From Congzhengia minquanensis (lineage in GTDB: Bacteria; Bacillota; Clostridia; UBA1381; UBA9506): a DNA stretch of 64,000 nucleotides. Shown in pieces: positions 1-64,000 of this stretch. The stretch spans positions 434,001 to 498,000 of the forward strand of contig NZ_JACRSU010000002.1 of the NCBI RefSeq assembly GCF_014384785.1, written 5' to 3'. The notes under the pieces are model-generated. The model saw only the letters and a program-made list of their open reading frames with translations, did not search any database and was not told the DNA's origin. The position numbers and the translations under genes were made by a program. Position 1 is the stretch's first letter. The number at the start of each line of letters is the position of its first letter.

Positions 1-355
1 TATCATTTTTTGATGACATGGAAATCATACTCAGCAGTTGCTCATGGGTATAACCCAGCCCGCATTCAGCGGCAACCTTTTTTAAAAAAACGTTGCTGGT
101 TAAAACCTCCGCATATGTCTGCACAAGTTCCTTGCGGACCATTAGGGTATTTAAATTAACGTCCTTAACGTCTTTTGCAACCACATCGTTGCTGTTTTCC
201 GTGTACATAGACCCTGCGGAAACATACATCGGAGTAACAAAAAACACTGTAAACACACCGGAAATAATGCCTCCGACCAAAATTCCAATTAGAAGAACCC
301 ACCAGCGATGCAAATAAACCCGTAGCAAATTTATAATATCTATTTCTTTCTCCAT
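1..355 (-). CDS. Wzz/CpsC-type polysaccharide chain-length protein, partial
   Basis: Complete N-terminus of a protein running off the left edge (118 codons present). It opens with a short charged cytoplasmic stretch, a tract that reads YLHRWWVLLIGILVGG, and one membrane helix at about residues 18-42, then a PMYVSAGSMY segment. This is the layout of Wzz/YveK/CpsC chain-length regulators, which control polymer length in capsule or exopolysaccharide export. An AAGGAGAA ribosome site precedes ATG at 355. It is the most distal visible gene of the leftward surface cluster, directly after the SLH gene, suggesting a link to surface polysaccharide. The missing C-terminus means the second membrane helix cannot be checked. 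Confidence 0.8.
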   Translation of the reverse strand, partial: MEKEIDIINLLRVYLHRWWVLLIGILVGGIISGVFTVFFVTPMYVSAGSMYTENSNDVVAKDVKDVNLNTLMVRKELVQTYAEVLTSNVFLKKVAAECGLGYTHEQLLSMISMSSKND

Positions 356-367
356 TAAATTTTCTCC

Positions 368-1975
368 TTAGTCAGGTATGATAATTGATTTAATAAATGC
401 GCCTGTGCTGGGGAGGTAAACATCCATCAAAGGCTGATATGTTTCAAATGCCACAAAAAAGTCTTTATTCGGCACTGCTTTTAAGTCCGTTTTTTCCTTC
501 AAAAACTTTGAAAAAGCGCTGTTTAAATCAACCGTATCGCTGGTGGCCGTACATTTGACAATGAATACGGTTTTTCCATTCTCCTCGTAGGTTAGAGAAG
601 GATAGAATGTAAAGGATACATTTACGTTCTGTTCGCTTTTTAAAATATTTTTAACCTCGCCTAAAAATGCCGTATAAACAAATGCACACTGGTTCGCTTT
701 GGTGTAATATTCCGCAGGCTTCGTTGCTTCTTGTTTCAAGTTATAAACCGAAACAGGTACACCCTCTATAACGGAAGCATAATCAGCATAATTTGCAGGA
801 TAAACTGACAGGTCTTTATTCAGTTTTACATTATACATCGCGTCACCTATGTAGCCCAACTCTAAACCTGCCGCCTCGTCAAGCTGAACCAAAAGCGCCG
901 CAATGTCGCCGAGGGTTGCTTCCTGTTCCGCACCCAAACGTGCTCCTGCCGTCAGTTTCACTCCCCCTGCTGCAGCGTAAGAAAGGCACAGGTTTTCCAT
1001 TGTTGTGCTTTTCGCATCAACACAGTCTTCATAAAACGCGTCCAGCTTTCCTAAGTTCACGGTTTTGCCGCCTCTTCTCACCAGGCCGTAAACCAAGCCG
1101 GAAAGACTGTCTTGAAGGTTCGCGTTTTGATCAATTTTCTCCTGACTGTAATATTCACTGCCCCATACTTTATTTGCCAGCACATACAAATCCTTTGCAT
1201 ACTCATGCTCAAACAAATCGTGTGTATCAAGGCTGGAACTATCATAATAAATTGGCTTTCCGCCTGCACCGAGCGTCATTACCGCACGGGCAAGCTCTCC
1301 ATAGGTAATTGTAGCATTTTTGTCATAGGTTTCTCCCGGGAATACACTATGAAAAGTTTGCGCAAGCAAATTTTCACTTACTACATTTTTAAAATGATAT
1401 TGCTTGTTTTCCGCAATAATTGTTCTGGAACGAACAATTAACGTGGCGGCCTCTGCCCGCGTAAGGGCCTTGTCCAAACGCAGGTTAAATCCGTCGTCGC
1501 CCTGTACCAGGCCAATGGTATAGCCCCAAGAAGTTGCATCCCGGTTGGTTCCCTGTTTTGATATCGCATACGGCGCGTCATTATTTTCAGGCGAGCCGTT
1601 TCTTTTCCAAATTAAGTTAATCACATCGCTGCGGAGCATTTCCCTGTCAGGATAAATATAGTTACCCTCCGGCTCTAAACCGGACCACATAATATACTCA
1701 TAGCCCCAATGTGTTTGAGAAAGGTCGGAAAACGTACCCTCATAAGCCCGGTCCCATTTTCCAATCATTTTTACAAATTCTGCACGGGTCACTGTTTTTG
1801 AAGGCTGAAAGCTTCCGTCTTCATAGCCGTTTACCGTGCCTTCGCCGGCCAATGTCATAATATCCTGATAAGCCCAGTGGCTTTCAGGCAAATCGTTGAA
1901 TTCTTCTGCATGAACATTTATTCCAAGCGATACGAGCAAAATGAAACAAATGAGCATTGAAACTGATTTTTTCAC
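368..1975 (-). CDS. S-layer homology (SLH) domain secreted protein
   Basis: 535 residues starting GTG with GGAGTG upstream. A signal peptide (residues 1-23, ending NVHA) is followed by SLH motifs at about 25-66 and 82-123 and a weaker third at about 140-185, recognisable by HWAY...GxxNGYEDGSFQPSKTVTRAEF. SLH triplets bind pyruvylated secondary cell-wall polymer, so the protein should sit on the outer surface. The remaining 350 residues match nothing I recognise. It lies between the HPr-kinase-like gene and the Wzz-like gene in one leftward run. A broken SLH copy lies at 6.26-6.48 kb. Confidence 0.9.
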   Translation of the reverse strand: MKKSVSMLICFILLVSLGINVHAEEFNDLPESHWAYQDIMTLAGEGTVNGYEDGSFQPSKTVTRAEFVKMIGKWDRAYEGTFSDLSQTHWGYEYIMWSGLEPEGNYIYPDREMLRSDVINLIWKRNGSPENNDAPYAISKQGTNRDATSWGYTIGLVQGDDGFNLRLDKALTRAEAATLIVRSRTIIAENKQYHFKNVVSENLLAQTFHSVFPGETYDKNATITYGELARAVMTLGAGGKPIYYDSSSLDTHDLFEHEYAKDLYVLANKVWGSEYYSQEKIDQNANLQDSLSGLVYGLVRRGGKTVNLGKLDAFYEDCVDAKSTTMENLCLSYAAAGGVKLTAGARLGAEQEATLGDIAALLVQLDEAAGLELGYIGDAMYNVKLNKDLSVYPANYADYASVIEGVPVSVYNLKQEATKPAEYYTKANQCAFVYTAFLGEVKNILKSEQNVNVSFTFYPSLTYEENGKTVFIVKCTATSDTVDLNSAFSKFLKEKTDLKAVPNKDFFVAFETYQPLMDVYLPSTGAFIKSIIIPD

Positions 1976-1982
1976 GATAAAA

Positions 1983-2849
1983 TCACTCCTGAAATAAAGT
2001 ATCTTTTACCAAATCGACTGCCTCACGTGAAATGGTGCAGCCTAGTTCATAAACAGGCGTTTTCGTAATAATGTTATTTAAAACTTCCATATGCTTGTCC
2101 ATTAACGCTTCAAAAACCGGCTTTCTTGTTTCATTCAATAATTTTACTGCAGCTTCTACTGTTGACAGTTTTCGAATTGTGTTGGTTTGTGCCTGTTTTA
2201 AAAACACAATACCCTTTAGCGGATATTCCCTGTTTTCATTAATTTCGGTCTTGCCGCTCCAGGGCGAGCCACAGGCAAACAAGCTGCCGTCACACTCTCG
2301 CACCACCGGCGTATCGTCGTTAAACAGCGTAATGTCGTCACCGTAAAACTGTTTCCAAAGCCCGGCATGGGTCGACTTCCCTGTTTCTGAAGGAGCGGAA
2401 AACAAAACGGCTTGTCCCTGATATGCAACAGCCGCCGAATGGAGCACCGCTGCATGGTGTTCGGTCTGACAAAAAGCAAAAATATCACCCAGCACAAAAT
2501 GCAGAAGATAATCCGTGGTAACATCCAGATGGTCCTTAATATCTACATATTCAATAACAGCGTTTTTACACTGTCTGTCTATGTCGGCTCTGATAAGAGT
2601 CGCACGATATTTTGAATACTGTTTTACTGCGGAATACCCTTCGCTGCCCCTGTCAATCCAATACCATGCATCAAGCCGGCGAAAATCTCTTCCCGCCGGC
2701 ACTACGATGCAGTTATTTTCTTTAAAGTGTATGTTGAGGTCGGCAGACACATTGTCCCCCGCCTCAATTTTGTAATTTTTCATTCTGTGGCTGATGTAGC
2801 TGCTGTTTAAGCCTTCCAGCCTTACAATTACACCTGCGATTTTGTACAT
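1983..2849 (-). CDS. HPr-kinase-like ATPase (peptide/serine kinase type)
   Basis: 288 residues with the fold signature of HPr kinase/PEP-carboxykinase relatives found in peptide biosynthesis clusters: VLHSAAV, a P-loop SAPSETGKSTHA at about 151-162, LFNDDT at about 175-180 and GSPWSGK at about 194-200. In some lasso-peptide clusters such proteins phosphorylate the C-terminal Ser of the precursor (established for the paeninodin type). Here the gene starts four bases after a 63-residue peptide whose last residue is Ser, so kinase and substrate are plausibly encoded side by side. That pairing is inference. The true HPr kinase HprK usually has an extra N-terminal domain, so I do not call it hprK. 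Confidence 0.75.
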   Translation of the reverse strand: MYKIAGVIVRLEGLNSSYISHRMKNYKIEAGDNVSADLNIHFKENNCIVVPAGRDFRRLDAWYWIDRGSEGYSAVKQYSKYRATLIRADIDRQCKNAVIEYVDIKDHLDVTTDYLLHFVLGDIFAFCQTEHHAAVLHSAAVAYQGQAVLFSAPSETGKSTHAGLWKQFYGDDITLFNDDTPVVRECDGSLFACGSPWSGKTEINENREYPLKGIVFLKQAQTNTIRKLSTVEAAVKLLNETRKPVFEALMDKHMEVLNNIITKTPVYELGCTISREAVDLVKDTLFQE

Positions 2850-2853
2850 AAAG

Positions 2854-3045
2854 TTAGCTGACTACCAGGTCACCGTCTTTTTCAAGACCTGTACCGCCTT
2901 CAGAAAGCGCCATGCTAACTAAGCTGCTATTGCTGGCCGCAGCTGATTTTGATGAACCCTTATAAACCGTAGTCGGAACCGCAGCGATATTCTCTTTAAG
3001 CTGTAATTCAATTACACTTATGCTTGGTTTTTCATATCTTTTCAT
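2854..3045 (-). CDS. Small precursor-like peptide (YxxP start, C-terminal Ser)
   Basis: 63 residues behind a strong GGGAGGTAGAGATA ribosome site. The N-terminus MKRYEKPSISVIEL carries the YxxP element used as recognition sequence by PqqD-like (RRE) proteins in lasso leader peptides. The second half is rich in Ser, Ala and Gly and ends DGDLVVS. There is no signal peptide and no Cys. A PqqD-like gene, an ABC exporter and an HPr-kinase-like gene are in the same transcript direction, so it is a candidate modified or phosphorylated exported peptide. No lasso cyclase or B2 protease gene is visible, so the class of modification is unknown. Confidence 0.7.
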   Translation of the reverse strand: MKRYEKPSISVIELQLKENIAAVPTTVYKGSSKSAAASNSSLVSMALSEGGTGLEKDGDLVVS

Positions 3046-3061
3046 TATCTCTACCTCCCGA

Positions 3062-4045
3062 TTACTGTGCTACGGCTGTAACCGTATTAGTGTTAGCAAC
3101 AATTGTATAACCAGACTCTGTCGCGTAATAAATTGCTGTATAATACGGTGTTCCAGCTTTAATGAAATCTGCATTTTCTGTAGCCGTGTCAATCAGCTGA
3201 ACAGCAAAATAACCATCTGCGTTCTTGCCTTTTGCCTGATACACACCTTCTGAAGGAAGCTCTGTAACATTACCGGCAGTAATTGCAGCTTCAGAAACAA
3301 TAATGCCGTATACATCAGAGTCTTTAACCTGACCAATGACTGAAAGTTTTCTGTTACCGGCAGCACTTGTTACATCGCTGGAACCTTCTTCTGTTGTGTA
3401 TTCATCAGTTTTTCCGTCAGACACGATTGCAGCGCCCTGGATATAAGAGCCTGTGGGGTTTAATACAGTAGCATCTTTAACTACAACGTTAAGTGTTGTG
3501 TCTTTGATTACAGCGCCAAGGACAACCGTGAGCGTGCCGTTGCTGTAAGAAGCACTAACAACTGTTGCATCGTCTGATGTAACAGTGTCTAACGCTTTGC
3601 CGTCTGGCATTGCATAAGCAAACGTAAATGTTCCGCCCTCGTTTGTTGTCGGAACAACGGACGATTTGTCGCCGCATGTAATTGTGTAGCCTGTAACATC
3701 TGACGGTGTTGCTGCTGTTGCCCCTGTGTAGCCAACCTTTACATCACTTTTCAAATTGGCTGCGGCTGTTACATAATTAAATGTAGCAGATCCGGCCGTG
3801 CTCGCCGTATCCTGGTCAACATAAACCACATCGCCAGAACTGTTGGTTGCATAGTATGTCACTTCAACCTCGCTGCCGGCGTCGGTTACAGTTGCTGTTA
3901 CTGCAACTTTCTGGTTTTCAGAGCCCTGAACATATGTTGTCGTAGTTGAAATTCCGACAGCACTTGCCCCAACAGCAAAAGAACCAACCAGCGTAACAGC
4001 TGCGGTTAAAGCGGCAATCTTTTTGAATACCCCTGTTTTAACCAT
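3062..4045 (-). CDS. Secreted Thr/Val-rich surface protein of unknown function
   Basis: 327 residues with a clear signal peptide (about 1-29, KKIAALTAAVTLVGSFAVG then ASA). The mature part is rich in Thr, Val, Ala and Asp, with alternating beta-like segments and no Cys. Two related segments, TYVQGSENQKV and SYIQGAAIVS, suggest Ig-like beta modules. AAGGAGGAAAAGAA precedes the ATG. It sits between the ABC exporter and the small peptide gene, so it may be an extracellular partner or scaffold of that system. I recognise no enzymatic motif. Confidence 0.75.
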   Translation of the reverse strand: MVKTGVFKKIAALTAAVTLVGSFAVGASAVGISTTTTYVQGSENQKVAVTATVTDAGSEVEVTYYATNSSGDVVYVDQDTASTAGSATFNYVTAAANLKSDVKVGYTGATAATPSDVTGYTITCGDKSSVVPTTNEGGTFTFAYAMPDGKALDTVTSDDATVVSASYSNGTLTVVLGAVIKDTTLNVVVKDATVLNPTGSYIQGAAIVSDGKTDEYTTEEGSSDVTSAAGNRKLSVIGQVKDSDVYGIIVSEAAITAGNVTELPSEGVYQAKGKNADGYFAVQLIDTATENADFIKAGTPYYTAIYYATESGYTIVANTNTVTAVAQ

Positions 4046-4097
4046 TTCTTTTCCTCCTTTTATTGCTTATTAAAATTTAAAAGCCGGGGATAATTTA

Positions 4098-5810
4098 TCA
4101 AAGCACGTCAAGTGTGCCATCCTGCAAAATATAGGTCTTGTCGCATGCATCCATCACTTCTTTGCGATGTGAAACGACAATACAGGTTTTATCTGTCATT
4201 TGCTTTAAGTTAAAAAGCAGTTTTTCTTCCGTGTGAATATCCAAAGCAGAGGTGGCTTCGTCGAGCAGCAAAACGGGTGCGTCATAATAAAGCGCTCTTG
4301 CAATTGCGATTCTTTGAACCTGCCCTTCGGACAAGCCGTGGCCTTTTTCACCTAAAACCGTATCAAGCCCCTTTGGCATTTTTTCTACCGCTTCGGAAAG
4401 CTGCGCCAGCTTTACCGCACGAAGAACTTTTTCTTCAACAGGGTTTTCATCGGCAAAGGTAATATTGTCGCGAACGGTGCCGGATAAAATCATATTTCCT
4501 TGAGGAACATAAGAAAACAGCTTTCTAGTACCGGAGCTAAATGCGATTTCCCCACCGCCGTCAAGCTCAAGGCTAACTGTTCCGCTGTCCGGTTTTATTA
4601 CGGCAAGAATCAGTTTTGTCAGCGTGCTTTTTCCAGCACCCGAGCTGCCGCACAGCGCGACGAACTCGCCTTTATTAACGGTTAAATCAACATGTTTTAA
4701 AACCTTTACTGTGTTATATGAAAAGTCCACATTTTTGAACTTGATACACTTAAAATGATTTAATTCTTCTTCATTTAAAATTGTTTGCGGAACTTCATCT
4801 TTTAATTCCTCCAGTTCCATCAGCCGTTCTACCGACGCTAAAACCATAAAATACTGTGGAAACAAAGATGCAAGTTCACGGAACGGCGACTGCAGCTGGC
4901 CTACCAAGCCAAGCACGGCTGTTACCGTACCAAACGTGATTAACCCTAAGCTGAGCCGGTAAACACTCCAGGCAAGGGCAACATAATAGCCTGCTGTAAC
5001 TGCCAAAAAAAACATTACATTTGCCAAAATTCCAACGGTAGAACGTTTTACGTTCAGCCTGAAATTCTCATACTGGAGTTCTTCTGACTTGCTCCGCATG
5101 ATTCTTTCCCTGCCAAATGCCTTAATTACCAAAAAGTTTTGAATGGTTTCCTGCAGGAATGAGCGGACCTTACCGTCGCTTTCCCTGCACTTTATATGCA
5201 AATCTTTGATTTTTTTTCTATATATATAAGCTGCGAGCAATACCACAGGCCCAAAGGCAAGGCACGCAATTGCAAATTGCCTGTCCAATGCATACAATGC
5301 CACGAAGCTGAAAACAACGGTTGATACCAGCGCAACGACATTTGGAATAATTTCAGTAATTTTCTCTGCAACCAATGAAACATCACTGATCAGCCTGTTT
5401 AAAACCTCACCCGAATGAATTGCGGCAACCTCGCCAAAATCCTTTTTCATCAGCAAATAAAAAAGGTCTGTCCGAATAGACATTGCCAGCTTTCCGCTGG
5501 TTTTAATATGTATTCTAATGTATACAACTTGTAAAACAAGCTGAATTCCTAATAAAACACCCAACCGCACCGCGCTGCCGAAAACACTGCCTTCCGTCTG
5601 CTTCGTTGCTGTGTCAATCAAGCTTTTTGAAACCAAGGCGAACTGGACGCTGATATAAGAAATGACGGTTACAATTATAATTAAAACAATTAATCTTGGG
5701 ATATACGAACGAATTCTATTAAAAATCCACTTATTCGAATTCCCGTCCCTTTTCAACGGATAACCCGCCTTTCCAGTGCTTTTTTCGCCGTTATTCGCTG
5801 AGAAAACCAT
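4098..5810 (-). CDS. ABC exporter, fused membrane and ATPase domains
   Basis: 570 residues: six membrane segments (about 30-320), then a nucleotide-binding domain with Walker A CGSSGAGKST, a signature reading LSEGQ rather than LSGGQ, Walker B PVLLLDEATSALD and H-loop VVSH. It is a type-IV half exporter, acting as a homodimer for peptide or lipid export. There is no N-terminal C39 peptidase. Its start overlaps the 3' end of the PqqD-like gene by about 20 bases. The ATG has no good ribosome site, and TTG at 5753 behind GGAAAGGCGGG is a credible alternative. Context points to export of the 63-residue peptide. Confidence 0.9.
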   Translation of the reverse strand: MVFSANNGEKSTGKAGYPLKRDGNSNKWIFNRIRSYIPRLIVLIIIVTVISYISVQFALVSKSLIDTATKQTEGSVFGSAVRLGVLLGIQLVLQVVYIRIHIKTSGKLAMSIRTDLFYLLMKKDFGEVAAIHSGEVLNRLISDVSLVAEKITEIIPNVVALVSTVVFSFVALYALDRQFAIACLAFGPVVLLAAYIYRKKIKDLHIKCRESDGKVRSFLQETIQNFLVIKAFGRERIMRSKSEELQYENFRLNVKRSTVGILANVMFFLAVTAGYYVALAWSVYRLSLGLITFGTVTAVLGLVGQLQSPFRELASLFPQYFMVLASVERLMELEELKDEVPQTILNEEELNHFKCIKFKNVDFSYNTVKVLKHVDLTVNKGEFVALCGSSGAGKSTLTKLILAVIKPDSGTVSLELDGGGEIAFSSGTRKLFSYVPQGNMILSGTVRDNITFADENPVEEKVLRAVKLAQLSEAVEKMPKGLDTVLGEKGHGLSEGQVQRIAIARALYYDAPVLLLDEATSALDIHTEEKLLFNLKQMTDKTCIVVSHRKEVMDACDKTYILQDGTLDVL

Positions 5811-6060
5811 GCGACTTTAAAAGGCTGATGAATTCCACAACATCCTTTTCGGCAGTAGCATTGTCAACCGCTTCATACTCAGCCATTAAAGCGCGAACCA
5901 AATCTTCTTTCGTTCTGTCCGATTTGAGTTGTTCCCACAAAAATGCCCCGCTCTCATTTAGCGAAACTGCAACTGCAAAATCAACAATATTGTCCCCCGT
6001 GGGGACAACAAGATAGTCGTCCACTATTTTTTTTACTAAGAAACCGTCTTTAATCTTCAT
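5791..6060 (-). CDS. PqqD-family peptide-binding protein
   Basis: About 89 residues from ATG at 6060, chosen because GGAGGCAAGT lies just upstream; an in-frame ATG 12 bases earlier lacks this. The sequence has the PqqD/RRE pattern: GDNIVDF...VSLNESGAFLWEQLK near the middle and a helical C-terminus. Such proteins bind leader peptides of ribosomally made peptides and present them to modifying enzymes. It is the first gene of the cluster behind a strong promoter, and the YxxP peptide two genes downstream is the obvious ligand. Binding is inferred. Confidence 0.85.
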   Translation of the reverse strand: MKIKDGFLVKKIVDDYLVVPTGDNIVDFAVAVSLNESGAFLWEQLKSDRTKEDLVRALMAEYEAVDNATAEKDVVEFISLLKSHGFLSE

Positions 6061-6113
6061 ACTTGCCTCCAATATTAAGGCATAATCATAAGTTCATATT
6101 ATGATTTAACTAA

Positions 6114-6142
6114 ATTTTAACATACCTCACATAAAAAGTCAA
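6114..6142 (-). promoter_or_regulatory. Sigma-A type promoter of the PqqD/ABC/kinase cluster
   Basis: TTGACT at 6142-6137, a 17-base spacer and TAAAAT at 6119-6114 on the minus strand, about 55 bases before the PqqD-like start. An imperfect dyad (CATAAT...ATTATG, 6081-6103) between it and the gene could be an operator. Confidence 0.7.
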
Positions 6143-6262
6143 GCATCATTTAAAATATTTTGCAGTTTTATACAATTGCATGTAAAATTATTATTCCCCC
6201 ATGTTAAACTGCACAAAAAAAATAGAAGCAAAGAAGCGAGTAAACGTTTTTTTGACAAAAAA

Positions 6263-6477
6263 ATGATTAATCCCACTCTAATAAAAATACTTTTTAAAGA
6301 CATTGCAGATAATGATAAATTCTATAACGAAATTCAGATTGTTATTCTTTAGGAATTATCAATGGGATTGAGGAAGATAAATTTTGTCCTGATGAATCTT
6401 TGAATAGAGCGCAGATGTGTCAGATGATTTATAAACTGATTAACAAATTGAGGTATATGAAAAACAATTTAGGGTAG
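6263..6477 (+). pseudogene. Frameshifted SLH-domain remnant
   Basis: Two overlapping plus-strand frames together spell one SLH repeat. The first (from ATG 6263) gives FKDIADNDKFYNEIQIVIL then stops at 6352. The second continues from 6352 as GIINGIEEDKFCPDESLNRA to a stop at 6477. A single-base indel near 6345-6351 joins them into the pattern seen in intact SLH domains. It is the C-terminal end of a lost surface protein. Confidence 0.75.
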
Positions 6478-6498
6478 TCATTTGACTACCCTATTTAT
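6471..6498 (+). terminator. Hairpin after the SLH remnant
   Basis: AGGGTAGTCA and TGACTACCCT form a perfect 10-base inverted repeat, followed by TATTTATT. It overlaps the remnant's stop codon. Confidence 0.6.
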
Positions 6499-6618
6499 TA
6501 CGATTATAAATAATAACGGTTTTTTGTTTTATAAATGAACAAATAAAATATTTGATAAACCGTATGGTTAGCACATTATTAAGATATAGTTTTTATAACA
6601 TTTTACAGGAACATTTAT

Positions 6619-6658
6619 CTCCGACGCCGGGTGCCGTAGGTTCAAATCCTATCAGGCG
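6619..6658 (+). repeat. 40-bp copy of the tRNA-Arg(CCG) 3' half (att-like remnant)
   Basis: Bases 6619-6658 are identical to 25171-25210, from the anticodon loop through the T arm into the acceptor stem, but lack the final C and ACCA. The flanking sequence keeps weak similarity to the region downstream of the real tRNA (gccttgaaacgcg against gcctcgaaatgcg). No 5' tRNA half is present, so it is not a tRNA. This is the usual footprint of a site-specific integration at a tRNA 3' end. Confidence 0.85.
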
Positions 6659-6722
6659 AAAGCCTTGAAACGCGCCAACCATGCTGAGGTTTTTTCTTTG
6701 CAAAGTCCTCTTTAGCTCCGAT

Positions 6723-8303
6723 TCATATATCTATTAAGCTATTTATATTTATAAAATCTAAATTAGAATGGGAAATTATTATTCTCGTTTTTTGTTGGTC
6801 TAAAAGCAAGTTTTTTATTAAAAATCTTCCATTTTCATCTAAAAATTCAAAAGGTTCATCTAAAATAATGATTTCATTATTTTTTAGGAGCAATCTTGCC
6901 AGAGATAATTTTTTTTGTTCCCCTCCTGACAATTCTTCTCGTGTTCCTGTAAGAACCCTGCTTTTCATTTCTAAAAGACCAACTTTATTTAAAACAGCAG
7001 CTATTTCTGAGTTGTTTGCATTTAAATTAGCTATTCTAACATTTTCATAAAGAGTACCCGGAAACAAATCAGGAAATTGATTCATGATGCCAATTTGATT
7101 TCTTAGTTCTTTTACACTAAATGCTTTTAAAGGGATTTTATCAAGATAAAACTCCCCTTTGTCTAAAGTTTCCAGTTGACACAAGAGATTAATTAAAGTG
7201 CTTTTTCCCGCACCATTTTGTCCCTTAATGTGGACAAATTCTCCTTTTGAAATACGAAAGCTTAGATCATTAATAATCATTTTTTTAGGAACATATGAAA
7301 AAAATCCATGTTTTAAATAAAGTTGGTTCCACTCTTTCGGCAAACATTTTTGATAATTTTTTTCTTTATTCGAGACTAACTCTTCTATTCTTGCAATTGC
7401 TTTTGGAATTTGGGCAAAATCTTTTAAGTGACCGCAAATTTGATTTGTCAGTGTTTTAATCGATATGAAATAGGAGTACATGGTAATCATTTCTCCTACC
7501 GAGAGATCTCCCCCAAAAAATATTTTCCAAACAAACAGAAAGATTATTCCAAGTAAAAGGATGAGTTCCCGAAAAAAATCCAGACTTTGGATTAAATAAA
7601 TTTCTCTTTTTAAAATTCTTTGAAATGCTTGAATAAATGAATCGGATAAATATTTGACTTCTTTGCTGCCTATATGAGAGGTATGAAAAAAGGATCTATA
7701 CTGAATTAAATCCAATCTATCCGAATTGATTTTTTCTTCATAACATTTTCTCTCTTCTGCAAATTTAGCCATTTTATTGGATGGTGTAAAAGTAGAAATG
7801 AGTGAAAGCCCCACTAAGAACATCAAAATCAAGGACTGTATAAAGCTCATCTGAAACATGAGTACAACTGTAACAATGAGAGTTGTTAAATAAGCCACGC
7901 ACCTTGTAGGAGTCATAACGACACTGGTTCGAAAAACAATTGGGTCATACTGAAGTCTTCGTGAAGCGGTGCCAGTAGAAAAAGTTCGCATATCACTGAA
8001 TTTCTTTTTCATAAACTCACTTAATATAATTTTATCATGAATTAGACCTCGTCTAAAAGAAGCAATGTTTGCCCATAAATCAAGTAGAGGCATTACAAAA
8101 ATACTAATTACAAATGCCGCCAGCAATTGAATCAACATTGATTTTGCTGAAGTCGTATTATTAACCAAAATATGATCGACAAATTGTCCCATAATATTTG
8201 CAATATATACTGAAAAGAACGAAAACAAGAAATAACTTATGTACAACAAGATAGCCGCAGGCCACATTATAATCCAGACTTTTTTTAAATTGTCTTTTTT
8301 CAA
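6723..8303 (-). CDS. ABC half-transporter (peptide export type)
   Basis: 526 residues: six membrane helices in the first 300, then Walker A KGQNGAGKST, signature LSGGEQKK, Walker B IIILDEPFEFLD and H-loop ISHS. Its start overlaps the stop of the next ABC gene by four bases (8300-8303), so the two are translated together and likely form a heterodimer. It is much AT-richer than the flanking chromosome. With the adjacent truncated SPASM gene, it looks like the export part of a decayed modified-peptide locus. Confidence 0.85.
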   Translation of the reverse strand: MKKDNLKKVWIIMWPAAILLYISYFLFSFFSVYIANIMGQFVDHILVNNTTSAKSMLIQLLAAFVISIFVMPLLDLWANIASFRRGLIHDKIILSEFMKKKFSDMRTFSTGTASRRLQYDPIVFRTSVVMTPTRCVAYLTTLIVTVVLMFQMSFIQSLILMFLVGLSLISTFTPSNKMAKFAEERKCYEEKINSDRLDLIQYRSFFHTSHIGSKEVKYLSDSFIQAFQRILKREIYLIQSLDFFRELILLLGIIFLFVWKIFFGGDLSVGEMITMYSYFISIKTLTNQICGHLKDFAQIPKAIARIEELVSNKEKNYQKCLPKEWNQLYLKHGFFSYVPKKMIINDLSFRISKGEFVHIKGQNGAGKSTLINLLCQLETLDKGEFYLDKIPLKAFSVKELRNQIGIMNQFPDLFPGTLYENVRIANLNANNSEIAAVLNKVGLLEMKSRVLTGTREELSGGEQKKLSLARLLLKNNEIIILDEPFEFLDENGRFLIKNLLLDQQKTRIIISHSNLDFININSLIDI

Positions 8304-9937
8304 TTTCTCATTTCCTCCTTTTTTACTATCTGTCTTTTCTCGTTTATGACAATGACTTCCCGCGCCAAATATTCTAAACTTTTTTCATGTGAAATTATAA
8401 AAATAAGCTTTTTGTCTTTTAGCTCTGTTAGATATTTTTCCAGGATACGAATAGCCTCTTCATCAAGTGAAGATTCAGGTTCATCCAAAAGATAAATGGG
8501 ATTTGAAGAAGATAAGCAAATGGAAAGCATAATTTTTTTTCGCTGCCCCCCTGATAAATCCTTTAAAGGTTGGCTTAAAAGATTATTTTCTATCTTGAAA
8601 TCTTTTAAAAGCGACAAAATTTTTTCTTTTCTTTCCGGAAACATTTCAATTAGTATTTTGGAAGACATATTAAGCATAACTGGAGCCTGAGGGCAATATG
8701 AAAAGCATTTGTAAGCATTTCTCCTATATATTTTTTGATCGCCATAATTTATTTCACCTTCATTTTTATCTAGTTCCCCTAAAAGCAACAGCAACAAAGT
8801 GCTTTTACCAATGCCGTTTGGCCCTTTTATCCAAATAATGCCGGTACCGGATATTTGATAATTAATATTTTCAAAAAAGATTTTATTATTTATTCTATAA
8901 GATAATGAACGAATGTTAAATCTATTGGAGGCAGAAAAGGCAGCTTTTTCTAACCTTTCTTTGGTCTCCTTTCTATTATCATAATCTTGCTCGCTGTTAT
9001 CCCTTGAAATGCCTTCAGAAATTCTTTTTATCGCCTCTATATACAGGGATTTTTGAGTTACAATTGTAAAAAAATTTTTAACAAAAGAATAAAAATTGGT
9101 TGATAAAGAAATAGATTGTACTGCCATTTCAAAAGTAATCCATTGATACACTAAAAAAAAGCCGATAATAACAGCAAATCCTAACTGCTGAATAAATGTA
9201 ACCATATGCTCGATAGATGTCTGGGTTGCAGAAGTTGCTGAAGCAATCATCCCAGTTTTTTGAAACTTTCTTTGTTTTTCTTCGTATTTTTTTAAAAACC
9301 AATTATGAAGATTGAACATTTTAAGCGAAAAAAAACCGGACACTCCAGAAATAATCCATTGAGTCAATTCTCCTTCCAACTGACCCGCGGCTGCATAATT
9401 TTTGATAAAATACTTTTTTGTAAGATATGGTGGCAAAAACTGAAAAAGACTAATAATAAAAAGTACACATATAACAAGAGGCCTCTTTATAAAAAATAAA
9501 TAATAAGCGGCATAGCATATAAAGCCCATAATGGATTGTATGTAAAACGGCACATTTATACAATAATATGATGCAATTTGTTCTGCATCTTTTTGAAAAA
9601 AAATTATTACATCTCCGTTTTTTACATTTTTTTCACGGTCTATGCCGCTGTTAATTATATTAAAGTACATAATTTCATGGAAACGTTGTGTCGTTTTTAT
9701 TTTTTGTTTATTAATAAAAATTGAGAATATATACTTTAGTAAAATTTGACAAAAAAAAGCCATTGTAAATAATAATAAATATAATCTCACACTTTTTTGA
9801 TTGTCAATACTAAAGCTTGTCCATATGTTTGCCAGGGAACGGGCAACTACAATAGATAAAAGCATAGATATTATTAAATTAACGCTTTGTATCACAGTGA
9901 TTTTTCTAAAAACTTGTTTTGCTATTTTATGATACAT
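8300..9937 (-). CDS. ABC half-transporter, partner of the downstream ABC protein
   Basis: 545 residues. The N-terminal membrane region (about 15-300) is followed by an ATPase domain with Walker A KGPNGIGKST, signature LSGGQRKK, Walker B IYLLDEPESSLD and H-loop ISHE. It is an exporter-type half transporter without a peptidase domain. It lies 26 bases after the truncated radical-SAM gene and overlaps the next ABC gene. The substrate is unknown, since no precursor peptide gene is visible nearby. Confidence 0.85.
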   Translation of the reverse strand: MYHKIAKQVFRKITVIQSVNLIISMLLSIVVARSLANIWTSFSIDNQKSVRLYLLLFTMAFFCQILLKYIFSIFINKQKIKTTQRFHEIMYFNIINSGIDREKNVKNGDVIIFFQKDAEQIASYYCINVPFYIQSIMGFICYAAYYLFFIKRPLVICVLFIISLFQFLPPYLTKKYFIKNYAAAGQLEGELTQWIISGVSGFFSLKMFNLHNWFLKKYEEKQRKFQKTGMIASATSATQTSIEHMVTFIQQLGFAVIIGFFLVYQWITFEMAVQSISLSTNFYSFVKNFFTIVTQKSLYIEAIKRISEGISRDNSEQDYDNRKETKERLEKAAFSASNRFNIRSLSYRINNKIFFENINYQISGTGIIWIKGPNGIGKSTLLLLLLGELDKNEGEINYGDQKIYRRNAYKCFSYCPQAPVMLNMSSKILIEMFPERKEKILSLLKDFKIENNLLSQPLKDLSGGQRKKIMLSICLSSSNPIYLLDEPESSLDEEAIRILEKYLTELKDKKLIFIISHEKSLEYLAREVIVINEKRQIVKKEEMRN

Positions 9938-9962
9938 AGTTTTTTACCTCTCCCTAATCATA

Positions 9963-10406
9963 TTAGAACGAAAACCGTTTTTTTGCTTTAATGTATCTTT
10001 GTAATTTCTCTGTATCATGATTTTTACCAATACAAAAGTAGAGCCCTAAGGCACATTCAATTAATTTTTTGTTAATAATGCAAAATATTGGATCTGGATT
10101 TAGAATATTTTTAGTTGATAAAAAAGAATTATGGAAACAATCTCCGCCACAAATATATTTTGCCCAACATTTATTACATTTAGGTCTGTCATCTACTTTA
10201 TTAATCAAAAATTTTTCTTGTTTATCTTTTAAAATTCCATCATAAATATTGCCCAGACAGAAGTCTTCCATCCCTACAAAGCTATCACAAGGATAAATAT
10301 TACCTTTAGCGTCAAAACTCAACTTATTTTTCCCCGCCATACACCGTTTATAAATTCTTCCACCATCCAAAACTCGGCAAACTAATTTTCCAAAATAATC
10401 ATTTTA
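9963..10406 (-). pseudogene. SPASM-domain radical SAM maturase, 5' end missing
   Basis: The open frame begins directly after a stop near 10406 and has no ribosome site; TTG at 10370 is the first conventional start. The encoded 135-147 residues are only the C-terminal SPASM part: CMAGKNKLSFDAKGNIYPCDS, then GNIYDG, then CNKCWAKYICGGDC and a later Cys, the ligands of auxiliary 4Fe-4S clusters. The radical-SAM domain with CX3CX2C is absent. The family matures ribosomally made peptides. It is very probably a non-functional remnant upstream of the two exporters. Confidence 0.8.
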
Positions 10407-10612
10407 TAAACTCAATAAGTTATAATTATTCATTTAGTATTATTTTCAATATTATAATTTATTCAATTTATAGATTTAGTATTTTTAATAAAAATATAGA
10501 TGCTACATACACTTTAATTAAAATCTTTTGACTGACATTTTGACTAACTGACTAACATTTTGACTAACATTTTACCGTTCATTGCTGTGCATTACCGTAC
10601 ATTTTTGAAATT
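10407..10612. other. Gene-free AT-rich interval with GACTRAC repeats
   Basis: No credible gene. Four close copies of a TTTTGACTRAC-like unit lie at 10527-10572, resembling the TTTTGACTGA repeats beside the phage integrase at 25304-25330. They may be old recombinase arm sites, a guess from similarity alone. Confidence 0.4.
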
Positions 10613-10672
10613 TCTAAAAAAATAAGAAAAGGCTCAAAACCCAGTAAAATCACCAGTTTCAAGCCTTTTTCC
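10613..10672 (-). terminator. Rho-independent terminator of tRNA-Trp
   Basis: On the minus strand, AAAAGGCTTGAAACTGG and a near-complementary CTGGGTTTTGAGCCTTTT form a long stem directly after the tRNA CCA end, followed by a T-rich tract. Confidence 0.8.
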
Positions 10673-10673
10673 T

Positions 10674-10749
10674 TGGCAGGGGCAGTAGGATTTGAACCCA
10701 CGACACACGGTTTTGGAGACCGTTGCTCTACCAGCTGAACTATACCCCT
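10674..10749 (-). tRNA. tRNA-Trp (CCA anticodon)
   Basis: 76 bases with encoded CCA. Acceptor AGGGGTA pairs with TGCCCCT, the anticodon stem ACGGT/ACCGT encloses loop CTCCAAA (anticodon CCA), and the T loop GGGTTCAAATCC is canonical. Discriminator base is G. Confidence 0.95.
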
Positions 10750-10816
10750 AAACTCAACGGATATTAGTATACCACATACATTTAAATTTGTCAATATCCA
10801 AACAAAAAATTAATCA

Positions 10817-10850
10817 AAAAGACGCATCCAAAACAGATGCGTCTTTCTTT
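10817..10850 (-). terminator. Terminator after the GH57 gene
   Basis: AAGACGCATC at 10819-10828 and GATGCGTCTT at 10836-10845 form a perfect stem; the minus strand continues into TTTTTGATTAATTTTTT. Confidence 0.85.
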
Positions 10851-10859
10851 ACTATATGG

Positions 10860-12401
10860 TTAGTTTCTTTCCAATACAACGCCGCCGACAAGTCTTCTTG
10901 CTTCAATCAGCATGTTTGCGCGGATGGTATATTCCGCCGGATAAAGAATTTTATCGGAAGAAAGCGACACAGAGTCGAGATTTCTCGATTTTTCAATCAA
11001 CACCTTGGCATGTTTTGCCGCAGCCTTTTCATCGTCTGTTCCGCTTGCCAGTAACGTGTCCGCCTTATTTAAAATCAAATCCTGCTGAATTGTTAAAATT
11101 TCCTTCATTGTATCAATGGGGGAAGAGGTGAGCTTGTTCCTGTCTACCCCGCCTACCAAAAGTTCTGCCGCCAAAAGATTTTCGAAGCAATATTGATAGT
11201 TAAAGGGGTAAATAATGTGCGGAGCGTCCGGCAGTGTGGGAGGCCACTGGCCATCTGAGTTATAGGAGTTGGTTAAATGATACCAAACCTTTTCCACAGT
11301 CGCATCGTCCAACGTGTTTTTCACCTCATGGAGTTTTTCACGAACCAAGTCCTGCCAGGGACGCAAAATCCGTGCCATGGGGGTTGAAGCCCATGTGGAT
11401 GCCCGGGCGCCATGCCATGCGTTGTCGTCGTCTACGTTTAAAATATCGTCTAACGGCTGCAACTTGTTGCAGGCCTCGTCGTATGTAATGAACTCACCAA
11501 GCTTTTCAACTTCTTTAACCAAGCGGATTAACTTTTCAGGAGATTCCGGTGTCTTTTCAAACACATTGTCCGGCTTATTCTGATACTTCAATCTGAACCA
11601 GCCGTTTGTTCCGATATATTCCGCATCATCTGCAAAAATAACCAGTGCGCCTTCCGGCTCGCCGGGCTTCTGCTGGGAATATTTCTTAATCAAATCCATA
11701 TATTTTTCAAAGCTGTAGCCTTCCATTCCCATGAAGTGACGAACAGCAAACTGGCACACGCGGTCAGTGCGCAGGAACATTCTTAAGCTGTCGGTTTCAT
11801 AGCCTTCAATTTTGTTGAACGGAAAATGGATAGCACGCTCGCTGCCCTCTAAGTCATACTTAAAGTCAAAGCTGTAGAACGCCGGATCGTCGCTGTATTC
11901 CTTTTCAAAAATTTCAGGACGAACAGGCTGGCCGTTTTTCAGTCTGGAACGGCTGTAGGCCTCAAAATCGCCGATTAAGTTTCTGAATCCGTTGTCAATT
12001 ACCTGCTGGGGAACATAGCTTCTCCAACCACATTCCGGGTTCCAAAAGCTCTTAGGCGTTATACCAAGATACTTTTTGAAAATATCGTTTGAGAATTTAA
12101 TGGCCCAGGTGCCGTCCTCCTGTGGGAAATTCGGCAGCATGGGATGTGCATAGGGGCTTCCCATAAATTCGCAGGTGCCGTTGGCAATTGCTTTTTTGAG
12201 CTTTTCCAGCACGTCGGGCGTAAGCAGAGCCATCTGCTCAATGGTATAGCCGGAAGCCTCGAAAACATATTTTGTGTTCGGGAAATTTTCAGCCATGGTG
12301 TCAAACGTCAGCTCATAGCTGTTGCGGATTACAAACTCATACTTATCAGGATTGAGGTAAGCATAGTTTAAATTTGCATGAAAAATCATAACATATTTCA
12401 T
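10860..12401 (-). CDS. Glycoside hydrolase family 57 protein
   Basis: 513 residues from ATG at 12401, preceded by AAAGGAGGATATTTTT; the longer frame upstream is an artefact. GH57 landmarks are visible: an N-terminal strand motif FHANLNYAY, GSPYAHPMLP, WNPECGW (the Glu is the expected nucleophile) and FADDAEYIG (expected acid/base Asp). GH57 enzymes are alpha-amylases, glucanotransferases or branching enzymes acting on alpha-glucans. There is no signal peptide, so it should act in the cytoplasm, perhaps on storage glucan. An AraC-type gene is divergently transcribed from the same intergenic region. Confidence 0.85.
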   Translation of the reverse strand: MKYVMIFHANLNYAYLNPDKYEFVIRNSYELTFDTMAENFPNTKYVFEASGYTIEQMALLTPDVLEKLKKAIANGTCEFMGSPYAHPMLPNFPQEDGTWAIKFSNDIFKKYLGITPKSFWNPECGWRSYVPQQVIDNGFRNLIGDFEAYSRSRLKNGQPVRPEIFEKEYSDDPAFYSFDFKYDLEGSERAIHFPFNKIEGYETDSLRMFLRTDRVCQFAVRHFMGMEGYSFEKYMDLIKKYSQQKPGEPEGALVIFADDAEYIGTNGWFRLKYQNKPDNVFEKTPESPEKLIRLVKEVEKLGEFITYDEACNKLQPLDDILNVDDDNAWHGARASTWASTPMARILRPWQDLVREKLHEVKNTLDDATVEKVWYHLTNSYNSDGQWPPTLPDAPHIIYPFNYQYCFENLLAAELLVGGVDRNKLTSSPIDTMKEILTIQQDLILNKADTLLASGTDDEKAAAKHAKVLIEKSRNLDSVSLSSDKILYPAEYTIRANMLIEARRLVGGVVLERN

Positions 12402-12427
12402 AAAAATATCCTCCTTTTTTATTTTTA

Positions 12428-12456
12428 ATTCTATTATTTTCACTATAAAATGTAAA
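12428..12456 (-). promoter_or_regulatory. Promoter of the GH57 gene
   Basis: TTTACA at 12456-12451, 17-base spacer, TAGAAT at 12433-12428 on the minus strand. Confidence 0.6.
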
Positions 12457-12478
12457 TGGATTTTTGCTATATGTTTAT

Positions 12479-12486
12479 GGTATAAT
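12479..12486 (+). promoter_or_regulatory. Extended -10 promoter of the AraC-type gene
   Basis: TGGTATAAT ends at 12486, an extended -10 element without a good -35, about 25 bases before the GTG start. It faces the GH57 promoter. Confidence 0.5.
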
Positions 12487-12511
12487 GATATGTATGAAAG
12501 GGGCGCTCAAT

Positions 12512-13336
12512 GTGCTGGAACATATCTGGATTAACCCAATTAAAAACAGTGATTTAAAGGTGTATCAATACGGCTATGAAGAGTGTCAGCCAAACCACTC
12601 TTACGGCCCTGCCAACCGCGACCACTATCTTCTTCACCTCATCAGCCGGGGCAGTGGGATTTTTCATTGCAAAAATAAAAGCTATTCCCTATCCGCCGGG
12701 CAGGGCTTTTTAATTACGCCGGGAACAATTACCTCATACCGTGCAGATGAAAAAGAACCGTGGACCTACTCGTGGATTGGTTTTAACGGTGCTAACGCCG
12801 AATTTTATCTTGCTCAAACGGGGCTTTCTGCGGAAAACCCGGTATTTCAGTACCAAGACACAAATTCTTTTTCACAAATTTTTACAAGCCTGAAAAAACT
12901 GAACCGAAACACAGTAACCGGCCAGGTTCGCATGATTGGATACCTCTACATGCTCTTGGCTCTGTTAATGGAAAACTCTTCCCTGCTGTCGATTCAGGGG
13001 AAAGCATTTTTCAGCTCGAAAGAAGAATATGTAAAAAACGCGGCGGCCTATATTCAAACGAACTATTCCAGAAAAGTAACGGTTGAAGAAATTGCAAATT
13101 ACGTGCGTCTGAACCGCAGTTATTTCGGTGTGATTTTTAAAGAGCTGACCGGGCTTACCCCCCAGGAGTTTCTCATTGATTTTCGGATTGACAAGGCAAA
13201 AAAACTGTTATCCGACATGTCCATGAGCATTGGCGACGTGTCCCGCTCTGTTGGGTATGACGACCCTCTGACGTTTTCAAAGCTGTTTAAAAAAAATGTA
13301 GGCGTTTCGCCAAACGCCTACAGAAAAAATATTTAG
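12512..13336 (+). CDS. AraC-family transcriptional regulator
   Basis: About 274 residues from GTG at 12512, chosen for the AAGGGG ribosome site 10 bases upstream; an earlier in-frame ATG at 12464 lacks one. The N-terminal half is a cupin-like sugar-sensing domain (NRDHYLLHLISRGSGIFH, LITPGTITSYRA). The C-terminal 100 residues hold two helix-turn-helix motifs ending GDVSRSVGYDDPLTFSKLFK and GVSPNAYRK. Members usually activate an adjacent carbohydrate gene, so control of the divergent GH57 gene is the simple reading. Confidence 0.9.
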   Translation: MLEHIWINPIKNSDLKVYQYGYEECQPNHSYGPANRDHYLLHLISRGSGIFHCKNKSYSLSAGQGFLITPGTITSYRADEKEPWTYSWIGFNGANAEFYLAQTGLSAENPVFQYQDTNSFSQIFTSLKKLNRNTVTGQVRMIGYLYMLLALLMENSSLLSIQGKAFFSSKEEYVKNAAAYIQTNYSRKVTVEEIANYVRLNRSYFGVIFKELTGLTPQEFLIDFRIDKAKKLLSDMSMSIGDVSRSVGYDDPLTFSKLFKKNVGVSPNAYRKNI

Positions 13337-14367
13337 TTTGCTGTAATAATTACGGTTCTCGTGTCAGGATTCCAATCAACATCTGCGCCGAAGCTTTGCG
13401 CAATAAACCGCACGGGCACCATGGTTCTGTCGTTTATAATCTTTGCAGGAACATCTAAAACCTCTGCCGCGCCGTTCAACGTGGCATTTACATCGTCAAT
13501 GGTCAGCGAAACCGACCTGTCCCCTTTTGCAGCGGAAACCGTTCTGGTTTCTCCGTCCCATGTAACCTGCGCGTCTAATGCTTCAAAAATTGCCCGCAGG
13601 GGCACCAGGGTTCTGTCGTTTTCAATGACAGGAAGCTGATCAAAATAAACCTTGTTTCCATTGAGGCGGACAGATATGCAGCGGGGATAGGAAAGCTGAA
13701 TCAGGCCAAACTTGCCGTCTTTTTCCGCAATGCACAAGTCTTCATAATAAAACCCGGTAAAGTTCAATTTTACATCCGGAACCGGGATTAAGTTTCCTGC
13801 TTCGTCCAAAAGGGAAAAGGCGTTTTTTTCTGTTTCCACAACAGCCACGCCGCTGTGAAAATTACCGGCATTCAAGGCCTGAATGGGCGCAAACAGCAAT
13901 TGGCCCTGGGCGTTATAAAAACTGATGGCTTTCGGTTTGTCAAAATCGCCCTCTGCCGTTTTTGAAATGGTTTCTAAAATTTCCTCTTCCGGCACAACCT
14001 CCATCGTAGCAATCAGTTCCTTTGCTTCTTCACCGGTAAATTTTGTGCCGTCATCTTTTAAAACCGTTAGCCCGCCGTCTGTGTGAATCACCGCATATGC
14101 ATGGTTGTCCGCACAGGAATAAAATGCCGACGAGGCCATATCGCTTACCGCAAACTGCTCAAAAACAGGCTGTCCGCCTCCGTTTAAAAATCCGCCCTGG
14201 CCGTCTTTCATAAAGGTAAAAAACGGCGCCTGGGTTGTCCCCGGCAGACCGATATAATCATAAACCGGCTCCGTTACCCAGGTGTAAGCCTCCTCAGCAT
14301 ACACCGGCGTTAAACAGACAGTAAGCAGCATCGCAAATAAACAAAAACCACTCATAAATTTTTTCAT
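13333..14367 (-). CDS. Secreted protein with copper-amine-oxidase N-terminal stalk domain
   Basis: 344 residues. A signal peptide (1-24, ending PVYA) is followed by about 200 residues with WG-repeat-like tyrosine/glycine segments (GGFLNGGGQPVF, DGKFGLIQL). The C-terminal 110 residues are the stalk domain PF07833, with ENDRTLVPLRAIFEALDAQV and NDRTMVPVRFIAQSFGADV. It is found in many Clostridia envelope proteins, and its exact role is unknown. The gene is convergent with the AraC gene and overlaps its stop by four bases. AAGGAGGAAAACAA precedes the ATG. Confidence 0.85.
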   Translation of the reverse strand: MKKFMSGFCLFAMLLTVCLTPVYAEEAYTWVTEPVYDYIGLPGTTQAPFFTFMKDGQGGFLNGGGQPVFEQFAVSDMASSAFYSCADNHAYAVIHTDGGLTVLKDDGTKFTGEEAKELIATMEVVPEEEILETISKTAEGDFDKPKAISFYNAQGQLLFAPIQALNAGNFHSGVAVVETEKNAFSLLDEAGNLIPVPDVKLNFTGFYYEDLCIAEKDGKFGLIQLSYPRCISVRLNGNKVYFDQLPVIENDRTLVPLRAIFEALDAQVTWDGETRTVSAAKGDRSVSLTIDDVNATLNGAAEVLDVPAKIINDRTMVPVRFIAQSFGADVDWNPDTRTVIITAN

Positions 14368-14397
14368 TTGTTTTCCTCCTTCGTATAGTAAAAGAAC

Positions 14398-15276
14398 TTA
14401 AGCTCTGGGATGTGCCTTTGCATACACATCACGCAGTCTGTTATTAATCAATTTTGCATAAACCTGGGTAGATGAAATGTCGGAATGTCCCAGCATGGAT
14501 TGAATGGAATGAAGATCCGCGCCATTTTCCAAAAGATGTGCCGCAAAGGAATGTCTTAAGGTGTGGGGCGTAATTTGCTTTTCAATTCCCGCCTGGCCAG
14601 CATAAAATTTTACAATTTTCCAAAATCCCTGCCTAGTCATTCGTTTCCCCGCCATGTTTACAAACAGGGCCTGTTCCCCGGGAGCGGCAATGGAATCGCG
14701 GATAAAATTTAAATAGTTTTCCATGGCGGCAAGCGCCATTCTGCCTATAGGCACAATCCGCTCTTCTCCGTGCTTTCTGCACCTTATGTAGCCGATTTTA
14801 ATGTTGGCGTCTCCCACGTTTAAGTCAATCAATTCCGAAACGCGGCTGCCGGTGGCATATAAAAGCTCCAGCATGGCCTTGTCGCGAACAGATTTGGGAT
14901 CTGAACCGTTGGGCTGTTCCAAGAATTTCGAAACCTCTTCGGTAGTTAAAATTTCGGGAAGCTCTTTTTTCAGTTTCGGCGGCTTCATTCCCTCCGCCGG
15001 GTTGCCGTCCACCGCATGAATAGCCGTTAAAAATGCAAAAAAACGTTTCATCGACGCCATATACCTGGCAATGGTTGATGCGGCCTTGTGCTCTTTTTCC
15101 AGCTTTAGAACAAACTCGGAAATTATTTTCTTGTCAACCTGACGAAAATCCGAAATTCCCTTTTCAAGGGCATAGTCTGTGAAGCGGGCCGCATCGGAAA
15201 AATAAGCCGACGCCGTGTTGTCCAACAGCCTGTTGCTGTTTAAATAAATTTTATATTGTTCCAACAAATCTAACAT
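14398..15276 (-). CDS. xerD: XerD-type tyrosine recombinase
   Basis: 292 residues from ATG at 15276 (GGAGCAAGAACA upstream). The N-terminal SAM-like domain is followed by the catalytic domain with ATGSRVSELIDL (first Arg), HTLRHSFAAHL, LGHSDISSTQVY and the nucleophile Tyr in the last. Length and the adjacent spoIIM gene match the conserved housekeeping XerD locus, which resolves chromosome dimers with XerC at dif. It is distinct from the two phage recombinases at 25.3 and 62.3 kb. Confidence 0.9.
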   Translation of the reverse strand: MLDLLEQYKIYLNSNRLLDNTASAYFSDAARFTDYALEKGISDFRQVDKKIISEFVLKLEKEHKAASTIARYMASMKRFFAFLTAIHAVDGNPAEGMKPPKLKKELPEILTTEEVSKFLEQPNGSDPKSVRDKAMLELLYATGSRVSELIDLNVGDANIKIGYIRCRKHGEERIVPIGRMALAAMENYLNFIRDSIAAPGEQALFVNMAGKRMTRQGFWKIVKFYAGQAGIEKQITPHTLRHSFAAHLLENGADLHSIQSMLGHSDISSTQVYAKLINNRLRDVYAKAHPRA

Positions 15277-15301
15277 TGTTCTTGCTCCAATCAATGTTGC
15301 A

Positions 15302-15934
15302 TTAAACAAATTGTGATGAAATCAGCTTTATAAAAAGCGGTTCGATATATGCCTGCGCCAATGCGCCGATGCTCACAATGCACAAAAACAAAAGGCCAAA
15401 TCCCAAAGGGGTAAGCAAGCTCTTTTTCAAATTGATGTTGCCCGCCAACATGCCATAGGAGCTTTTCGCACAGTGAAAGGCATAAGCCAGGCAGCAGGGG
15501 CCGATGATAATAACATGCGGCAGAATTGCACACAAAATAATGAAAAAGGCCTTTGCGCCAAACGCTTTGAACAAACAGCAAATAACGGTTCCAAATGAAA
15601 ACCCTTTCACCAGTGTATAAATCAAAACGGCAGGTGCCCCAACAATGGTCACCGAAGACAAAAACATGACAACTGCAAACTGAATGTAGTTTGCCATGGA
15701 AAGGTTAAATGTTTTAATCGCGTCTGTGCCCGAATTGGTTACGTTCGAAATAAAATCCGTAAAATAAAGTTTTATTTCTTCCTCCTGGGCGCCCTTTCCA
15801 TGAAATGCAAACGCCAACACCGCTCCGGCGGCAAAAATCACGCTTAGCAGAATATAGCCTTTTAAGTTGTTTTCTGTTAAAATTGCAATTTGCGTTTTCA
15901 GTTTCTTAATCAAGAAAAATCCCTCTTTTCTCAT
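15302..15934 (-). CDS. spoIIM: Stage II sporulation protein M
   Basis: About 210 residues with five hydrophobic segments and the SpoIIM pattern (GAPAVLIYTLVKGFSFG, LPHVIIIGPCCLAYAFHCA). SpoIIM belongs to the DMP complex that drives septal peptidoglycan thinning and engulfment in the mother cell. The xerD neighbour supports the call. The start is uncertain: ATG at 15934 lacks a clear ribosome site, while TTG at 15913 follows AGAGGG. Its presence implies a sporulating Clostridia host. Confidence 0.85.
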   Translation of the reverse strand: MRKEGFFLIKKLKTQIAILTENNLKGYILLSVIFAAGAVLAFAFHGKGAQEEEIKLYFTDFISNVTNSGTDAIKTFNLSMANYIQFAVVMFLSSVTIVGAPAVLIYTLVKGFSFGTVICCLFKAFGAKAFFIILCAILPHVIIIGPCCLAYAFHCAKSSYGMLAGNINLKKSLLTPLGFGLLFLCIVSIGALAQAYIEPLFIKLISSQFV

Positions 15935-15991
15935 TTTGTAAGCATGTACAATACATACTATGAGAAAAGAGCACATTCCAGAACAGAAATT

Positions 15992-17278
<1,287 letters not shown>

Positions 17279-17310
17279 TCAAAATTTAAATCCATAAAAC
17301 TTCTTATAAT

Positions 17311-17339
17311 ATCATATCAGAAATGTATCCAAAATTCAA
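17311..17339 (-). promoter_or_regulatory. purA promoter
   Basis: TTGAAT at 17339-17334, 17-base spacer, TATGAT at 17316-17311 on the minus strand. The -35 overlaps the stop codon of the upstream gene. Confidence 0.6.
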
Positions 17340-18442
17340 GTTATTTCACGTTTCTCGCCGTCGATTTTGCCGTCCTCTAAATAATCTTCCAGCACCAGCT
17401 TTGCCGACGCACAGATCGGAACGCCCAAAATCATGCCAAGCGGGCCGAACAATCCGCCAAAAACCGTCACCGAAACCAAAACCAAAAGCGGGCTGACGCC
17501 AACCTGAGAACCCACAATTTTTGGCTGAATGATGTTTCCGTCAATCTGACCCAAAACAAACTGGAACACCAAAATCCAAAGGGCGTTCACCGGCCCTAAG
17601 CCAATCATTCCAATCAGATAGGTGACAAGCGCCGCAACAATCGGCCCGAAAAACGGAATCATGTTTCCAATTGCCACGGCAAGACCCAAAAACACAGCAT
17701 ATGGCACTTTAAAGCTTGCAAAAACAACTGTGGAAATGGAACCGATTAACACAGAATCGATTAACAGCCCTGCAAAATAGGAGTAGAATAAATTAATAAT
17801 CTTTTTGATATACCGAACCACCACATCGGTTTTGTGGTCAAATTGAAACCGCTTTTTTATCTTGCTGAAAAAAAGCAAAATATGCTCTTTTTCTAAAATA
17901 ATGTAGATCGAAACAATAATACTTACCAAGAACGAAACAAAGGAGTTTGCAATGCCTGTAATGACAGAAACATACTCATTCAGCCGTTCAAAATTAAAAT
18001 AGCTTAACAGTTTTTCACCAATAAAGCTCAAATCCACCTGGGGAATAAACTCAACATGGCGCAGAAGACCGTTTAAGCTGTCGATATACCCCGGCAGCTT
18101 TGTCACCAGCTCTTCCACATTTTTATACAGCACCGGCACAATGAAGTTAAACGCCAAAGCCACAACTGCAAAGAAAATAATATATACAATTAAAACACTG
18201 ATGACCAATGAGTGAGACGTAACAAGCCGGTTATTCACCTTGCACAAAAGCCCTTTTAATTTGCAGACGGGACGGTAGGCAAAAAGCGCAATCACACAGC
18301 CAATTATCACCGGCATTAAAATGCCCAGCAACGTTCCGAAAAAAGAAAAAATGCCATTAATATTGTCCACCGATTTATACACAACAATCAGAATCATTCC
18401 TGTGATAAGCAGTTTGAACCAATTACTTTCAAAATATTTCAT
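17336..18442 (-). CDS. AI-2E family membrane transporter
   Basis: 368 residues with about eight membrane helices and the family's conserved C-terminal block (AVFLGLAVAIGNMIPFFGP, QIDGNIIQPKIVG, LGVPICASAKLVLEDYL). The family (PF01594) includes YtvI-like sodium/proton antiporters and the TqsA exporter, and the substrate cannot be told from sequence. It starts 15 bases after the preceding gene and is the last member of the leftward operon. TTAGGAGACTTAA precedes the ATG. Confidence 0.85.
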   Translation of the reverse strand: MKYFESNWFKLLITGMILIVVYKSVDNINGIFSFFGTLLGILMPVIIGCVIALFAYRPVCKLKGLLCKVNNRLVTSHSLVISVLIVYIIFFAVVALAFNFIVPVLYKNVEELVTKLPGYIDSLNGLLRHVEFIPQVDLSFIGEKLLSYFNFERLNEYVSVITGIANSFVSFLVSIIVSIYIILEKEHILLFFSKIKKRFQFDHKTDVVVRYIKKIINLFYSYFAGLLIDSVLIGSISTVVFASFKVPYAVFLGLAVAIGNMIPFFGPIVAALVTYLIGMIGLGPVNALWILVFQFVLGQIDGNIIQPKIVGSQVGVSPLLVLVSVTVFGGLFGPLGMILGVPICASAKLVLEDYLEDGKIDGEKREIT

Positions 18443-18456
18443 TTAAGTCTCCTAAG

Positions 18457-19164
18457 CTAACAAATTGAAAAGATGTTTTTTAAATACAGCCATTGGTGGT
18501 TGCGCTGCCCTGTGGGATATCCGTTTTTTTCCCAGTCATATTCTAAAATGTTGCAGGCGGGGAAGCGTTCATCCCACCAGATGAAGTGGGAACCCATCAG
18601 TTTTTGCCATTCGTGTCCTTTAGGCGTATTGTGTGTAGTAAGACTGCCTGTGTGCTGGGCAGGCTCAAACAGCTCCGGCGTTTCGCCGTAATAAAACGCT
18701 GTATCGCCGCTTAAAAAAATGCTTCCATATTTGTCGCCGGCGCCCGGCTGCTCCTCCTGAAACTGGTAGTGATAAAAAACATATCTTGAAACCAAATCCG
18801 GAATCAGCTTTGCAAGCATACCGAAACAATAGTCCGGCTTTTTCTTCCGTGCCCAGTGGGACACGCTCTGCGGCTCGTTAAAATGAAAAATATTTGTCAT
18901 AGGATGAAAATATTTGTCCTCACCGTCCGGCCATTTTGTCAAAAACTCCTCCATTCCGCAAAAAAGCTGGTTCGGCAAAATCTCCTCACCGATAGATTCT
19001 ATGTAGCAATACAGTTCGCTGTGAAAGGAAAACACGTTTGCGTTCATAATTTTCTCCGTGTTATAAAAATCGCGCTCAACCAGTGCTTTTCTTTCCGCCA
19101 AAAACTGTTCTAAATCTCTTTGCTTTCCATCTTTTACAACTGCTTTGTAGGATCTTATAATCAT
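18457..19164 (-). CDS. Hypothetical cytoplasmic protein
   Basis: 235 residues from ATG at 19164 (GAGGGGTTAAC upstream). It is soluble, with no signal peptide or membrane segment, and rich in aromatic residues (HFIWWDERF, KNHQW-like tracts, SHWARKKKPDYCFGML). I do not recognise a family. It overlaps the upstream SDR stop by one or two bases, so the two are translationally coupled in the kinase/pncB operon. The high Trp/Tyr/His content suggests a carbohydrate-binding pocket, but this is a guess. Confidence 0.7.
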   Translation of the reverse strand: MIIRSYKAVVKDGKQRDLEQFLAERKALVERDFYNTEKIMNANVFSFHSELYCYIESIGEEILPNQLFCGMEEFLTKWPDGEDKYFHPMTNIFHFNEPQSVSHWARKKKPDYCFGMLAKLIPDLVSRYVFYHYQFQEEQPGAGDKYGSIFLSGDTAFYYGETPELFEPAQHTGSLTTHNTPKGHEWQKLMGSHFIWWDERFPACNILEYDWEKNGYPTGQRNHQWLYLKNIFSIC

Positions 19165-19165
19165 G

Positions 19166-19921
19166 TTAACCCCTCGTCTTCTTTTTTTGAAAATGACTTG
19201 CAAACTTTACCAGAATGCTATCCGGCAACAGCTTCGAGAAAAAATGGGAACATTTCATGAAAAAGCCGGGAACAATCACCTTTTTTCCCTTCAGCATGCT
19301 GCGAACCGCCATGTTTGCAACATATTCGCTGCTTAAGCCCTTTAAGCTGAACCGAACGTTAGCAACGCTGTTAAACTCTGTGTCCACCGGGCCGGGACAC
19401 AGCACAGAAATATACACCTGGCTGTTTTTTTGCGAAAGTTCTTCGTTAATTGCCTGGGAAAGCCGAAGCACATATGCTTTCGAGGCATAATATGCCGCCA
19501 TAAACGGCCCCGGAAGAAATGCCGCAGACGAAGCGACGTTTAACACAACGCCCCTATCTTTTTCCGTAAATTTTGTCACAAAAAACTTGGTTAAAATGTG
19601 CATTGCACGAATGTTCAGGTGAATCATTTGAATTTCACGTTCTGAATCGGTTTGCGTAAATTCGCCAAACAGCCCGGCTCCGGCGTTATTCACCAAAAGG
19701 TCTATGTCAAGCTTTTCTGCATAGCTGCAAAGCTTTAGACATTCCGCTTCTTCTGTTAAATCAGCCGTAAAAATTTCCGCGTTTGTTTCCAGCTCATTTT
19801 TCAGTTCTGCCAGGCGGTTCTCCCTGCGGGCAACCAAAATTAAGTCGTAACCCTTTTTGCTGAGCACGCGGGCAATATCCCTGCCAATGCCTGAGCTGGC
19901 GCCGGTGATGAGTGCAAGCAT
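19166..19921 (-). CDS. Short-chain dehydrogenase/reductase
   Basis: 251 residues. The Rossmann start ALITGASSGIGRDIA has the TGxxxGxG NADP site. NNAGAG, the catalytic Ser in LNVASSAAFLPG and YYASKAY (YxxxK) follow, with a CPGPVDTEF loop. A hydrophobic C-terminal segment and a basic tail resemble the membrane-attached DltE/YqjQ-like subgroup. The substrate is unknown. It lies between the nicotinate phosphoribosyltransferase gene and the unknown 235-residue gene in one operon. Confidence 0.9.
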   Translation of the reverse strand: MLALITGASSGIGRDIARVLSKKGYDLILVARRENRLAELKNELETNAEIFTADLTEEAECLKLCSYAEKLDIDLLVNNAGAGLFGEFTQTDSEREIQMIHLNIRAMHILTKFFVTKFTEKDRGVVLNVASSAAFLPGPFMAAYYASKAYVLRLSQAINEELSQKNSQVYISVLCPGPVDTEFNSVANVRFSLKGLSSEYVANMAVRSMLKGKKVIVPGFFMKCSHFFSKLLPDSILVKFASHFQKKKTRG

Positions 19922-19950
19922 AATGTTCTCCCTTTAAAATCTGACGACGA

Positions 19951-21393
19951 TTATTCGTCAGAATATTTTTTTAACAAGTTATTTTTAATTTCCCAAAGTT
20001 CAGGCGACAAATCTACATAATATTTGTGGGGGAACTCAAACCGTTTCACTTCGTCCCACAGTCTGTCAATTTCAAAGGCGCAGTGCTTTTTAATTTCGTG
20101 AACATTCGGACTGTCATACACCCGTTTGCCGCCGGAAAAGAGCTGCGTCGTTATTTTTTCTGCTTTAAAATTTGTCAGTGTTTTCCGCTTCCAGGTATGT
20201 TCCGGGTCAAAAATTTCATAGGGCTTCGTGTCGTCAATTACCTCGCCGAACAGCGTAATAACATCGGCAATGGCTTCCCCGCTCTCCTTTGAAAACAGCC
20301 GGTAAACCTGCTTAAATCCCGGGTTTGTAATTTTTTCTGTGTTTTCGCTGATTTTAATTTTCGGAATAATTTTTCCGTTCTTTTCAACGGCCGCCAGTTT
20401 GTAAACACCTCCGAACACCGGTTCGGATTTAGACGTGATAAGTCGCTCGCCCACGCCGAAGGAATCGATTTTTGCACCCTGCTGCAGCGTGTCGCGGATA
20501 ATATATTCGTCTAAGGAGTTTGAAGCAGTGATGGTACAGTCGGAAAATCCGGCGTCGTCCAGCATTTTCCGTGCGCGTTTTGAAAGGTAGGCAATGTCGC
20601 CTGAATCAATGCGGATACCTTTTGGGCGAAATCCCATCGGAAGCAGCACGTCGTGAAACACTTTAATTGCGTTGGGTATTCCGGATTTTAACACGTTATA
20701 CGTATCCACCAAAAGCACGCAGGCATCGGGATAAGTTTTTGCATAAGCCGCAAATGCCTCATATTCCGAGTCGAACAGCTGAACCCAGCTGTGGGCCATG
20801 GTGCCCAAAGCCGGGATTCCGTCCATGCGCTCAGAAATGGTGCAGGCCGTTCCGCAGCAGCCGGCAATATACGCCGCCCGCGCGCCGTAAATCGCGCCGT
20901 CATAGCCCTGGGCCCGGCGGGAGCCAAACTCCATCACTGCTCTGCCCTCTGCGGCGCGGACAATGCGGTTTGCCTTTGTTGCAATCAGCGACTGGTGGTT
21001 AATGGAAAGCAGAACCATGGTTTCGATAAACTGCGCCTGAATCACCGGCCCGCGGACGGTTATGATCGGCTCGTGGGGAAAAATCGGCGTTCCCTCGGGA
21101 ATCCCCCAAACGTCGCATTCAAATTGAAACTCTTTTAAATAGGTTAAAAATGCTTCACTGAAAATGTTTTTGCTCCTTAAAAATGCAATATCTTCCTCGC
21201 TGAACTCTAACTGTTCAATATAGTCAATCAGCTGTTTTAAACCTGCCATAATTGCAAAACCGCCGTCGTCCGGCACTTTTCGAAAAAACATGTCGAAATA
21301 GGCAATTTCGTCCTTTAATCCATGCTCAAAATATCCGTTGGCCATGGTCAGTTCATAAAAGTCAGTGAGCAGGGTTAAATTTTCAATATTCAT
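19951..21393 (-). CDS. pncB: Nicotinate phosphoribosyltransferase
   Basis: 480 residues from ATG at 21393 (GGGAG eight bases upstream). It shows the family start LLTDFYELTMANGYF, MEFGSRRAQGYDGAI, MAHSWVQLF and GIRIDSGDIAYLSK. The enzyme joins nicotinate and PRPP to form nicotinate mononucleotide in NAD salvage. Its length fits the type lacking long insertions. It is the third gene of the Gfo/NahK-like operon. Confidence 0.93.
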   Translation of the reverse strand: MNIENLTLLTDFYELTMANGYFEHGLKDEIAYFDMFFRKVPDDGGFAIMAGLKQLIDYIEQLEFSEEDIAFLRSKNIFSEAFLTYLKEFQFECDVWGIPEGTPIFPHEPIITVRGPVIQAQFIETMVLLSINHQSLIATKANRIVRAAEGRAVMEFGSRRAQGYDGAIYGARAAYIAGCCGTACTISERMDGIPALGTMAHSWVQLFDSEYEAFAAYAKTYPDACVLLVDTYNVLKSGIPNAIKVFHDVLLPMGFRPKGIRIDSGDIAYLSKRARKMLDDAGFSDCTITASNSLDEYIIRDTLQQGAKIDSFGVGERLITSKSEPVFGGVYKLAAVEKNGKIIPKIKISENTEKITNPGFKQVYRLFSKESGEAIADVITLFGEVIDDTKPYEIFDPEHTWKRKTLTNFKAEKITTQLFSGGKRVYDSPNVHEIKKHCAFEIDRLWDEVKRFEFPHKYYVDLSPELWEIKNNLLKKYSDE

Positions 21394-21421
21394 TTTAAAG
21401 ACTCCCATCTAAGCTCTTTCG

Positions 21422-22501
21422 TTAAAAGCTTTCGTTTACAATTTTATTCATTTCGTTCCGCTTCAAATCAATTTGGCGGCAGAGCTGAAACTGGTTTCTC
21501 GCTCTGTCTAAATTATGGTTTCTGTATTTTGTTTTAAAATATGTATCCCCGTTTAAAAAGTCTGCCAAAAAGCGGATTCCGCACTCGTATGTCATAAGCT
21601 TTGCCGAAAACGCCAAAAGCTCTTTTTCCGCCGGTGTTATGGTGTTTTTCAGTTCCGAAGCAAACCCTTTGGTAAAGGCCTCAAACAGGTTTAAATCAAA
21701 AACCACCTTGTCAAGGTCTGTTTCGTCCTCTGCGGCGGTGTTGGCGCCGAACCTGAGGGCGTCGCCAAAGTCATATAAAAGGGATCCGGGCATTACCGTA
21801 TCTAAATCAATTACGCAAATCCCCTCACCGGTTTTCTCATCAAACAAAACATTGTTCAGCTTGGTGTCGTTATGTGTTACGCGGCATGGAACGGCGCTTT
21901 CTGCAATTGCGCCGCAAACGATGCCCGCCTCAGGCACCTGCTTCATGGCATATTCTAATTCAGGTGAACACTCCTTCACCCTGCCGCAGCAATCGCTGTT
22001 AATTGCATCGTTTAATTGTTTCACACGGTTTGGTGTGTCGTGAAACTGTTGAATTGTTTCATAAAGCTGTTCCGCAGGAAAGTCCGCCAGCATGTTCTGG
22101 AACCGGCCAAAGGTTTTTGCCGCCTCATAAAATTGCGCCGGTTTTGAAACGGTTTCAACCGTAATGCTGTTTTCAATAAAACGATAAACCCGAAAACAGT
22201 CGCCGTCGCCGTCTTTAAAATAAGGAGCGCCGTCTGCTGTTTTCAAGAAATGAAGCGTTCCCCTGTCTGCGTCGCCGTTTGACGTCTTAAGTTTTAAGCG
22301 AAGATGAGAGGTCACGCGAAAAATGTTGCTCATAACCTCATCTGGATTCTTAAAAACCTCTGTGTTAATCCGCTGCAATACACAGGGATAGCCGTCTTTT
22401 TCTGCGCTGTAGGTGTCATTAATGTGGCCTCCGCCAAAGGATATGCCCTCCGATTTAATTCCGAAGGCACCGCAAATATCTGATAAATAACGTTCAATCA
22501 T
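21422..22501 (-). CDS. nahK: N-acetylhexosamine 1-kinase-like phosphotransferase
   Basis: 359 residues of the aminoglycoside-phosphotransferase fold, the same length as bifidobacterial NahK. Shared blocks are GGHINDTY, QQFHDTPNR, CRVTHNDTKLNNVLFD (catalytic His-Asn-Asp), VIDLDTVMPGSLLYDFGD and ECGIRFLADFLNGD. NahK phosphorylates GlcNAc and GalNAc at C1 in the lacto-N-biose/galacto-N-biose pathway. No lacto-N-biose phosphorylase is visible here, so the exact substrate is open. Its ATG overlaps the stop of the Gfo gene (ATGA), giving translational coupling. Confidence 0.8.
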   Translation of the reverse strand: MIERYLSDICGAFGIKSEGISFGGGHINDTYSAEKDGYPCVLQRINTEVFKNPDEVMSNIFRVTSHLRLKLKTSNGDADRGTLHFLKTADGAPYFKDGDGDCFRVYRFIENSITVETVSKPAQFYEAAKTFGRFQNMLADFPAEQLYETIQQFHDTPNRVKQLNDAINSDCCGRVKECSPELEYAMKQVPEAGIVCGAIAESAVPCRVTHNDTKLNNVLFDEKTGEGICVIDLDTVMPGSLLYDFGDALRFGANTAAEDETDLDKVVFDLNLFEAFTKGFASELKNTITPAEKELLAFSAKLMTYECGIRFLADFLNGDTYFKTKYRNHNLDRARNQFQLCRQIDLKRNEMNKIVNESF

Positions 22502-23793
22502 ATTGAATAATCCTCTTCATTTTTTATAGAATTCATATAGTCCTCTACGTTTATCACCGCGCCCGAACGCCTTGAATGTTCTGCGGCAAAGGCAATGTAG
22601 TGGTTTTTTAAGGAGCGTTCCACCGTGCAAATATTTTTGCCGGCTTCCCCATTGGCAATGTAGTTATAAAATGCTTCCATAATTCCCTCGTCACCGCCGC
22701 TGTGCCCTCCGGCCTGCCCCTCTCCGCCCATTGCGGCATAATCATATTCGGAAACGGCCTTGTCCGCAAACGTATAAATCTGAATGGGCTTGTTGTCTTC
22801 TAAGCGCGCTTCAATTTCACCTTTTGTTCCCATAATGTGAATTGTTCGGCCTCCCTTGTTAAAGGCGCACATGGTAAACGAAACGGTAACGCCTCCGTCA
22901 AACAGCAGGTTTACCACCTGGTGGTCTACTACATTGTTATCGCACCGAAACACACATTTGCCATATTGTGTGGAAGAGATTGCTTTTTTCACGTCATCGT
23001 CATTCGGGTTCACCATTTTTGTGCTGGCAGAACGGAACCAGTCGCTGTCGCTTTTTAAGTAAAGCTTCACAGCGTTATAGGGACAGGTTTCTCCCACAGG
23101 GCAGCCCTCAATGCAATAATCTGGCGCACCGTTGGGGGCATTTTTTTCGGTGAAATAAGTTAAGCTGCCAAAAGACTGCACCTGTCTGCATTCTGTTCCA
23201 ATCAGCCACTGCAGAATATCCATGTCGTGACAGGATTTTTGCAGCAGCATAAACGAGCTTTTTGCCTCGTTTCCCCAGTTGCCGCGGACAAAGCTGTGGC
23301 TCTGATGTTCATTGCCCACACACTCAATTTGGGAAATGGAAACAATCTCCCCAATTTTGCCGCTGTCGATAATCTCTTTCAAGGCAACAAAAAAAGGTGT
23401 AAACCGCAGAACGTGGCAGACCAAAATGCGCGAACCCATTTTTTCTGCAAGGCTGGTTATGGCCTCGCACTCCCTTGGCGTGGGAGCAATGGGTTTTTCC
23501 AGCAAAATATCGTAGCCCAAACGAATTGCTTCCATGACAGGTTCAAAATGGTCCCTGTCCATGGTGGCAATAATCGCAACATCCGCAATTTTACCCTTTT
23601 CTAAAAGTGGTTTATAGTCTGTAAAACAAAGCCCGTTTGAAAGCGCGTGTTTTTTCTTAATATAATTTCTTCTGCTGTCTGCCGGCTCTGCCACGGCTAC
23701 AAGTTCAAATTTATCTCGGTTTTCCGCAATAAAGTCTGTGTATGTAATTCCGCGCAGCCCGGCTCCAATCAGGATTGCTTTCAACTTTTTCAT
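22498..23793 (-). CDS. Gfo/Idh/MocA-family oxidoreductase
   Basis: 431 residues from ATG at 23793 (GGTGAGAAA upstream). The N-terminal Rossmann site is ILIGAGLRGITY, with the family motif LLEKPIAPT (EKP). The C-terminal part ends with GGHSGGDEGIMEAFYNYI, typical of sugar oxidoreductases. An unusual Cys-rich insert lies near residues 225-240 (CIEGCPVGETC). The substrate is probably a sugar or glycoside. It heads the operon with the NahK-like kinase, suggesting amino-sugar metabolism. Confidence 0.9.
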   Translation of the reverse strand: MKKLKAILIGAGLRGITYTDFIAENRDKFELVAVAEPADSRRNYIKKKHALSNGLCFTDYKPLLEKGKIADVAIIATMDRDHFEPVMEAIRLGYDILLEKPIAPTPRECEAITSLAEKMGSRILVCHVLRFTPFFVALKEIIDSGKIGEIVSISQIECVGNEHQSHSFVRGNWGNEAKSSFMLLQKSCHDMDILQWLIGTECRQVQSFGSLTYFTEKNAPNGAPDYCIEGCPVGETCPYNAVKLYLKSDSDWFRSASTKMVNPNDDDVKKAISSTQYGKCVFRCDNNVVDHQVVNLLFDGGVTVSFTMCAFNKGGRTIHIMGTKGEIEARLEDNKPIQIYTFADKAVSEYDYAAMGGEGQAGGHSGGDEGIMEAFYNYIANGEAGKNICTVERSLKNHYIAFAAEHSRRSGAVINVEDYMNSIKNEEDYSI

Positions 23794-23822
23794 TTTCTCA
23801 CCATCCAAAACAAACTAACTCA

Positions 23823-23851
23823 ATTTTAACATAATTATCCTTATTTTACAA
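23823..23851 (-). promoter_or_regulatory. Promoter of the Gfo/NahK/pncB operon
   Basis: TTGTAA at 23851-23846, 17-base spacer, TAAAAT at 23828-23823 on the minus strand, about 30 bases before the first start. Confidence 0.6.
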
Positions 23852-23899
23852 TAAAATTAACAGATTTATTTAAAAAAATATTAAATTTTTGAAATTATG

Positions 23900-23928
23900 T
23901 TTCACATTGCTTTTATTTATGATATAAT
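23900..23928 (+). promoter_or_regulatory. Promoter of the zinc-ribbon gene
   Basis: TTTCAC at 23900-23905, 17-base spacer, TATAAT at 23923-23928, with TGA just before the -10. Confidence 0.5.
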
Positions 23929-23977
23929 ATTATAAACGCTAAAAGAATAAAACATATCTTTAAAGGAGGTTTTTTAA

Positions 23978-24391
23978 ATGGATAATTTTTTCTCAGAAAT
24001 CAAAAATACAGCCGATAAAGTGGCGAAAAAGTCCAGCGAGCTTGTAGAAATGTCGAAAGTGAAGCTCAGCATGGTAAACACGAAATCGGAAATTGGAACA
24101 AACTTCAAGGTTTTAGGCGAACTGGTTTACCTTTCTCAAAAAGACGGAGCTGAACCGGATACAAAAAAAATTGAAGAAACAATTGCAAAAATTAACGAGC
24201 TTTATGATCGTCTTGACGAGCTTTCTGAGGTTAGCTCAACATTAAAAAATGAAAAAATTTGTCCTAACTGCACGAAAAGCAACCCGGCCGACGCGCAGTT
24301 CTGCTCTGGCTGCGGCTATAAATTTACAAACAACGACCCGGATGATGACGATTTAAATGTGGAAGAAATTACTGAGGTCGATGTGGTTTAA
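23978..24391 (+). CDS. Zinc-ribbon protein with coiled-coil start
   Basis: 137 residues behind AAAGGAGGTTTTTTAA. The first 95 residues are amphipathic helices (ADKVAKKSSELVEMSKVKL). They are followed by a zinc ribbon CPNCTKSNPADAQFCSGCG (Cys pairs spaced CX2C-X12-CX2C) and a very acidic tail (DPDDDDLNVEE). It is a common Clostridia architecture with unknown role, often near Rex. No enzyme motif. Confidence 0.85.
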   Translation: MDNFFSEIKNTADKVAKKSSELVEMSKVKLSMVNTKSEIGTNFKVLGELVYLSQKDGAEPDTKKIEETIAKINELYDRLDELSEVSSTLKNEKICPNCTKSNPADAQFCSGCGYKFTNNDPDDDDLNVEEITEVDVV

Positions 24392-24400
24392 AATTTTTTA

Positions 24401-24429
24401 TTGACAAATGTGAAGAATTACCTTATAAT
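24401..24429 (+). promoter_or_regulatory. Near-consensus promoter of rex
   Basis: TTGACA at 24401-24406, 17-base spacer, TATAAT at 24424-24429. Both hexamers are perfect. No obvious Rex operator (TTGTTAA...TTAACAA) is visible. Confidence 0.85.
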
Positions 24430-24465
24430 ATTATCTTGTAGGTTTTGTGAAATGTAGGTGGAAAA

Positions 24466-25107
24466 GTGAAAAGTGAACAGAATGAAGTGCCTATGGTTGT
24501 CATTAAGCGCCTACCTAGATATTACCGATATTTAGGCGAATTGATGAAACAAGGTGTGAACCGGATATCCTCTGCGGCGCTCAGCGAAAAAATGGGCGTT
24601 ACGGCCTCTCAAATCAGGCAGGATTTTAACTGTTTTGGCGGCTTCGGACAACAGGGTTACGGCTATAATGTTCCAAACCTATATGCTGAAATCGGAGAAA
24701 TTTTAGGACTAAATCATGGATATTCTTTGATTATTATTGGCGCAGGAAATATGGGACATGCGCTGGTAAATTATGCAAATCTTGAGAAGCGCGGGTTTAA
24801 AGTAATCGGCATTTTTGACAATGATGCAAAAAAAATTGGAACCACAATTAAAGGTATTGTTGTCAGCGATATTTCGAAATTGGAAGATTTTTGTAAGCAA
24901 AATACCGTTGACATTGCTGCCCTGTCGCTGCCGCGGAGTGAAGTAAGGGACATTGCAAAACGTTTGATTTCTGCCGGCATTAAGGGACTTTGGAATTTTT
25001 CATATACAGAAATTGCGGTTCCAGACGACGTTGCTATAGAGAATGTGCATTTAAGCGACAGTTTAATGACATTATCCTACAAAATTACAAAGATAAACGA
25101 AAATTAA
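24466..25107 (+). CDS. rex: Redox-sensing transcriptional repressor Rex
   Basis: 213 residues starting GTG behind TAGGTGG. The winged-helix N-terminus (IKRLPRYYRYLGEL, SSAALSEKMGVTASQIRQDF) is followed by a Rossmann NAD(H) domain with IIIGAGNMGHAL. Rex senses the NADH/NAD ratio and represses fermentation and anaerobic respiration genes. Standard length and all landmarks are present. It is the last host gene before the tRNA-Arg used for integration. Confidence 0.96.
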   Translation: MKSEQNEVPMVVIKRLPRYYRYLGELMKQGVNRISSAALSEKMGVTASQIRQDFNCFGGFGQQGYGYNVPNLYAEIGEILGLNHGYSLIIIGAGNMGHALVNYANLEKRGFKVIGIFDNDAKKIGTTIKGIVVSDISKLEDFCKQNTVDIAALSLPRSEVRDIAKRLISAGIKGLWNFSYTEIAVPDDVAIENVHLSDSLMTLSYKITKINEN

Positions 25108-25139
25108 ATAGAAAAGGTTTGAAAAACAAACCTTTTCAT

Positions 25140-25215
25140 GCGTCTGTAGCTCAGTGGATAGAGCACCGGCCTCCGACGCCGGGTGCCGTAGGTTCAAATC
25201 CTATCAGGCGCACCA
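25140..25215 (+). tRNA. tRNA-Arg (CCG anticodon)
   Basis: 76 bases with encoded CCA. Acceptor GCGTCTG pairs with CAGGCGC; anticodon stem CCGGC/GCCGG encloses loop CTCCGAC (anticodon CCG); T loop GGTTCAAATCC. Its 3' 40 bases are repeated at 6619-6658, and the phage integrase lies just downstream, so its 3' end is the likely integration site. Confidence 0.96.
25171..25210 (+). repeat. Attachment-site core in tRNA-Arg
   Basis: This 40-base segment is identical to 6619-6658. It spans anticodon loop to acceptor stem, the usual overlap region of tyrosine-integrase attachment sites. The opposite end of the phage is not in the window, so the functional core length cannot be fixed. Confidence 0.7.
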
Positions 25216-25221
25216 AGCTTT

Positions 25222-25268
25222 AAGGCCTCGAAATGCGTTATTTTGCGTATTTTGGGGCTTTTTATTTT
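25222..25268 (+). terminator. Terminator after tRNA-Arg
   Basis: AAGGCCTCGAAATGCG and GCGTATTTTGGGGCTT pair with a few G-U or mismatched positions, followed by TTTTTATTTT. Confidence 0.6.
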
Positions 25269-25337
25269 GTAATACTCTCTATCAGTAATGGTTTAAATTT
25301 TACTTTTGACTGATTTTTGACTGATTTTTATTTTTAA

Positions 25338-26450
25338 TTATGCCTGTAACTTTATGTTTGTAGGTGATAAAAATTGATTTAGTTTATCAGCATTGAGTGC
25401 TTTATGTTTTTGGTCTAAGTGTGTATAAATATCCATTGTTACGTCAATAGAACTGTGCCCCAAATAACTCTGTGCCGTTTTAATATCTACACCTGCCTTA
25501 TATAAAATTGTGGCATATGTATGACGAAATTGATGCATTGTAAAATCTACTGTAAAATTTATTTCGTTATCACTGAGATACTTTTGAAACGACTTTACAA
25601 AATCAGCATATAATCTTCTAATACTTACTAATGAATGTATGTTCCCAAGACTATTTTTAAAAACCAAATCGTTTACTTTTGTATTCGGCGGTTTTATTAA
25701 ATATGGTTTTAATATATCCAAAATAGGAACAGCTCTTATACTATTTTTTGTTTTTGGAGTTTTTATATTTGGTTGATTGCCGATATACTCTACCGCCTTA
25801 TTAACATGTATGCAATTATTTTCAAAATCAATATCATTCCATGTTAAAGGAATGAGTTCCCCTCTTCTTAGCCCTGTGTATAATAGTGTCATTATCAAGT
25901 CTCCGTGTTTGTAATTTACACAAAATTGATTAATCACAGGAATCAACTCGCTTGGTATTGCATCTCTTATCCGGTTTTCTTTTTTGGGAATAACTAAACC
26001 ATCGCATGGATTAACATATACCATTTGAAGTTTAATTGCACATTTATACAGTTGATTAAGAGTTATCTTAAACTTGTGTAATGTTGATGATGAATATTTC
26101 TCTGACAATTGATTTATTAATCTTTGAATTATATTTAGACGTAAACTGGATAAATTATATTCTCCAAGCAATGGATTGATTTGATTTTTAATAACTGCTT
26201 TATATCTTTGAAACGTATTATATTCAACATCTGTTTTGTAAGTATTTAGCCATTCTTTTGCCCATTCAGCGATAGTTATATTTTGATTTTCAATATATCT
26301 ACCCTGCTCGATTTTACACCTTAGTTCTCGCTCTTTTTTTTCTACCTCCTTTATTGTTAAACCATAAATGTTTTTATATTTTTTTCTTCCATCTGGTTGG
26401 TATCCTATCAATACTTGTTTGCAATACCTACCGTCTGCTCTTTTTTTCAT
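25338..26450 (-). CDS. int: Phage tyrosine integrase
   Basis: 370 residues from ATG at 26450, behind GGAGTGTGTACAA. It has an AP2-like arm-binding N-terminus (KQVLIGYQPDGRKKYKNIYG), a SAM-like core-binding domain (TIAEWAKEWLNTY) and a catalytic domain with TGLRRGELIPLTW, HQFRHTYATIL, LGHSSIDVTMDIYTH. It is convergent with tRNA-Arg, with TTTTGACTGA repeats between, so it should recombine the tRNA 3' end with the phage site. Confidence 0.95.
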   Translation of the reverse strand: MKKRADGRYCKQVLIGYQPDGRKKYKNIYGLTIKEVEKKERELRCKIEQGRYIENQNITIAEWAKEWLNTYKTDVEYNTFQRYKAVIKNQINPLLGEYNLSSLRLNIIQRLINQLSEKYSSSTLHKFKITLNQLYKCAIKLQMVYVNPCDGLVIPKKENRIRDAIPSELIPVINQFCVNYKHGDLIMTLLYTGLRRGELIPLTWNDIDFENNCIHVNKAVEYIGNQPNIKTPKTKNSIRAVPILDILKPYLIKPPNTKVNDLVFKNSLGNIHSLVSIRRLYADFVKSFQKYLSDNEINFTVDFTMHQFRHTYATILYKAGVDIKTAQSYLGHSSIDVTMDIYTHLDQKHKALNADKLNQFLSPTNIKLQA

Positions 26451-26524
26451 TTGTACACACTCCATTCTAACAAATAGAGCACATACAATACCATTTACAT
26501 AATATCATATGTGCTCGGATAACG

Positions 26525-26737
26525 TCAAGCATATTTATAAGATTTGAGGTGTTGTTTATTTCTCCATTTATAATATTGCTCTAAATCAACATACCAGTGC
26601 CCGCAAAGATTGTACGCCGGGAAGTCATTTGAGTGAACCCATTTTAACGCCGTTGTTCTTGGGACATCAAATTCTTTACAAAAATTTGTTAATCTTAGCT
26701 GCTTTTTATTTTTTATCTGTGCTTCCAAATCCACCAT
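26525..26737 (-). CDS. Excisionase-like small DNA-binding protein
   Basis: 70 residues. A MerR/Xis-type winged helix is visible (LTNFCKEFDVPRTTALKWVH, then NLCGHWYVDLEQY). Such proteins direct integrase towards excision. It lies between integrase and dUTPase and overlaps the dUTPase 3' end by about 30 bases. The start is uncertain because the ATG has no well-spaced ribosome site. Confidence 0.65.
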   Translation of the reverse strand: MVDLEAQIKNKKQLRLTNFCKEFDVPRTTALKWVHSNDFPAYNLCGHWYVDLEQYYKWRNKQHLKSYKYA

Positions 26738-27191
26738 TCCTTATTGCATCGGTTTCATCTTGATCTGTTTCATAATACCTGCAAATGATTCCTTGACAAA
26801 ATGCAGAGCCTTCTTTTAATTTAATATCTTCACCATTTGCTAAAGGTGAATTATTAACGAGTTTAACGAAAATATGGCCTTCGTTGTCGGATAAAAAATA
26901 GTCCGCATCCACAATCCCACAAGTATTTGCGAGAGATATTCCATATTTAAAGCCCAAACCGCTTCTTGGGCATAACATTAAAAATTTATCGTCATCTAAT
27001 ATTACTCTTATTCCAGTTGCTATTGTCGTGCTTCTTCCATATGGAATAACAATATCATGTGGCAAATAAAAATCATAACCGGCAGAGCACCGTGTGCTCC
27101 TCTCTGGTAATTTTATTCGGTCATATTCTTCTCTGCTATGTACGGTATCTAAATTGTATCTCTTAAAACTTACTTTCTCAAATTTGTTCAT
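26706..27191 (-). CDS. dut: dUTP diphosphatase (trimeric type)
   Basis: 161 residues behind TAGGAGGTAGTTA. Motifs are STRCSAGYDFY (motif 1), PRSGLGFKYGISLANTCGIV (motifs 2-3), EGSAFCQGII (4) and NGGFGSTDKK (5, P-loop-like). It hydrolyses dUTP to dUMP, limiting uracil in DNA and feeding thymidylate synthesis, and thus supplies substrate for the ThyX encoded at 31.7 kb. Confidence 0.92.
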   Translation of the reverse strand: MNKFEKVSFKRYNLDTVHSREEYDRIKLPERSTRCSAGYDFYLPHDIVIPYGRSTTIATGIRVILDDDKFLMLCPRSGLGFKYGISLANTCGIVDADYFLSDNEGHIFVKLVNNSPLANGEDIKLKEGSAFCQGIICRYYETDQDETDAIRNGGFGSTDKK

Positions 27192-27228
27192 TAACTACCT
27201 CCTACTTATTATTAAATTGTAATGTATA

Positions 27229-27257
27229 TTGACACTCGCTTTAATTTTATATACAAT
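27229..27257 (+). promoter_or_regulatory. Strong promoter of the plus-strand hydrophobic gene
   Basis: TTGACA at 27229-27234, exactly 17 bases, TACAAT at 27252-27257. It faces right, against the surrounding leftward operon. Confidence 0.8.
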
Positions 27258-27328
27258 AATTGTGCTGCTTCTATTTAGTTTGATGGTGGTAATCCACTAT
27301 AAGTTGTAGCAGAAAGAGAGGACATTAT

Positions 27329-27541
27329 TTGAAAGGTATTATTAGTGCTGCTGTGCAGTGCAACGGTCTTTACAGTTTGTTTGCAATCCTTGTAGTTTGC
27401 TTGACGATTATTGTTATAGCAATACTCGTTATCAAATGTGTAAAGATGGTTCTCAGCACCATTTCGCGTTATCATGATGCGACGTTAAAGGTTGGTGTAA
27501 ATTCAGTTAACGCTGAGTTAAATTTACATAACAAACGATAA
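27329..27541 (+). CDS. Small single-helix membrane protein, cassette copy A
   Basis: 70 residues starting TTG behind AGAGAGGACATTA. One long hydrophobic helix (about 14-42) is followed by a basic and polar tail. It has its own promoter (27229-27257), a structured leader (GTGG/CCAC hairpin) and a plus-strand terminator (27554-27583), so it is an isolated transcript inside an opposite-strand operon. It aligns without gaps over the first 45 residues with the protein at 57881 (shared Ile4, Ser6, Cys11, Phe18, Leu21, Thr26, Leu33, Lys36, Val41, Leu42, Thr44). It could be a type I toxin, a superinfection-exclusion protein or another lysogenic protein. Unknown. Confidence 0.7.
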   Translation: MKGIISAAVQCNGLYSLFAILVVCLTIIVIAILVIKCVKMVLSTISRYHDATLKVGVNSVNAELNLHNKR

Positions 27542-27553
27542 ATCGTTTTCCTA

Positions 27554-27583
27554 GCTGTGTAACATTAACTTACACAGCTTCGT
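27554..27583 (+). terminator. Terminator of the copy A cassette
   Basis: AGCTGTGTAA and TTACACAGCT flank CATTAAC and are followed by TCGTTTTT on the plus strand. The minus strand has no T run after the stem. Confidence 0.85.
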
Positions 27584-27643
27584 TTTTGCCCTCTCTTAAT
27601 GCTATATAAACATTATAGTTTATATCAATTAATCATAATTAAT

Positions 27644-27829
27644 CTATTTTAAATCAGACCTTTTGTCTATTAAGTCTTTTATTTTATTCTTGCTTGTTGA
27701 TTTTCCGTCAATTTTGAACTTATATCCCGCTTTTATCATTGACGCAATCTCTCTGTCGTTTGGGATGCAAGAAATATACGTAGTGCTCATTATAGTTCTG
27801 CCTCTATCATTGATTACTTCAAATTTCAT
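27644..27829 (-). CDS. Small phage protein
   Basis: 61 residues behind GGATTGAGATT. It is lysine-rich (KSTSKNKIKDLIDKRSDLK at the end) with a short N-terminal beta-like stretch. Family not recognised. It sits immediately after the FTR-like gene in the nucleotide-metabolism block. Confidence 0.55.
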   Translation of the reverse strand: MKFEVINDRGRTIMSTTYISCIPNDREIASMIKAGYKFKIDGKSTSKNKIKDLIDKRSDLK

Positions 27830-27833
27830 AATC

Positions 27834-28034
27834 TCAATCCTTTTCTATTTTATATAATTCACAATGACAATATCCCTCTTCTCCTCTCTCCATTTGGTCA
27901 CGAAACTCTTTACAAATACATTTTGTATCTGGGGATTTAACAATTCTACAGGGGCAGTGTCCTGAATTTTCTTTTAATTTCTCTCTTATATTTGTTACAT
28001 ATTCTTTATCTGGATTTGTTGTTATTTTCATCAT
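27834..28034 (-). CDS. Ferredoxin-thioredoxin-reductase-like catalytic protein
   Basis: 66 residues with three Cys pairs: CPC (27-29), CIC (39-41) and CHC (56-58), followed by LY. This is the cysteine pattern of the FTR/ferredoxin:disulfide reductase catalytic subunit, which uses a 4Fe-4S cluster next to a redox disulfide to pass electrons from ferredoxin to a thioredoxin-like protein. It overlaps the nrdG stop and lies near a redoxin gene, so it probably recharges the reductant of the phage ribonucleotide reductase. Spacing between the first and second pair is shorter than in plant FTR. Confidence 0.7.
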   Translation of the reverse strand: MMKITTNPDKEYVTNIREKLKENSGHCPCRIVKSPDTKCICKEFRDQMERGEEGYCHCELYKIEKD

Positions 28035-28507
28035 TAGCTAATTCTCCTTGCATATTGATTTGGACTTGCTAATTGCACGCCCAACACATCGTCATAATGC
28101 GATTTTTGATTAGGAATAAAACGCCCAAATTTTATGATTATATTTGGAAATTGCTTTAATATATCAATCTTATCTTGTATTTCTTTTTCTTTATAGCCCG
28201 TATAAATAACAACATCATCGTTCCAATGAGTCCTTAAATATGACACTAATTGTAATAAGTTATCCCATGCATCAAAAGGTTCAAGTCCGCCACAGACTAT
28301 TGCAGAGGTTATAGGGTTATTCACATAACGATTTATAATTGTTTTAACCCCAACCTCAATATCTGGAGAGGTAGCAAGTGTAGCATTTTGACAAACTTTT
28401 CTTCCACATTCTTTTTCACATTTAAAAGTACATGTGGGAAAAATGATAAACATTGAAGGCTTTTTATATTGAATAAAGTCTTCTTCTATAAGTCCTTTAA
28501 TTCGCAT
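28034..28507 (-). CDS. nrdG: Anaerobic ribonucleotide reductase activase
   Basis: 157 residues. A radical-SAM protein with an N-terminal cluster region reading FPTCTFKCEKECGRKVCQN and a later VCGGLEPFDAW, the NrdG-type GGEP-like motif. It makes the glycyl radical on NrdD using SAM and a 4Fe-4S cluster. The Cys spacing (26, 30, 34, 39) departs from strict CX3CX2C. The ATG follows directly on the NrdD stop, with GGGAAG as ribosome site, so the pair is cotranslated. Confidence 0.85.
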   Translation of the reverse strand: MRIKGLIEEDFIQYKKPSMFIIFPTCTFKCEKECGRKVCQNATLATSPDIEVGVKTIINRYVNNPITSAIVCGGLEPFDAWDNLLQLVSYLRTHWNDDVVIYTGYKEKEIQDKIDILKQFPNIIIKFGRFIPNQKSHYDDVLGVQLASPNQYARRIS

Positions 28508-30413
28508 TTACATCTTCCCATTCTCTCATTTTATATTCCGACTTTCGTTCTTTTGAATAAGTTATCACAGGAACATAAAAGCCCACAATTCTCGAATATT
28601 CAGTATGAACTGGTTTACCACATTCAGGACAAGTTTTCCCAAAGAATGCGTGATTGTTTCTACAAGCCTGAATTTTAGTGTTAAATGCAAAGTATGTAAC
28701 ACCTTGGTCACTAATGTAATTCATCATATCCCATGCTTGTTCAAATGTGGTAAATGGAGCTTCTATATTGGCATGTAGAATACTTCCACCATTGCAAAAA
28801 CCATCAAACAAAGCTGCAACTCTTACTCGTTCTTGTAATGTTGTCTTAATTCCTAATGGCATAAATTGATTGCCATACAAAGGTAAATCTACTACAGTTT
28901 TTCTTGGGTAGAAAAATTTATCCTTCTTCATTAATTTAGCCGCCGCACTTTCCCCCGGTATTTGCTCACAGTTTACTTGATAATCTTTATCAGCAATAAA
29001 TTCTGATTTAGTAGTATGAATTACCTCAAAAATTTTGCGGCCGAATTCTTCTGCGTCCTTTGTGTAAAATGTGTTACCGAACTCGTCAATCCTTGTATAG
29101 CCGAATGTCTTCATTGTTTCATAAATACCAATAAATCCAATTGTATTATAAAGATGTTCAAAATCTACTAATCCAAGAGTAAAGTTTTTAAGTAATCCCT
29201 TTTCAACATTTCGTTTAATGATATTTCTAACAATGTCAAGAGCCTCTAAATCTAAAATTACCATCTCTTTCAAAGCAGATAAGTATTTTTCTTCTGTTTT
29301 ATTTTCAAGAGCAATTCTTGCAAGATTGATTGTATTTACTTTCACAGAACCAACCTTTAACGCCGTCCCACCAATACTGTTAAAATATCCGAGATCTTCA
29401 ATGTTACTCTTTAATCTGCAACAATTTGAAAGCGAAGTCACAGAGCTATCAATAAACAAGTTTGAATCATTCCATTTCATATTGTGTTTACAAGCCCAAC
29501 GAGCAAATTCTTCATCTACAAATTTGCCATTCTGCTTAAGAAGAGAAATTGAGCTAACAGGGAAAGTCATCATATTTTTTGAACGAATACGACTCATTTC
29601 TTCTAAGTAAACTTTTTGGAAATCCATTATACCTTCTATTTCATCAATCATAAATGTTCCATTAGGGAACTCTGCCCCGCCAAACAAGGCTTCTAAATAA
29701 GCATGGTCAAATACACTTGTATTGGTAAAAGCTGATTGAATACCACTACGCAGAAATGGCTGATTAAGAGCATAAATTAATCTCTGGATTTGCTGTTTTG
29801 CATGTTTTATATTATCTGTATAAATATTATCATCGCAATCTTTTTTCCAAAAATAATACATATATGGAATCAGGTTGGGAAGTCCTACCGCCCCTGAACT
29901 ACGATTACAAGCCCAGCTTACAAACTCTTTAACAAAATCTACGAATGTCTCAAGATGTTGCGGCGGTTCCGCATTGAAATTATCAATAAAATATAAACCT
30001 TTCTCTGCAAGGTCTTTTAAATCATAAGCAAAACAATAATGTACAAAACTTGTAGTGTTGGCATCGTGCATATACAAATGCCCATCCCACTCCGCTTTCA
30101 GCCAATCATTTGCAGTCGTGAAGCCATATTTCTCATTCAGTTCATGATAAATCTTATTAAACGCTAACAATTTTTGGTGGGGTTTTGGCATTTCATTAAT
30201 AAGCGTTACTATATCTTTTTGCCCAACGTTTGCATTACCATCAATAGAAGAGTCGGCAACCGTATCTGTTTCAACAAAATTATCAATAAAATCAGTATAG
30301 CTTAGTTGTTCGTCTGAAAAACCATTAATTGTTGCCATTTCAGTTCCATATTCATTGAGTAGTCTATTATACGCCGTTGTAAAATTTCTGTTTAATTTAA
30401 TATTTATCTCCAT
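28497..30413 (-). CDS. nrdD: Anaerobic (class III) ribonucleotide reductase
   Basis: 638 residues, lacking the roughly 90-residue N-terminal ATP-cone of cellular NrdD, as in T4 NrdD, so dATP inhibition is probably absent. Landmarks are YMHDANTTSFVHYCF, MTFPVSSISLLKQNG, SNCCRLKSNI, a C-terminal zinc site and the glycyl-radical loop RIVGFYVPV. It reduces ribonucleotides to deoxyribonucleotides without oxygen. It lies between a redoxin gene and nrdG, with an FTR-like gene next, suggesting redoxin rather than formate as reductant (inference). Confidence 0.93.
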   Translation of the reverse strand: MEINIKLNRNFTTAYNRLLNEYGTEMATINGFSDEQLSYTDFIDNFVETDTVADSSIDGNANVGQKDIVTLINEMPKPHQKLLAFNKIYHELNEKYGFTTANDWLKAEWDGHLYMHDANTTSFVHYCFAYDLKDLAEKGLYFIDNFNAEPPQHLETFVDFVKEFVSWACNRSSGAVGLPNLIPYMYYFWKKDCDDNIYTDNIKHAKQQIQRLIYALNQPFLRSGIQSAFTNTSVFDHAYLEALFGGAEFPNGTFMIDEIEGIMDFQKVYLEEMSRIRSKNMMTFPVSSISLLKQNGKFVDEEFARWACKHNMKWNDSNLFIDSSVTSLSNCCRLKSNIEDLGYFNSIGGTALKVGSVKVNTINLARIALENKTEEKYLSALKEMVILDLEALDIVRNIIKRNVEKGLLKNFTLGLVDFEHLYNTIGFIGIYETMKTFGYTRIDEFGNTFYTKDAEEFGRKIFEVIHTTKSEFIADKDYQVNCEQIPGESAAAKLMKKDKFFYPRKTVVDLPLYGNQFMPLGIKTTLQERVRVAALFDGFCNGGSILHANIEAPFTTFEQAWDMMNYISDQGVTYFAFNTKIQACRNNHAFFGKTCPECGKPVHTEYSRIVGFYVPVITYSKERKSEYKMREWEDVNAN

Positions 30414-30621
30414 TTGTTAACTCCTGTCTGTTATTTGCCCATTCTACCGCAGTCGCAAAATCCATCATAACATTATCAATTTCAAGCACAGGAAGTAAAT
30501 CAATGCCTTTTGAAATCATAATTTCTGTGTCGTCAACAACAGTATATTTAACATTAGCATCATCTAATTTCTTTTTTAAAACTTTGCATTTTGGGCAGTT
30601 GTTACTATATAATATAATCAT
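30397..30621 (-). CDS. Glutaredoxin/NrdH-like redoxin
   Basis: 74 residues of thioredoxin fold: beta strand IILYSNN, active site CPKC (Cys9, Cys12) and cis-Pro region LLPVLEID. It overlaps the nrdD start by 17 bases behind TAGGAGGATTGGTAG. It is the expected electron donor for NrdD, itself reduced by the FTR-like protein. Confidence 0.85.
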   Translation of the reverse strand: MIILYSNNCPKCKVLKKKLDDANVKYTVVDDTEIMISKGIDLLPVLEIDNVMMDFATAVEWANNRQELTNGDKY

Positions 30622-30656
30622 CTACCAATCCTCCTCTATTTTTACCTTTATATGTA

Positions 30657-31184
30657 TCACGATGACCGAATAACATATTCTACAAATTCTCTTGCCCTGT
30701 TTCTCAAATCATCAAAACTACCATTATTTTCAACTATATAATCATAATCATAATTTTTTGCAGTCTGTGCATCTGCATGGTTTGACCTAATAGCTTCTAC
30801 TCCATTCCTTATAACAAAAACTGTTTTTGCATTAAACGCTTGTTTCATTCTGTCAATTGCTGAAATTTCACGAGCATCTATAAATAAAAACTTATACTCA
30901 TCATCAAACATACTAATTTGCTCATTATCCAAAAAATCATCTACTAAACTTTTTACATCTTTAAATGGCTGGTCGTTATATTCAGAAGACAGTGTGTTTA
31001 AATCTGCTAAAAACTTTCTGTCTCTTTCCGTTTTCCCTCCACCCCAGCCAAAATATTCCATAGCAGCTTCTTTACTATTTGAAACATAAGAATAATGCAT
31101 TGATGGAATAAATTCTTTAACAAACTCAACAAATTTATCCTTACCACTTGTTGCAGCCCCGTTTAAAATAAAAATTCTTTTCGT
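30657..31184 (-). CDS. Deoxynucleoside monophosphate kinase, likely ACG start
   Basis: 175 residues if started at ACG 31184. The open frame from the first ATG (31100) would omit the P-loop. Extending to ACG restores KRIFILNGAATSGKDKF, a textbook P-loop N-terminus, with GGAGG exactly eight bases before ACG; no ATG, GTG or TTG fits. Later segments (FIDAREISAIDRMKQAF, KTVFVIRNGVEAI) match phage dNMP kinases, which phosphorylate dNMPs including dTMP. It is located between the redoxin and ThyX genes. Confidence 0.75.
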   Translation of the reverse strand, partial: TKRIFILNGAATSGKDKFVEFVKEFIPSMHYSYVSNSKEAAMEYFGWGGGKTERDRKFLADLNTLSSEYNDQPFKDVKSLVDDFLDNEQISMFDDEYKFLFIDAREISAIDRMKQAFNAKTVFVIRNGVEAIRSNHADAQTAKNYDYDYIVENNGSFDDLRNRAREFVEYVIRSS

Positions 31185-31188
31185 ATTT

Positions 31189-31395
31189 TTATCCTCCTGT
31201 ATATAAATTTTCTAAGTTATCAAAATAATGTAATTTGTCTTCAAAATTTAGATTTAAATACTCTTTTATTTGTTCTTGCGTTAATATCCAAATACCCGTA
31301 GTAATTGTTTCCTTGTTATATGTATAAAAGCACTGAATTACTGTATCATGTCTTGAGCACTCTTTTCTCCTTAATTCTCTTTTATAGTTATTCAA
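31189..31395 (-). CDS. Small phage protein
   Basis: 68 residues starting TTG behind GAGGTAGCTTA. It is basic at the start (YKRELRRKE) with one ITTGIWILTQEQ strand-like segment. Family not recognised. Its last codons supply the ribosome site of the dNMP kinase gene. Confidence 0.5.
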   Translation of the reverse strand: MNNYKRELRRKECSRHDTVIQCFYTYNKETITTGIWILTQEQIKEYLNLNFEDKLHYFDNLENLYTGG

Positions 31396-31399
31396 TAAG

Positions 31400-31666
31400 C
31401 TACCTCGTCCAAAAGTTTTCTCCAGATTTCGTTTTTACTATGTGATTCACGCACGCCGTAATGAAGTCTTTATACTCATGGCAATCAAAAACAATCTTAT
31501 ATTTTGCTCCACATTTGCATTTTGATAATAATATACTGGTATATCCTTTTGCTCCCGTATTAGGTTCATACTGTTCTCTTAATCCACGATAGATTTCATC
31601 TACATACAATTGATTGAAACATTCGGCGCAAACCATATTTTTAAATTGAATTTTAAATTTTTTCAA
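31400..31666 (-). CDS. Small zinc-binding phage protein
   Basis: 88 residues from TTG at 31666 (GGAAAG upstream); the TTG overlaps the ThyX stop (TTGA). CAECF near the start and CKCGAKYKI in the middle form a probable zinc ribbon. Function unknown. Confidence 0.55.
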   Translation of the reverse strand: MKKFKIQFKNMVCAECFNQLYVDEIYRGLREQYEPNTGAKGYTSILLSKCKCGAKYKIVFDCHEYKDFITACVNHIVKTKSGENFWTR

Positions 31667-32340
31667 TCTCTCACTTTCCTTCCACAACTATTATTTTCTG
31701 TACATTTACCATAAAACTCACATTTTGGAACAAATAAATTATCCACAATCCATTTCCATTCATCGGATATTTTTGACAACTCATTTTCAATGTCGTAAAA
31801 TAGTTCTTGAAATTCCCAATAAGCACGGCTGCATTTACGGACGTGGCTCATTTCAACTAAACTGCGAAGATTACGCTTGTCCACAATTTTTGTAGTCATA
31901 CCAAGCGGAAGTAAGTTTGCAACATCTTCTTTAGGTATATTATAGTCGTTTTCTAAAATTGCACACTGTTCATTTATATAGTTCATAACTCCGCAATACA
32001 AGGATAATGCCTCTCTGTTTGCTTTAATTTTGGGCGGTACTGCAAAACCAAAACCTTTATTTGCATAATCTATGTATCGTGTTGATGACTGCAATCTTGT
32101 TGGTGCGCCAGCAATATGGGTGTAATATTCACGGATGACGCGTGAGCTATAGCTGTCAATAATCATTTCGACATTAACATATTCAAAACTGCGCCCGTGT
32201 CCCGATTTTATACAATCCATGCCACGTCTATAATTTTTCTTGTCGTCCGTTATGTCGCTACCGTAACAAATAGCACTTCTCCTGCCAATTAAAGATATTG
32301 GCTTGCGCGTTGTTTCTTCTAAAATTGTAATTTTACCTAT
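31663..32340 (-). CDS. thyX: FAD-dependent thymidylate synthase, likely ATA start
   Basis: 225 residues if started at ATA 32340. The first ATG (32220) would cut off 40 family-typical residues, including SLIGRRSAICYGSD. GGAGG lies seven bases before ATA, and the frame is closed by TAA just upstream, so no ATG, GTG or TTG is available. Catalytic region: SGHGRSFEYVNVE, then IREYYTHIAGAPTRLQSSTR, the ThyX signature in the variant form. It makes dTMP from dUMP with methylene-THF and FAD, completing the dUTPase-ThyX-dNMP kinase route. Confidence 0.8.
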   Translation of the reverse strand: MGKITILEETTRKPISLIGRRSAICYGSDITDDKKNYRRGMDCIKSGHGRSFEYVNVEMIIDSYSSRVIREYYTHIAGAPTRLQSSTRYIDYANKGFGFAVPPKIKANREALSLYCGVMNYINEQCAILENDYNIPKEDVANLLPLGMTTKIVDKRNLRSLVEMSHVRKCSRAYWEFQELFYDIENELSKISDEWKWIVDNLFVPKCEFYGKCTENNSCGRKVRD

Positions 32341-32630
32341 GGTTGTTCCTCCTTATATACACTCAATATCAATGCTTTATCAGCAAGGTACTCTGTATCC
32401 TTTCTTCTCCATAAATTGCCTATTGGTTTTACTTTATATACAATAGGGCTACCACCATATTTATCTGCACATTTATAAGCAAATTTTTGTGCAGATAATA
32501 GTGAGTCTGTAACATAAACTTGATTGAGATTTGCTTTTCTCCAATCTTCTCTTAAATTACCTGTTATATTTGGTGGTAATATCACCCTATGTATATTAAA
32601 AATTGTTGATGTTCCGTGATAATATATCAT
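32337..32630 (-). CDS. Small phage protein (ART-like start HGTS)
   Basis: 97 residues. The N-terminus IYYHGTSTIFNIHRVILPP and VYVTDSLLSAQKFAYKCADKYG, with a GSPIVYKV strand, resemble the fold start of ADP-ribosyltransferase-like phage proteins, a weak call. No ribosome site precedes the ATG. Its last codons overlap the ThyX ATA start. Confidence 0.5.
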   Translation of the reverse strand: MIYYHGTSTIFNIHRVILPPNITGNLREDWRKANLNQVYVTDSLLSAQKFAYKCADKYGGSPIVYKVKPIGNLWRRKDTEYLADKALILSVYKEEQP

Positions 32631-32642
32631 TGAATATTAGAT

Positions 32643-33074
32643 TTATTGTAGATAGTAGTAAGTTATATACTCTATCATCTTATTTTCATCATCAAAACTC
32701 TTCCAAATACAATCCTCAATCCAAGGATGTAGTTCTTGCTTGTCCTCGTTTAAAGCAATCACCGGAATACGATACTCGTCTGCTATGGCAAGTTCTTGGC
32801 TACTACCTATTGATTTACTAAAGTTTGCAAGATTTACAATTACCAAATCAGATTTCTTCAACATATGTAATTCAAACTGTCGTACTTCATGCTCACTGTC
32901 ATAATCTGTAGTTTCGTAATTATAATATGTACAGGGGTCAAACACCTTAATAGGGATGCCAATGTCCTTAGCAGAGTTTTGAATCTTATTTTTTATTCGT
33001 ATTCGCCACTCCCGTGCTTCTTTCAGTGAAAGCCCCGTTATTGAGCCACACAAATAAATGGTTTTAATATGCAT
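32643..33074 (-). CDS. Nucleoside 2-deoxyribosyltransferase-like protein
   Basis: 143 residues behind TATGGAGGTAGCAA. IYLCGSITGLS at the start, KSDLVIVNL in the middle and SIGSSQELAIADEYRIPVI match the deoxyribosyltransferase-like/DUF4406 fold (Glu in SSQEL as expected nucleophile). The family moves deoxyribose between bases or hydrolyses nucleotides; related proteins also occur in NAD-sensing defence. Among nucleotide genes a salvage role is most likely. Confidence 0.7.
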   Translation of the reverse strand: MHIKTIYLCGSITGLSLKEAREWRIRIKNKIQNSAKDIGIPIKVFDPCTYYNYETTDYDSEHEVRQFELHMLKKSDLVIVNLANFSKSIGSSQELAIADEYRIPVIALNEDKQELHPWIEDCIWKSFDDENKMIEYITYYYLQ

Positions 33075-33984
33075 TTGCTACCTCCATACTTTTTCTATAA
33101 GAATATTCGCCATAGTACATAGATTCCGCATCATTTCTTGCCTTAATAGCATCTTCCTTTGTGTTATAAACTCCTAAATAAACTGTTTGATTTTTATAAC
33201 CAATACTCGCACACCACTTGTCTTTATATGCATACACACCATTTATACCATTCGGGTTTGTTATTTTTGTATTCATCATATTTTGCTGTTGTGTGACGAT
33301 TCTTAAATTAATTTTTCTGTCGTCTGTTGTAATATGGTTGATATGGTCTACAATAAACTCTTTTTCATCTAATTCTGTTGCTCTCATAACCAATCTATGA
33401 AGACGAATTTTTTTATTATTATGGATTTCTGAATGTCCTACTACATAGCCGTATGCGTCAATACTCCAACTTATATTTTTTATTTTGTCATAATCTTCTA
33501 AATCAAAATAAAATTCAACATTATTGTTTGTATAACCAATGCCATATTCTCCTGTTAAGTCGTATTTATTTGTTTTAGCATTAAGTTTTCCAACTTTGGC
33601 TGCTGATTCATTTTTAAGACATCCGCAAGACTGTGTATTTCCATTTCTTAAACAATGCCCAAACACTCTAACAGTATTACCACACTCACACTGACAAATC
33701 CACATAGCATAACCATGTTTTGAAAATCCGTCTTGCTTAAGCACGGTTAATCTTCCAACCTTTTTACCAGTCATATTTTTAAATTTGCCACCAGCATAAC
33801 AGCCACAAGATTTAGTGTTACCACTTCTTAAACTTGCTCCCGAAACCACTGTTGTTTCACCACAATCACAAACGCATTTCCACATTATGTATGAATGTCC
33901 TTTGGGTGTAATTTTATTTTCGGCTCTTTCAACAACTGTTAGCATACCAAATTTTTGTCCAGTTAAATCTATGAAATTTCCTAT
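33064..33984 (-). CDS. HNH/AP2-type homing endonuclease, likely ATA start
   Basis: 306 residues if started at ATA 33984, six bases after AGGTGG, giving the usual N-terminus GNFIDLTGQKFGMLTV; the longer ATG frame (34056) overlaps the upstream gene. Two repeats of FGxLTV...CxCDCG...SGNTKSCGC form zinc modules. An HNH core (IRLHRLVM, VDHINHITTDDRKINLRIVT) follows, with an AP2-like C-terminus (GVYAYKDKWCASIGY). Such genes are selfish insertions cutting DNA at specific sites. It separates two ordinary early genes. Confidence 0.75.
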   Translation of the reverse strand: MGNFIDLTGQKFGMLTVVERAENKITPKGHSYIMWKCVCDCGETTVVSGASLRSGNTKSCGCYAGGKFKNMTGKKVGRLTVLKQDGFSKHGYAMWICQCECGNTVRVFGHCLRNGNTQSCGCLKNESAAKVGKLNAKTNKYDLTGEYGIGYTNNNVEFYFDLEDYDKIKNISWSIDAYGYVVGHSEIHNNKKIRLHRLVMRATELDEKEFIVDHINHITTDDRKINLRIVTQQQNMMNTKITNPNGINGVYAYKDKWCASIGYKNQTVYLGVYNTKEDAIKARNDAESMYYGEYSYRKSMEVANAY

Positions 33985-34021
33985 TGGACACCACCTACTT
34001 TCATCGCATAAAACTTCTCTT

Positions 34022-34288
34022 TTATATGCATCCTCCACAACATCCGAGCGAAACATTGTTATTTACACATTCTTCTATCTCGTCTTTGTACTTTAAAAAT
34101 TGTTGTGGAACATCGATGCTCCACAATCCCTTACTAATATGTTCGCCACCTTTTGAGTCAAAATAAGTAGTGCCACCAGAGTTCATACAATATTTAGGCA
34201 TTGGAACTGTTTTCCCATCTATTTTTAGTATGAGTTTGCCCCTGCAAAGATTTGGATATCTACCGTCATATGACACAAATTCAACCAT
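34022..34288 (-). CDS. Small phage protein with C-terminal CCGGC
   Basis: 88 residues from ATG 34288 behind AAGGAGTTGATTTG. SYDGRYPNLCRGKLILKIDG at the start and a C-terminal SLGCCGGCI. Family not recognised. Confidence 0.55.
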   Translation of the reverse strand: MVEFVSYDGRYPNLCRGKLILKIDGKTVPMPKYCMNSGGTTYFDSKGGEHISKGLWSIDVPQQFLKYKDEIEECVNNNVSLGCCGGCI

Positions 34289-34306
34289 CAAATCAACTCC
34301 TTTCTG

Positions 34307-34363
34307 TTACATCTGCTCATTTGAGAAATTCAACATCTTTTCTTTTGCTTCTTTATAGTCCAT
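34307..34363 (-). CDS. Very short ORF MDYKEAKEKM
   Basis: 18 residues, ATG 10 bases after GGAG. Its upstream bases and first six residues repeat those of the 60-residue gene at 34646-34828 (AAATAAGTATGGA, MDYKEA), so it looks like a duplicated, truncated copy. Confidence 0.35.
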   Translation of the reverse strand: MDYKEAKEKMLNFSNEQM

Positions 34364-34419
34364 ACTTATTTATTCTCCATCATTTTAGACAATTTTGTAT
34401 TTATCACACTCCATTCTTT

Positions 34420-34614
34420 TCATTCTCCATTCTTTTGTTTATATAAAGAATTCTGACAAAACTCTTTTATGTCATTAACACTTTTACCTTCATTACACAT
34501 TTTTAAAATAGCTCCAAGAATACCTTTGGCCCCTACTTTAATCCCTTGAATTTTAACTTCCTCCAATCTTGCTTTAATTGCTTTAGTTATTTCTTTTTCT
34601 TGCTTGTTTGTCAC
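34420..34614 (-). CDS. Small helical phage protein
   Basis: 64 residues starting GTG behind AAAGGAATAGAG. It is largely helical and charged (QEKEITKAIKARLEEVK). The stop lies among several overlapping GAATGG/ATGGAG units. Function unknown. Confidence 0.45.
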   Translation of the reverse strand: MTNKQEKEITKAIKARLEEVKIQGIKVGAKGILGAILKMCNEGKSVNDIKEFCQNSLYKQKNGE

Positions 34615-34645
34615 AATACTCTATTCCTTTCTTTGTTTTATTTTT

Positions 34646-34828
34646 TTACTCGTTTTCAAGTCTATGAATAACTCGTTGAAACACCTTAATTACATCAATA
34701 TAATCTTCCTCATTAAACCCATTAAGGATTGACGACTGTAATAACTCCATTAGATCCCTTTTTTGAATTACATCAATCGTTTTGTAAGATGGTGTAATAT
34801 ATTCACCCGTTGCTTCTTTATAATCCAT
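34646..34828 (-). CDS. Small helical phage protein
   Basis: 60 residues, MDYKEATGEYITPSYK then helical (EEDYIDVIKVFQRVIHRLE). Ribosome site AAAGG is 13 bases away. Function unknown. Shares its 5' sequence with the 18-residue ORF at 34307. Confidence 0.45.
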   Translation of the reverse strand: MDYKEATGEYITPSYKTIDVIQKRDLMELLQSSILNGFNEEDYIDVIKVFQRVIHRLENE

Positions 34829-34849
34829 ACTTATTTATTTCACATCCTT

Positions 34850-37800
34850 TTAAATAATTTTGTATTTTTCAACCCACCATTCTTTTTCTGTACTATCTAC
34901 CCATTTACCATTTACTTTTTTCTTCTTATGTTTCTTGTACTGTGACTCAACTTTTATAATATCGCCACGCTTAATTGGATTTTCTGCATATATTTTCTTG
35001 GTAATTTTTACAGGAATTGTATTACCATTTGCAAGAGCATAAAGTTTAATCTTTGGTGAATATTCGACATTTATATCTGTTGCAACACAATAACCTGAAA
35101 ATTTTTTATCAATGATGTCAACATAATCCATAATAGCAAATCCTTTTTGAATTATGTCTTTCCAAGAATCTTCTTTGTTCTCAATTCCTTTTATGAGTTC
35201 ATTTAAAATACCTCTTGCATCAATTCCCATAAAGGTTAATTGTGTTTCAGACTTGCAATGATTTCGTATAATGTCAAAATCTATATTGTTTTTAAGAGCA
35301 TTTTCTTTTTTATACTGAACCAAATACTTTTTGTTTTTGTAAAACATCAAAAAAAGTTCAAGAACTTTCTTTAAATATTCCATTCCACCAAAATCACTAA
35401 AATAGTTAATATCAATCAAATCAACTATCCTTGCTTCAGCAATTCCGTTTTCTCTCAATACTTCAAGTAATTCAATGAAAGTTGAGCATTTTATGTCTTT
35501 TATCTCATACAATATATCCGCAATTTTCTGTGAAAAAGACTTAATTGACAGCAAGGATGGATTGATACAATGATTTTCTTTGTCTATCGAAAATTGTCTA
35601 TTGTCCTTTCCAAACTTGTAACTTCCATTTTTAATACCAAAAGCCCTTTGCATTTCTTGTTTATAGGCAGTTACTTTGTCTTTTTCTCCTTTTTCCGAAA
35701 GGTGTTGCATCATAACAGAATAAAACTCATAAGGATAATGTGCTTTTAAATATGCCCCATAAACACTATCATAAGCATAAGAGTAAGCGTGTGAAGCATT
35801 AAAAGCATATTTTGAAAACGCTTCAACAATATCCCAAGTCTTTTCAAATCCACATTCTTCACCAGTGTTTTTAATCCAACCTGCTAAAAGTTTCTCTTTT
35901 AACTCTTTTAGTTCTTTTTCTTTAAATTTCTTTTTACTGATTTTTTTAATAATTGCATAGGTTTCTGTCTGCTCTATACCAAGCCATCCAAGATATGTCA
36001 TAACATTTTCTTGGTACATTATGTAATGGAAACTATCTTTAAGAATTTCGTCAAGCTCTTTTATTCCTGTTGAATATGGCTTTCTATCCAAGAAATTATC
36101 AAGCTGGGTTTTAAATCCGGGGCGAAGTGCTGCGACAAGTGCCGTTAACTCTTGCATACTCCTTGGAGCATACCTCATACAACAACTTCTGCCAAATTCA
36201 GACTCACACTGATTTATTCCCATAGTGTATCCGTCAGCATATATCTTCCAAGTTTTATCATCATTTTCAACTATCTTAGTTATCTCTGGAACTGTATATG
36301 TAGGAATTCCAATCTTCTCAAAAATCTTATTGATAGTAAGCCATATATCAACTTTCAACAAATCATTTTTAACAAACTTATAGTTTTCTGCTACCATCCC
36401 ATCAATAACAGTTGTGATAACACTTTTTTCTTCATCTGTACCATCGTCATTGCCAGAAACACATCTTATAAGACCAATCTCTCTTTTTATATCTCCTGCA
36501 TAAATCAAATAGCCACAAGGAGCTTGAGATTTTGCATTGATAATTCCTTGGTATTTTTTGCTTTCATCTAAAAGCGGATGATATTCTTTATCAACAAAAT
36601 CATAAAGGTTAATTTGTTCTTTTTCTTCAGGCGAATCAGCGTGTTTTAGTGCTTTTTCGTATTGTGCAATCTGTGCCGTTATCTCGTTTGCAATATCAAA
36701 ATCAAGACCTTGTGACTTTGCATACAGTTTAAAAGCTGAAGATTTTTGCAAAGGCTTATAAGAAATCATAGGGTATGCATGTCCGCCACTACCACATATC
36801 TCTGTCATTATTTCATCTTGAGCCTCGGCAAATACTTCAGGATTGCCAAGATTGAGGTCAAGGTCTGGCAAACTTCTCGTCTCTAAAATTCTTGTTTTTG
36901 ACATAAACCTATCGGGGTATAGTTTTACAGGAGAAATAAATCTGTCTATATTACTAAATCCAAGCAAAGAATTTGAGTAGTAAGAAACACCGCTGCCTCG
37001 ACCTGTTTTTGTAATTATGCCGCCTTTTTCAAGCCCCCTTTTTACAAGTTTGTAGTCAATTAAAAAATAATCAGACATATGAGTGTCAATGATTGCATTT
37101 AATTCATACTCAATACCTTCCTCATATTCCTTAATTCTTGTGAGGGGGACAGTAGGTTTAATTTTATCCCATTCTTCATAAACAATTTCTTTTAACCAAT
37201 TGTCTTTTTCATCTTGTGTCATATTCAAATCGCAAGGGGGGAGTTTTATTTCTTTATCAAAATACAAATCGTCAAATGACAAGATAACATCTGTGTTTTC
37301 GATACATCTGTTAATTTCTTCTTCGTTAAGAACACCTTGTTTTAACAATCTTTGTCTTACAATATCTTCTGAAGGATAATCCATATACCACCCTATTTCG
37401 TCATCCTCGGCAATATTGTAATTTTTTCTTCTTGTTGATATGTAATTATCTCTTTCCGTGTTATCCTTTTCTTCTATGTAATGACTATCATAGCCAAAGA
37501 TAATGTCTATCCCATACTTTTTACTCAATTCAAGTATTCTTTTATTTAGTTGTTTTTGTGCATCTGTATTGTGATATTGTACTTCTAAATAGAAATTATC
37601 TTTAAAGTGACTATGCAGGCATTTTGTAATTTCTTCTATGTCATCATATTTCCAATAGGCAATACAGGCAGTTGTAACAAACACATTCTCTGGTTTAATT
37701 CTTAGCAACAACTCTAAATCAAGTCTTGGTTGTCCGTAATATCCATCTATATTAGCATCGGAAAGAGCTTCGTTTATATCTCTTCTACCTTCTTCATTCT

Positions 37801-38197
37801 TTGCTAACAAAACTATATGACAATTACTTCTGTCTTTTTTTGTAAGAATATTACCGCTTTTATCTTGCTTGATTTCTCCCGTTTCCTTATCTTTTATGGG
37901 ATATTCTTTTTTTCTATCCTTTACCCAATATGCTTCAGCACCAAAAACAAATTTTAATAAACTGTCTTTGTATTCTTGTTCTGTTATCTCTCCGTTTTCA
38001 AACTTCTCTTTTACTTTTTGATTATTTTTTTGCACCAATTCATAGGGTTCATAATAATTAGATTGAAACCCATGCTCAACACTTGAAATAACCTTGTGTC
38101 CTAGTTCCTTGGCTCTTTTTACATAATCTTCATAAGAAGTGGCACAATCTGCAACTAAGACATTTGAAAAGTAAGTATGTTTATGATAGTTTTGTAT
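34850..38197 (-). CDS. dnaE: DNA polymerase III alpha subunit, likely ATA start
   Basis: 1115 residues if started at ATA 38197. The first conventional start (TTG 38038) would delete the PHP-domain start IQNYHKHTYFSN and ISSVEHG. AAGGAG lies eight bases before ATA, and the stop of the upstream gene is in frame just before, excluding other starts. The PHP domain (to about 280), palm (PDLDLNLGNPEVF with catalytic Asp residues, GRGSGVSYY), fingers and helix-hairpin-helix follow; no PolC exonuclease. It should be the phage's replicative polymerase. Confidence 0.85.
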   Translation of the reverse strand: MQNYHKHTYFSNVLVADCATSYEDYVKRAKELGHKVISSVEHGFQSNYYEPYELVQKNNQKVKEKFENGEITEQEYKDSLLKFVFGAEAYWVKDRKKEYPIKDKETGEIKQDKSGNILTKKDRSNCHIVLLAKNEEGRRDINEALSDANIDGYYGQPRLDLELLLRIKPENVFVTTACIAYWKYDDIEEITKCLHSHFKDNFYLEVQYHNTDAQKQLNKRILELSKKYGIDIIFGYDSHYIEEKDNTERDNYISTRRKNYNIAEDDEIGWYMDYPSEDIVRQRLLKQGVLNEEEINRCIENTDVILSFDDLYFDKEIKLPPCDLNMTQDEKDNWLKEIVYEEWDKIKPTVPLTRIKEYEEGIEYELNAIIDTHMSDYFLIDYKLVKRGLEKGGIITKTGRGSGVSYYSNSLLGFSNIDRFISPVKLYPDRFMSKTRILETRSLPDLDLNLGNPEVFAEAQDEIMTEICGSGGHAYPMISYKPLQKSSAFKLYAKSQGLDFDIANEITAQIAQYEKALKHADSPEEKEQINLYDFVDKEYHPLLDESKKYQGIINAKSQAPCGYLIYAGDIKREIGLIRCVSGNDDGTDEEKSVITTVIDGMVAENYKFVKNDLLKVDIWLTINKIFEKIGIPTYTVPEITKIVENDDKTWKIYADGYTMGINQCESEFGRSCCMRYAPRSMQELTALVAALRPGFKTQLDNFLDRKPYSTGIKELDEILKDSFHYIMYQENVMTYLGWLGIEQTETYAIIKKISKKKFKEKELKELKEKLLAGWIKNTGEECGFEKTWDIVEAFSKYAFNASHAYSYAYDSVYGAYLKAHYPYEFYSVMMQHLSEKGEKDKVTAYKQEMQRAFGIKNGSYKFGKDNRQFSIDKENHCINPSLLSIKSFSQKIADILYEIKDIKCSTFIELLEVLRENGIAEARIVDLIDINYFSDFGGMEYLKKVLELFLMFYKNKKYLVQYKKENALKNNIDFDIIRNHCKSETQLTFMGIDARGILNELIKGIENKEDSWKDIIQKGFAIMDYVDIIDKKFSGYCVATDINVEYSPKIKLYALANGNTIPVKITKKIYAENPIKRGDIIKVESQYKKHKKKKVNGKWVDSTEKEWWVEKYKII

Positions 38198-38209
38198 ATT
38201 ACCATCTCC

Positions 38210-38998
38210 TTATGGTTTATATTCACAAGCACAGTTTCTCATATCGCATAAATTATTACAAAAATACTTTTGAGGGTTAGGAAACCAAGATGTTTCCTGT
38301 TCTATACTCTTTATCGTATCTTCTGCCCACTTCTTTGCCTCTTTAAATTCTTCGTCTTTAAATTCAAAGGTAAGCCAATTTCTATCCTTAAATAAATTCC
38401 ATTTCAAATATTTTGGCTTAACTCCATATTCCTCAATAACACCTATTGAGTATAAATATAATTGTCTTTTAAACCCTAAAATGTGTTCTTTTTCTGATGA
38501 ACTGATTTCACCATTTTTCTTAAAATTAACACTACCGCTTTTATGGTCTAAAACAATTATGTCTCCTTTGATTTTATCTTTTAATAGTAAGTCAATATAT
38601 CCCACCATTTCATAGTCAAATATCTTAAACGTTACTTCTTTTTCAACTCCAAGCACCTCGTAATTTTCAAGGTCTAAGTCAATATTGTCAAGATAATCAA
38701 GCCCCTTGTCATAATAAGACTGTTTTATGTCTATATACGGATTAGGAGGAGCATCACAAGTGACAACATCGTTAAACCTATTCTCATAGTATTGCGATAT
38801 TTCAAATATGGATAACTCCTCCTTTTCATATTTTTCTAAAATTTCGTGCATCAAACTGCCGTATTGAGCAAAAAAATTCTCATCGCCCTCAACGCAGTCA
38901 ACGTACTTTAATCGCCAGCCGTATGGACATTGATGATATGAACTTAACCTTGAGAAACTCCAAACCATCGAATCAATTATAAAACTATCTTTATTCAT
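38210..38998 (-). CDS. PD-(D/E)XK nuclease (RecB/Cas4-like)
   Basis: 262 residues behind AGGAGAAACA. VWSFSRLSSYHQCPYGWRLK at the start and YGSLMHEILEKYEK are PDDEXK_1 signatures. The active site is EMVGYIDLL...IIVLDHKSG (Asp, Asp-x-Lys). A C-terminal cluster CNNLCDMRNCAC with the N-terminal Cys can hold 4Fe-4S as in Cas4/AddB. It is likely a phage exonuclease for recombination, placed between polymerase and helicase. Confidence 0.85.
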   Translation of the reverse strand: MNKDSFIIDSMVWSFSRLSSYHQCPYGWRLKYVDCVEGDENFFAQYGSLMHEILEKYEKEELSIFEISQYYENRFNDVVTCDAPPNPYIDIKQSYYDKGLDYLDNIDLDLENYEVLGVEKEVTFKIFDYEMVGYIDLLLKDKIKGDIIVLDHKSGSVNFKKNGEISSSEKEHILGFKRQLYLYSIGVIEEYGVKPKYLKWNLFKDRNWLTFEFKDEEFKEAKKWAEDTIKSIEQETSWFPNPQKYFCNNLCDMRNCACEYKP

Positions 38999-39006
38999 TG
39001 TTTCTC

Positions 39007-40923
39007 CTATTTGTCGGGAAATTCATCTTCTAACGACCTATCAACATAAGGTAATTTTTCTGTATAAATCTTCTTATCCCAAGCAAATTTTGCATCATAT
39101 TCATCATAATCTGTATAAAATCTTCGTGATACTATGTCATACCACATACCCATTTGAAAGTCTGTTTTGCCCAAAAGCCTGTCCTTTATGACGGTCAGTA
39201 CAACATCATATTTTCCCCACTTGGATTTCGGGTCGTCTTTTTCTTTTTTTGATACTCGCCTAAGACCAATGGAACGCATTGCAAGGTTAATAATATTTGA
39301 TGTACCCGATATATCATACATTTCAATGTCTGAATTTGAGTCTTGTGTTTTTCTGGGATGTGCTATAAGAACTACCGCCACATTAAATTTAGCGGCGAAT
39401 TTAATCAAGTTATTTATCAGGTTGGTTTGTGCTGTGTTTTTATCGCTTTCTGAACAATGCAAATCCAACATCATAAGGTTGTCCAACACAATTAGTTTGC
39501 AACCGAATTTTCTTACACATTCTTCAGCAGATTTAAGAACAGATGCTACATCATTTGGTTCATCATCTCTGTATATAAAGAGTTTTTTGCTATAAAAACT
39601 CTGCATTTGCTTTTGAATATCATAGGGAACAACATAATATTTTCTGCCGTCAGCACTTGATTTTTCTGCCATATTTCTGCGACCTGCTATAATGGCATTA
39701 AACCAATTTGCACTCATTCTTTCAGGCATTTCCTTTGAAAACAGAAACGCTGACTTGTCAGTATCAATGGTGTTAGCAATGGCTTGGTCTATTATAGAAC
39801 TTTTACCGCTTCCGGGGCGGCCAGACAATATTGTAAGAGAGCCATAGAATATCTTCAATAACTCATTATCCAATGGCTTAATACCTGTTTTTACACCATC
39901 CATTTGAGAGATGTCCAATTCGTCAATCTCCGAATAATCAATAACGCTTTTTACAGGAACATCTTTTGCATCTGAAATCAAATTCATTACAAAATCTGCA
40001 CCACCTACCTGTAAGCAGTCGTTAATGTCATTCAATGGAATTTTCTTGCCATTTTCTTTTTCAAAGTATTTTGGAGTCGTTATGTATTTAGTTCTCCAAG
40101 TGCCAAGTCTATAAATACATTCCTTTTTCATAGCCTCGCCCGGCTCGTCATTGTCTGCCCATATAAGAATAGACTCAAAGCCATTTAGCCAGTCCCAATT
40201 CTCTTCCATCCAGTGATAATTACCAGCACCAAACGGAACACTTACTGTATTAAGATACCCTGCTTCAATAGCACTCGCACAATCTGTTTCACCTTCTGTA
40301 ATAAGTAAAGGTTTTGATGTGTTTACTCTATTCATATTGAATAATATTGGAGCAGTATCAGCATCTTTTTGACACCAAGTTTTTGCTTGTCCAGACTTTT
40401 TAGGGATTGTTTTTGCTGGTCTGTACTTAACTAATGTCAATACATCATTTGTATCATAATAATTGAAAACACCATTACCTTGTGAATCTTCTCTTATATC
40501 AAGATAATCAATTACATTTTTTGAGATACCTCGCTTACCCCAATAATCAATAACATTCTTTCTATCTGTTAAAGGCACTTCTTGAGGATATCTGTAATCT
40601 CTTTTTGTCTTAACATCTTGTTCTCCAAAACTGTATTTAACACCAGCTTTTTCAAAGAGATATTTAACTGATCGTAAAAAAGTGTTTCCTTTCTGCATTA
40701 AAATATCTATAATATCAACTGTCTTGTTGCATCCAAAACAGTGAAATGAGTAATTCTTTTTGTTGTATATAAAGCTTGCTGTGTCTTCGTTGTGATAAGG
40801 GCAGCAAGCCTTTAAGTTCTTATCGTCAAAATCATTAAGTTCAAGTAACTCAGCCATTATAAAAGCATTATCATCACCAAGTTTACTTTTTGCTTTTTCG
40901 ATGTCCTTTTGTTCAATTAGCAA
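39007..40923 (-). CDS. Primase-helicase fusion (CHC2, TOPRIM, DnaB-like)
   Basis: 638 residues from TTG 40923, eight bases after AGGTGG. A CHC2-type zinc site (ACCPYHNEDTASF...FHCFGC) at about 40-70, TOPRIM LLITEGETDCASAIEAG at about 205, then a RecA/DnaB ATPase with Walker A LSGRPGSGKSS and LIVLDNLMMLDL. It is organised like T7 gp4 or Twinkle, unwinding DNA and priming lagging strands. It overlaps the preceding 124-residue gene by 11 bases. Confidence 0.9.
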   Translation of the reverse strand: MLIEQKDIEKAKSKLGDDNAFIMAELLELNDFDDKNLKACCPYHNEDTASFIYNKKNYSFHCFGCNKTVDIIDILMQKGNTFLRSVKYLFEKAGVKYSFGEQDVKTKRDYRYPQEVPLTDRKNVIDYWGKRGISKNVIDYLDIREDSQGNGVFNYYDTNDVLTLVKYRPAKTIPKKSGQAKTWCQKDADTAPILFNMNRVNTSKPLLITEGETDCASAIEAGYLNTVSVPFGAGNYHWMEENWDWLNGFESILIWADNDEPGEAMKKECIYRLGTWRTKYITTPKYFEKENGKKIPLNDINDCLQVGGADFVMNLISDAKDVPVKSVIDYSEIDELDISQMDGVKTGIKPLDNELLKIFYGSLTILSGRPGSGKSSIIDQAIANTIDTDKSAFLFSKEMPERMSANWFNAIIAGRRNMAEKSSADGRKYYVVPYDIQKQMQSFYSKKLFIYRDDEPNDVASVLKSAEECVRKFGCKLIVLDNLMMLDLHCSESDKNTAQTNLINNLIKFAAKFNVAVVLIAHPRKTQDSNSDIEMYDISGTSNIINLAMRSIGLRRVSKKEKDDPKSKWGKYDVVLTVIKDRLLGKTDFQMGMWYDIVSRRFYTDYDEYDAKFAWDKKIYTEKLPYVDRSLEDEFPDK

Positions 40924-41287
40924 TCGACTTACCACCTACATTTCCGAATTCTTTTTCCCAAAACATTTTTCTCAATCCATATAGAATGTGAACAGGTTTA
41001 TCTTCGTAATAAGTTTTTGAATTTTCAATACTTCTCAAAATAAACTCTATTGGAACTTTATACTTGAAAACCAATGTGTTTATTGCTCTCATTGCTAATG
41101 GATATTGAGCTTTATCTTCGATATAGGACATATATAAGTCCACACATTCCTTAATTTCTTGTTTTCTCGTTGCACAGTCCCAATGGTAATGTCTTTTGTT
41201 TATCACCACGGATTCTGAGGAATTAACCTTTTCTCCGTGGTGTAAACATTTTTGACCATAGGCACAGACATACTTTTTGTCTGTCAT
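40913..41287 (-). CDS. Zinc-binding phage replication-region protein
   Basis: 124 residues behind AAGGCACAGAT. The N-terminus CAYGQKCLHHG...YHWDCATRKQE supplies two Cys and several His for zinc; the rest is helical. Its place between SSB and primase-helicase suggests a helicase loader or accessory role, but there is no direct evidence. Confidence 0.6.
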   Translation of the reverse strand: MTDKKYVCAYGQKCLHHGEKVNSSESVVINKRHYHWDCATRKQEIKECVDLYMSYIEDKAQYPLAMRAINTLVFKYKVPIEFILRSIENSKTYYEDKPVHILYGLRKMFWEKEFGNVGGKSIAN

Positions 41288-41296
41288 ATCTGTGCC

Positions 41297-41701
41297 TTAA
41301 TTAAAAGGGAGTTCATCGTCCCCGTCTGCTACAGGCATAAAATCATTTACATCATTAGCAGGAGCAGATGTATTTCCACTTGCGTTCTTACTTTCAACAA
41401 ACTCAGCTTCTTCTACGACAACATCTGTTGTATAAACTTTCTGTCCATCTTTATTGGTATAACTTCCCGTTTGAATTCTGCCCGCAATGCCAATTGCGTT
41501 ACCCTTACTAAAATACTTACTCACAAAATCAGCAGTATTACTGAATGCTACACAGTTGATAAAATCTGCCTCGTAGTTACCCTCTTCGTTCTTAAACTTT
41601 CTGTTAATAGCGACTGAGAAACGAGCAACTGACTTACCTGCTGCTGTAGTGTTTGTTTCAACATCTCTTGTGAGTCTTCCAACCAATGCTACTTTATTCA
41701 T
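41297..41701 (-). CDS. ssb: Single-stranded DNA-binding protein
   Basis: 134 residues behind TAGGAGGATATTTTAATAT. OB fold MNKVALVGRLTRDVE, FINCVAFSNTADFVSKYFSKG, GRIQTGSYTNKDGQ, and the acidic partner-binding tip DDELPFN. It protects ssDNA and recruits replication proteins. Confidence 0.97.
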   Translation of the reverse strand: MNKVALVGRLTRDVETNTTAAGKSVARFSVAINRKFKNEEGNYEADFINCVAFSNTADFVSKYFSKGNAIGIAGRIQTGSYTNKDGQKVYTTDVVVEEAEFVESKNASGNTSAPANDVNDFMPVADGDDELPFN

Positions 41702-41720
41702 ATATTAAAATATCCTCCTA

Positions 41721-42665
41721 TTACGCCTGTACTGCCTTAATTCCCTGTATTTTTTCTAAACATTTCCTTGCATCATCTATTGATTTAATTGCGTTGGGGT
41801 TTCCACTTGGAACGAATGCCTTTAATGTTGTCATCAATTCCTCGTTCTTCGTTCCACCCAAAGCACCACAAGTTGCAACAATTTCTTTCTTAATTTCTGC
41901 AATATTGTCTGTTGTAGCAGTGTCTTCATCGTCTTTTCTTACTACGGGCGTATATCCTTCACCGGAATTTGCCCATTGCATAATCTTTTCGCCGTATGTT
42001 TCGTTAAGAAGCGTTGCGGTTTCATTTTCAAAGATATGTGTATTATCTTTCTGTGTTTCAGCCATATGAGTTTTTTGGTCAATCAATAATGTGCAAGTAA
42101 ACTCGTATTCAAATCCATCTCTCTGCTTTGCACCAACCCCAAGTTTCTTAACGCTTGTCTTACCCTTTTCATCTTTTTCAACTTCATACTGGTCTTTTCC
42201 ACGCATTGTTGCAATAATATGAATAGGACTATCGGCAATAGCTTCGATAAACTTATTATGTCTTGGCGTAACCTTCGCCCAAGCCTGATATGTACCACCT
42301 GCTTGCTGTTGAAGTTCAAGACATCCACCCTTACCTTCCCACTCGTGAGAAGAACTATCAATAATCAAAATTCCATAACCTTCGCTAACAGCAAAGTTTA
42401 CAAATTCAACATACTTCTCAGGATTATGTGGGGCATCAATATCAACGATGTCATAATCAAATTCATCTGCATAGTAATATCCACGCTTTGCTTCTGTGTT
42501 CCCAAGCAAAATCTTAGGGCGAGTACCCGTCTGTTTTTCAATTTCATTAGCCATGCCAGTTGCGAGTCTAAGTGCTGAATATGTTTTACCACCGCCACTT
42601 GGACTCATAAGAGCCACTTTTACATAAATTTTCTCTCTCTTTGCCTTTTTTATCTGAAATGCCAA
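41721..42665 (-). CDS. Sak4-like RecA-fold ATPase
   Basis: 314 residues starting TTG eight bases after AGGAGG. Walker A MSPSGGGKTYSAL at about 20-32, Walker B GILIIDSSSHEW, and THIIATMRGK-like sensor segment. This AAA_24/Sak4 family binds ssDNA and anneals strands with SSB; the adjacent ssb gene fits. A C-terminal helical tail is probably an SSB-interaction region. Confidence 0.8.
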   Translation of the reverse strand: MAFQIKKAKREKIYVKVALMSPSGGGKTYSALRLATGMANEIEKQTGTRPKILLGNTEAKRGYYYADEFDYDIVDIDAPHNPEKYVEFVNFAVSEGYGILIIDSSSHEWEGKGGCLELQQQAGGTYQAWAKVTPRHNKFIEAIADSPIHIIATMRGKDQYEVEKDEKGKTSVKKLGVGAKQRDGFEYEFTCTLLIDQKTHMAETQKDNTHIFENETATLLNETYGEKIMQWANSGEGYTPVVRKDDEDTATTDNIAEIKKEIVATCGALGGTKNEELMTTLKAFVPSGNPNAIKSIDDARKCLEKIQGIKAVQA

Positions 42666-42705
42666 GTTAAAGTCCTCCTGTTAATCATAAAAATTTATAT
42701 ATAAA

Positions 42706-42721
42706 CACTCTTTAAAGAGTG
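42706..42721. promoter_or_regulatory. 16-bp perfect palindrome upstream of the Sak4-like gene
   Basis: CACTCTTTAAAGAGTG lies in the roughly 165-base gap between the radical-SAM and Sak4-like genes; a second small hairpin (GTCCT/AGGAC) is at about 42755-42770. Possible operator; no clean promoter seen. Confidence 0.4.
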
Positions 42722-42832
42722 GAGTATAAAATTACTCTATATAAGTCTATGTAAAGTCCTATGAAAGGACAGATAAAGTGATGCTGCGGATCAGCTACTG
42801 TTCAATTTTTTACAATAATAAGCATCTTTCAA

Positions 42833-43732
42833 TCATTTCTTTGTTTCTTTTCTAATAACAGTAAACATTTCATCCACTGAATCCATTAAATCATATCGCT
42901 TATTAAATGGAGCAGTAGAACTTCTTGCAAATTTTCTCTCTACCATATCAATATAGTAAGTATTTTTACCGTCATCGCCTGCATAAAACTCATCCCATTT
43001 TTCTTTAGTAAATAATCTCTGTACATCAAGCTGCTCGATTGCCAGATTATCAAAGCTCAATACTTTGAATTTATTAACAATGTCTGCAAGATTTTCTTTC
43101 AACCACATCTGTTTTACAACAATATTTTCATGGTCTTCTGCTAACCATTCAGATCCTCTTCTCAGATTTTTGTATCCAAGAATTAACATCTTTAATCCTT
43201 TATTCCCCAATAATTCAACATCTGAAGGCTTTAATATACCATTGATTACATGAATAACTGCATTTGGGAATTTGCTAATCTTCTCAATAAACTCTGATGT
43301 AGGATTTACAAGTGATACACCAAGACCATAAATCAGTTTCTCATTTATACTATTCTCTACAACTTCAATATTTTTCTCAAAATGAACTTGGTTCAATGTG
43401 ATATTTGCAATGACTTTTCTCTCTTTAAGTTTCTGCAAGAATGAAATTAAATCAGGATGTTCTAATACATTTCCACCACCTAAAGCAACTTCTTGATACG
43501 GATGCAGCGTGTCCACAAAGTTTTCATTGAGAATATCACCTAACTTACCGTCCGGTGTACTACCTTCGTGACAAAATTTACACCCCCTATCACAACGATT
43601 ACAAATCTTTATGTCTATATTCTCTGCATAAGCTGGCATAAATTCGTCATCGTCAGTTTCTCTAACCTTTGTACCATCTGCAAAAATCATTGTTCTCACA
43701 TTTCCATTCACATATCTTCCTAATAATTCCAT
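42833..43732 (-). CDS. Phage radical SAM enzyme
   Basis: 299 residues behind GGAGAGGATGAAGA. The 4Fe-4S motif is C47-DRG-C51-KF-C54 (preceded by Cys44), followed by EVALGGGNVLEHPDL, the SAM-binding glycine block. No SPASM Cys cluster. Substrate unknown. It begins a group with a small conserved protein, macro domain and Thg1-family genes. Confidence 0.85.
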   Translation of the reverse strand: MELLGRYVNGNVRTMIFADGTKVRETDDDEFMPAYAENIDIKICNRCDRGCKFCHEGSTPDGKLGDILNENFVDTLHPYQEVALGGGNVLEHPDLISFLQKLKERKVIANITLNQVHFEKNIEVVENSINEKLIYGLGVSLVNPTSEFIEKISKFPNAVIHVINGILKPSDVELLGNKGLKMLILGYKNLRRGSEWLAEDHENIVVKQMWLKENLADIVNKFKVLSFDNLAIEQLDVQRLFTKEKWDEFYAGDDGKNTYYIDMVERKFARSSTAPFNKRYDLMDSVDEMFTVIRKETKK

Positions 43733-43749
43733 TCTTCATCCTCTCCTAT

Positions 43750-44049
43750 TTATCTATTTTCTCCATAATATCCAAAAGCAATTACCTTCTCTCCAGAAGC
43801 AGTCTTATAACTATCTTCAAATGTTTCGTAATCAATATACTTATAGTCGTTAAATTGCTCGTATGTTAAATACTGATGGTCTTCATCACTTTCTCTTTCA
43901 GGTGTCTTTTCTACTAAAGCCTCATCCCATCTGTCATAAAATAATTCACCATTTACCCATTTGTCATAATCTGTTTCAGAACACATCGTAATGCTATGTA
44001 CTGAACTACTATTCGTTTCAAAAGTTCCTCTTCTAATCTGTCTCATCAT
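43750..44049 (-). CDS. Conserved phage protein (RRGTFETNSSS start)
   Basis: 99 residues from ATG 44049, four bases after GGAGG. It opens MMRQIRRGTFETNSSSVHSI, a start I associate with a phage family of unknown function, then is acidic. It lies between the radical-SAM and macro-domain genes. Confidence 0.65.
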   Translation of the reverse strand: MMRQIRRGTFETNSSSVHSITMCSETDYDKWVNGELFYDRWDEALVEKTPERESDEDHQYLTYEQFNDYKYIDYETFEDSYKTASGEKVIAFGYYGENR

Positions 44050-44119
44050 AAAACCTCCTATATTTAATTTCATCATCTATATATAAATCCATTTGTACTG
44101 TATAAACTATTTCCTCACC

Positions 44120-44563
44120 TCACTGTTTGCACACTAAAATTTCAATGCTTACATTGTTAAAAACATCTTTGATAATTTCAGAAACCTTATCCCACTGTAA
44201 TCTGTCCATCCCACAACCAATAACCGGCATGGCCAACTTTGTTACATAAATTTCGCTACATAAATCTTTCATTTTTACTAAAGCAGCTTTTAGAGATTCA
44301 TAAGTAGGCTTCATCCAATACCTTTCTTTGGTAATTAGATTAAATACTCTATCTTGCTGAATACAATCACCAATCATTCTGTTATGATGCCACTGATTGA
44401 TATAATCAGGATAAGTCTTCTGTAACTTTCTCTTCATATCAAATCGTTCATTAAATTCTATAACGATTCCTTTACCCATTCCAAAATCTGCACTGATACA
44501 ATGTGCTAAATAATAATCTTCTGGAACAGAAAATAAATCTCTATATTCTTCTTTGTAAGTCAT
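44120..44563 (-). CDS. Macro-domain protein
   Basis: 147 residues behind AAAGGAGTAAATAA. LAHCISADFGMGKGIVIEFNE at the start and KLAMPVIGCGMDRLQW are the ADP-ribose-binding loops. Macro domains bind or hydrolyse ADP-ribose and ADP-ribose-1''-phosphate. Its position next to a Thg1-family gene suggests a role in RNA repair or reversal of ADP-ribosylation, which is inference. Confidence 0.85.
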   Translation of the reverse strand: MTYKEEYRDLFSVPEDYYLAHCISADFGMGKGIVIEFNERFDMKRKLQKTYPDYINQWHHNRMIGDCIQQDRVFNLITKERYWMKPTYESLKAALVKMKDLCSEIYVTKLAMPVIGCGMDRLQWDKVSEIIKDVFNNVSIEILVCKQ

Positions 44564-44608
44564 TTATTTACTCCTTTCAAAAAGAGATAAAAGACAGGTT
44601 TATTCGGA

Positions 44609-45454
44609 TTATTCCTCGCCAACATTAACCAATCTATCTATATATTCTCTGCCATCGCCTTTGAAAATCGGAATATCTTTGTCGATAATCCATCGAGTTC
44701 TAATTGGCACACTAGAGTCTGTAGAATCAATATCATTGTAATCTTCATATCTTTCTTTAACGCAACAACTTCCACGTTTCTGATATATAGGCAAATCATT
44801 CCAATTGATACCTTTATGAGTCATCAACATATCCTGAATATCATTACAAGACTTATTCTGTAACTCTTTATGACTGAAATTAGCCTGTCCCACCATCTGA
44901 ATACTGTTACGAGAAGCATCTAACTGTCTCCAATATATGAGATTAGTCACTTCTTCTTTTGGGATATTGAAGCAACGTGCATCAAACATAGCACCTTTAT
45001 CTATAGCATTTCGATAAACTTCTAATAACCTGCTCCATTCATGTTCGGCAAAATCATTTGGTTGCATATCTTCAAAATTAAAAACATTACTTTCAAATGC
45101 TTGATTAAAAGCTATTGTCGCCATACTTGCACTAATAGAGCAAAGTTTCTGTACTTCGTAATCAAACCATGCAGCACTTGTAAACTTCTGATAATCAATC
45201 AAAATCAATGTGATCTCATCAGACTGCGTATATCCGAGTACACATCCTTGAATATTTTCACAAAGAAATTTTGTGGTTTCCTGCATAGTCTTCATTAAAA
45301 TCTCATCAAAAGGTTTATGAAATCCTCTTGTAAATGTGTGGAACGCCTTTCCGTCAATGCGGATGGCAACTGGCGTTCTTCTCATTAGCTTAGTTTTCGG
45401 TATCTGCTCGTAGAATGTCTTCATACGAATACCTAAATCATCATGTACCGGCAT
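44609..45454 (-). CDS. Thg1-family 3'-5' polymerase
   Basis: 281 residues behind GAGGAAGAATAAT. VAIRIDGKAFHTFTRGFHKP at about 29-48 and GYTQSDEITLIL at about 74-85 provide the metal-binding Asp34, Asp79 and Glu80. Eukaryotic Thg1 adds G to tRNA-His; bacterial and phage Thg1-like proteins repair 5' tRNA ends by templated 3'-5' addition. Full length and intact. It may restore tRNAs damaged by host nucleases. Confidence 0.88.
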   Translation of the reverse strand: MPVHDDLGIRMKTFYEQIPKTKLMRRTPVAIRIDGKAFHTFTRGFHKPFDEILMKTMQETTKFLCENIQGCVLGYTQSDEITLILIDYQKFTSAAWFDYEVQKLCSISASMATIAFNQAFESNVFNFEDMQPNDFAEHEWSRLLEVYRNAIDKGAMFDARCFNIPKEEVTNLIYWRQLDASRNSIQMVGQANFSHKELQNKSCNDIQDMLMTHKGINWNDLPIYQKRGSCCVKERYEDYNDIDSTDSSVPIRTRWIIDKDIPIFKGDGREYIDRLVNVGEE

Positions 45455-45455
45455 A

Positions 45456-45638
45456 TTATTCTTCCTCCAATTCTCTCTTAATCATCTTTTGTGTTTCACG
45501 TCTGATTCTCTTCTTACCTATTCTTCTCCATTTCTTTTTAGCTTTACGCCATCCATTATGATTGATTGCCCAACAAGCCATTACTCTATCAAATTCTGTG
45601 TATCCATCATTAGGATATGCGTTCTGAAAATCTCTCAT
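45456..45638 (-). CDS. Small basic phage protein
   Basis: 60 residues from ATG 45638 behind GGAGGTTGCAGACA. MRDFQNAYPNDGYTEFDRVM then a very basic tail (KKKWRRIGKKRIRRE). Possibly nucleic-acid binding. Directly upstream of the Thg1-family gene. Confidence 0.6.
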   Translation of the reverse strand: MRDFQNAYPNDGYTEFDRVMACWAINHNGWRKAKKKWRRIGKKRIRRETQKMIKRELEEE

Positions 45639-45681
45639 TGTCTGCAACCTCCAACTCCGATAAAAGCGATGTTTTTTGGTA

Positions 45682-45855
45682 TTATTTCTCTTCTCCGTTT
45701 AAAACAACCACTTTGTCACTGTGTCCAACATCACACAATTCCAAGTTATTAAAACTTCTTATGTTAGGAAATTTTGAATATCCATCTGTAAAGGAAAATT
45801 CAAAATCAAAATCTGGATATTGTTCACATATCTTCTGCAATTCTTTACCTTTCAC
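45682..45855 (-). CDS. Small phage protein, GTG start
   Basis: 57 residues from GTG 45855, nine bases after TGGAGG. KELQKICEQYPDFDFEFSF then NIRSFNNLELCDVGHSD. Unknown. Its start overlaps the tail of the methyltransferase remnant. Confidence 0.55.
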   Translation of the reverse strand: MKGKELQKICEQYPDFDFEFSFTDGYSKFPNIRSFNNLELCDVGHSDKVVVLNGEEK

Positions 45856-45973
45856 TAAAATATTCCTCCACTCTCTTCTTGCCAACATCAAATATATCCA
45901 CGTCTTTCTCTATACAGATATAATTTCTGTCAGTATTGATAGCAGCTATCGCATCTGAATCTTGTCTCCTGAT
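45845..45973 (-). pseudogene. C-terminal remnant of a DNA methyltransferase
   Basis: 43 codons without a start read SDAIAAINTDRNYICIEKD then DVGKKRVEEYFSER, the end of N4/N6 DNA methyltransferases (AAxNTxRNYIxIExD...KRVEEY). The catalytic domain is absent upstream. Confidence 0.65.
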
Positions 45974-46035
45974 TTAAAACCGCCAATGTTATCCAACGTC
46001 AGATCTTCTTCAAATCTGATTCGCTGAATATTCAT
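45946..46035 (-). CDS. Short ORF MNIQRIRF
   Basis: 29 residues, ATG after AAAAGAGATTT, with a possible 16-residue GTG-started ORF (46032-46082) overlapping it as ATGA. It crosses the methyltransferase remnant in another frame. Reality uncertain. Confidence 0.35.
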   Translation of the reverse strand: MNIQRIRFEEDLTLDNIGGFKSGDKIQMR

Positions 46036-46118
46036 AAATCTCTTTTGTTCCAAACTTGCTTACCGTCATAAGCAGTGCGCACTTTACCCTATAGGAACTT
46101 TGTGATTTTTCCTTTCTT

Positions 46119-46292
46119 TTAATTATGTGTTTTTACTTTATTTAACATTAGAAACTCAAAGACAGCACTCCATCCATTATCAAGAGTTAATTTTCCTTTA
46201 GGGACATTATGCCTGTAAACAATTGATGCGTCTATGCATTTTATTGGTGTCATAATGGTTCTACCTGCAATTCTTGAATCTATCTCTATCAT
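46119..46292 (-). CDS. Small phage protein, 57 residues
   Basis: ATG 46292 behind AGAGAGGGTTAT. MIEIDSRIAGRTIMTPIKC at the start, GKLTLDNGWSAVFEFLML later. Unknown function. It lies between the methyltransferase fragments. Confidence 0.5.
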   Translation of the reverse strand: MIEIDSRIAGRTIMTPIKCIDASIVYRHNVPKGKLTLDNGWSAVFEFLMLNKVKTHN

Positions 46293-46319
46293 ATAACCCT
46301 CTCTTTTTTATTGGTATTT

Positions 46320-47049
46320 TTATTTGATATATGTAAAAAGTTTTTCAATCCTTATGTTGTTTTTATCAGCTTTTGATTTATTACTATCCAACAACGTCTT
46401 AGTTTCTTTTTGCCAAATACAAGTAAAATCATCTGGCATAGAATATTCGCTTATCAAAACTGTATTATTTACACTTGCTACCTTAACCCACTCATAAAAT
46501 TCTTCATATGGGAAAGAATCGGTAGCATATTTAGTAGTTCCTCGATAAGGAATGTCGCAATAAATAACATAATTTTTGATTTTATCTAATGGTAGCGATT
46601 GAAAATTTAAATTTATAAATTTAACATCCTTAATATTAGAAATCTGTTTCTTTAAATTTCTGATTGCACCAGCAGACCATTTGCCACTATTGTCATCTTT
46701 TGAATCCCTTGCATATCCACCAAAATACTTAGCACCGAAACTCGCACAAAATCCTACAAGACCTAAATACCAGTCTGGATAATTTTCTTTGTTCTGCTTA
46801 ACTTCCTTATATTCATTCTCTAAAATTCTTTCTGGCAATTCCGTTTCATGTTCCTGTGCATATTTTAATAATTCAATCAACTGTTTATGTATATCACAAC
46901 CTATTCTTTTCCTACACTTAATTTTATCAATCATGTTTTGCACCGCCAACAAAAGGCTCTAGATAACCATTTGTGTCATCAGTTACATAAGCCTGGATAA
47001 TTGGTGCTAAATCCTTACTTAATTTGTTCTTACTTCCAACGTATCTTAT
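46320..47049 (-). pseudogene. D12-class DNA adenine methylase, frameshifted, ATA at start
   Basis: Two frames form one enzyme. From ATA 47049: RYVGSKNKLSKDLAPIIQ and GYLEPFVGGA then stop. From about 46952: MIDKIKCRKRIGCDI and YCDIPYRGTTKY (DPPY-type catalytic motif read as DIPY). Removing one A from the AAAA run near 46940-46945 restores FVGGANMIDKI. An in-frame ATG at 47073 is followed after five codons by TGA. It methylates adenine when intact, probably against host restriction. It could be an assembly error. Confidence 0.75.
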
Positions 47050-47092
47050 TTTCTTTCACCAGAAAGGTGACATGTCCTTAGTAGCTACCCTA

Positions 47093-47254
47093 ATTTTTCC
47101 TTTCTTTTTAATATTTCTGTTAAAAACAGGTACAATTATCTTTATTTAATTATTCTCTACATTTTGCAAAATTTCGCTTGAATAAGCTAATTTGAATTAA
47201 TAAATATGTCAAAACAAAACTTACCTTACAATCACACCTTAAATGCGTCTTCTA
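47093..47254 (-). promoter_or_regulatory. Gene-free leader of the methylase
   Basis: No gene seen. TTGACA at 47212-47207 with TAGCTT 17 bases on is a possible promoter. The sequence TTAAAAAGAAAGGAAAAAT (47111-47093) recurs almost exactly at 46122-46105. Confidence 0.4.
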
Positions 47255-47614
47255 TTACAAATTGTCAAAGAACTTATTATATCCTTCTGTATTGCAGTCA
47301 ATTCGATTTATCGGCACATCGTCCGACCAATCAAACTTTTTAGATTGCGCCTTAATTTTATGTATTAACGGAGAATACTTACTATTTCCAAAATACTTAA
47401 GTATTTCGTCAATATCCGAAAAATCACCATTTATATCCGCTAAAAACAATTCTATCCCTCTATATGTGACAATATATTCATTTACACAAGGATATTCGCT
47501 TTTTGATTTCGGCCTTTTACTTATATCTTCTATGGATATAATTCTGTCTCGTAGAAACGGCGGAACCGCCGTAGCCCACGCCACCACATCCGCTACATAT
47601 AATTGGTTTATCAT
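47255..47614 (-). CDS. Phage protein, start uncertain
   Basis: 119 residues. The second part (YIVTYRGIELFLADINGDFS, DEILKYFGNSKYSPLI, FDW) looks like a genuine folded protein. The first 33 residues overlap another frame (47517-47675) that has the better ribosome site. One of the two starts must be wrong, or a frameshift joins them. Confidence 0.5.
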   Translation of the reverse strand: MINQLYVADVVAWATAVPPFLRDRIISIEDISKRPKSKSEYPCVNEYIVTYRGIELFLADINGDFSDIDEILKYFGNSKYSPLIHKIKAQSKKFDWSDDVPINRIDCNTEGYNKFFDNL

Positions 47615-47675
47615 ATTCCAAAACTTCTATAATGTACATTGGATCCCCTATAGATAATTTTGTTTCAATGTTCAC
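47517..47675 (-). CDS. Short ORF with CSGCGG motif, GTG start
   Basis: 52 residues, GTG nine bases after AAGGAG. NIETKLSIGDPMYIIEVLE, a usual phage-protein start, then CSGCGGVGYGG. Overlaps the 119-residue frame. Confidence 0.45.
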   Translation of the reverse strand: MNIETKLSIGDPMYIIEVLEYDKPIICSGCGGVGYGGSAVSTRQNYIHRRYK

Positions 47676-47709
47676 ACAATCTAACTCCTTTTCTTATAAA
47701 ATAACTGTT

Positions 47710-48713
47710 CTATCTTATGTTATAAACACATTCAGGCATTGAACCACTTAAAATTGCATTTCCGCAAGTAATTCTCCCCTCATCCTCATCGCTACTGGGC
47801 ACAAAGACCAATACATCAAAACCCGCCTCAATTAAATCTGCCTCTGCTTTTTGATAGGGAACAAAACTTGTATAACCATTAGAGGTTTGTATATTGTTTT
47901 CCTCACAAGAATGAGTCATATGAAGCGGAGTAATCTTAACCATACATTTCTTGGGGCTGAACAAACTCTTTAATTTCTGTGCGTCTACTTCATAATTGTC
48001 TGCTAATGCAAAATTTAAAGCATATTTTCTTCCTTTTGGGGCTGGCAAGTCTTTACAATGTCAGATATTTCACGAAGAGATAATGCATTACCTGAAAACA
48101 TATCGTTTCTTTGCTCATCCGATGTGCTATTTATGCTAAACTGCAATCCTGCATCTCCACGGAACGCATCATTTTTTATATCATTTGTCCATTCTTGGAG
48201 TATGCTAAATAATTTTCTGTTTTTATTTGGGCACATGGTTGTGAATACAGGATGAATCATACTGTTTCCGATATAAGGCTTCGTTATTTTATGTAAATCG
48301 TAAGATACTCTTAACACATCAGGATTCCAAGAAGGCTCTCCCATTCTTGCATAGTGAATGTTTAATCTCTTTGTGCCCTTAACTTCTGGATGCAATGATA
48401 GAGCCACCTCAATTTGTTCTTTCATATCTTTATATGTTGCGTTTATTCCCCTTCCTACCTTTGGAACATCACAAAACTTACAAGCACTATTGCAGCCGTA
48501 CTGAGTGGAAATCGTTACAACCCATTTTTCTTTCAACGGCATACACTTTCCGTTGGGCACTCCCTCAATATCCTTGTTTAGACCTAAAAATTTAGCTTTA
48601 ACATTAGCTTGTCTACCATAATCTCCAATAGATAAACACTCCAAACTCCCTTTATCTCCCTGAACAATAAGTATATGACCCGTAGGAACATTGATATTTT
48701 TTATAATTTCCAT
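47710..48713 (-). pseudogene. RlmN-like radical SAM enzyme, frameshifted
   Basis: The first frame (48713-48015, 232 residues, behind GAGGAGATAAAACA) has YGCNSACKFCDVPKVGRG (CX3CX2C) and ARMGEPSWNP (GEP motif). The second (48048-47710) continues PAPKGRKYALNFALAD and ITPLHMTHSC. Together they make about 344 residues, the length of RlmN. A one-base loss in GACTTGCC near 48040 separates them. RlmN/Cfr enzymes methylate adenosine in rRNA or tRNA. Decay, programmed shift and sequencing error are all possible. Confidence 0.75.
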
Positions 48714-48751
48714 TGTTTTATCTCCTCGTTTTCCGTAACAAATTTCACATT

Positions 48752-49399
48752 TTAAACAACCTCATCAATACCGCACTCAAACAATTCCGGCAACGCTCTT
48801 GCCCGATACTTTTGATGTTTTAATCCTTCCAAAACATTGATAATCTCCGTCATGCCATTTGAACAATTTTGATTACGATTTATGGCACTAACCAACTTTT
48901 TCTCATTCTTAATTGCTCTACGTTGTTCAAACAATCGGTTCAGAGCAGAATAAGCTTTATAGCCTTCCCTTGCATTTAACTTCGTAAACTCTATGTAATG
49001 CTCCCAATCAACAATTTTGGCTTCAATATCACTCATTTCCTGTGATAGCTCATTAGCTCTTTTAGCTGCATCCTGAAAGAGATTCTGCATACCGTCAAGC
49101 CGTAGCTCCCATTCAGTCAAACCAAGAGGCTCGTCGCTAATCTCAAACACCTTATCTGTAATCTTTTTAATTGTTTTAGGAGGTTTCGGCACTGTACACT
49201 GAACCACATCTCCGTTTTCATACTCAGCCACATAATACTTTCTTTGCCAAGCCTTACATATAGAATTTTTCAAGAAGCTCATAGCCTGTTGCTTCGTATC
49301 AAAAACATCTGCCATAGTAATATTTGTCGCCTGAGTAACCTTGCCGTTAAAGTTGCTTTTAATATATTTTTCGCCATCAGTAATTACATATTGTGCCAA
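48752..49399 (-). CDS. Phage protein with coiled coil
   Basis: 215 residues starting TTG without a strong ribosome site. The N-terminus is an IxDGEKYIKSNFNGK module; residues about 110-180 are a charged coiled coil (AAKRANELSQEMSDIEAKI). Family not recognised. Confidence 0.6.
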   Translation of the reverse strand: MAQYVITDGEKYIKSNFNGKVTQATNITMADVFDTKQQAMSFLKNSICKAWQRKYYVAEYENGDVVQCTVPKPPKTIKKITDKVFEISDEPLGLTEWELRLDGMQNLFQDAAKRANELSQEMSDIEAKIVDWEHYIEFTKLNAREGYKAYSALNRLFEQRRAIKNEKKLVSAINRNQNCSNGMTEIINVLEGLKHQKYRARALPELFECGIDEVV

Positions 49400-49447
49400 T
49401 TATTTCACATACTTTCTTAATGAAATCTTCAATTTAAGACCAATGCA

Positions 49448-50065
49448 CTATCTAACAACGTAAGCTCCCTCATATGGAGAGCGCAATAAAAAGTATCCTT
49501 CTAACCCATTATCTAAAACGGCCTGTCTTGGATTATTAAAATAATATGTACTATCATAAACAGAACCAATATTAATTACTTTATAAATTGGCTTATTGAT
49601 TAAAGGAGAGATATAACCACCGCTTGTCCCATATAAAGATTTTCTACATTGTGATAAAATTTCAAATTCTATCATGCATTTGCCGTTTTGATGCCCCCAT
49701 ATTGTGCAGCCTTTATCATTTTGATTTTTAATGTCTGCAATAATTACAGGATAAATAATACCTTCCTCTTGCACAACAAGTAACATATCACCAACTTGTC
49801 CAAGCGTTGTAGTAGTTGCTCCGGCAAGATATTCGCCATATTTTACAATCCCATAAGCATCTGATAATGCGTTGTTTGATTTTGTAAAATTAATAAGTTT
49901 CTTACAATCTCCTCCCCATCTAATTTTATTCCAAACCGTGTATGTATGAATAGTTCCTAATCCTTTTGGTGGAAAATGTGTGAATGTTGCATTTGCGCTA
50001 ATCGTTGTAAAAAATATAACAATTATTGTAGTTATCAATGTTGCTTTAGTTTTTAATTTTGTCAA
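49448..50065 (-). CDS. Secreted phage protein of unknown function
   Basis: 205 residues starting TTG behind GGACAGATTAT. Signal peptide at about 1-26 (LITTIIVIFFTTISANA). The mature part is Gly/Tyr-rich with a few Cys (GGDCKKL, KGCTIWGHQNGKCM). It may be a lysogenic-conversion or cell-wall protein. Not recognised. Confidence 0.6.
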   Translation of the reverse strand: MTKLKTKATLITTIIVIFFTTISANATFTHFPPKGLGTIHTYTVWNKIRWGGDCKKLINFTKSNNALSDAYGIVKYGEYLAGATTTTLGQVGDMLLVVQEEGIIYPVIIADIKNQNDKGCTIWGHQNGKCMIEFEILSQCRKSLYGTSGGYISPLINKPIYKVINIGSVYDSTYYFNNPRQAVLDNGLEGYFLLRSPYEGAYVVR

Positions 50066-50071
50066 ATAATC

Positions 50072-50205
50072 TGTCCTTTCTTATCTTATATAGCTAATTC
50101 TTTTATTCTACCTCTACACCGTTAGTTGTAAAATGTATCCTCTTTTATATTTTTGCACTCCATCCTCAAAAACTGTATTTTCTGCATACTGTTTGTTTTT
50201 ATAAA
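50072..50205 (-). other. Degraded or very short coding remnant
   Basis: A frame of about 30 codons to a stop at 50114 (GLIYKNKQYAENTVFEDG) has no start; a shift gives another ending HFTTNGVEVE. Probably a broken small gene. Confidence 0.3.
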
Positions 50206-50471
50206 TTAAACCTTTTTTAAACGCTTTTTTCTATAAGCATCCTTTGCCCTCAATAAATTTTCATCCATCATTTTAGCTGAAACAAATTCATTTTCTTCAT
50301 CTTCAGTGACAGTACACAAAAAATAGAACTCTTCTGTTTCTATTTTTTCACCTTTAACAATCGCATTGGAAATTTTTTTCTATATTGTAATTCGTGAGTA
50401 TTATTACATATAGGGCAATCCCTTATAACTTTGTTAATTAAAATATCGTCACCCAATTTCATTGTTTTCAT
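50206..50471 (-). pseudogene. Zinc-finger phage protein, frameshifted
   Basis: ATG 50471 behind GGGAGGATTAGTAAATA gives LINKVIRDCPICNNTHELQY then a stop. The next frame continues SNAIVKGEKIETEEFYFLC and AKMMDENLLRAKDAYRKK. One missing A in a run of seven near 50370 restores a single protein like YgiT-type zinc-finger/HTH phage proteins. Confidence 0.65.
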
Positions 50472-50477
50472 TATTTA

Positions 50478-50873
50478 CTAATCCTCCCCATTTAACAGTT
50501 CCGGGTTATCGTGGATATTGCCGATTACTTCAAATTGGTCGCTATCGTTTTGAAATGTTGTAAAATGTTTAACGCAACCTTTTTGCATTGTTCCAATAAA
50601 ACAAGCAATTTCCACATCATATTCAATAACATATTTTGCATTAAGACCAACAGACAGAAAAAACTTATTCGTTTGAACAATATCCCCCTCAAATATCTTC
50701 GTGCCGTTTTTGTCCTTCAAACCCGTATATTGCCCGACTGTTCTGGGGATCACTTCAATCCATTTCCCTTCATGCCATAAATTCACACAGCCATAACTTG
50801 TTTGCATAATACTGTCACTTAAAATCAAATTTTTATCATCATATCTTTTCCCTCTGAATAGTATTTCACGCAT
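50478..50873 (-). CDS. YopX-family phage protein
   Basis: 131 residues behind GAGGTGACGGATA. REILFRGKRYDDKNLI at the start, VGQYTGLKDKNGTKIFEGDI in the middle and VIGNIHDNPELL at the end define YopX (PF09643). Role unknown. ATG overlaps the stop of the upstream 57-residue gene. Confidence 0.85.
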   Translation of the reverse strand: MREILFRGKRYDDKNLILSDSIMQTSYGCVNLWHEGKWIEVIPRTVGQYTGLKDKNGTKIFEGDIVQTNKFFLSVGLNAKYVIEYDVEIACFIGTMQKGCVKHFTTFQNDSDQFEVIGNIHDNPELLNGED

Positions 50874-51039
50874 TATCCGTCACCTCGCTTTCGAGCCATT
50901 GCATCACCTCGCAAACGCTTCCATAAATAAATTTGCCGTTAATAATTTTACAAAAGATTTCCTCATCATCAGATATGGTCAAAATAAAATTAGCCATTTC
51001 CTCCACGCTCATATTTTTAACACGCTCATAGTTTGTCAT
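50866..51039 (-). CDS. Small phage protein, 57 residues
   Basis: ATG 51039 behind GGGAGCGTGAGCAGCA. TNYERVKNMSVEEMANFI, then CEVMQWLESEV. A common small phage protein of unknown role, translationally coupled to the YopX gene. Confidence 0.65.
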   Translation of the reverse strand: MTNYERVKNMSVEEMANFILTISDDEEIFCKIINGKFIYGSVCEVMQWLESEVTDNA

Positions 51040-51293
51040 TGCTGCTCACGCTCCCTCTCAGAATGTCTATGCCACCTTTGAGTTCCAGCACATTCGGCTT
51101 TACAATTCATGCATAAGAGTTTGTATGTATAATTTTTATAATTACCATCAGTTCTATGTGTTTGTTTTATAGCAACTAAATTAGAACTGCCGCAGTATTC
51201 GCATGTGGACGTAAGCATATTTTTTCGTGTGGGAGTAATAAGCCAAAAATAACATAATTTTAATTTTTGTATTAAGCCTGATTTATACCCCAT
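51036..51293 (-). CDS. Zinc-ribbon phage protein
   Basis: 85 residues from ATG 51293 behind AAAGGAGAGTAAAGACA; the longer frame upstream is not supported. TCEYCGSSNL and LLCMNCKAEC form a zinc ribbon; the tail is HRHSEREREQQ. Unknown function. Confidence 0.6.
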   Translation of the reverse strand: MGYKSGLIQKLKLCYFWLITPTRKNMLTSTCEYCGSSNLVAIKQTHRTDGNYKNYTYKLLCMNCKAECAGTQRWHRHSEREREQQ

Positions 51294-51333
51294 TGTCTTT
51301 ACTCTCCTTTTTGGCCGCATTTTACCGTGTTTT

Positions 51334-51471
51334 TCATCTTTTTTTAAGCTCCTTTCCAGAATGCATATCAAAACTACAAATATCTCTAAATGAACAATTT
51401 ATGAAATTCACACAACTATTACATGGTGGTATTTCACACTCTTTCGTTGCTATAAAAGGACATTTATTCAT
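51334..51471 (-). CDS. Small Cys-rich phage protein
   Basis: 45 residues, ATG 51471 behind GGAGCAACAAACA. Seven Cys (KCPFIATKECEIPPCNSC...NCSF...IC) suggest metal binding. Possibly followed by a 12-residue ORF (51299-51337). Confidence 0.5.
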   Translation of the reverse strand: MNKCPFIATKECEIPPCNSCVNFINCSFRDICSFDMHSGKELKKR

Positions 51472-52090
51472 TGTTTGTTGCTCCTTCCACATAACACCAG
51501 CTTTGCGGCGGACGTGTCAGCGGTTTTATTTTACATTCCCTGCACCAGTCCATTTCTGCTTTTTTTGTACAAGCATATCCGCCTAAAAGCAATGCACCGT
51601 TTGTATAATTAGGATTGTTATAACACCGCTCTCTGTATTTGCACGCTTTTACTGCTGTTTTGTCAATCATATTAAAATCACTCAGCTCTTTCGGTTTGTC
51701 ATAAATAACAAGGTTGGATATGTGCCATGCGCAAAGAAATTTACCGCACGCATAACTGTGTACTTCGCTTTCAGTGAGCAGCGCTCCGAGCGTACACAGC
51801 TTTTTTTCATTTTCGTGCGCATCTCCAGATAGATAATCCCATTTATCCGTTGCGATATTGTGCAATTTCGTAATGCCGCCACACGCAAACTCCCCTATGA
51901 CTTTACCCGAAAAATCAGTATAAATGTTCCTGTCTCGTTCTTTGGCTGTAACGCCACTATGCGTACAGTAAATATAACACTTAAACGGTGTTTCAATCTT
52001 CGGGCGTGTCTTGCGTACCTCAATTGTTTTGCTTCCATTTGCGATAAGCTCACAATATTTAGGCTTAATGCTTATTAATACTGATTTCAC
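51464..52090 (-). CDS. ASCH-domain protein
   Basis: 208 residues starting GTG behind GGAGGCTGAAGAAAA. SVLISIKPKYCELIANGSKT and EVRKTRPKIETPFKCYIY is the ASCH/PUA-like RNA-binding start, typical of phages. A Cys-rich C-terminus (CKYRERCYNN, CTKKAEMDWCREC) may bind zinc. Likely RNA- or nucleotide-interacting. Confidence 0.8.
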   Translation of the reverse strand: MKSVLISIKPKYCELIANGSKTIEVRKTRPKIETPFKCYIYCTHSGVTAKERDRNIYTDFSGKVIGEFACGGITKLHNIATDKWDYLSGDAHENEKKLCTLGALLTESEVHSYACGKFLCAWHISNLVIYDKPKELSDFNMIDKTAVKACKYRERCYNNPNYTNGALLLGGYACTKKAEMDWCRECKIKPLTRPPQSWCYVEGATNNE

Positions 52091-52281
52091 TTTTCTTCAG
52101 CCTCCTTAGGCGGTTCCGGCAGTGGCATCCAATGGGTAATATGTTTTTGTGTTGCGTGTTTTCCTTGCCATTTGCCGTTGACTGTTTTTTCTGCTACACT
52201 TATACCATAACAAGTATAGATAAGGACTTTACCGTCTTTCCATGTTGGCAGCCTGTCCTTGACGCTTATCCAGTTATTCAT
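52087..52281 (-). CDS. DUF551 phage protein
   Basis: 64 residues. NNWISVKDRLPTWKDGKVLI and HWMPLPEPP are the DUF551 signatures. Function unknown. Overlaps both neighbours by four bases. Confidence 0.85.
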   Translation of the reverse strand: MNNWISVKDRLPTWKDGKVLIYTCYGISVAEKTVNGKWQGKHATQKHITHWMPLPEPPKEAEEK

Positions 52282-52793
52282 TGCTCCCCCTCCAAATCAA
52301 TTTGCAATTTTGCCAGCTCCGCCGCTGCACGGTAGACTTGCCCATGTTTGTTGTCGCTGTGTGTTTCATTGACTTGCGCTAAAAAATCTTCTATGCTGCC
52401 GTTAAAACAGCCGCAGGTTACCGATATACCATTGTTTTTATTGCGATAAAATGTAGTGGTGCCATTCCTGCTTCCAGCCGGGCCAAAAGTCATAATATGT
52501 TCCATTCTATAAACCTGTGCATTGCCATAAACCAATGCATTGCCATAAACCAATGCGTCGCCATAAACCCATGCGTCGCCATAAACCCATGCCTCGCCAG
52601 AAACCCATGCGTCGCCATAAACCCATGCAGAACCTTCCTGGCTTAAATTATCCTCTTTTTCAACCCATCCGCCTAAATCTCCGGCATGTATAATTGTGCC
52701 GTCTAATAACTCAAAATCCTTTAACGCCCTTATACGGTAAAGTGTTCTGCCTAAAAATTCTTTCTTTTCTTTCGTTAATTCATATTTTTTCAT
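52278..52793 (-). CDS. Beta-solenoid repeat phage protein
   Basis: 171 residues. FELLDGTIIHAGDLGGWVEKE is followed by about eight hexapeptide repeats (AWVYGD, ALVYGN) at about 55-96, which should fold as a left-handed beta helix. The coding DNA is an 18-base tandem repeat (52520-52625). The C-terminal part ends in a helix. Common in phages; role unknown. Confidence 0.75.
   Translation of the reverse strand: MKKYELTKEKKEFLGRTLYRIRALKDFELLDGTIIHAGDLGGWVEKEDNLSQEGSAWVYGDAWVSGEAWVYGDAWVYGDALVYGNALVYGNAQVYRMEHIMTFGPAGSRNGTTTFYRNKNNGISVTCGCFNGSIEDFLAQVNETHSDNKHGQVYRAAAELAKLQIDLEGEQ
52520..52625. repeat. 18-bp tandem repeats inside the beta-solenoid gene
   Basis: Consecutive units close to ATAAACCCATGCGTCGCC encode the VYGDAW hexapeptides. 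Unit-number variation by slippage is likely. Confidence 0.85.
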
Positions 52794-53233
52794 TCTTCAC
52801 TGCCTCCCATTTTCGCGCCGCATTTAGGGCAATAGTTAAAATTAGAAGAAAAACCGTCAACTTCATCATAATGACAATTTGAACATCTGATATATGACCC
52901 TCGTTCCGTATCAGCGATTTCCCACTTGCCATGCACCACGAACGCAGTGCCTATTGTACGGTTACGCTCCTTAATTAGTTCTTTCTCCAACCGCTCTATT
53001 TTTCTTTTTTGCCTTCTGATTTCCTCATTCTGTCTGCATATCTCGTCCGTCAAGTCCCGCTCGCAGCGGATATTGTTATATTCATAGCGCCCGACAACCT
53101 CGCAGAGATAACATTTTCCACCGCTTGTAAAATTTGAATTTGTGTCTAAAATCTGCAAAATTATATCTTCGCAGTCCCGTATATTTTCAAGTGTGTATAA
53201 TACAAATCTGCTGCTCTTATGTGTTTTTACCAT
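52790..53233 (-). CDS. Coiled-coil zinc-ribbon phage protein
   Basis: 147 residues from ATG 53233 behind AAAGGAGCGGAATA. Central coiled coil (RQKRKIERLEKELIKE), then CSNCHYDEVDG...NYCPKCGAKM, a classic phage zinc ribbon. Unknown function. Confidence 0.75.
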   Translation of the reverse strand: MVKTHKSSRFVLYTLENIRDCEDIILQILDTNSNFTSGGKCYLCEVVGRYEYNNIRCERDLTDEICRQNEEIRRQKRKIERLEKELIKERNRTIGTAFVVHGKWEIADTERGSYIRCSNCHYDEVDGFSSNFNYCPKCGAKMGGSEE

Positions 53234-53416
53234 TATTCCGCTCCTTTTCACTCCACGCCGCAATCATCATATACTGATAACGGGGTGGTTTTTTGAATCC
53301 ATGTGAATTAGTAACTTTAATATCTTCTCTCGCTTGTGCTATTTCCAAAACATTCAGCGCAGAGGAAATTTCTATTCTCGCCGCAGTCTTTACTCAGCTG
53401 GGAGATTCCCTCGCTA
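53234..53416 (-). other. Interval without a convincing gene
   Basis: Frames are short and lack ribosome sites. Locally higher GC around 53380-53460. Nothing identified. Confidence 0.3.
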
Positions 53417-53605
53417 CTATCCTTGCCGCTGGGAAATTGTGTGGGAGAGAAGACGAGGATTGATTAATTTTCTCCCGCACATAGGGCAGTAGTTAATTTT
53501 GCGATACACCCCATAGCCAACAATTAATCTATCTCCGTCAAATATGTCCGTGCCCTCTCCGTTGGGTGATGTGCAGTACTTACAGCCATAATTACACTTA
53601 AATAT
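53417..53605 (-). CDS. Zinc-ribbon phage protein with ATA at start (or frameshifted)
   Basis: 62 codons from ATA 53605: FKCNYGCKYCTSPNGEGTD and INYCPMCGRKL, a normal phage zinc ribbon. In frame upstream is ATG GCA TGG TTT TAA (53626) with a good AAAAGG site, then two codons, then ATA. Removing one A from a run of six would instead join ATG 53621 to the frame. Both readings are open. Confidence 0.5.
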   Translation of the reverse strand: MFKCNYGCKYCTSPNGEGTDIFDGDRLIVGYGVYRKINYCPMCGRKLINPRLLSHTISQRQG

Positions 53606-53626
53606 TCTTTTTTAAAACCATGCCAT

Positions 53627-54442
53627 TTAAGCAATCCTTTTCCCTTTAGGGGCATTTTCGTTATACAAATCACGTATCGCCAAACAAATATGGTAAAACT
53701 TACATTGGCCTCCAGACAAACTAATTTTCTTTTTGTTTATTCCCGCCTTCACAATTGCTTCAATCTCTAAATCTTTTGGAGATATTCCATCTAAAGCTCT
53801 TCTTAAAATTGTAAAATTTATCGTTTGATATTCATTTAAAAATGTTGACATACCTTTTAAAACCTTACAAGTTAATGATTCTTTATCTCCAAGCCACGTG
53901 CTTTTAATAATACCAAGTGTATTATTTAAAACTTCAGAACCATATTTTGAATAGATATACTCAACTGCATTAATAGGTTTAATTATGTCGCAATTTGTTA
54001 TATTAGAGCCAGCATATGAAAAATTAAACTTTTTCATAATAGCTACAATATCAATGGCTTCAGGATTTCCTTCTTCTACTTTGGCATGAAATTTTTCTGC
54101 CGCATTTAATGAATTTCTTTGAGAATTGAATTTTAAAAATTTTGCACATTCCTCTTCATAAGATAAACCTTCCCATACGCAGCATAAAACTTTAGCCGAT
54201 TTATCTTTTAAGGAAAGCCCAGCAACACGATGCCCACCATCTACAATCCAATACTTGCCATCACGATAACTCACAGAAATTACCCCAAATAAATCCCAGT
54301 CAAAATTATTAGCAATTGCCTTTACCAACTCTCCTTTAGGCTTCCTTTGGTATGGTGCATAATGTAAACTTTCCAATGAAATGTTTGCATAATTTGGTTT
54401 GATTTTATTTGTCTTTATAGCCTTTCCACCAAATACTTTCAA
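53627..54442 (-). CDS. ParB/Srx-like (DUF6551-type) protein
   Basis: 271 residues. LHYAPYQRKPKGELVKAIA and WIVDGGHRVAGLSLKD is the ParB-like nuclease/CTPase core (DGGHR). The middle reads FLKFNSQRNSLNAAEKFHAK. Phage members are of unknown function. It follows the DUF262 gene by 14 bases, and the two share the same domain logic. Confidence 0.75.
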   Translation of the reverse strand: MKVFGGKAIKTNKIKPNYANISLESLHYAPYQRKPKGELVKAIANNFDWDLFGVISVSYRDGKYWIVDGGHRVAGLSLKDKSAKVLCCVWEGLSYEEECAKFLKFNSQRNSLNAAEKFHAKVEEGNPEAIDIVAIMKKFNFSYAGSNITNCDIIKPINAVEYIYSKYGSEVLNNTLGIIKSTWLGDKESLTCKVLKGMSTFLNEYQTINFTILRRALDGISPKDLEIEAIVKAGINKKKISLSGGQCKFYHICLAIRDLYNENAPKGKRIA

Positions 54443-54456
54443 TTTTATGTCACTCC

Positions 54457-56190
54457 TTATGCTGTTTTTGATTTTAAGTACTCTATAATACTTCTTTCAA
54501 CAAAATTTGTTTTAGCTGTTATATTGGCACTATCTAAACATTCCTCATCTGGCATTTCATTTGTCATAAATAACTTTAGCCAATCTTCTAAATATTCATC
54601 TTCCTCTACATCATTAAAATACTTTACGGCAAAGAGCAAGAAAGGTATCGTATTAATATTTAATCGGGAAGAATTGACATCTAAAGTAAGTAATATATCT
54701 GATAACTGATCTGCATATAATAAACAGTATTCCGACATATCTATATTCCCATTTTTATCAAACCATTGAGTAAATTTTTCTAAATATTCACTCGTAAAAT
54801 CAAAAAATGGTGATTGCACAGCCATCATTAAACATCTGGCAGACAGATTTTTTTCTTGTACTTCTGGAACAAAGGAAGCTAAATTAGATTCTTGAAACTT
54901 AGAATAATAATTTTGGAATAAAGTTGAACGTTCATTGGATAATAAATTTTCATTTGATATAAAATTATTTTCGAGAGCTTCTTCGTTTTGATAATCATCT
55001 TCCACAAGATCGTCACATTCGGCATTAAGATAAATATCTAATGCTTTATTTATTTCATTTAATTTATCAGTTACAACACCTACGGTTTTTGTTCCCGTTT
55101 TCCCCTTTCCAAACGCTTCAGCATAAGAAATAAATTCATCGTCTGCTTCAATGTTTTTTTCAAATCTTAATGTGTTTACCCATTCTTTAAGGAAACGTTT
55201 AAACACCACATTATTATAAGAAAGGGATTTAAAATAATAGAAACATGCTAGAACAATATGAAACTCATTTCTATCAATATAATTGATTACCTCTGGTTCC
55301 CCATTGACAATATCATACATTTCTGAGAATAAACCATTTAATTGATTAATATGTTCTTTTGATAGCCGGTCTACTAATGTACTACACATATGGTCATATT
55401 GATTTTTCCATTCAAAATAAATCAAACATAATGTTTCAACTATTGACCTTTCAATTTTACTTTTAACCTCATCATTCCTTGTAAAGGTACAGCAGTCTTT
55501 AATAAATGAAGAGTTTGATAATGTAGCTACTTCTGCCGCCCAGTTTGTACCAAGTAAATTGATTCCCATTTGTTCTTTATTCATGGCACTGCCACTGTTA
55601 AAGTCAATTATTTCTTGCTGTATCTCTTCATCAGAACAATTCCTTTTTATTAACACAGGAAAATTATATCTCTTAATTCTTTCTTGTAATTCTGGAGGAA
55701 GTTGGGAAAATTTTAAGCCACGAATATCAATTTCAAATTCACCATACTGTTGGCAACCATTTTCATCTAAAACCGGGGTAAAGATTATTTTTTTTGTATT
55801 TTTATCTCGTTTATATAATAAAACTTTTTTTCCATTACGTTCCCTCGTTTCATATTTGACCCCACTATACCTAATAATAGAGCTGGAAGTCTGGGTGCTA
55901 ATAGCAAATCCATCTTCTATATACTCATTTAATGTTGTAACACGTTGCTTTCCATCAATTAAGTATTGATATTCGTAATTTGTTATAGGGTCTCTTTGTG
56001 TGCAAATGTTTAGCGGAAGAATATGCTGCTCACTGAGGATGCGACGCACAAAATTTCCTTTTTGTCTGGCAGTCCATTGCTGTGCTTTCCTTTGAAGTGG
56101 ATGATTTAAAAGCAAAGAGCCAGATTCTACATCTTTTTTTACATTTTCAACAAGCATATTAATACTGTTTGTTTCAAGCTCTTTATTCAT
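54457..56190 (-). CDS. DUF262-domain protein
   Basis: 577 residues. The N-terminal DUF262/ParB-like domain has LLNHPLQRKAQQWTARQKGN and YQYLIDGKQRVTTLNEYI (DGxQR, the nucleotide-binding motif). The C-terminal 350 residues are helical and lack the HNH (DUF1524) nuclease usual in GmrSD/BrxL-type defence proteins. Start overlaps the sigma-like gene stop (ATGA). Possibly regulatory or anti-defence; unknown. Confidence 0.75.
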   Translation of the reverse strand: MNKELETNSINMLVENVKKDVESGSLLLNHPLQRKAQQWTARQKGNFVRRILSEQHILPLNICTQRDPITNYEYQYLIDGKQRVTTLNEYIEDGFAISTQTSSSIIRYSGVKYETRERNGKKVLLYKRDKNTKKIIFTPVLDENGCQQYGEFEIDIRGLKFSQLPPELQERIKRYNFPVLIKRNCSDEEIQQEIIDFNSGSAMNKEQMGINLLGTNWAAEVATLSNSSFIKDCCTFTRNDEVKSKIERSIVETLCLIYFEWKNQYDHMCSTLVDRLSKEHINQLNGLFSEMYDIVNGEPEVINYIDRNEFHIVLACFYYFKSLSYNNVVFKRFLKEWVNTLRFEKNIEADDEFISYAEAFGKGKTGTKTVGVVTDKLNEINKALDIYLNAECDDLVEDDYQNEEALENNFISNENLLSNERSTLFQNYYSKFQESNLASFVPEVQEKNLSARCLMMAVQSPFFDFTSEYLEKFTQWFDKNGNIDMSEYCLLYADQLSDILLTLDVNSSRLNINTIPFLLFAVKYFNDVEEDEYLEDWLKLFMTNEMPDEECLDSANITAKTNFVERSIIEYLKSKTA

Positions 56191-56873
56191 GGATCCATCC
56201 TCCTTATCAATTGTGTTTTCTCAATCATTTTCATACTTAACAACAAATTATTAAACTGTCTATATGATAAGTGAAGTGTTTTCATTATTGCATCATGGGA
56301 ATAACCACATAGTTTAAAGATTAGAATTGTTTTTTGTTTTTCAGATAGCATAGAAATGTAATTAGCAGCAGGGATGTATCCAAAATCTTCGTTAACTTCA
56401 GCATCAATATCAACTGTCAAAGTTTCTTCTATAGTCATGTCTGCATTTGAAGATATTTTTTCTTTAAGTCCCTTGGTGAAATAGTTAGCCTTCCTCTTAT
56501 TTGTGTTTTGAGAATTAATGAACGAAATAATTTTGTTCTTTAAAACCGAAGATACAAAAGCATTTAATGTTCCTTTTAGTTCATCAAATTTATTAAGATT
56601 TTCGACAATAATCACATTAGAAATTTCATTAAATTCCTCTTTGTCAATATGCAAAAAATCCATTGATTTTTTATTTCTGATGTATTCCCTTGAAATAATT
56701 TTATCAAATTCTTTTTTATTCGCTTCCCACAAAGATGCCTTATCTTTATGTAATCTTTTAGAGTTATAAGGCTTAAACTCTTCTTTTTCACATATAGAAC
56801 AAACTTGCCTATCTTCAGATATGTAACAACCACAGCTAACACATTGATTGGTTTTTGAATATGATACTGACAT
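56187..56873 (-). CDS. Sigma-like factor with N-terminal zinc ribbon
   Basis: 228 residues. CVSCGCYISEDRQVCSIC forms a zinc ribbon at about 11-28. A helical region (about 70-135) resembles sigma region 2, and YISMLSEKQKTILIFKLCGY followed by HDAIMKTLHLSYRQFNNLL is a region-4 helix-turn-helix. Such phage factors redirect host RNA polymerase. It leads the DUF262/ParB-like pair with overlapping codons. Confidence 0.7.
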   Translation of the reverse strand: MSVSYSKTNQCVSCGCYISEDRQVCSICEKEEFKPYNSKRLHKDKASLWEANKKEFDKIISREYIRNKKSMDFLHIDKEEFNEISNVIIVENLNKFDELKGTLNAFVSSVLKNKIISFINSQNTNKRKANYFTKGLKEKISSNADMTIEETLTVDIDAEVNEDFGYIPAANYISMLSEKQKTILIFKLCGYSHDAIMKTLHLSYRQFNNLLLSMKMIEKTQLIRRMDP

Positions 56874-56894
56874 TTTTAAACACCCCGCTTACTC

Positions 56895-57110
56895 TTAATA
56901 ATTAATATTTTTCTTATAGCATATCCTGCAAAGGTCACAGCAATTGTCCATCTCGCCGCAAAACCATGGTTTGCTTTTAATAGATACAACACCACATTCA
57001 CCTTTTAAAACTTTTAATTGATAATATCTGTTTCTTTTCATTTTACGCTGTTGATTTCCATAAACATTTTCATTATTTAACCCTCTATTAAACAAAGCAT
57101 TTTGATTCAT
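56895..57110 (-). CDS. Small phage zinc protein
   Basis: 71 residues behind GGGAGATTAAAT. Asn-rich start, then KPWFCGEMDNCCDLCRICYK, a Cys cluster for metal binding. Unknown. Confidence 0.55.
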   Translation of the reverse strand: MNQNALFNRGLNNENVYGNQQRKMKRNRYYQLKVLKGECGVVSIKSKPWFCGEMDNCCDLCRICYKKNINY

Positions 57111-57112
57111 AT

Positions 57113-57223
57113 TTAATCTCCCTTTTTATTTTTTTGCGAGTTCTCTTCGTTTAAAATAGAACAAATAGTAAATCCAACAACAAAAAAGACGAAACTACAA
57201 ACTATATAACCCATTTTACACAT
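57113..57223 (-). CDS. Very small membrane protein, 36 residues
   Basis: ATG 57223 (or 57214 with AAAGGAA upstream). YIVCSFVFFVVGFTICSIL is one membrane helix, followed by a polar tail. Overlaps the DUF5659-like gene end. Confidence 0.5.
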   Translation of the reverse strand: MCKMGYIVCSFVFFVVGFTICSILNEENSQKNKKGD

Positions 57224-57417
57224 TTCCTTTCTTCATCCCATTTGTTAATTGCCTTTTGTAAATCTTCCGAATTTTTAAAGAAAAAAACGTTTTTCTTTTT
57301 TGTTGGGCTTGCGTCTAACTTGTTTTCCGTCATACCTAATAAGGTAAACCCATGTAACATGAGAAATCCGGCCAGTCGTTGATTAAATATTGTCACTGAT
57401 TTTTTTGATTGATTCAT
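57202..57417 (-). CDS. DUF5659-like small protein
   Basis: 71 residues. NQRLAGFLMLHGFTLLGM, KKNVFFFKNSEDLQKAI and W match the short DUF5659 pattern in Bacillota phages. Function unknown. Confidence 0.6.
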   Translation of the reverse strand: MNQSKKSVTIFNQRLAGFLMLHGFTLLGMTENKLDASPTKKKNVFFFKNSEDLQKAINKWDEERKCVKWVI

Positions 57418-57436
57418 TTTTAATATCTCCTTTTAA

Positions 57437-57724
57437 TTATTTTAAGATTATAATTTCTTCTCCGCTTTTAATTTCACATGATTCCAATTCATTTATAGAT
57501 TTCACTTCCGCAATCCACTCACGAATATCTGTTTTATTAGACGCATTCGCTTCAGCTATCCCCCATAAGGTGTCGCCTGTTTGTATTTGATAAACTTCAT
57601 TTGAATAATTTGGTTTGTCTCTAATGTCCATATGAATTTTAACTATGTAAAAAATAATTACGATTAGATATAAGAACGCTATACCAGAGATAATACTAAT
57701 AAAATTGTTTTTTCTCTTTTTCAT
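57437..57724 (-). CDS. Membrane-anchored LysM protein (YneA-like)
   Basis: 95 residues: membrane helix at about 9-31, then LysM YQIQTGDTLWGIAEANAS ... GEEIIIL. Same size and layout as the SOS division inhibitor YneA. If homologous in function it would delay host division. No SOS box is obvious. Confidence 0.7.
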   Translation of the reverse strand: MKKRKNNFISIISGIAFLYLIVIIFYIVKIHMDIRDKPNYSNEVYQIQTGDTLWGIAEANASNKTDIREWIAEVKSINELESCEIKSGEEIIILK

Positions 57725-57754
57725 TTGTGTACCTCATTTCTTTGTTAATTGTTA

Positions 57755-57783
57755 TTGACTTTTGCTATGGTTTGTACTAAAAT
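57755..57783 (+). promoter_or_regulatory. Promoter of hydrophobic cassette copy B
   Basis: TTGACT at 57755-57760, exactly 17 bases, TAAAAT at 57778-57783. The leader then contains a strong hairpin GGAACAT/ATGTTCC (57836-57858) with GGAGG/CCTCC extension. Confidence 0.7.
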
Positions 57784-57880
57784 TAAACTAATCTTAAATC
57801 TATTTGCATCCATCTCCAGCAATATTATAGGGAGGGAACATAGATTTTAAGATGTTCCTCCTCATCGAAGGGAGGAATTT

Positions 57881-58099
57881 ATGTCCAATATTTTTTCTAT
57901 TGGCTTGGGCTGTAGCACAACCTTGCAGATTTTTGGATTATTGATTATTTCAGTAACGTTAGTAACACTTACATATTTAACAGCTAAAATATGTATCGCC
58001 GTGTTGCTGACAGCCATTCAATTTCGCAAAGTTAATGTTACAGCCAATAAAGATTTAGTTTACTCTCCATCGCACTTAAATAATTGTGATGTAGCATAA
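57881..58099 (+). CDS. Small single-helix membrane protein, cassette copy B
   Basis: 72 residues behind GAAGGGAGGAATTT. A hydrophobic helix at about 15-45, then a polar tail. It is an evident paralog of the protein at 27329 (12 identities in 45 ungapped positions, including Cys11, Phe18, Thr26 and Lys36). Its 3' end overlaps the convergent HTH gene by 40 bases. It has its own promoter and a hairpin leader that could hide a ribosome site. Type I toxin or immunity role possible, unproven. Confidence 0.7.
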   Translation: MSNIFSIGLGCSTTLQIFGLLIISVTLVTLTYLTAKICIAVLLTAIQFRKVNVTANKDLVYSPSHLNNCDVA

Positions 58100-58317
58100 T
58101 TATCTACGCAAGGGGTAAAAAAAATTTTACTTACATTATAAATATTTAACACCCGACTAATTGATAATATTTCAGAACTTGTAAACTCTTGAATGTTATT
58201 TATTTTCGCATTTAATTTAGATTCGCTAATGCAAAGTATTGACGCAATATCAGATATTGAATATTTAGATAAGTCTATCAACTCACAAAGTAATTTAGAA
58301 TTTGTCACTGTTATCAC
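58060..58317 (-). CDS. Cro-like small HTH protein
   Basis: 85 residues. DLSKYSISDIASILCISESK and SSEILSISRVLNI form an XRE-type helix-turn-helix. It is transcribed from a perfect promoter facing away from the repressor, the position of a Cro-type regulator of the lytic operon. Confidence 0.75.
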   Translation of the reverse strand: MITVTNSKLLCELIDLSKYSISDIASILCISESKLNAKINNIQEFTSSEILSISRVLNIYNVSKIFFTPCVDNYATSQLFKCDGE

Positions 58318-58336
58318 CTCGCTTTTGTTGAATTTT

Positions 58337-58422
58337 TATCTACAATTAGATTATAGCACTGTGTTTCATATTTGTCAACATGTTTTTTTGTTTTGTAGAT
58401 ATTTTATCTATTTTGTACAAAA
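58337..58422. promoter_or_regulatory. Operator region of the lysogeny switch
   Basis: Inverted copies TATCTACA (58337-58344) and TGTAGATA (58394-58401) flank the Cro-side promoter, and a 12-base palindrome TTTTGTACAAAA lies at 58411-58422. These are likely repressor sites. Confidence 0.55.
58350..58378 (-). promoter_or_regulatory. Cro-side promoter
   Basis: TTGACA at 58378-58373, 17 bases, TATAAT at 58355-58350 on the minus strand; both hexamers perfect. Confidence 0.85.
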
Positions 58423-58477
58423 AAACACAGCTTGATTTGTGCATGTTGATATATTTTCCACTTAATGTATTTATTTG

Positions 58478-58506
58478 TTGACATTTATTTAACATTATAT
58501 TATAAT
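58478..58506 (+). promoter_or_regulatory. Repressor promoter
   Basis: TTGACA at 58478-58483, 17 bases, TATAAT at 58501-58506, about 27 bases before the repressor start. Confidence 0.85.
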
Positions 58507-58532
58507 AATAAATAAAGAAAGAGGTGTTTATA

Positions 58533-58913
58533 TTGAGTTTTGGACAAAGGTTAAGAAAAAAAAGAATAGAAATGGGTTTATCGCAAGAAGAACTTGCAAC
58601 TAGATTAAAATATAGTTCAAGAAGCTCAATAAATAAAATTGAGTTAGGAACACAAGATATGCCACAATCTAAAATTGCAGAATGTGCAAAAATATTAAAC
58701 GTTTCCCCGAATTATTTTTTTGAACAGGAAGATACCCTTCCTAATTTTCTCGCTTACGGCGGTTCAGCTAATGCAAACACAAATACAAAACATCCAACAA
58801 CAGACTTTACTTATGCAATGTATGAAGAGGAAAAAAATTTAACGGAAGAAGATAAGGATGAATTGAAACGGATGGCCAAAATATTATCAAACAAAAACAA
58901 AGGAATTTTATAA
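58533..58913 (+). CDS. Phage repressor (XRE family)
   Basis: 126 residues from TTG 58533, eight bases after AGAGG. HTH LRKKRIEMGLSQEELATRL and SINKIELG at the N-terminus; a linker with GSANANTNTK and an acidic helical C-terminus. The gene is coupled (ATAATG) to an ImmA-like peptidase gene, as in ICEBs1/phi105-type switches where the peptidase inactivates the repressor. Confidence 0.85.
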   Translation: MSFGQRLRKKRIEMGLSQEELATRLKYSSRSSINKIELGTQDMPQSKIAECAKILNVSPNYFFEQEDTLPNFLAYGGSANANTNTKHPTTDFTYAMYEEEKNLTEEDKDELKRMAKILSNKNKGIL

Positions 58914-59338
58914 TGAATAATAAAAACTTAACCGAAGTATATAAAAAAATAGAAAATGATAATATTTCCGTATTCCCTTTCACTATCACAAATTACAAAG
59001 CGGCGACAATCGAGCAAGATGGGAAATATGGAATATTTATTGATAAAAGCAAAATAGAAAACTCCAATCAAGAATTTGAAATATTGGCACATGAATATGG
59101 ACATTGTAAATCCGGCGCAACGCACAAATTATATAGTCCCCACGATTTAATAGAAAAACATGAATATATGGCAGACAGAACGGCAATATTAGAGTTTTTA
59201 CCATTTGAAAAACTGCAAGATGCATTTAATAATGGCTGTCAATTAATATGGCAAATAGCTGAATTTTTAAGTCTTCCAGACTCTTTTATAGAAAAGGCAG
59301 TGCAAGTTTATCAAAGAATGGAATATATTACAATATAA
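58913..59338 (+). CDS. ImmA/IrrE-type metallopeptidase
   Basis: 141 residues. LAHEYGHCKSG holds the HExxH zinc site; the third ligand is probably the Glu in HEYMADRTA. The family cleaves a partner repressor on induction. Overlaps the repressor stop by one base. Confidence 0.85.
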   Translation: MNNKNLTEVYKKIENDNISVFPFTITNYKAATIEQDGKYGIFIDKSKIENSNQEFEILAHEYGHCKSGATHKLYSPHDLIEKHEYMADRTAILEFLPFEKLQDAFNNGCQLIWQIAEFLSLPDSFIEKAVQVYQRMEYITI

Positions 59339-59375
59339 ATAGACTCCCTGATGATAAAGGGAGTCTATTTTATTT
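59339..59375 (+). terminator. Terminator of repressor/ImmA pair 1
   Basis: ATAGACTCCC and GGGAGTCTAT flank a short loop, followed by TTTATTTTT. Confidence 0.85.
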
Positions 59376-59747
59376 TTACGGTATATACATAACATTCAAT
59401 CAATTAAACCACAATTGTTGACTTAATTTCAATTCTGCATAATCAAAAATATTAAAATATCCATTTTTATCGCAATTAATAGACAATATACATTTATCTA
59501 AATATATATTAAAATAATTTACACTTTTGATCAAATACTGCCGGGCTTAAATAAGAATAACAAAACCAATAGTAAACTCTTTTTTATTCTCATAAAAATC
59601 CTCCGAAATAACATATTTTATCTGCATTATATCATTATCATCAAAAATTGTCAACAAATACTACGATAAATTAGTATATTATTCCAATACATAACACCTT
59701 TATTTTTTGGTTATAATATACTATAATATGATTAAAGGTGCTGAAAC
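59376..59747. other. Gap between the two repressor modules; possible broken peptide gene
   Basis: On the minus strand GGAGGATTTTT precedes ATG 59593, encoding RIKKSLLLVLLFLFKPGSI (20 residues, signal-like) to a stop at 59531. Another frame continues about 45 codons to 59400 (NYFNIYLDKCILSINCDKNG), so a frameshifted small secreted protein is possible. Otherwise AT-rich regulatory DNA with TATAAT-like boxes before 59748. Confidence 0.4.
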
Positions 59748-60095
59748 ATGGAACATTTTGACGAATTGTCTGTAATCAAAAGAATAGAAGAATTAAGATT
59801 GTTGAAAAGATGGTCTTATTATGAACTTGCAAAACGTTCTGAAATTTCTCAATCTACATTAATAGCAATGCTTAAGGCTCCACATGTACCAACCATTTAT
59901 AATTTAGCAAAAATTTGTAATGGTTTTGGTATATCTCTTGCATCTTTTTTTAGTTATCTTGATGACAATAAAGTTGACAGCTTAGATGTTTTAGACCTGT
60001 GGAACATTCTTGATTCTGAATCCAAACATCTCGCCTTAATTTATATGAAAGGGTTGGCTCACTTGCCAGCGGGAGAAGAGAATGAAAAATTATGA
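59748..60095 (+). CDS. Second XRE-family regulator
   Basis: 115 residues behind AAAGGTGCTGAAAC. HTH IEELRLLKRWSYYELAKRSE and SQSTLIAMLKAP, then ICNGFGISLASFF. A short helical tail follows. The stop overlaps the start of the next ImmA-type gene, forming a second repressor/peptidase pair. Confidence 0.8.
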   Translation: MEHFDELSVIKRIEELRLLKRWSYYELAKRSEISQSTLIAMLKAPHVPTIYNLAKICNGFGISLASFFSYLDDNKVDSLDVLDLWNILDSESKHLALIYMKGLAHLPAGEENEKL

Positions 60096-60924
60096 GCAAT
60101 TAAACTCAATAGCAGAAATTTACACAAATTACGTTGAAGAAATACCTAACAATCCATTAAGACTGGCAAATCAGCTTCAAATTAAATGTAAAACGAAAAT
60201 AGAATATATGGGGGAATATGCTGGTTCACAATGCCCTTTATATTCATATCCTGCTATTCTATGTAATTATGGCACTAGGAACAAACCACAATACACAATT
60301 TATTATGATGAGTCAGCACAATTTTGGGGCTTTTATGTATTTCATGAATTGGCACATTATATATTGGAACATGATTCTGACGACCCAGACAATGAACGAG
60401 AAGCTAATCTGCTGGCTTGTTTATTGCTTGCCCCTCCTCGACTAATACCTACAACATTCAAAAAAGCGAATGATTTAAATGTTAATTTTCACATACCGCT
60501 TGGACGTGCCGAAGAATATTGGGAGAAATTTTCTAAGGCAAATAACCGCAAAAACCAAACTTTGAAATTTAAAAAATTGCTTACATATACAATATTCAGT
60601 ATTTTTACAGTTGTGTCGATTGTTTTTGGATTGAATTACTTGCACGACTCTTCTGATAAAAATAATATCCCTAATTCTATTCAAACATCACAGCCGTTAC
60701 AAAATAAAACTACTGAATTTATACCTAATGCATCATCTGAGCCATCAATTAATATTGTTAATGAAAATACAAAACAAAATAATATAGTAATCGTTACAAA
60801 AACCGGCACAAAATATCATTTGCCAACATGCAGTCATGTCATAAATAGAGAAAATTTAAAACAGTTAACATTAGAAGACGCAATCAAAAATGGATATTTA
60901 CCATGTCAAGACTGTATTCATTGA
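60082..60924 (+). CDS. ImmA-type peptidase fused to membrane helix and Cys/His-rich tail
   Basis: 280 residues. The N-terminal peptidase has VFHELAHYILEHDSD (HExxH) and NEREANLLACLLLAP. A membrane helix (about 170-190) follows, then a polar linker and a C-terminal module VTKTGTKYHLPTCSHVINRE ... GYLPCQDCIH, resembling Ada-like metal-binding repeats found at ends of secreted nucleases. The peptidase inside and the metal module outside the cell would make it a transmembrane sensor; this is inference. Confidence 0.75.
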   Translation: MKNYEQLNSIAEIYTNYVEEIPNNPLRLANQLQIKCKTKIEYMGEYAGSQCPLYSYPAILCNYGTRNKPQYTIYYDESAQFWGFYVFHELAHYILEHDSDDPDNEREANLLACLLLAPPRLIPTTFKKANDLNVNFHIPLGRAEEYWEKFSKANNRKNQTLKFKKLLTYTIFSIFTVVSIVFGLNYLHDSSDKNNIPNSIQTSQPLQNKTTEFIPNASSEPSINIVNENTKQNNIVIVTKTGTKYHLPTCSHVINRENLKQLTLEDAIKNGYLPCQDCIH

Positions 60925-60934
60925 CCATTTGGGA

Positions 60935-60972
60935 AAGGCCGTTTTACTACATTATTGCAGTAAAACGGCCTT
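60935..60972. terminator. Convergent-gene hairpin
   Basis: AAGGCCGTTTTACT (60935-60948) and AGTAAAACGGCCTT (60959-60972) form a perfect 14-base stem between converging genes, serving either strand. Confidence 0.8.
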
Positions 60973-61304
60973 CATTGTATTATTTCTAAACCATCAACCC
61001 TATTAATAAGCTTTAGGCCATTTAAGGCAAACGGTTCAAAATCCTTGTTCTTGCCAATACCTTTAATGCAGAATGTTCCAGATATATTTACTACTTTGTA
61101 TTTTCTTCCCTTGTTATCAATAAGTATGTCATTTTCAAATATCTCTTTTGAATTATAATCATATAAACCAGTAGATTTAAAAATTTTAATATTTTCTGAG
61201 GTATTACATATACCCTCGTCCGTAATAGAAACATATTTTTCTTTTATTGCATCTCTTAATGAGATTTGTTCTCCATTTTTTACAATTTTAAAGTTTATTC
61301 TCAT
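60972..61304 (-). CDS. YopX-like phage protein
   Basis: 110 residues behind GGAGGTATTAA. STGLYDYNSKEIFENDILID and FCIKGIGKNKDFEPFALNG are YopX-like; shorter than the copy at 50478. Function unknown. Confidence 0.6.
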   Translation of the reverse strand: MRINFKIVKNGEQISLRDAIKEKYVSITDEGICNTSENIKIFKSTGLYDYNSKEIFENDILIDNKGRKYKVVNISGTFCIKGIGKNKDFEPFALNGLKLINRVDGLEIIQ

Positions 61305-61366
61305 TTAATACCTCCTCAATACTTCTTCTCCAATGCCAACAATCTTTCTCTTTCCATTTCCTTAGA

Positions 61367-61918
61367 TTAATAATTTTTCATAATATCATTCCACTTTTCC
61401 CACACCTTTTCATTTTTTAATTGCCCATCAATCCATTGTAAAATTTCCAATATTTCTACTTTAGACTGATAATATATAGCACAAGTTTCACCAATATATT
61501 TTTCGTTGACACGATTTTTTATATACTGGATTTTCTTTTCTTTTGCTGGAAGAATGTTATTAATAAAAGAAATAATTTTCTCTTTGCCATACACTCTTAA
61601 TCGTGGTTTATACATGCTCTTTGTAACCCTTACATCAATTGTTCCATGTAACTCAATGTAAGCCCTACAAAAATCTTTTTTGCATTGTATATCTGACATT
61701 GATGGCAACGTATGTATATTTCTCGCCTTTACAACCCACTGTTTCTTTTTATCTCTTTCAATGTTATTAGCAGATTCATATGCTTTATAACCTGTTGCTT
61801 CTGCAATATTTTCTACATACCATTTGTCAAGATTTCTCACAACCAGATATGAACCTTTTTCATCATTAACAAAATATCCGGTTCCATAAGCAATACCTAC
61901 ACAATAATCATTTATCAT
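61367..61918 (-). CDS. Possible LAGLIDADG-like protein
   Basis: 183 residues from ATG 61918; start choice is uncertain (in-frame ATGs at 61930 and 61939). DYCVGIAYGTGYF and FCRAYIELHGTIDVR sit at the spacing of two LAGLIDADG helices, and the gene is basic. It could be a homing endonuclease or a relative that lost nuclease activity. Confidence 0.55.
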   Translation of the reverse strand: MINDYCVGIAYGTGYFVNDEKGSYLVVRNLDKWYVENIAEATGYKAYESANNIERDKKKQWVVKARNIHTLPSMSDIQCKKDFCRAYIELHGTIDVRVTKSMYKPRLRVYGKEKIISFINNILPAKEKKIQYIKNRVNEKYIGETCAIYYQSKVEILEILQWIDGQLKNEKVWEKWNDIMKNY

Positions 61919-61919
61919 A

Positions 61920-62306
61920 TTATAACTCATTCCAGCCATCTAAGGTGCAGAGATTTCCACAACCATCTTCCCAACCACCGGAAATTGGGTCTTCCCCATT
62001 ACTAAGAGCTACACGATATTTCAACATATCCCCAATGGTATTTGGATAAATCACACCTAAATAGTCATCTCTATTATAAACATTTAAGCAATGCAAATTA
62101 TAGTCATATTCATCTTCGCATACTTTAATTCCATTTTCAAATTGCCATTCTTTAAATTCATTAAAATCATTTTCTGCTTCTGATATTGAATTAAACTCTC
62201 CTAAAAACACAAGTTCACCACTACCACCGCAACATGATTTATCTTCCAATTCTATAAACCCTTTTTTTGTAACTATTCCATAATCACTATAATAATATTT
62301 TCCCAT
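61920..62306 (-). CDS. Phage protein of unknown function
   Basis: 128 residues behind GGGGATTTACAA. Acidic and aromatic (EKEWQFENG-like tracts, CEDEYDYNLHCLNVYN), with CCGGSGE near the start and GCGNLCTLDGWNEL at the end. Not recognised. Confidence 0.55.
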   Translation of the reverse strand: MGKYYYSDYGIVTKKGFIELEDKSCCGGSGELVFLGEFNSISEAENDFNEFKEWQFENGIKVCEDEYDYNLHCLNVYNRDDYLGVIYPNTIGDMLKYRVALSNGEDPISGGWEDGCGNLCTLDGWNEL

Positions 62307-62334
62307 TTGTAAATCCCCTTTCTACAGTAATCAT

Positions 62335-63363
62335 TTAATTGCTATACACAGACAAATTTCCAACCGCACTAATAAGATTGTTTTTATTCGTTTTAACATA
62401 ATATTTAGCAGTTGTTTCACGACTCGAATGTCTTAGCTGTTTCTGCACCAAGATTAAATCTCCTGTTGACTCATATAACTTTGTTCCGACATAATGTCTC
62501 ATCATATGAGGTGTTATTTCTCCGTTAGAATATCGTTTGAAAAAGCTTGTTATTGCTGTCTTTTTCAATCTTACCCCTCTATTAGACAAAAATAAAGCTT
62601 CTGATTCTGAATGCTTGTCCAATAAAAATTTTGTTCTTACGATTAAATATTTGTTTAAAGCTTCCGCAGCTTCAGATGATATAAAGACCGATTCATATTC
62701 TTGTATATTACCTTTGCCAAGAATATTTATAAAAGGACTTTTAGTTTCGCCCCCTTCATTTAATAATTCTCCCCCGTTCAAAAATACATCTGAAACATCT
62801 AAATTAATAAGCTCTTGACATCGAATACCACTTCCGGCTAACAGTTTTACAATAGCAATATTCCGTTCAATATCAAATTCGTTATTGTTTCCCGTTGACA
62901 AACGATTTAAAAATGCTTGCTGTTCTTTGTCTGTTTGAACTTTGACTTCACCGCGTTTTTTTTCGGTTTTATATTTTGATTTTGAAACAAATTTTACAAC
63001 ATTTTTTTCAACATTTCCATTTTCCAAAAGATAATTCCAAAATGCATTTAACACTTTTTTCTTAGTACATATTGTTTCAAGTGTGTTGTTTTTACTACCC
63101 TGTAAATATTCAAAATATTGATCTAAATTGCTTACGGTTATTGTCGCAAAATCAGATGCAGTTATACTGAAAATGTCTTTACAGACCATATATTTCCTGT
63201 CTAAAAGCCATTCTAAAAATCCTTTAAGGATACACCAATTATTATTTCTTGTTGCCGTTGATTTATAGCTGTTTATAAAATTTACAATAAACTCTGGCAT
63301 ACCCTGCATTTTATCACGTAATTGTGTAGCTAATTTTGCATAAGTTTCAACCTTATAACACAT
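62335..63363 (-). CDS. Second phage tyrosine recombinase (XerC/D-like)
   Basis: 342 residues from ATG 63363, eight bases after GGGGG. N-terminal SAM-like domain, then GSGIRCQELINLDV (Arg), ITPHMMRHYVGTKL (HxxR) and LRHSSRETTAKYY (His/Arg, Tyr). It lacks the AP2 arm-binding domain of the 25.3-kb integrase. Possible roles are dimer resolution, an inversion switch, or the integrase of an adjacent element. Confidence 0.85.
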   Translation of the reverse strand: MCYKVETYAKLATQLRDKMQGMPEFIVNFINSYKSTATRNNNWCILKGFLEWLLDRKYMVCKDIFSITASDFATITVSNLDQYFEYLQGSKNNTLETICTKKKVLNAFWNYLLENGNVEKNVVKFVSKSKYKTEKKRGEVKVQTDKEQQAFLNRLSTGNNNEFDIERNIAIVKLLAGSGIRCQELINLDVSDVFLNGGELLNEGGETKSPFINILGKGNIQEYESVFISSEAAEALNKYLIVRTKFLLDKHSESEALFLSNRGVRLKKTAITSFFKRYSNGEITPHMMRHYVGTKLYESTGDLILVQKQLRHSSRETTAKYYVKTNKNNLISAVGNLSVYSN

Positions 63364-63384
63364 CACGCTTGCCCCCTATATAAA

Positions 63385-63579
63385 TCACCTATATTTTCCC
63401 TCTCTTATATTGCGATCCAATTCTCGCTGTGACATCTCTTTAAATCTAACTTTATTCATATCTTGATTAAACAGCAATGAATTACGGATACATCCAGGTT
63501 CATAAGGTTCTTCCCCTGCCTCTGAAACAAGTTTGTAAATTACATAAATTACACCAATTATTGCCAAAAAACCAGCCAT
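63385..63579 (-). CDS. Small membrane protein
   Basis: 64 residues from ATG 63579 behind GGGAGGAATTATT. MAGFLAIIGVIYVIYKLVSE is one membrane helix, then a charged tail. Unknown. Confidence 0.6.
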   Translation of the reverse strand: MAGFLAIIGVIYVIYKLVSEAGEEPYEPGCIRNSLLFNQDMNKVRFKEMSQRELDRNIREGKYR

Positions 63580-63711
63580 AATAATTCCTCCCATAATTAA
63601 AAATTAATGTTTTATTTTGTTAAATTAATTATATTACATTTGAAAAGACATTGCAATATAATTTATACTATATTAAAGTTATACATAAATAGCCTTCTGC
63701 ATTTACATTTA
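63580..63711. other. AT-rich intergenic interval
   Basis: No gene; TATACTATATTAAAG-like AT tracts may contain a promoter for the small membrane protein and recombinase genes. Confidence 0.3.
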
Positions 63712-64000
63712 TCATTCCTCCCCTCTATTACGCCCTCTTTGGTATAGCAGCATACCGACTACTATACCGTCAGGTGGACTATCATAAATCTTCACTTCAA
63801 ATATATGTCTGCATATAGGTATGGGATATGCAACACCAGCTCCACAATCATGGTAAAAAATCCATTTTTCAGAATGGGATTTAGCCCACTCTCTAAGTTG
63901 TTCAAAACAATCAGCTTGATTCTTGCCTTGTAACTTTCATTCCAAGCATTGCAAATCTCATATGCTTTCTTTTTTGTGCTGACAATATTAGCACTCTGTA
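63712..64000 (-). pseudogene. Phage protein, partial and frameshifted
   Basis: From the right edge one frame reads KKKAYEICNAWNESYK; near 63925-63935 it must shift to continue NQADCFEQLREWAKSHSEKW and GIVVGMLLYQRGRNRGEE to a stop at 63712. Adding one base in ACAAGG joins them (ESYKGKNQADCF). Family not recognised; the 5' end is outside the window. Confidence 0.6.

What the first reader, a model, noticed from the sequence alone, without database searches (positions are those of the whole stretch)
31182..53605. Several phage genes have ATA or ACG where the start codon should be
For dNMP kinase (ACG 31184), ThyX (ATA 32340), HNH endonuclease (ATA 33984) and DNA polymerase III (ATA 38197), conserved N-terminal residues continue upstream of the first ATG. 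An AGGAGG-type site lies 6-8 bases before ATA/ACG, and no ATG/GTG/TTG fits. The D12 methylase (ATA 47049) and a zinc-ribbon protein (ATA 53605) look alike but are also disrupted. The host part shows no such case. Possible reasons are deliberate weak initiation of early genes, mutation, or assembly substitutions.
Basis: partly seen in the sequence, partly recalled or inferred. Interest (0 to 1): 0.75.

Follow-up and report, generated by a model that had tools for sequence, protein, structure and literature searches.

The report
Phage replication genes with weak starts
Several genes of this bacterial virus, including its DNA polymerase, appear to begin at very weak start codons (ATA or ACG) instead of ATG, and related viruses keep the same kind of weak start in several DNA-copying genes, which suggests that they hold these enzymes at low or regulated levels in the same way as the bacterial gene for initiation factor IF3.

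Summary
The core observation is real. In the window's prophage, DNA polymerase III (ATA 38197), ThyX (ATA 32340), an HNH endonuclease (ATA 33984) and dNMP kinase (ACG 31184) have a Shine-Dalgarno site before a non-canonical codon, and homologues start at that codon. The D12 methylase (ATA 47049) has the same start layout but its frame is broken. The zinc-ribbon case has no ribosome site and is not supported. Assembly error and plain decay fit poorly: in viral contigs from many samples, orthologous replication genes carry AUA, AUC or AUU at the same position. Primase has AUH in 18 of 20 aligned loci (AUC one codon upstream in the other two), the DnaB-type helicase AUA in 15 of 18, the ERCC4 nuclease AUH in 16 of 21 close loci, and the polymerase AUH in two separate groups beside UUG and AUG. 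These starts have stronger, more often start-proximal Shine-Dalgarno sequences than AUG starts in related contigs. The architecture matches infC, the IF3 gene (AUH in 23 of 24 recognised Clostridia loci). Best explanation: selected weak, probably IF3-sensitive initiation of phage replication and nucleotide genes. Non-AUG starts are known; their recurrence across phage replication genes looks new. No expression data exist here.

The parts
34850..38197 (-). DNA polymerase III alpha (PHP domain), start ATA 38195-38197, SD AAGGAG 38206-38211, 12 nt after the stop of the upstream PD-(D/E)XK gene
   Evidence: relatives carry ATC, ATA, ATT, TTG or ATG at this codon
31663..32340 (-). ThyX, start ATA 32338-32340, SD AAGGAGG 32348-32354; start overlaps the TAG stop of the upstream ORF
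   Evidence: L008, L024, L025, L026 have ATG here; nearest database protein P0121 is truncated
32337..32630 (-). 97-aa ORF upstream of ThyX whose stop overlaps the ThyX ATA (ATAG)
   Evidence: no Pfam match
30657..31184 (-). deoxynucleoside monophosphate kinase, start ACG 31182-31184, SD AGGAGG 31193-31198
   Evidence: (just under the Pfam cut-off); P0241 has M at this residue, P0242-P0245 are truncated
33064..33984 (-). HNH endonuclease, start ATA 33982-33984, SD AGGTGGTG 33989-33996; alternative in-frame ATG 34056 without SD
   Evidence: ATG at this position in L077, L095, L166-L168, L171, L172, TTG in L152, GTG in L007/L068/L080 (one contig)
46320..47049 (-). D12-class DNA adenine methylase, start ATA 47047-47049, weak SD GGTGA 47056-47060; in-frame stop 46927-46929, remainder in another frame (broken gene)
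   Evidence: homologous starts ATG (L094), ATA (L101), TTG (L171, L172)
53603..53605 (-). ATA in front of a zinc-ribbon-like frame: no SD, not counted as a case

Best explanation
These are genuine translation start sites. The phage uses near-cognate initiator codons (AUA here, AUA/AUC/AUU in relatives, occasionally ACG) behind a strong Shine-Dalgarno site, so that replication and nucleotide-metabolism enzymes are initiated weakly. Shown by sequence: position, SD, orthologous starts, recurrent AUH with a free third base, an SD stronger than at AUG starts, and the same architecture as infC. Inferred: fMet initiation at these codons in the cell, reduced yield compared with AUG, discrimination by host IF3 as at infC, and that low or IF3-tuned dosage of catalytic replication enzymes is what selection keeps.
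For: Polymerase orthologues carry ATC (L001, L006, L008), ATA (L007) and ATT (L041, L047, L066) at the same codon; in L006/L008 an in-frame TAA with one codon between leaves no room for an upstream start. On the polymerase tree AUH needs 4 changes (at least 3 forced) in two separate groups when the ambiguous L002 is counted as canonical (5 and 4 when counted as AUH). Primase: AUA 6, AUC 11, AUU 1, plus 2 with AUC one codon upstream, of 20 aligned loci, none with an upstream in-frame ATG/GTG/TTG. Helicase: AUA 15, UUG 3 of 18. ERCC4 nuclease: AUU 12, AUA 4, AUG 5 of 21 close loci (families). Orthologous-start test: 14 rows with SD and no canonical codon within six codons, 10 of them ATA/ATC/ATT/ACG. 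SD reaching GGTGA at 15 of 30 orthology-based or reader-named starts against 22 of 229 ATG starts. infC in Clostridia: 23 of 24 recognised loci have AUH plus SD. In S. aureus, AUA/AUU starts with extended SD gave about 10% of AUG yield in poor medium and up to 30% for ccpN in rich medium (PMC13009471, passages).
Against: No expression, proteomic or ribosome data. ThyX, HNH and D12 relatives use ATG (some TTG or GTG) at the same place, so weak starts are not fixed in every gene. Polymerase orthologues include ATG and TTG versions, 77 of the 120 listed database clusters have M at the conserved position, and the AUH label is not significantly clustered on the tree (85 of 500 shuffles as low). All 15 AUA helicase loci have an in-frame GTG three codons upstream within the SD, 6 of them an ATG beside it, and 10 of the 12 AUU nuclease loci have such a GTG; I judge these too close to the SD to serve but cannot exclude them. 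The window's own four sites do not reach the extended GGTGA form. Part of the 39 starts behind the mean SD energies was picked for strong SD. The DNA-metabolism bias is only suggestive: 8 of 20 against 6 of 40 controls, p 0.05, with a set partly chosen by function.
Confidence: 0.82

Rival explanations
1. Mutational decay: the prophage is degrading and start codons were hit by transitions, leaving weak or dead genes.
For: The D12 gene is frame-broken. ThyX relatives and about half of the HNH rows have ATG or another canonical codon at the same position.
Against: The polymerase, ThyX, HNH and kinase frames are open over full length. AUH is kept across orthologues with many protein changes, for example primase at 82-100% identity, and AUC one codon upstream at 70%. 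Near-cognate codons make up 10 of 14 clean replacements. SDs are strong, not decayed.
Confidence: 0.06
2. Assembly or sequencing error at these codons.
For: No reads were available; the window's own genome is not held.
Against: AUH codons at the same positions appear in contigs of several separate samples for primase, helicase, nuclease and polymerase. Near-identical polymerase (P0001) and close ThyX (P0121) proteins on other contigs are truncated by gene callers in the same way; whether those contigs come from independent samples is not known.
Confidence: 0.03
3. Regulated switch: the AUH starts make phage replication answer to IF3. Initiation is held down while IF3 is normal and released when infection lowers or modifies IF3.
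For: infC-like architecture. Phage effects on IF3 are reported: phiYS40 lowers IF3, T7 gp0.7 is listed as acting on IF1/IF2/IF3 (PMC3594737, passages).
Against: No IF3 homologue in 17 phage records, several of them fragments. The three phage tRNA-Met genes found in 29 loci lack the GGG/CCC initiator stem by my reading. No time-course data; constant attenuation explains the same sequences.
Confidence: 0.22
4. Translational coupling: ribosomes terminating on the upstream gene reinitiate at the non-AUG codon, so that codon identity matters little.
For: ThyX overlaps the upstream stop, the kinase is 4 nt and the polymerase 12 nt from one.
Against: Distance to the upstream stop does not differ: 21 of 36 non-canonical and 101 of 188 ATG starts lie within 15 nt (p 0.72).
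Confidence: 0.12

Closest known systems
infC (IF3) AUU/AUC/AUA start with IF3 autoregulation
   Same: AUH codon with free third base, strong GGAGG-type SD, spacing 6-9; seen here in 23 of 24 recognised Clostridia infC loci
   Different: Host gene under its own product; the phage genes are replication and nucleotide enzymes, and no IF3 gene was found in 17 phage records
S. aureus ccpN (AUA) and cvfC1 (AUU) with extended SD (PMC13009471, passages)
   Same: Near-cognate start plus extended SD, conserved among relatives, lowers yield
   Different: Chromosomal genes, experimentally shown; here phage genes, sequence evidence only
E. coli pcnB AUU start (seen only in the reference list of PMC13009471)
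   Same: Weak start limits an enzyme acting on nucleic acid
   Different: Single chromosomal gene
Streptomyces sigR GTC start, IF3-repressed (PMC5472188, passages)
   Same: Non-canonical start used to hold down expression through IF3
   Different: GTC codon, sigma factor, cellular gene
Streptococcus thermophilus phage TP-J34 orf28 AUU start (PMC3952083, passages)
   Same: A phage gene with a predicted AUU start, re-sequenced to exclude error
   Different: One gene, in the region amplified with terS primers; no conservation or wider pattern described in the passages seen

Membership tests
Genes with IF3-discriminated non-canonical starts (infC type) | Start codon is AUA/AUC/AUU (or another near-cognate) at the true N-terminus | tested here: met
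   Codons and orthologous starts; the N-terminus itself was not measured
Genes with IF3-discriminated non-canonical starts (infC type) | Strong or extended SD compensating the weak codon | tested here: met
   the window's four sites are strong but not of the extended GGTGA form
Genes with IF3-discriminated non-canonical starts (infC type) | Conservation of the weak start among orthologues | tested here: met
   Primase, helicase, ERCC4 nuclease, in part polymerase; not met for ThyX and HNH outside close kin
Genes with IF3-discriminated non-canonical starts (infC type) | Translation repressed by IF3, raised in IF3 fidelity mutants | not testable with these tools
   needs experiment
Phage genes started through a phage-coded initiator tRNA or IF3 | IF3 gene or initiator tRNA in the phage | tested here: not met
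   0 of 17 records with IF3_C; in 29 loci scanned, three tRNA-Met genes in two records, all without initiator stem by my reading; no tRNA in the prophage part of the window. Fragments and unscanned records leave room
Translationally coupled starts | Start nearer to the upstream stop than ordinary starts | tested here: not met
   21 of 36 against 101 of 188 within 15 nt

The most novel reading that the evidence does not exclude
A group of phages, many of them large, has built an 'IF3 regulon': helicase, primase, polymerase, nuclease and nucleotide genes carry infC-type initiation sites, so that onset and rate of phage DNA replication follow the cell's free IF3 level, a translational gate on replication shared by unrelated replication genes.
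Probability: 0.22. Interest if true: 0.87.

Novelty: new variant of a known kind. Interest (0 to 1): 0.7.

Why it matters
Gene callers usually accept only ATG/GTG/TTG, so such proteins are cut short in databases: 35 of the 120 listed polymerase clusters lack the N-terminal PHP motif. If the starts are used as inferred, non-AUG initiation is a recurrent, selected control of phage DNA replication rather than a curiosity of infC, and it gives a direct test of whether phages read the host's IF3 state.

Tried and rejected
Tried and rejected: (1) Phage-coded IF3 or initiator tRNA as cause: not found. (2) Translational coupling as the distinguishing feature: no difference from ATG starts. (3) First census with loose SD scoring: too noisy; replaced. 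In one search many ATA/ATT hits lay directly before an ATG and were dropped from the argument. (4) Search for the polymerase in 391 Clostridia-class genomes: 3 matches at 38-54% identity, not used; the start of one of the three was not read. (5) Zinc-ribbon 53605: no SD. (6) Near DNA search of phage records with 24.8 kb of the prophage: one record, 60 bases. (7) Weak rows (L130 at 24%, L026 at 26% identity) and the four non-near-cognate rows (AGT L007, GAT L006, GCC L047, TTT L012) are counted among the 14; GAT is the codon before the L006 ATC. Rows with a canonical codon within six codons were left out of the 14. (8) In one search, seven loci (L043, L049, L057, L058, L059, L061, L064) match the pattern but are not the polymerase and were left out. 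(9) L002 was first labelled AUH on the tree though a TTG precedes its ATT; recounted. (10) Literature: ten searches gave one phage AUU case and no report of a wider pattern; most subscription journals are not in that library.
Full report
What is there. The window holds host DNA up to a tRNA-Arg gene (25140-25215) and then an AT-rich prophage whose genes lie mostly on the minus strand. Four prophage genes have a strong ribosome site in front of a codon that standard gene callers do not accept: DNA polymerase III alpha (ATA 38197), ThyX (ATA 32340), an HNH endonuclease (ATA 33984) and dNMP kinase (ACG 31184).

Are these the true starts? For the polymerase the frame opens four codons upstream of ATA with no ATG/GTG/TTG, and the Pfam PHP match begins at residue 8 of the open frame. 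The first TTG start would remove 53 residues. For ThyX, four loci (L008, L024, L025, L026; the middle two near copies) have ATG at exactly this codon, and 119 of the 120 listed database proteins are at least 205 aa long; the nearest one (P0121, 95%) is truncated like the window's frame. For the kinase, P0241 (90%, 28 members) has M at the ACG position, while P0242-P0245 are truncated at the next ATG. For the HNH gene, 21 rows were aligned: ATG at the ATA position in 7, TTG in 1, GTG in 3 rows of one contig, ATG one codon later in 5, neither in 5. An in-frame ATG at 34056 exists but has no SD and lies inside the preceding gene. The D12 methylase fits as a start (ATG L094, ATA L101, TTG L171/L172) but its frame stops after 40 codons. 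The zinc-ribbon case has no SD.

Relatives. Viral contigs with the polymerase show ATC (L001, L006, L008), ATA (L007) and ATT (L041, L047, L066) at the same codon; L055/L067 have no canonical codon in 12 open codons but three AUH codons. L003, L035, L037, L051 and L052 have ATG, and L013, the L033 group and the L036 group TTG; L002/L005 have TTG followed by ATT; the others mostly start at an ATG a few codons upstream. On a tree of 27 distinct rows (9 of them in no label group) AUH needs 4 changes, at least 3 forced by well supported branches, in two separate groups, with L002 counted as canonical; with L002 as AUH it is 5 and 4. The label is not significantly clustered (85 of 500 shuffles as low), so gains and losses are frequent. 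Of the 120 listed database clusters, 35 are N-truncated before the motif, 77 have M at the conserved position, and 8 have a longer start, 6 of these with Ile at the conserved position.

A wider pattern. A census of 13 phage sets found 28 near-cognate codons (ATA 13, ATT 10, ACG 3, ATC 2) among 72 strong 5' SD sites without a canonical codon, against 49 of 510 at internal SD-like sites. G003 and MT835469 are related, so two genes are counted twice. Against the host pool the rate is 28 of 1417 to 1 of 288 (p 0.047). Candidates with a family include a DnaB-like helicase, a primase, an ERCC4 nuclease, a deoxyribonucleotidase-like protein, a nucleoside deoxyribosyltransferase-like protein, a D12 methylase and a phosphoesterase. 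Orthologues of three of them were then fetched. Primase: 20 aligned of 25 loci, AUA 6, AUC 11, AUU 1, and AUC one codon upstream in 2. Helicase: 18 inspected of 20 loci, AUA 15 and UUG 3. ERCC4 nuclease: 28 inspected of 29 loci; 21 close ones have AUU 12, AUA 4, AUG 5; seven distant ones (34-37%) have another N-terminus. Many loci are near copies of one phage group, so these are counts of contigs, not of events. The helicase loci with AUA, and most nuclease loci with AUU, have an in-frame GTG inside the SD; the primase loci have no upstream canonical codon. In L223, L230, L248, L249, L252, L254, L006 and L018 an in-frame stop lies upstream with only zero to two codons between, which excludes an upstream start.

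Context. Near-cognate starts have stronger and more start-proximal SDs: mean duplex energy -15.0 against -10.9 kcal/mol for ATG starts of related contigs, GGTGA reached at 21 of 39 against 22 of 229. The window's own four sites are strong but not extended. Distance to the upstream gene does not differ.

Mechanism. The same layout is found in the host gene infC: 58 of 60 Clostridia-class genomes have a match, 30 loci were fetched, 24 recognised by motif, and 23 have AUH behind a GGAGG-containing SD. In E. coli IF3 represses such codons and so its own gene (PMC5472188, passages). In S. aureus AUA/AUU with extended SD gave about 10% of AUG yield, up to 30% for ccpN in rich medium (PMC13009471, passages). 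I therefore infer weak, IF3-sensitive initiation. Whether it only sets a low constant level or also gates timing cannot be told from sequence. Phages that act on IF3 are reported (PMC3594737, passages), but no IF3 gene was found in 17 phage records, several of them fragments.

Function bias. By top PHROGs category, 8 of 20 near-cognate genes tested fall in DNA, RNA and nucleotide metabolism against 6 of 40 random canonical genes of related contigs (p 0.05). The near-cognate set was partly chosen by function, so this is suggestive only.

Known and new. Single AUU/AUA genes are known in bacteria, and one phage AUU gene is reported (PMC3952083, passages). I found no report of recurrent AUH starts across phage replication genes in ten searches of the held library. 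I rate it a new variant of a known kind.

Noticed in passing
window 46320-47049: D12 adenine methylase broken into two frames after 40 codons; relatives with a longer open frame exist (for example L101).
   Followed up: partly
L008, L013, L018-L021 (polymerase gene, about residue 445-450): The polymerase gene is interrupted at about the same place by roughly 1-1.2 kb with a stop codon, as an intron or intein insertion would look; the window's copy is uninterrupted.
   Followed up: no
window 25140-26465: tRNA-Arg(ccg) directly beside an integrase-like gene (named by eye), a likely attachment site; a second tyrosine-recombinase-like gene lies at 62335-63366.
   Followed up: no
window 44609-45454 and 44120-44563: Prophage carries a Thg1-like tRNA-His guanylyltransferase and a weak macro-domain match.
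   Followed up: no
L054 (helicase-primase start): Helicase-primase homologue with ACG at the orthologous start behind AAAGGAG; an in-frame GTG lies inside the SD.
   Followed up: partly
L140, offset 10034 on the minus strand: Transposase-like gene (IS605 OrfB by eye, not searched) with a possible ATA start behind AAGGAGGTGA.
   Followed up: no
window 39007-40935 and 41721-42665: Helicase-primase and RecA-like genes have a TTG start with SD here and in some relatives, so weak starts are common in this replication cluster even where the codon is canonical.
   Followed up: partly
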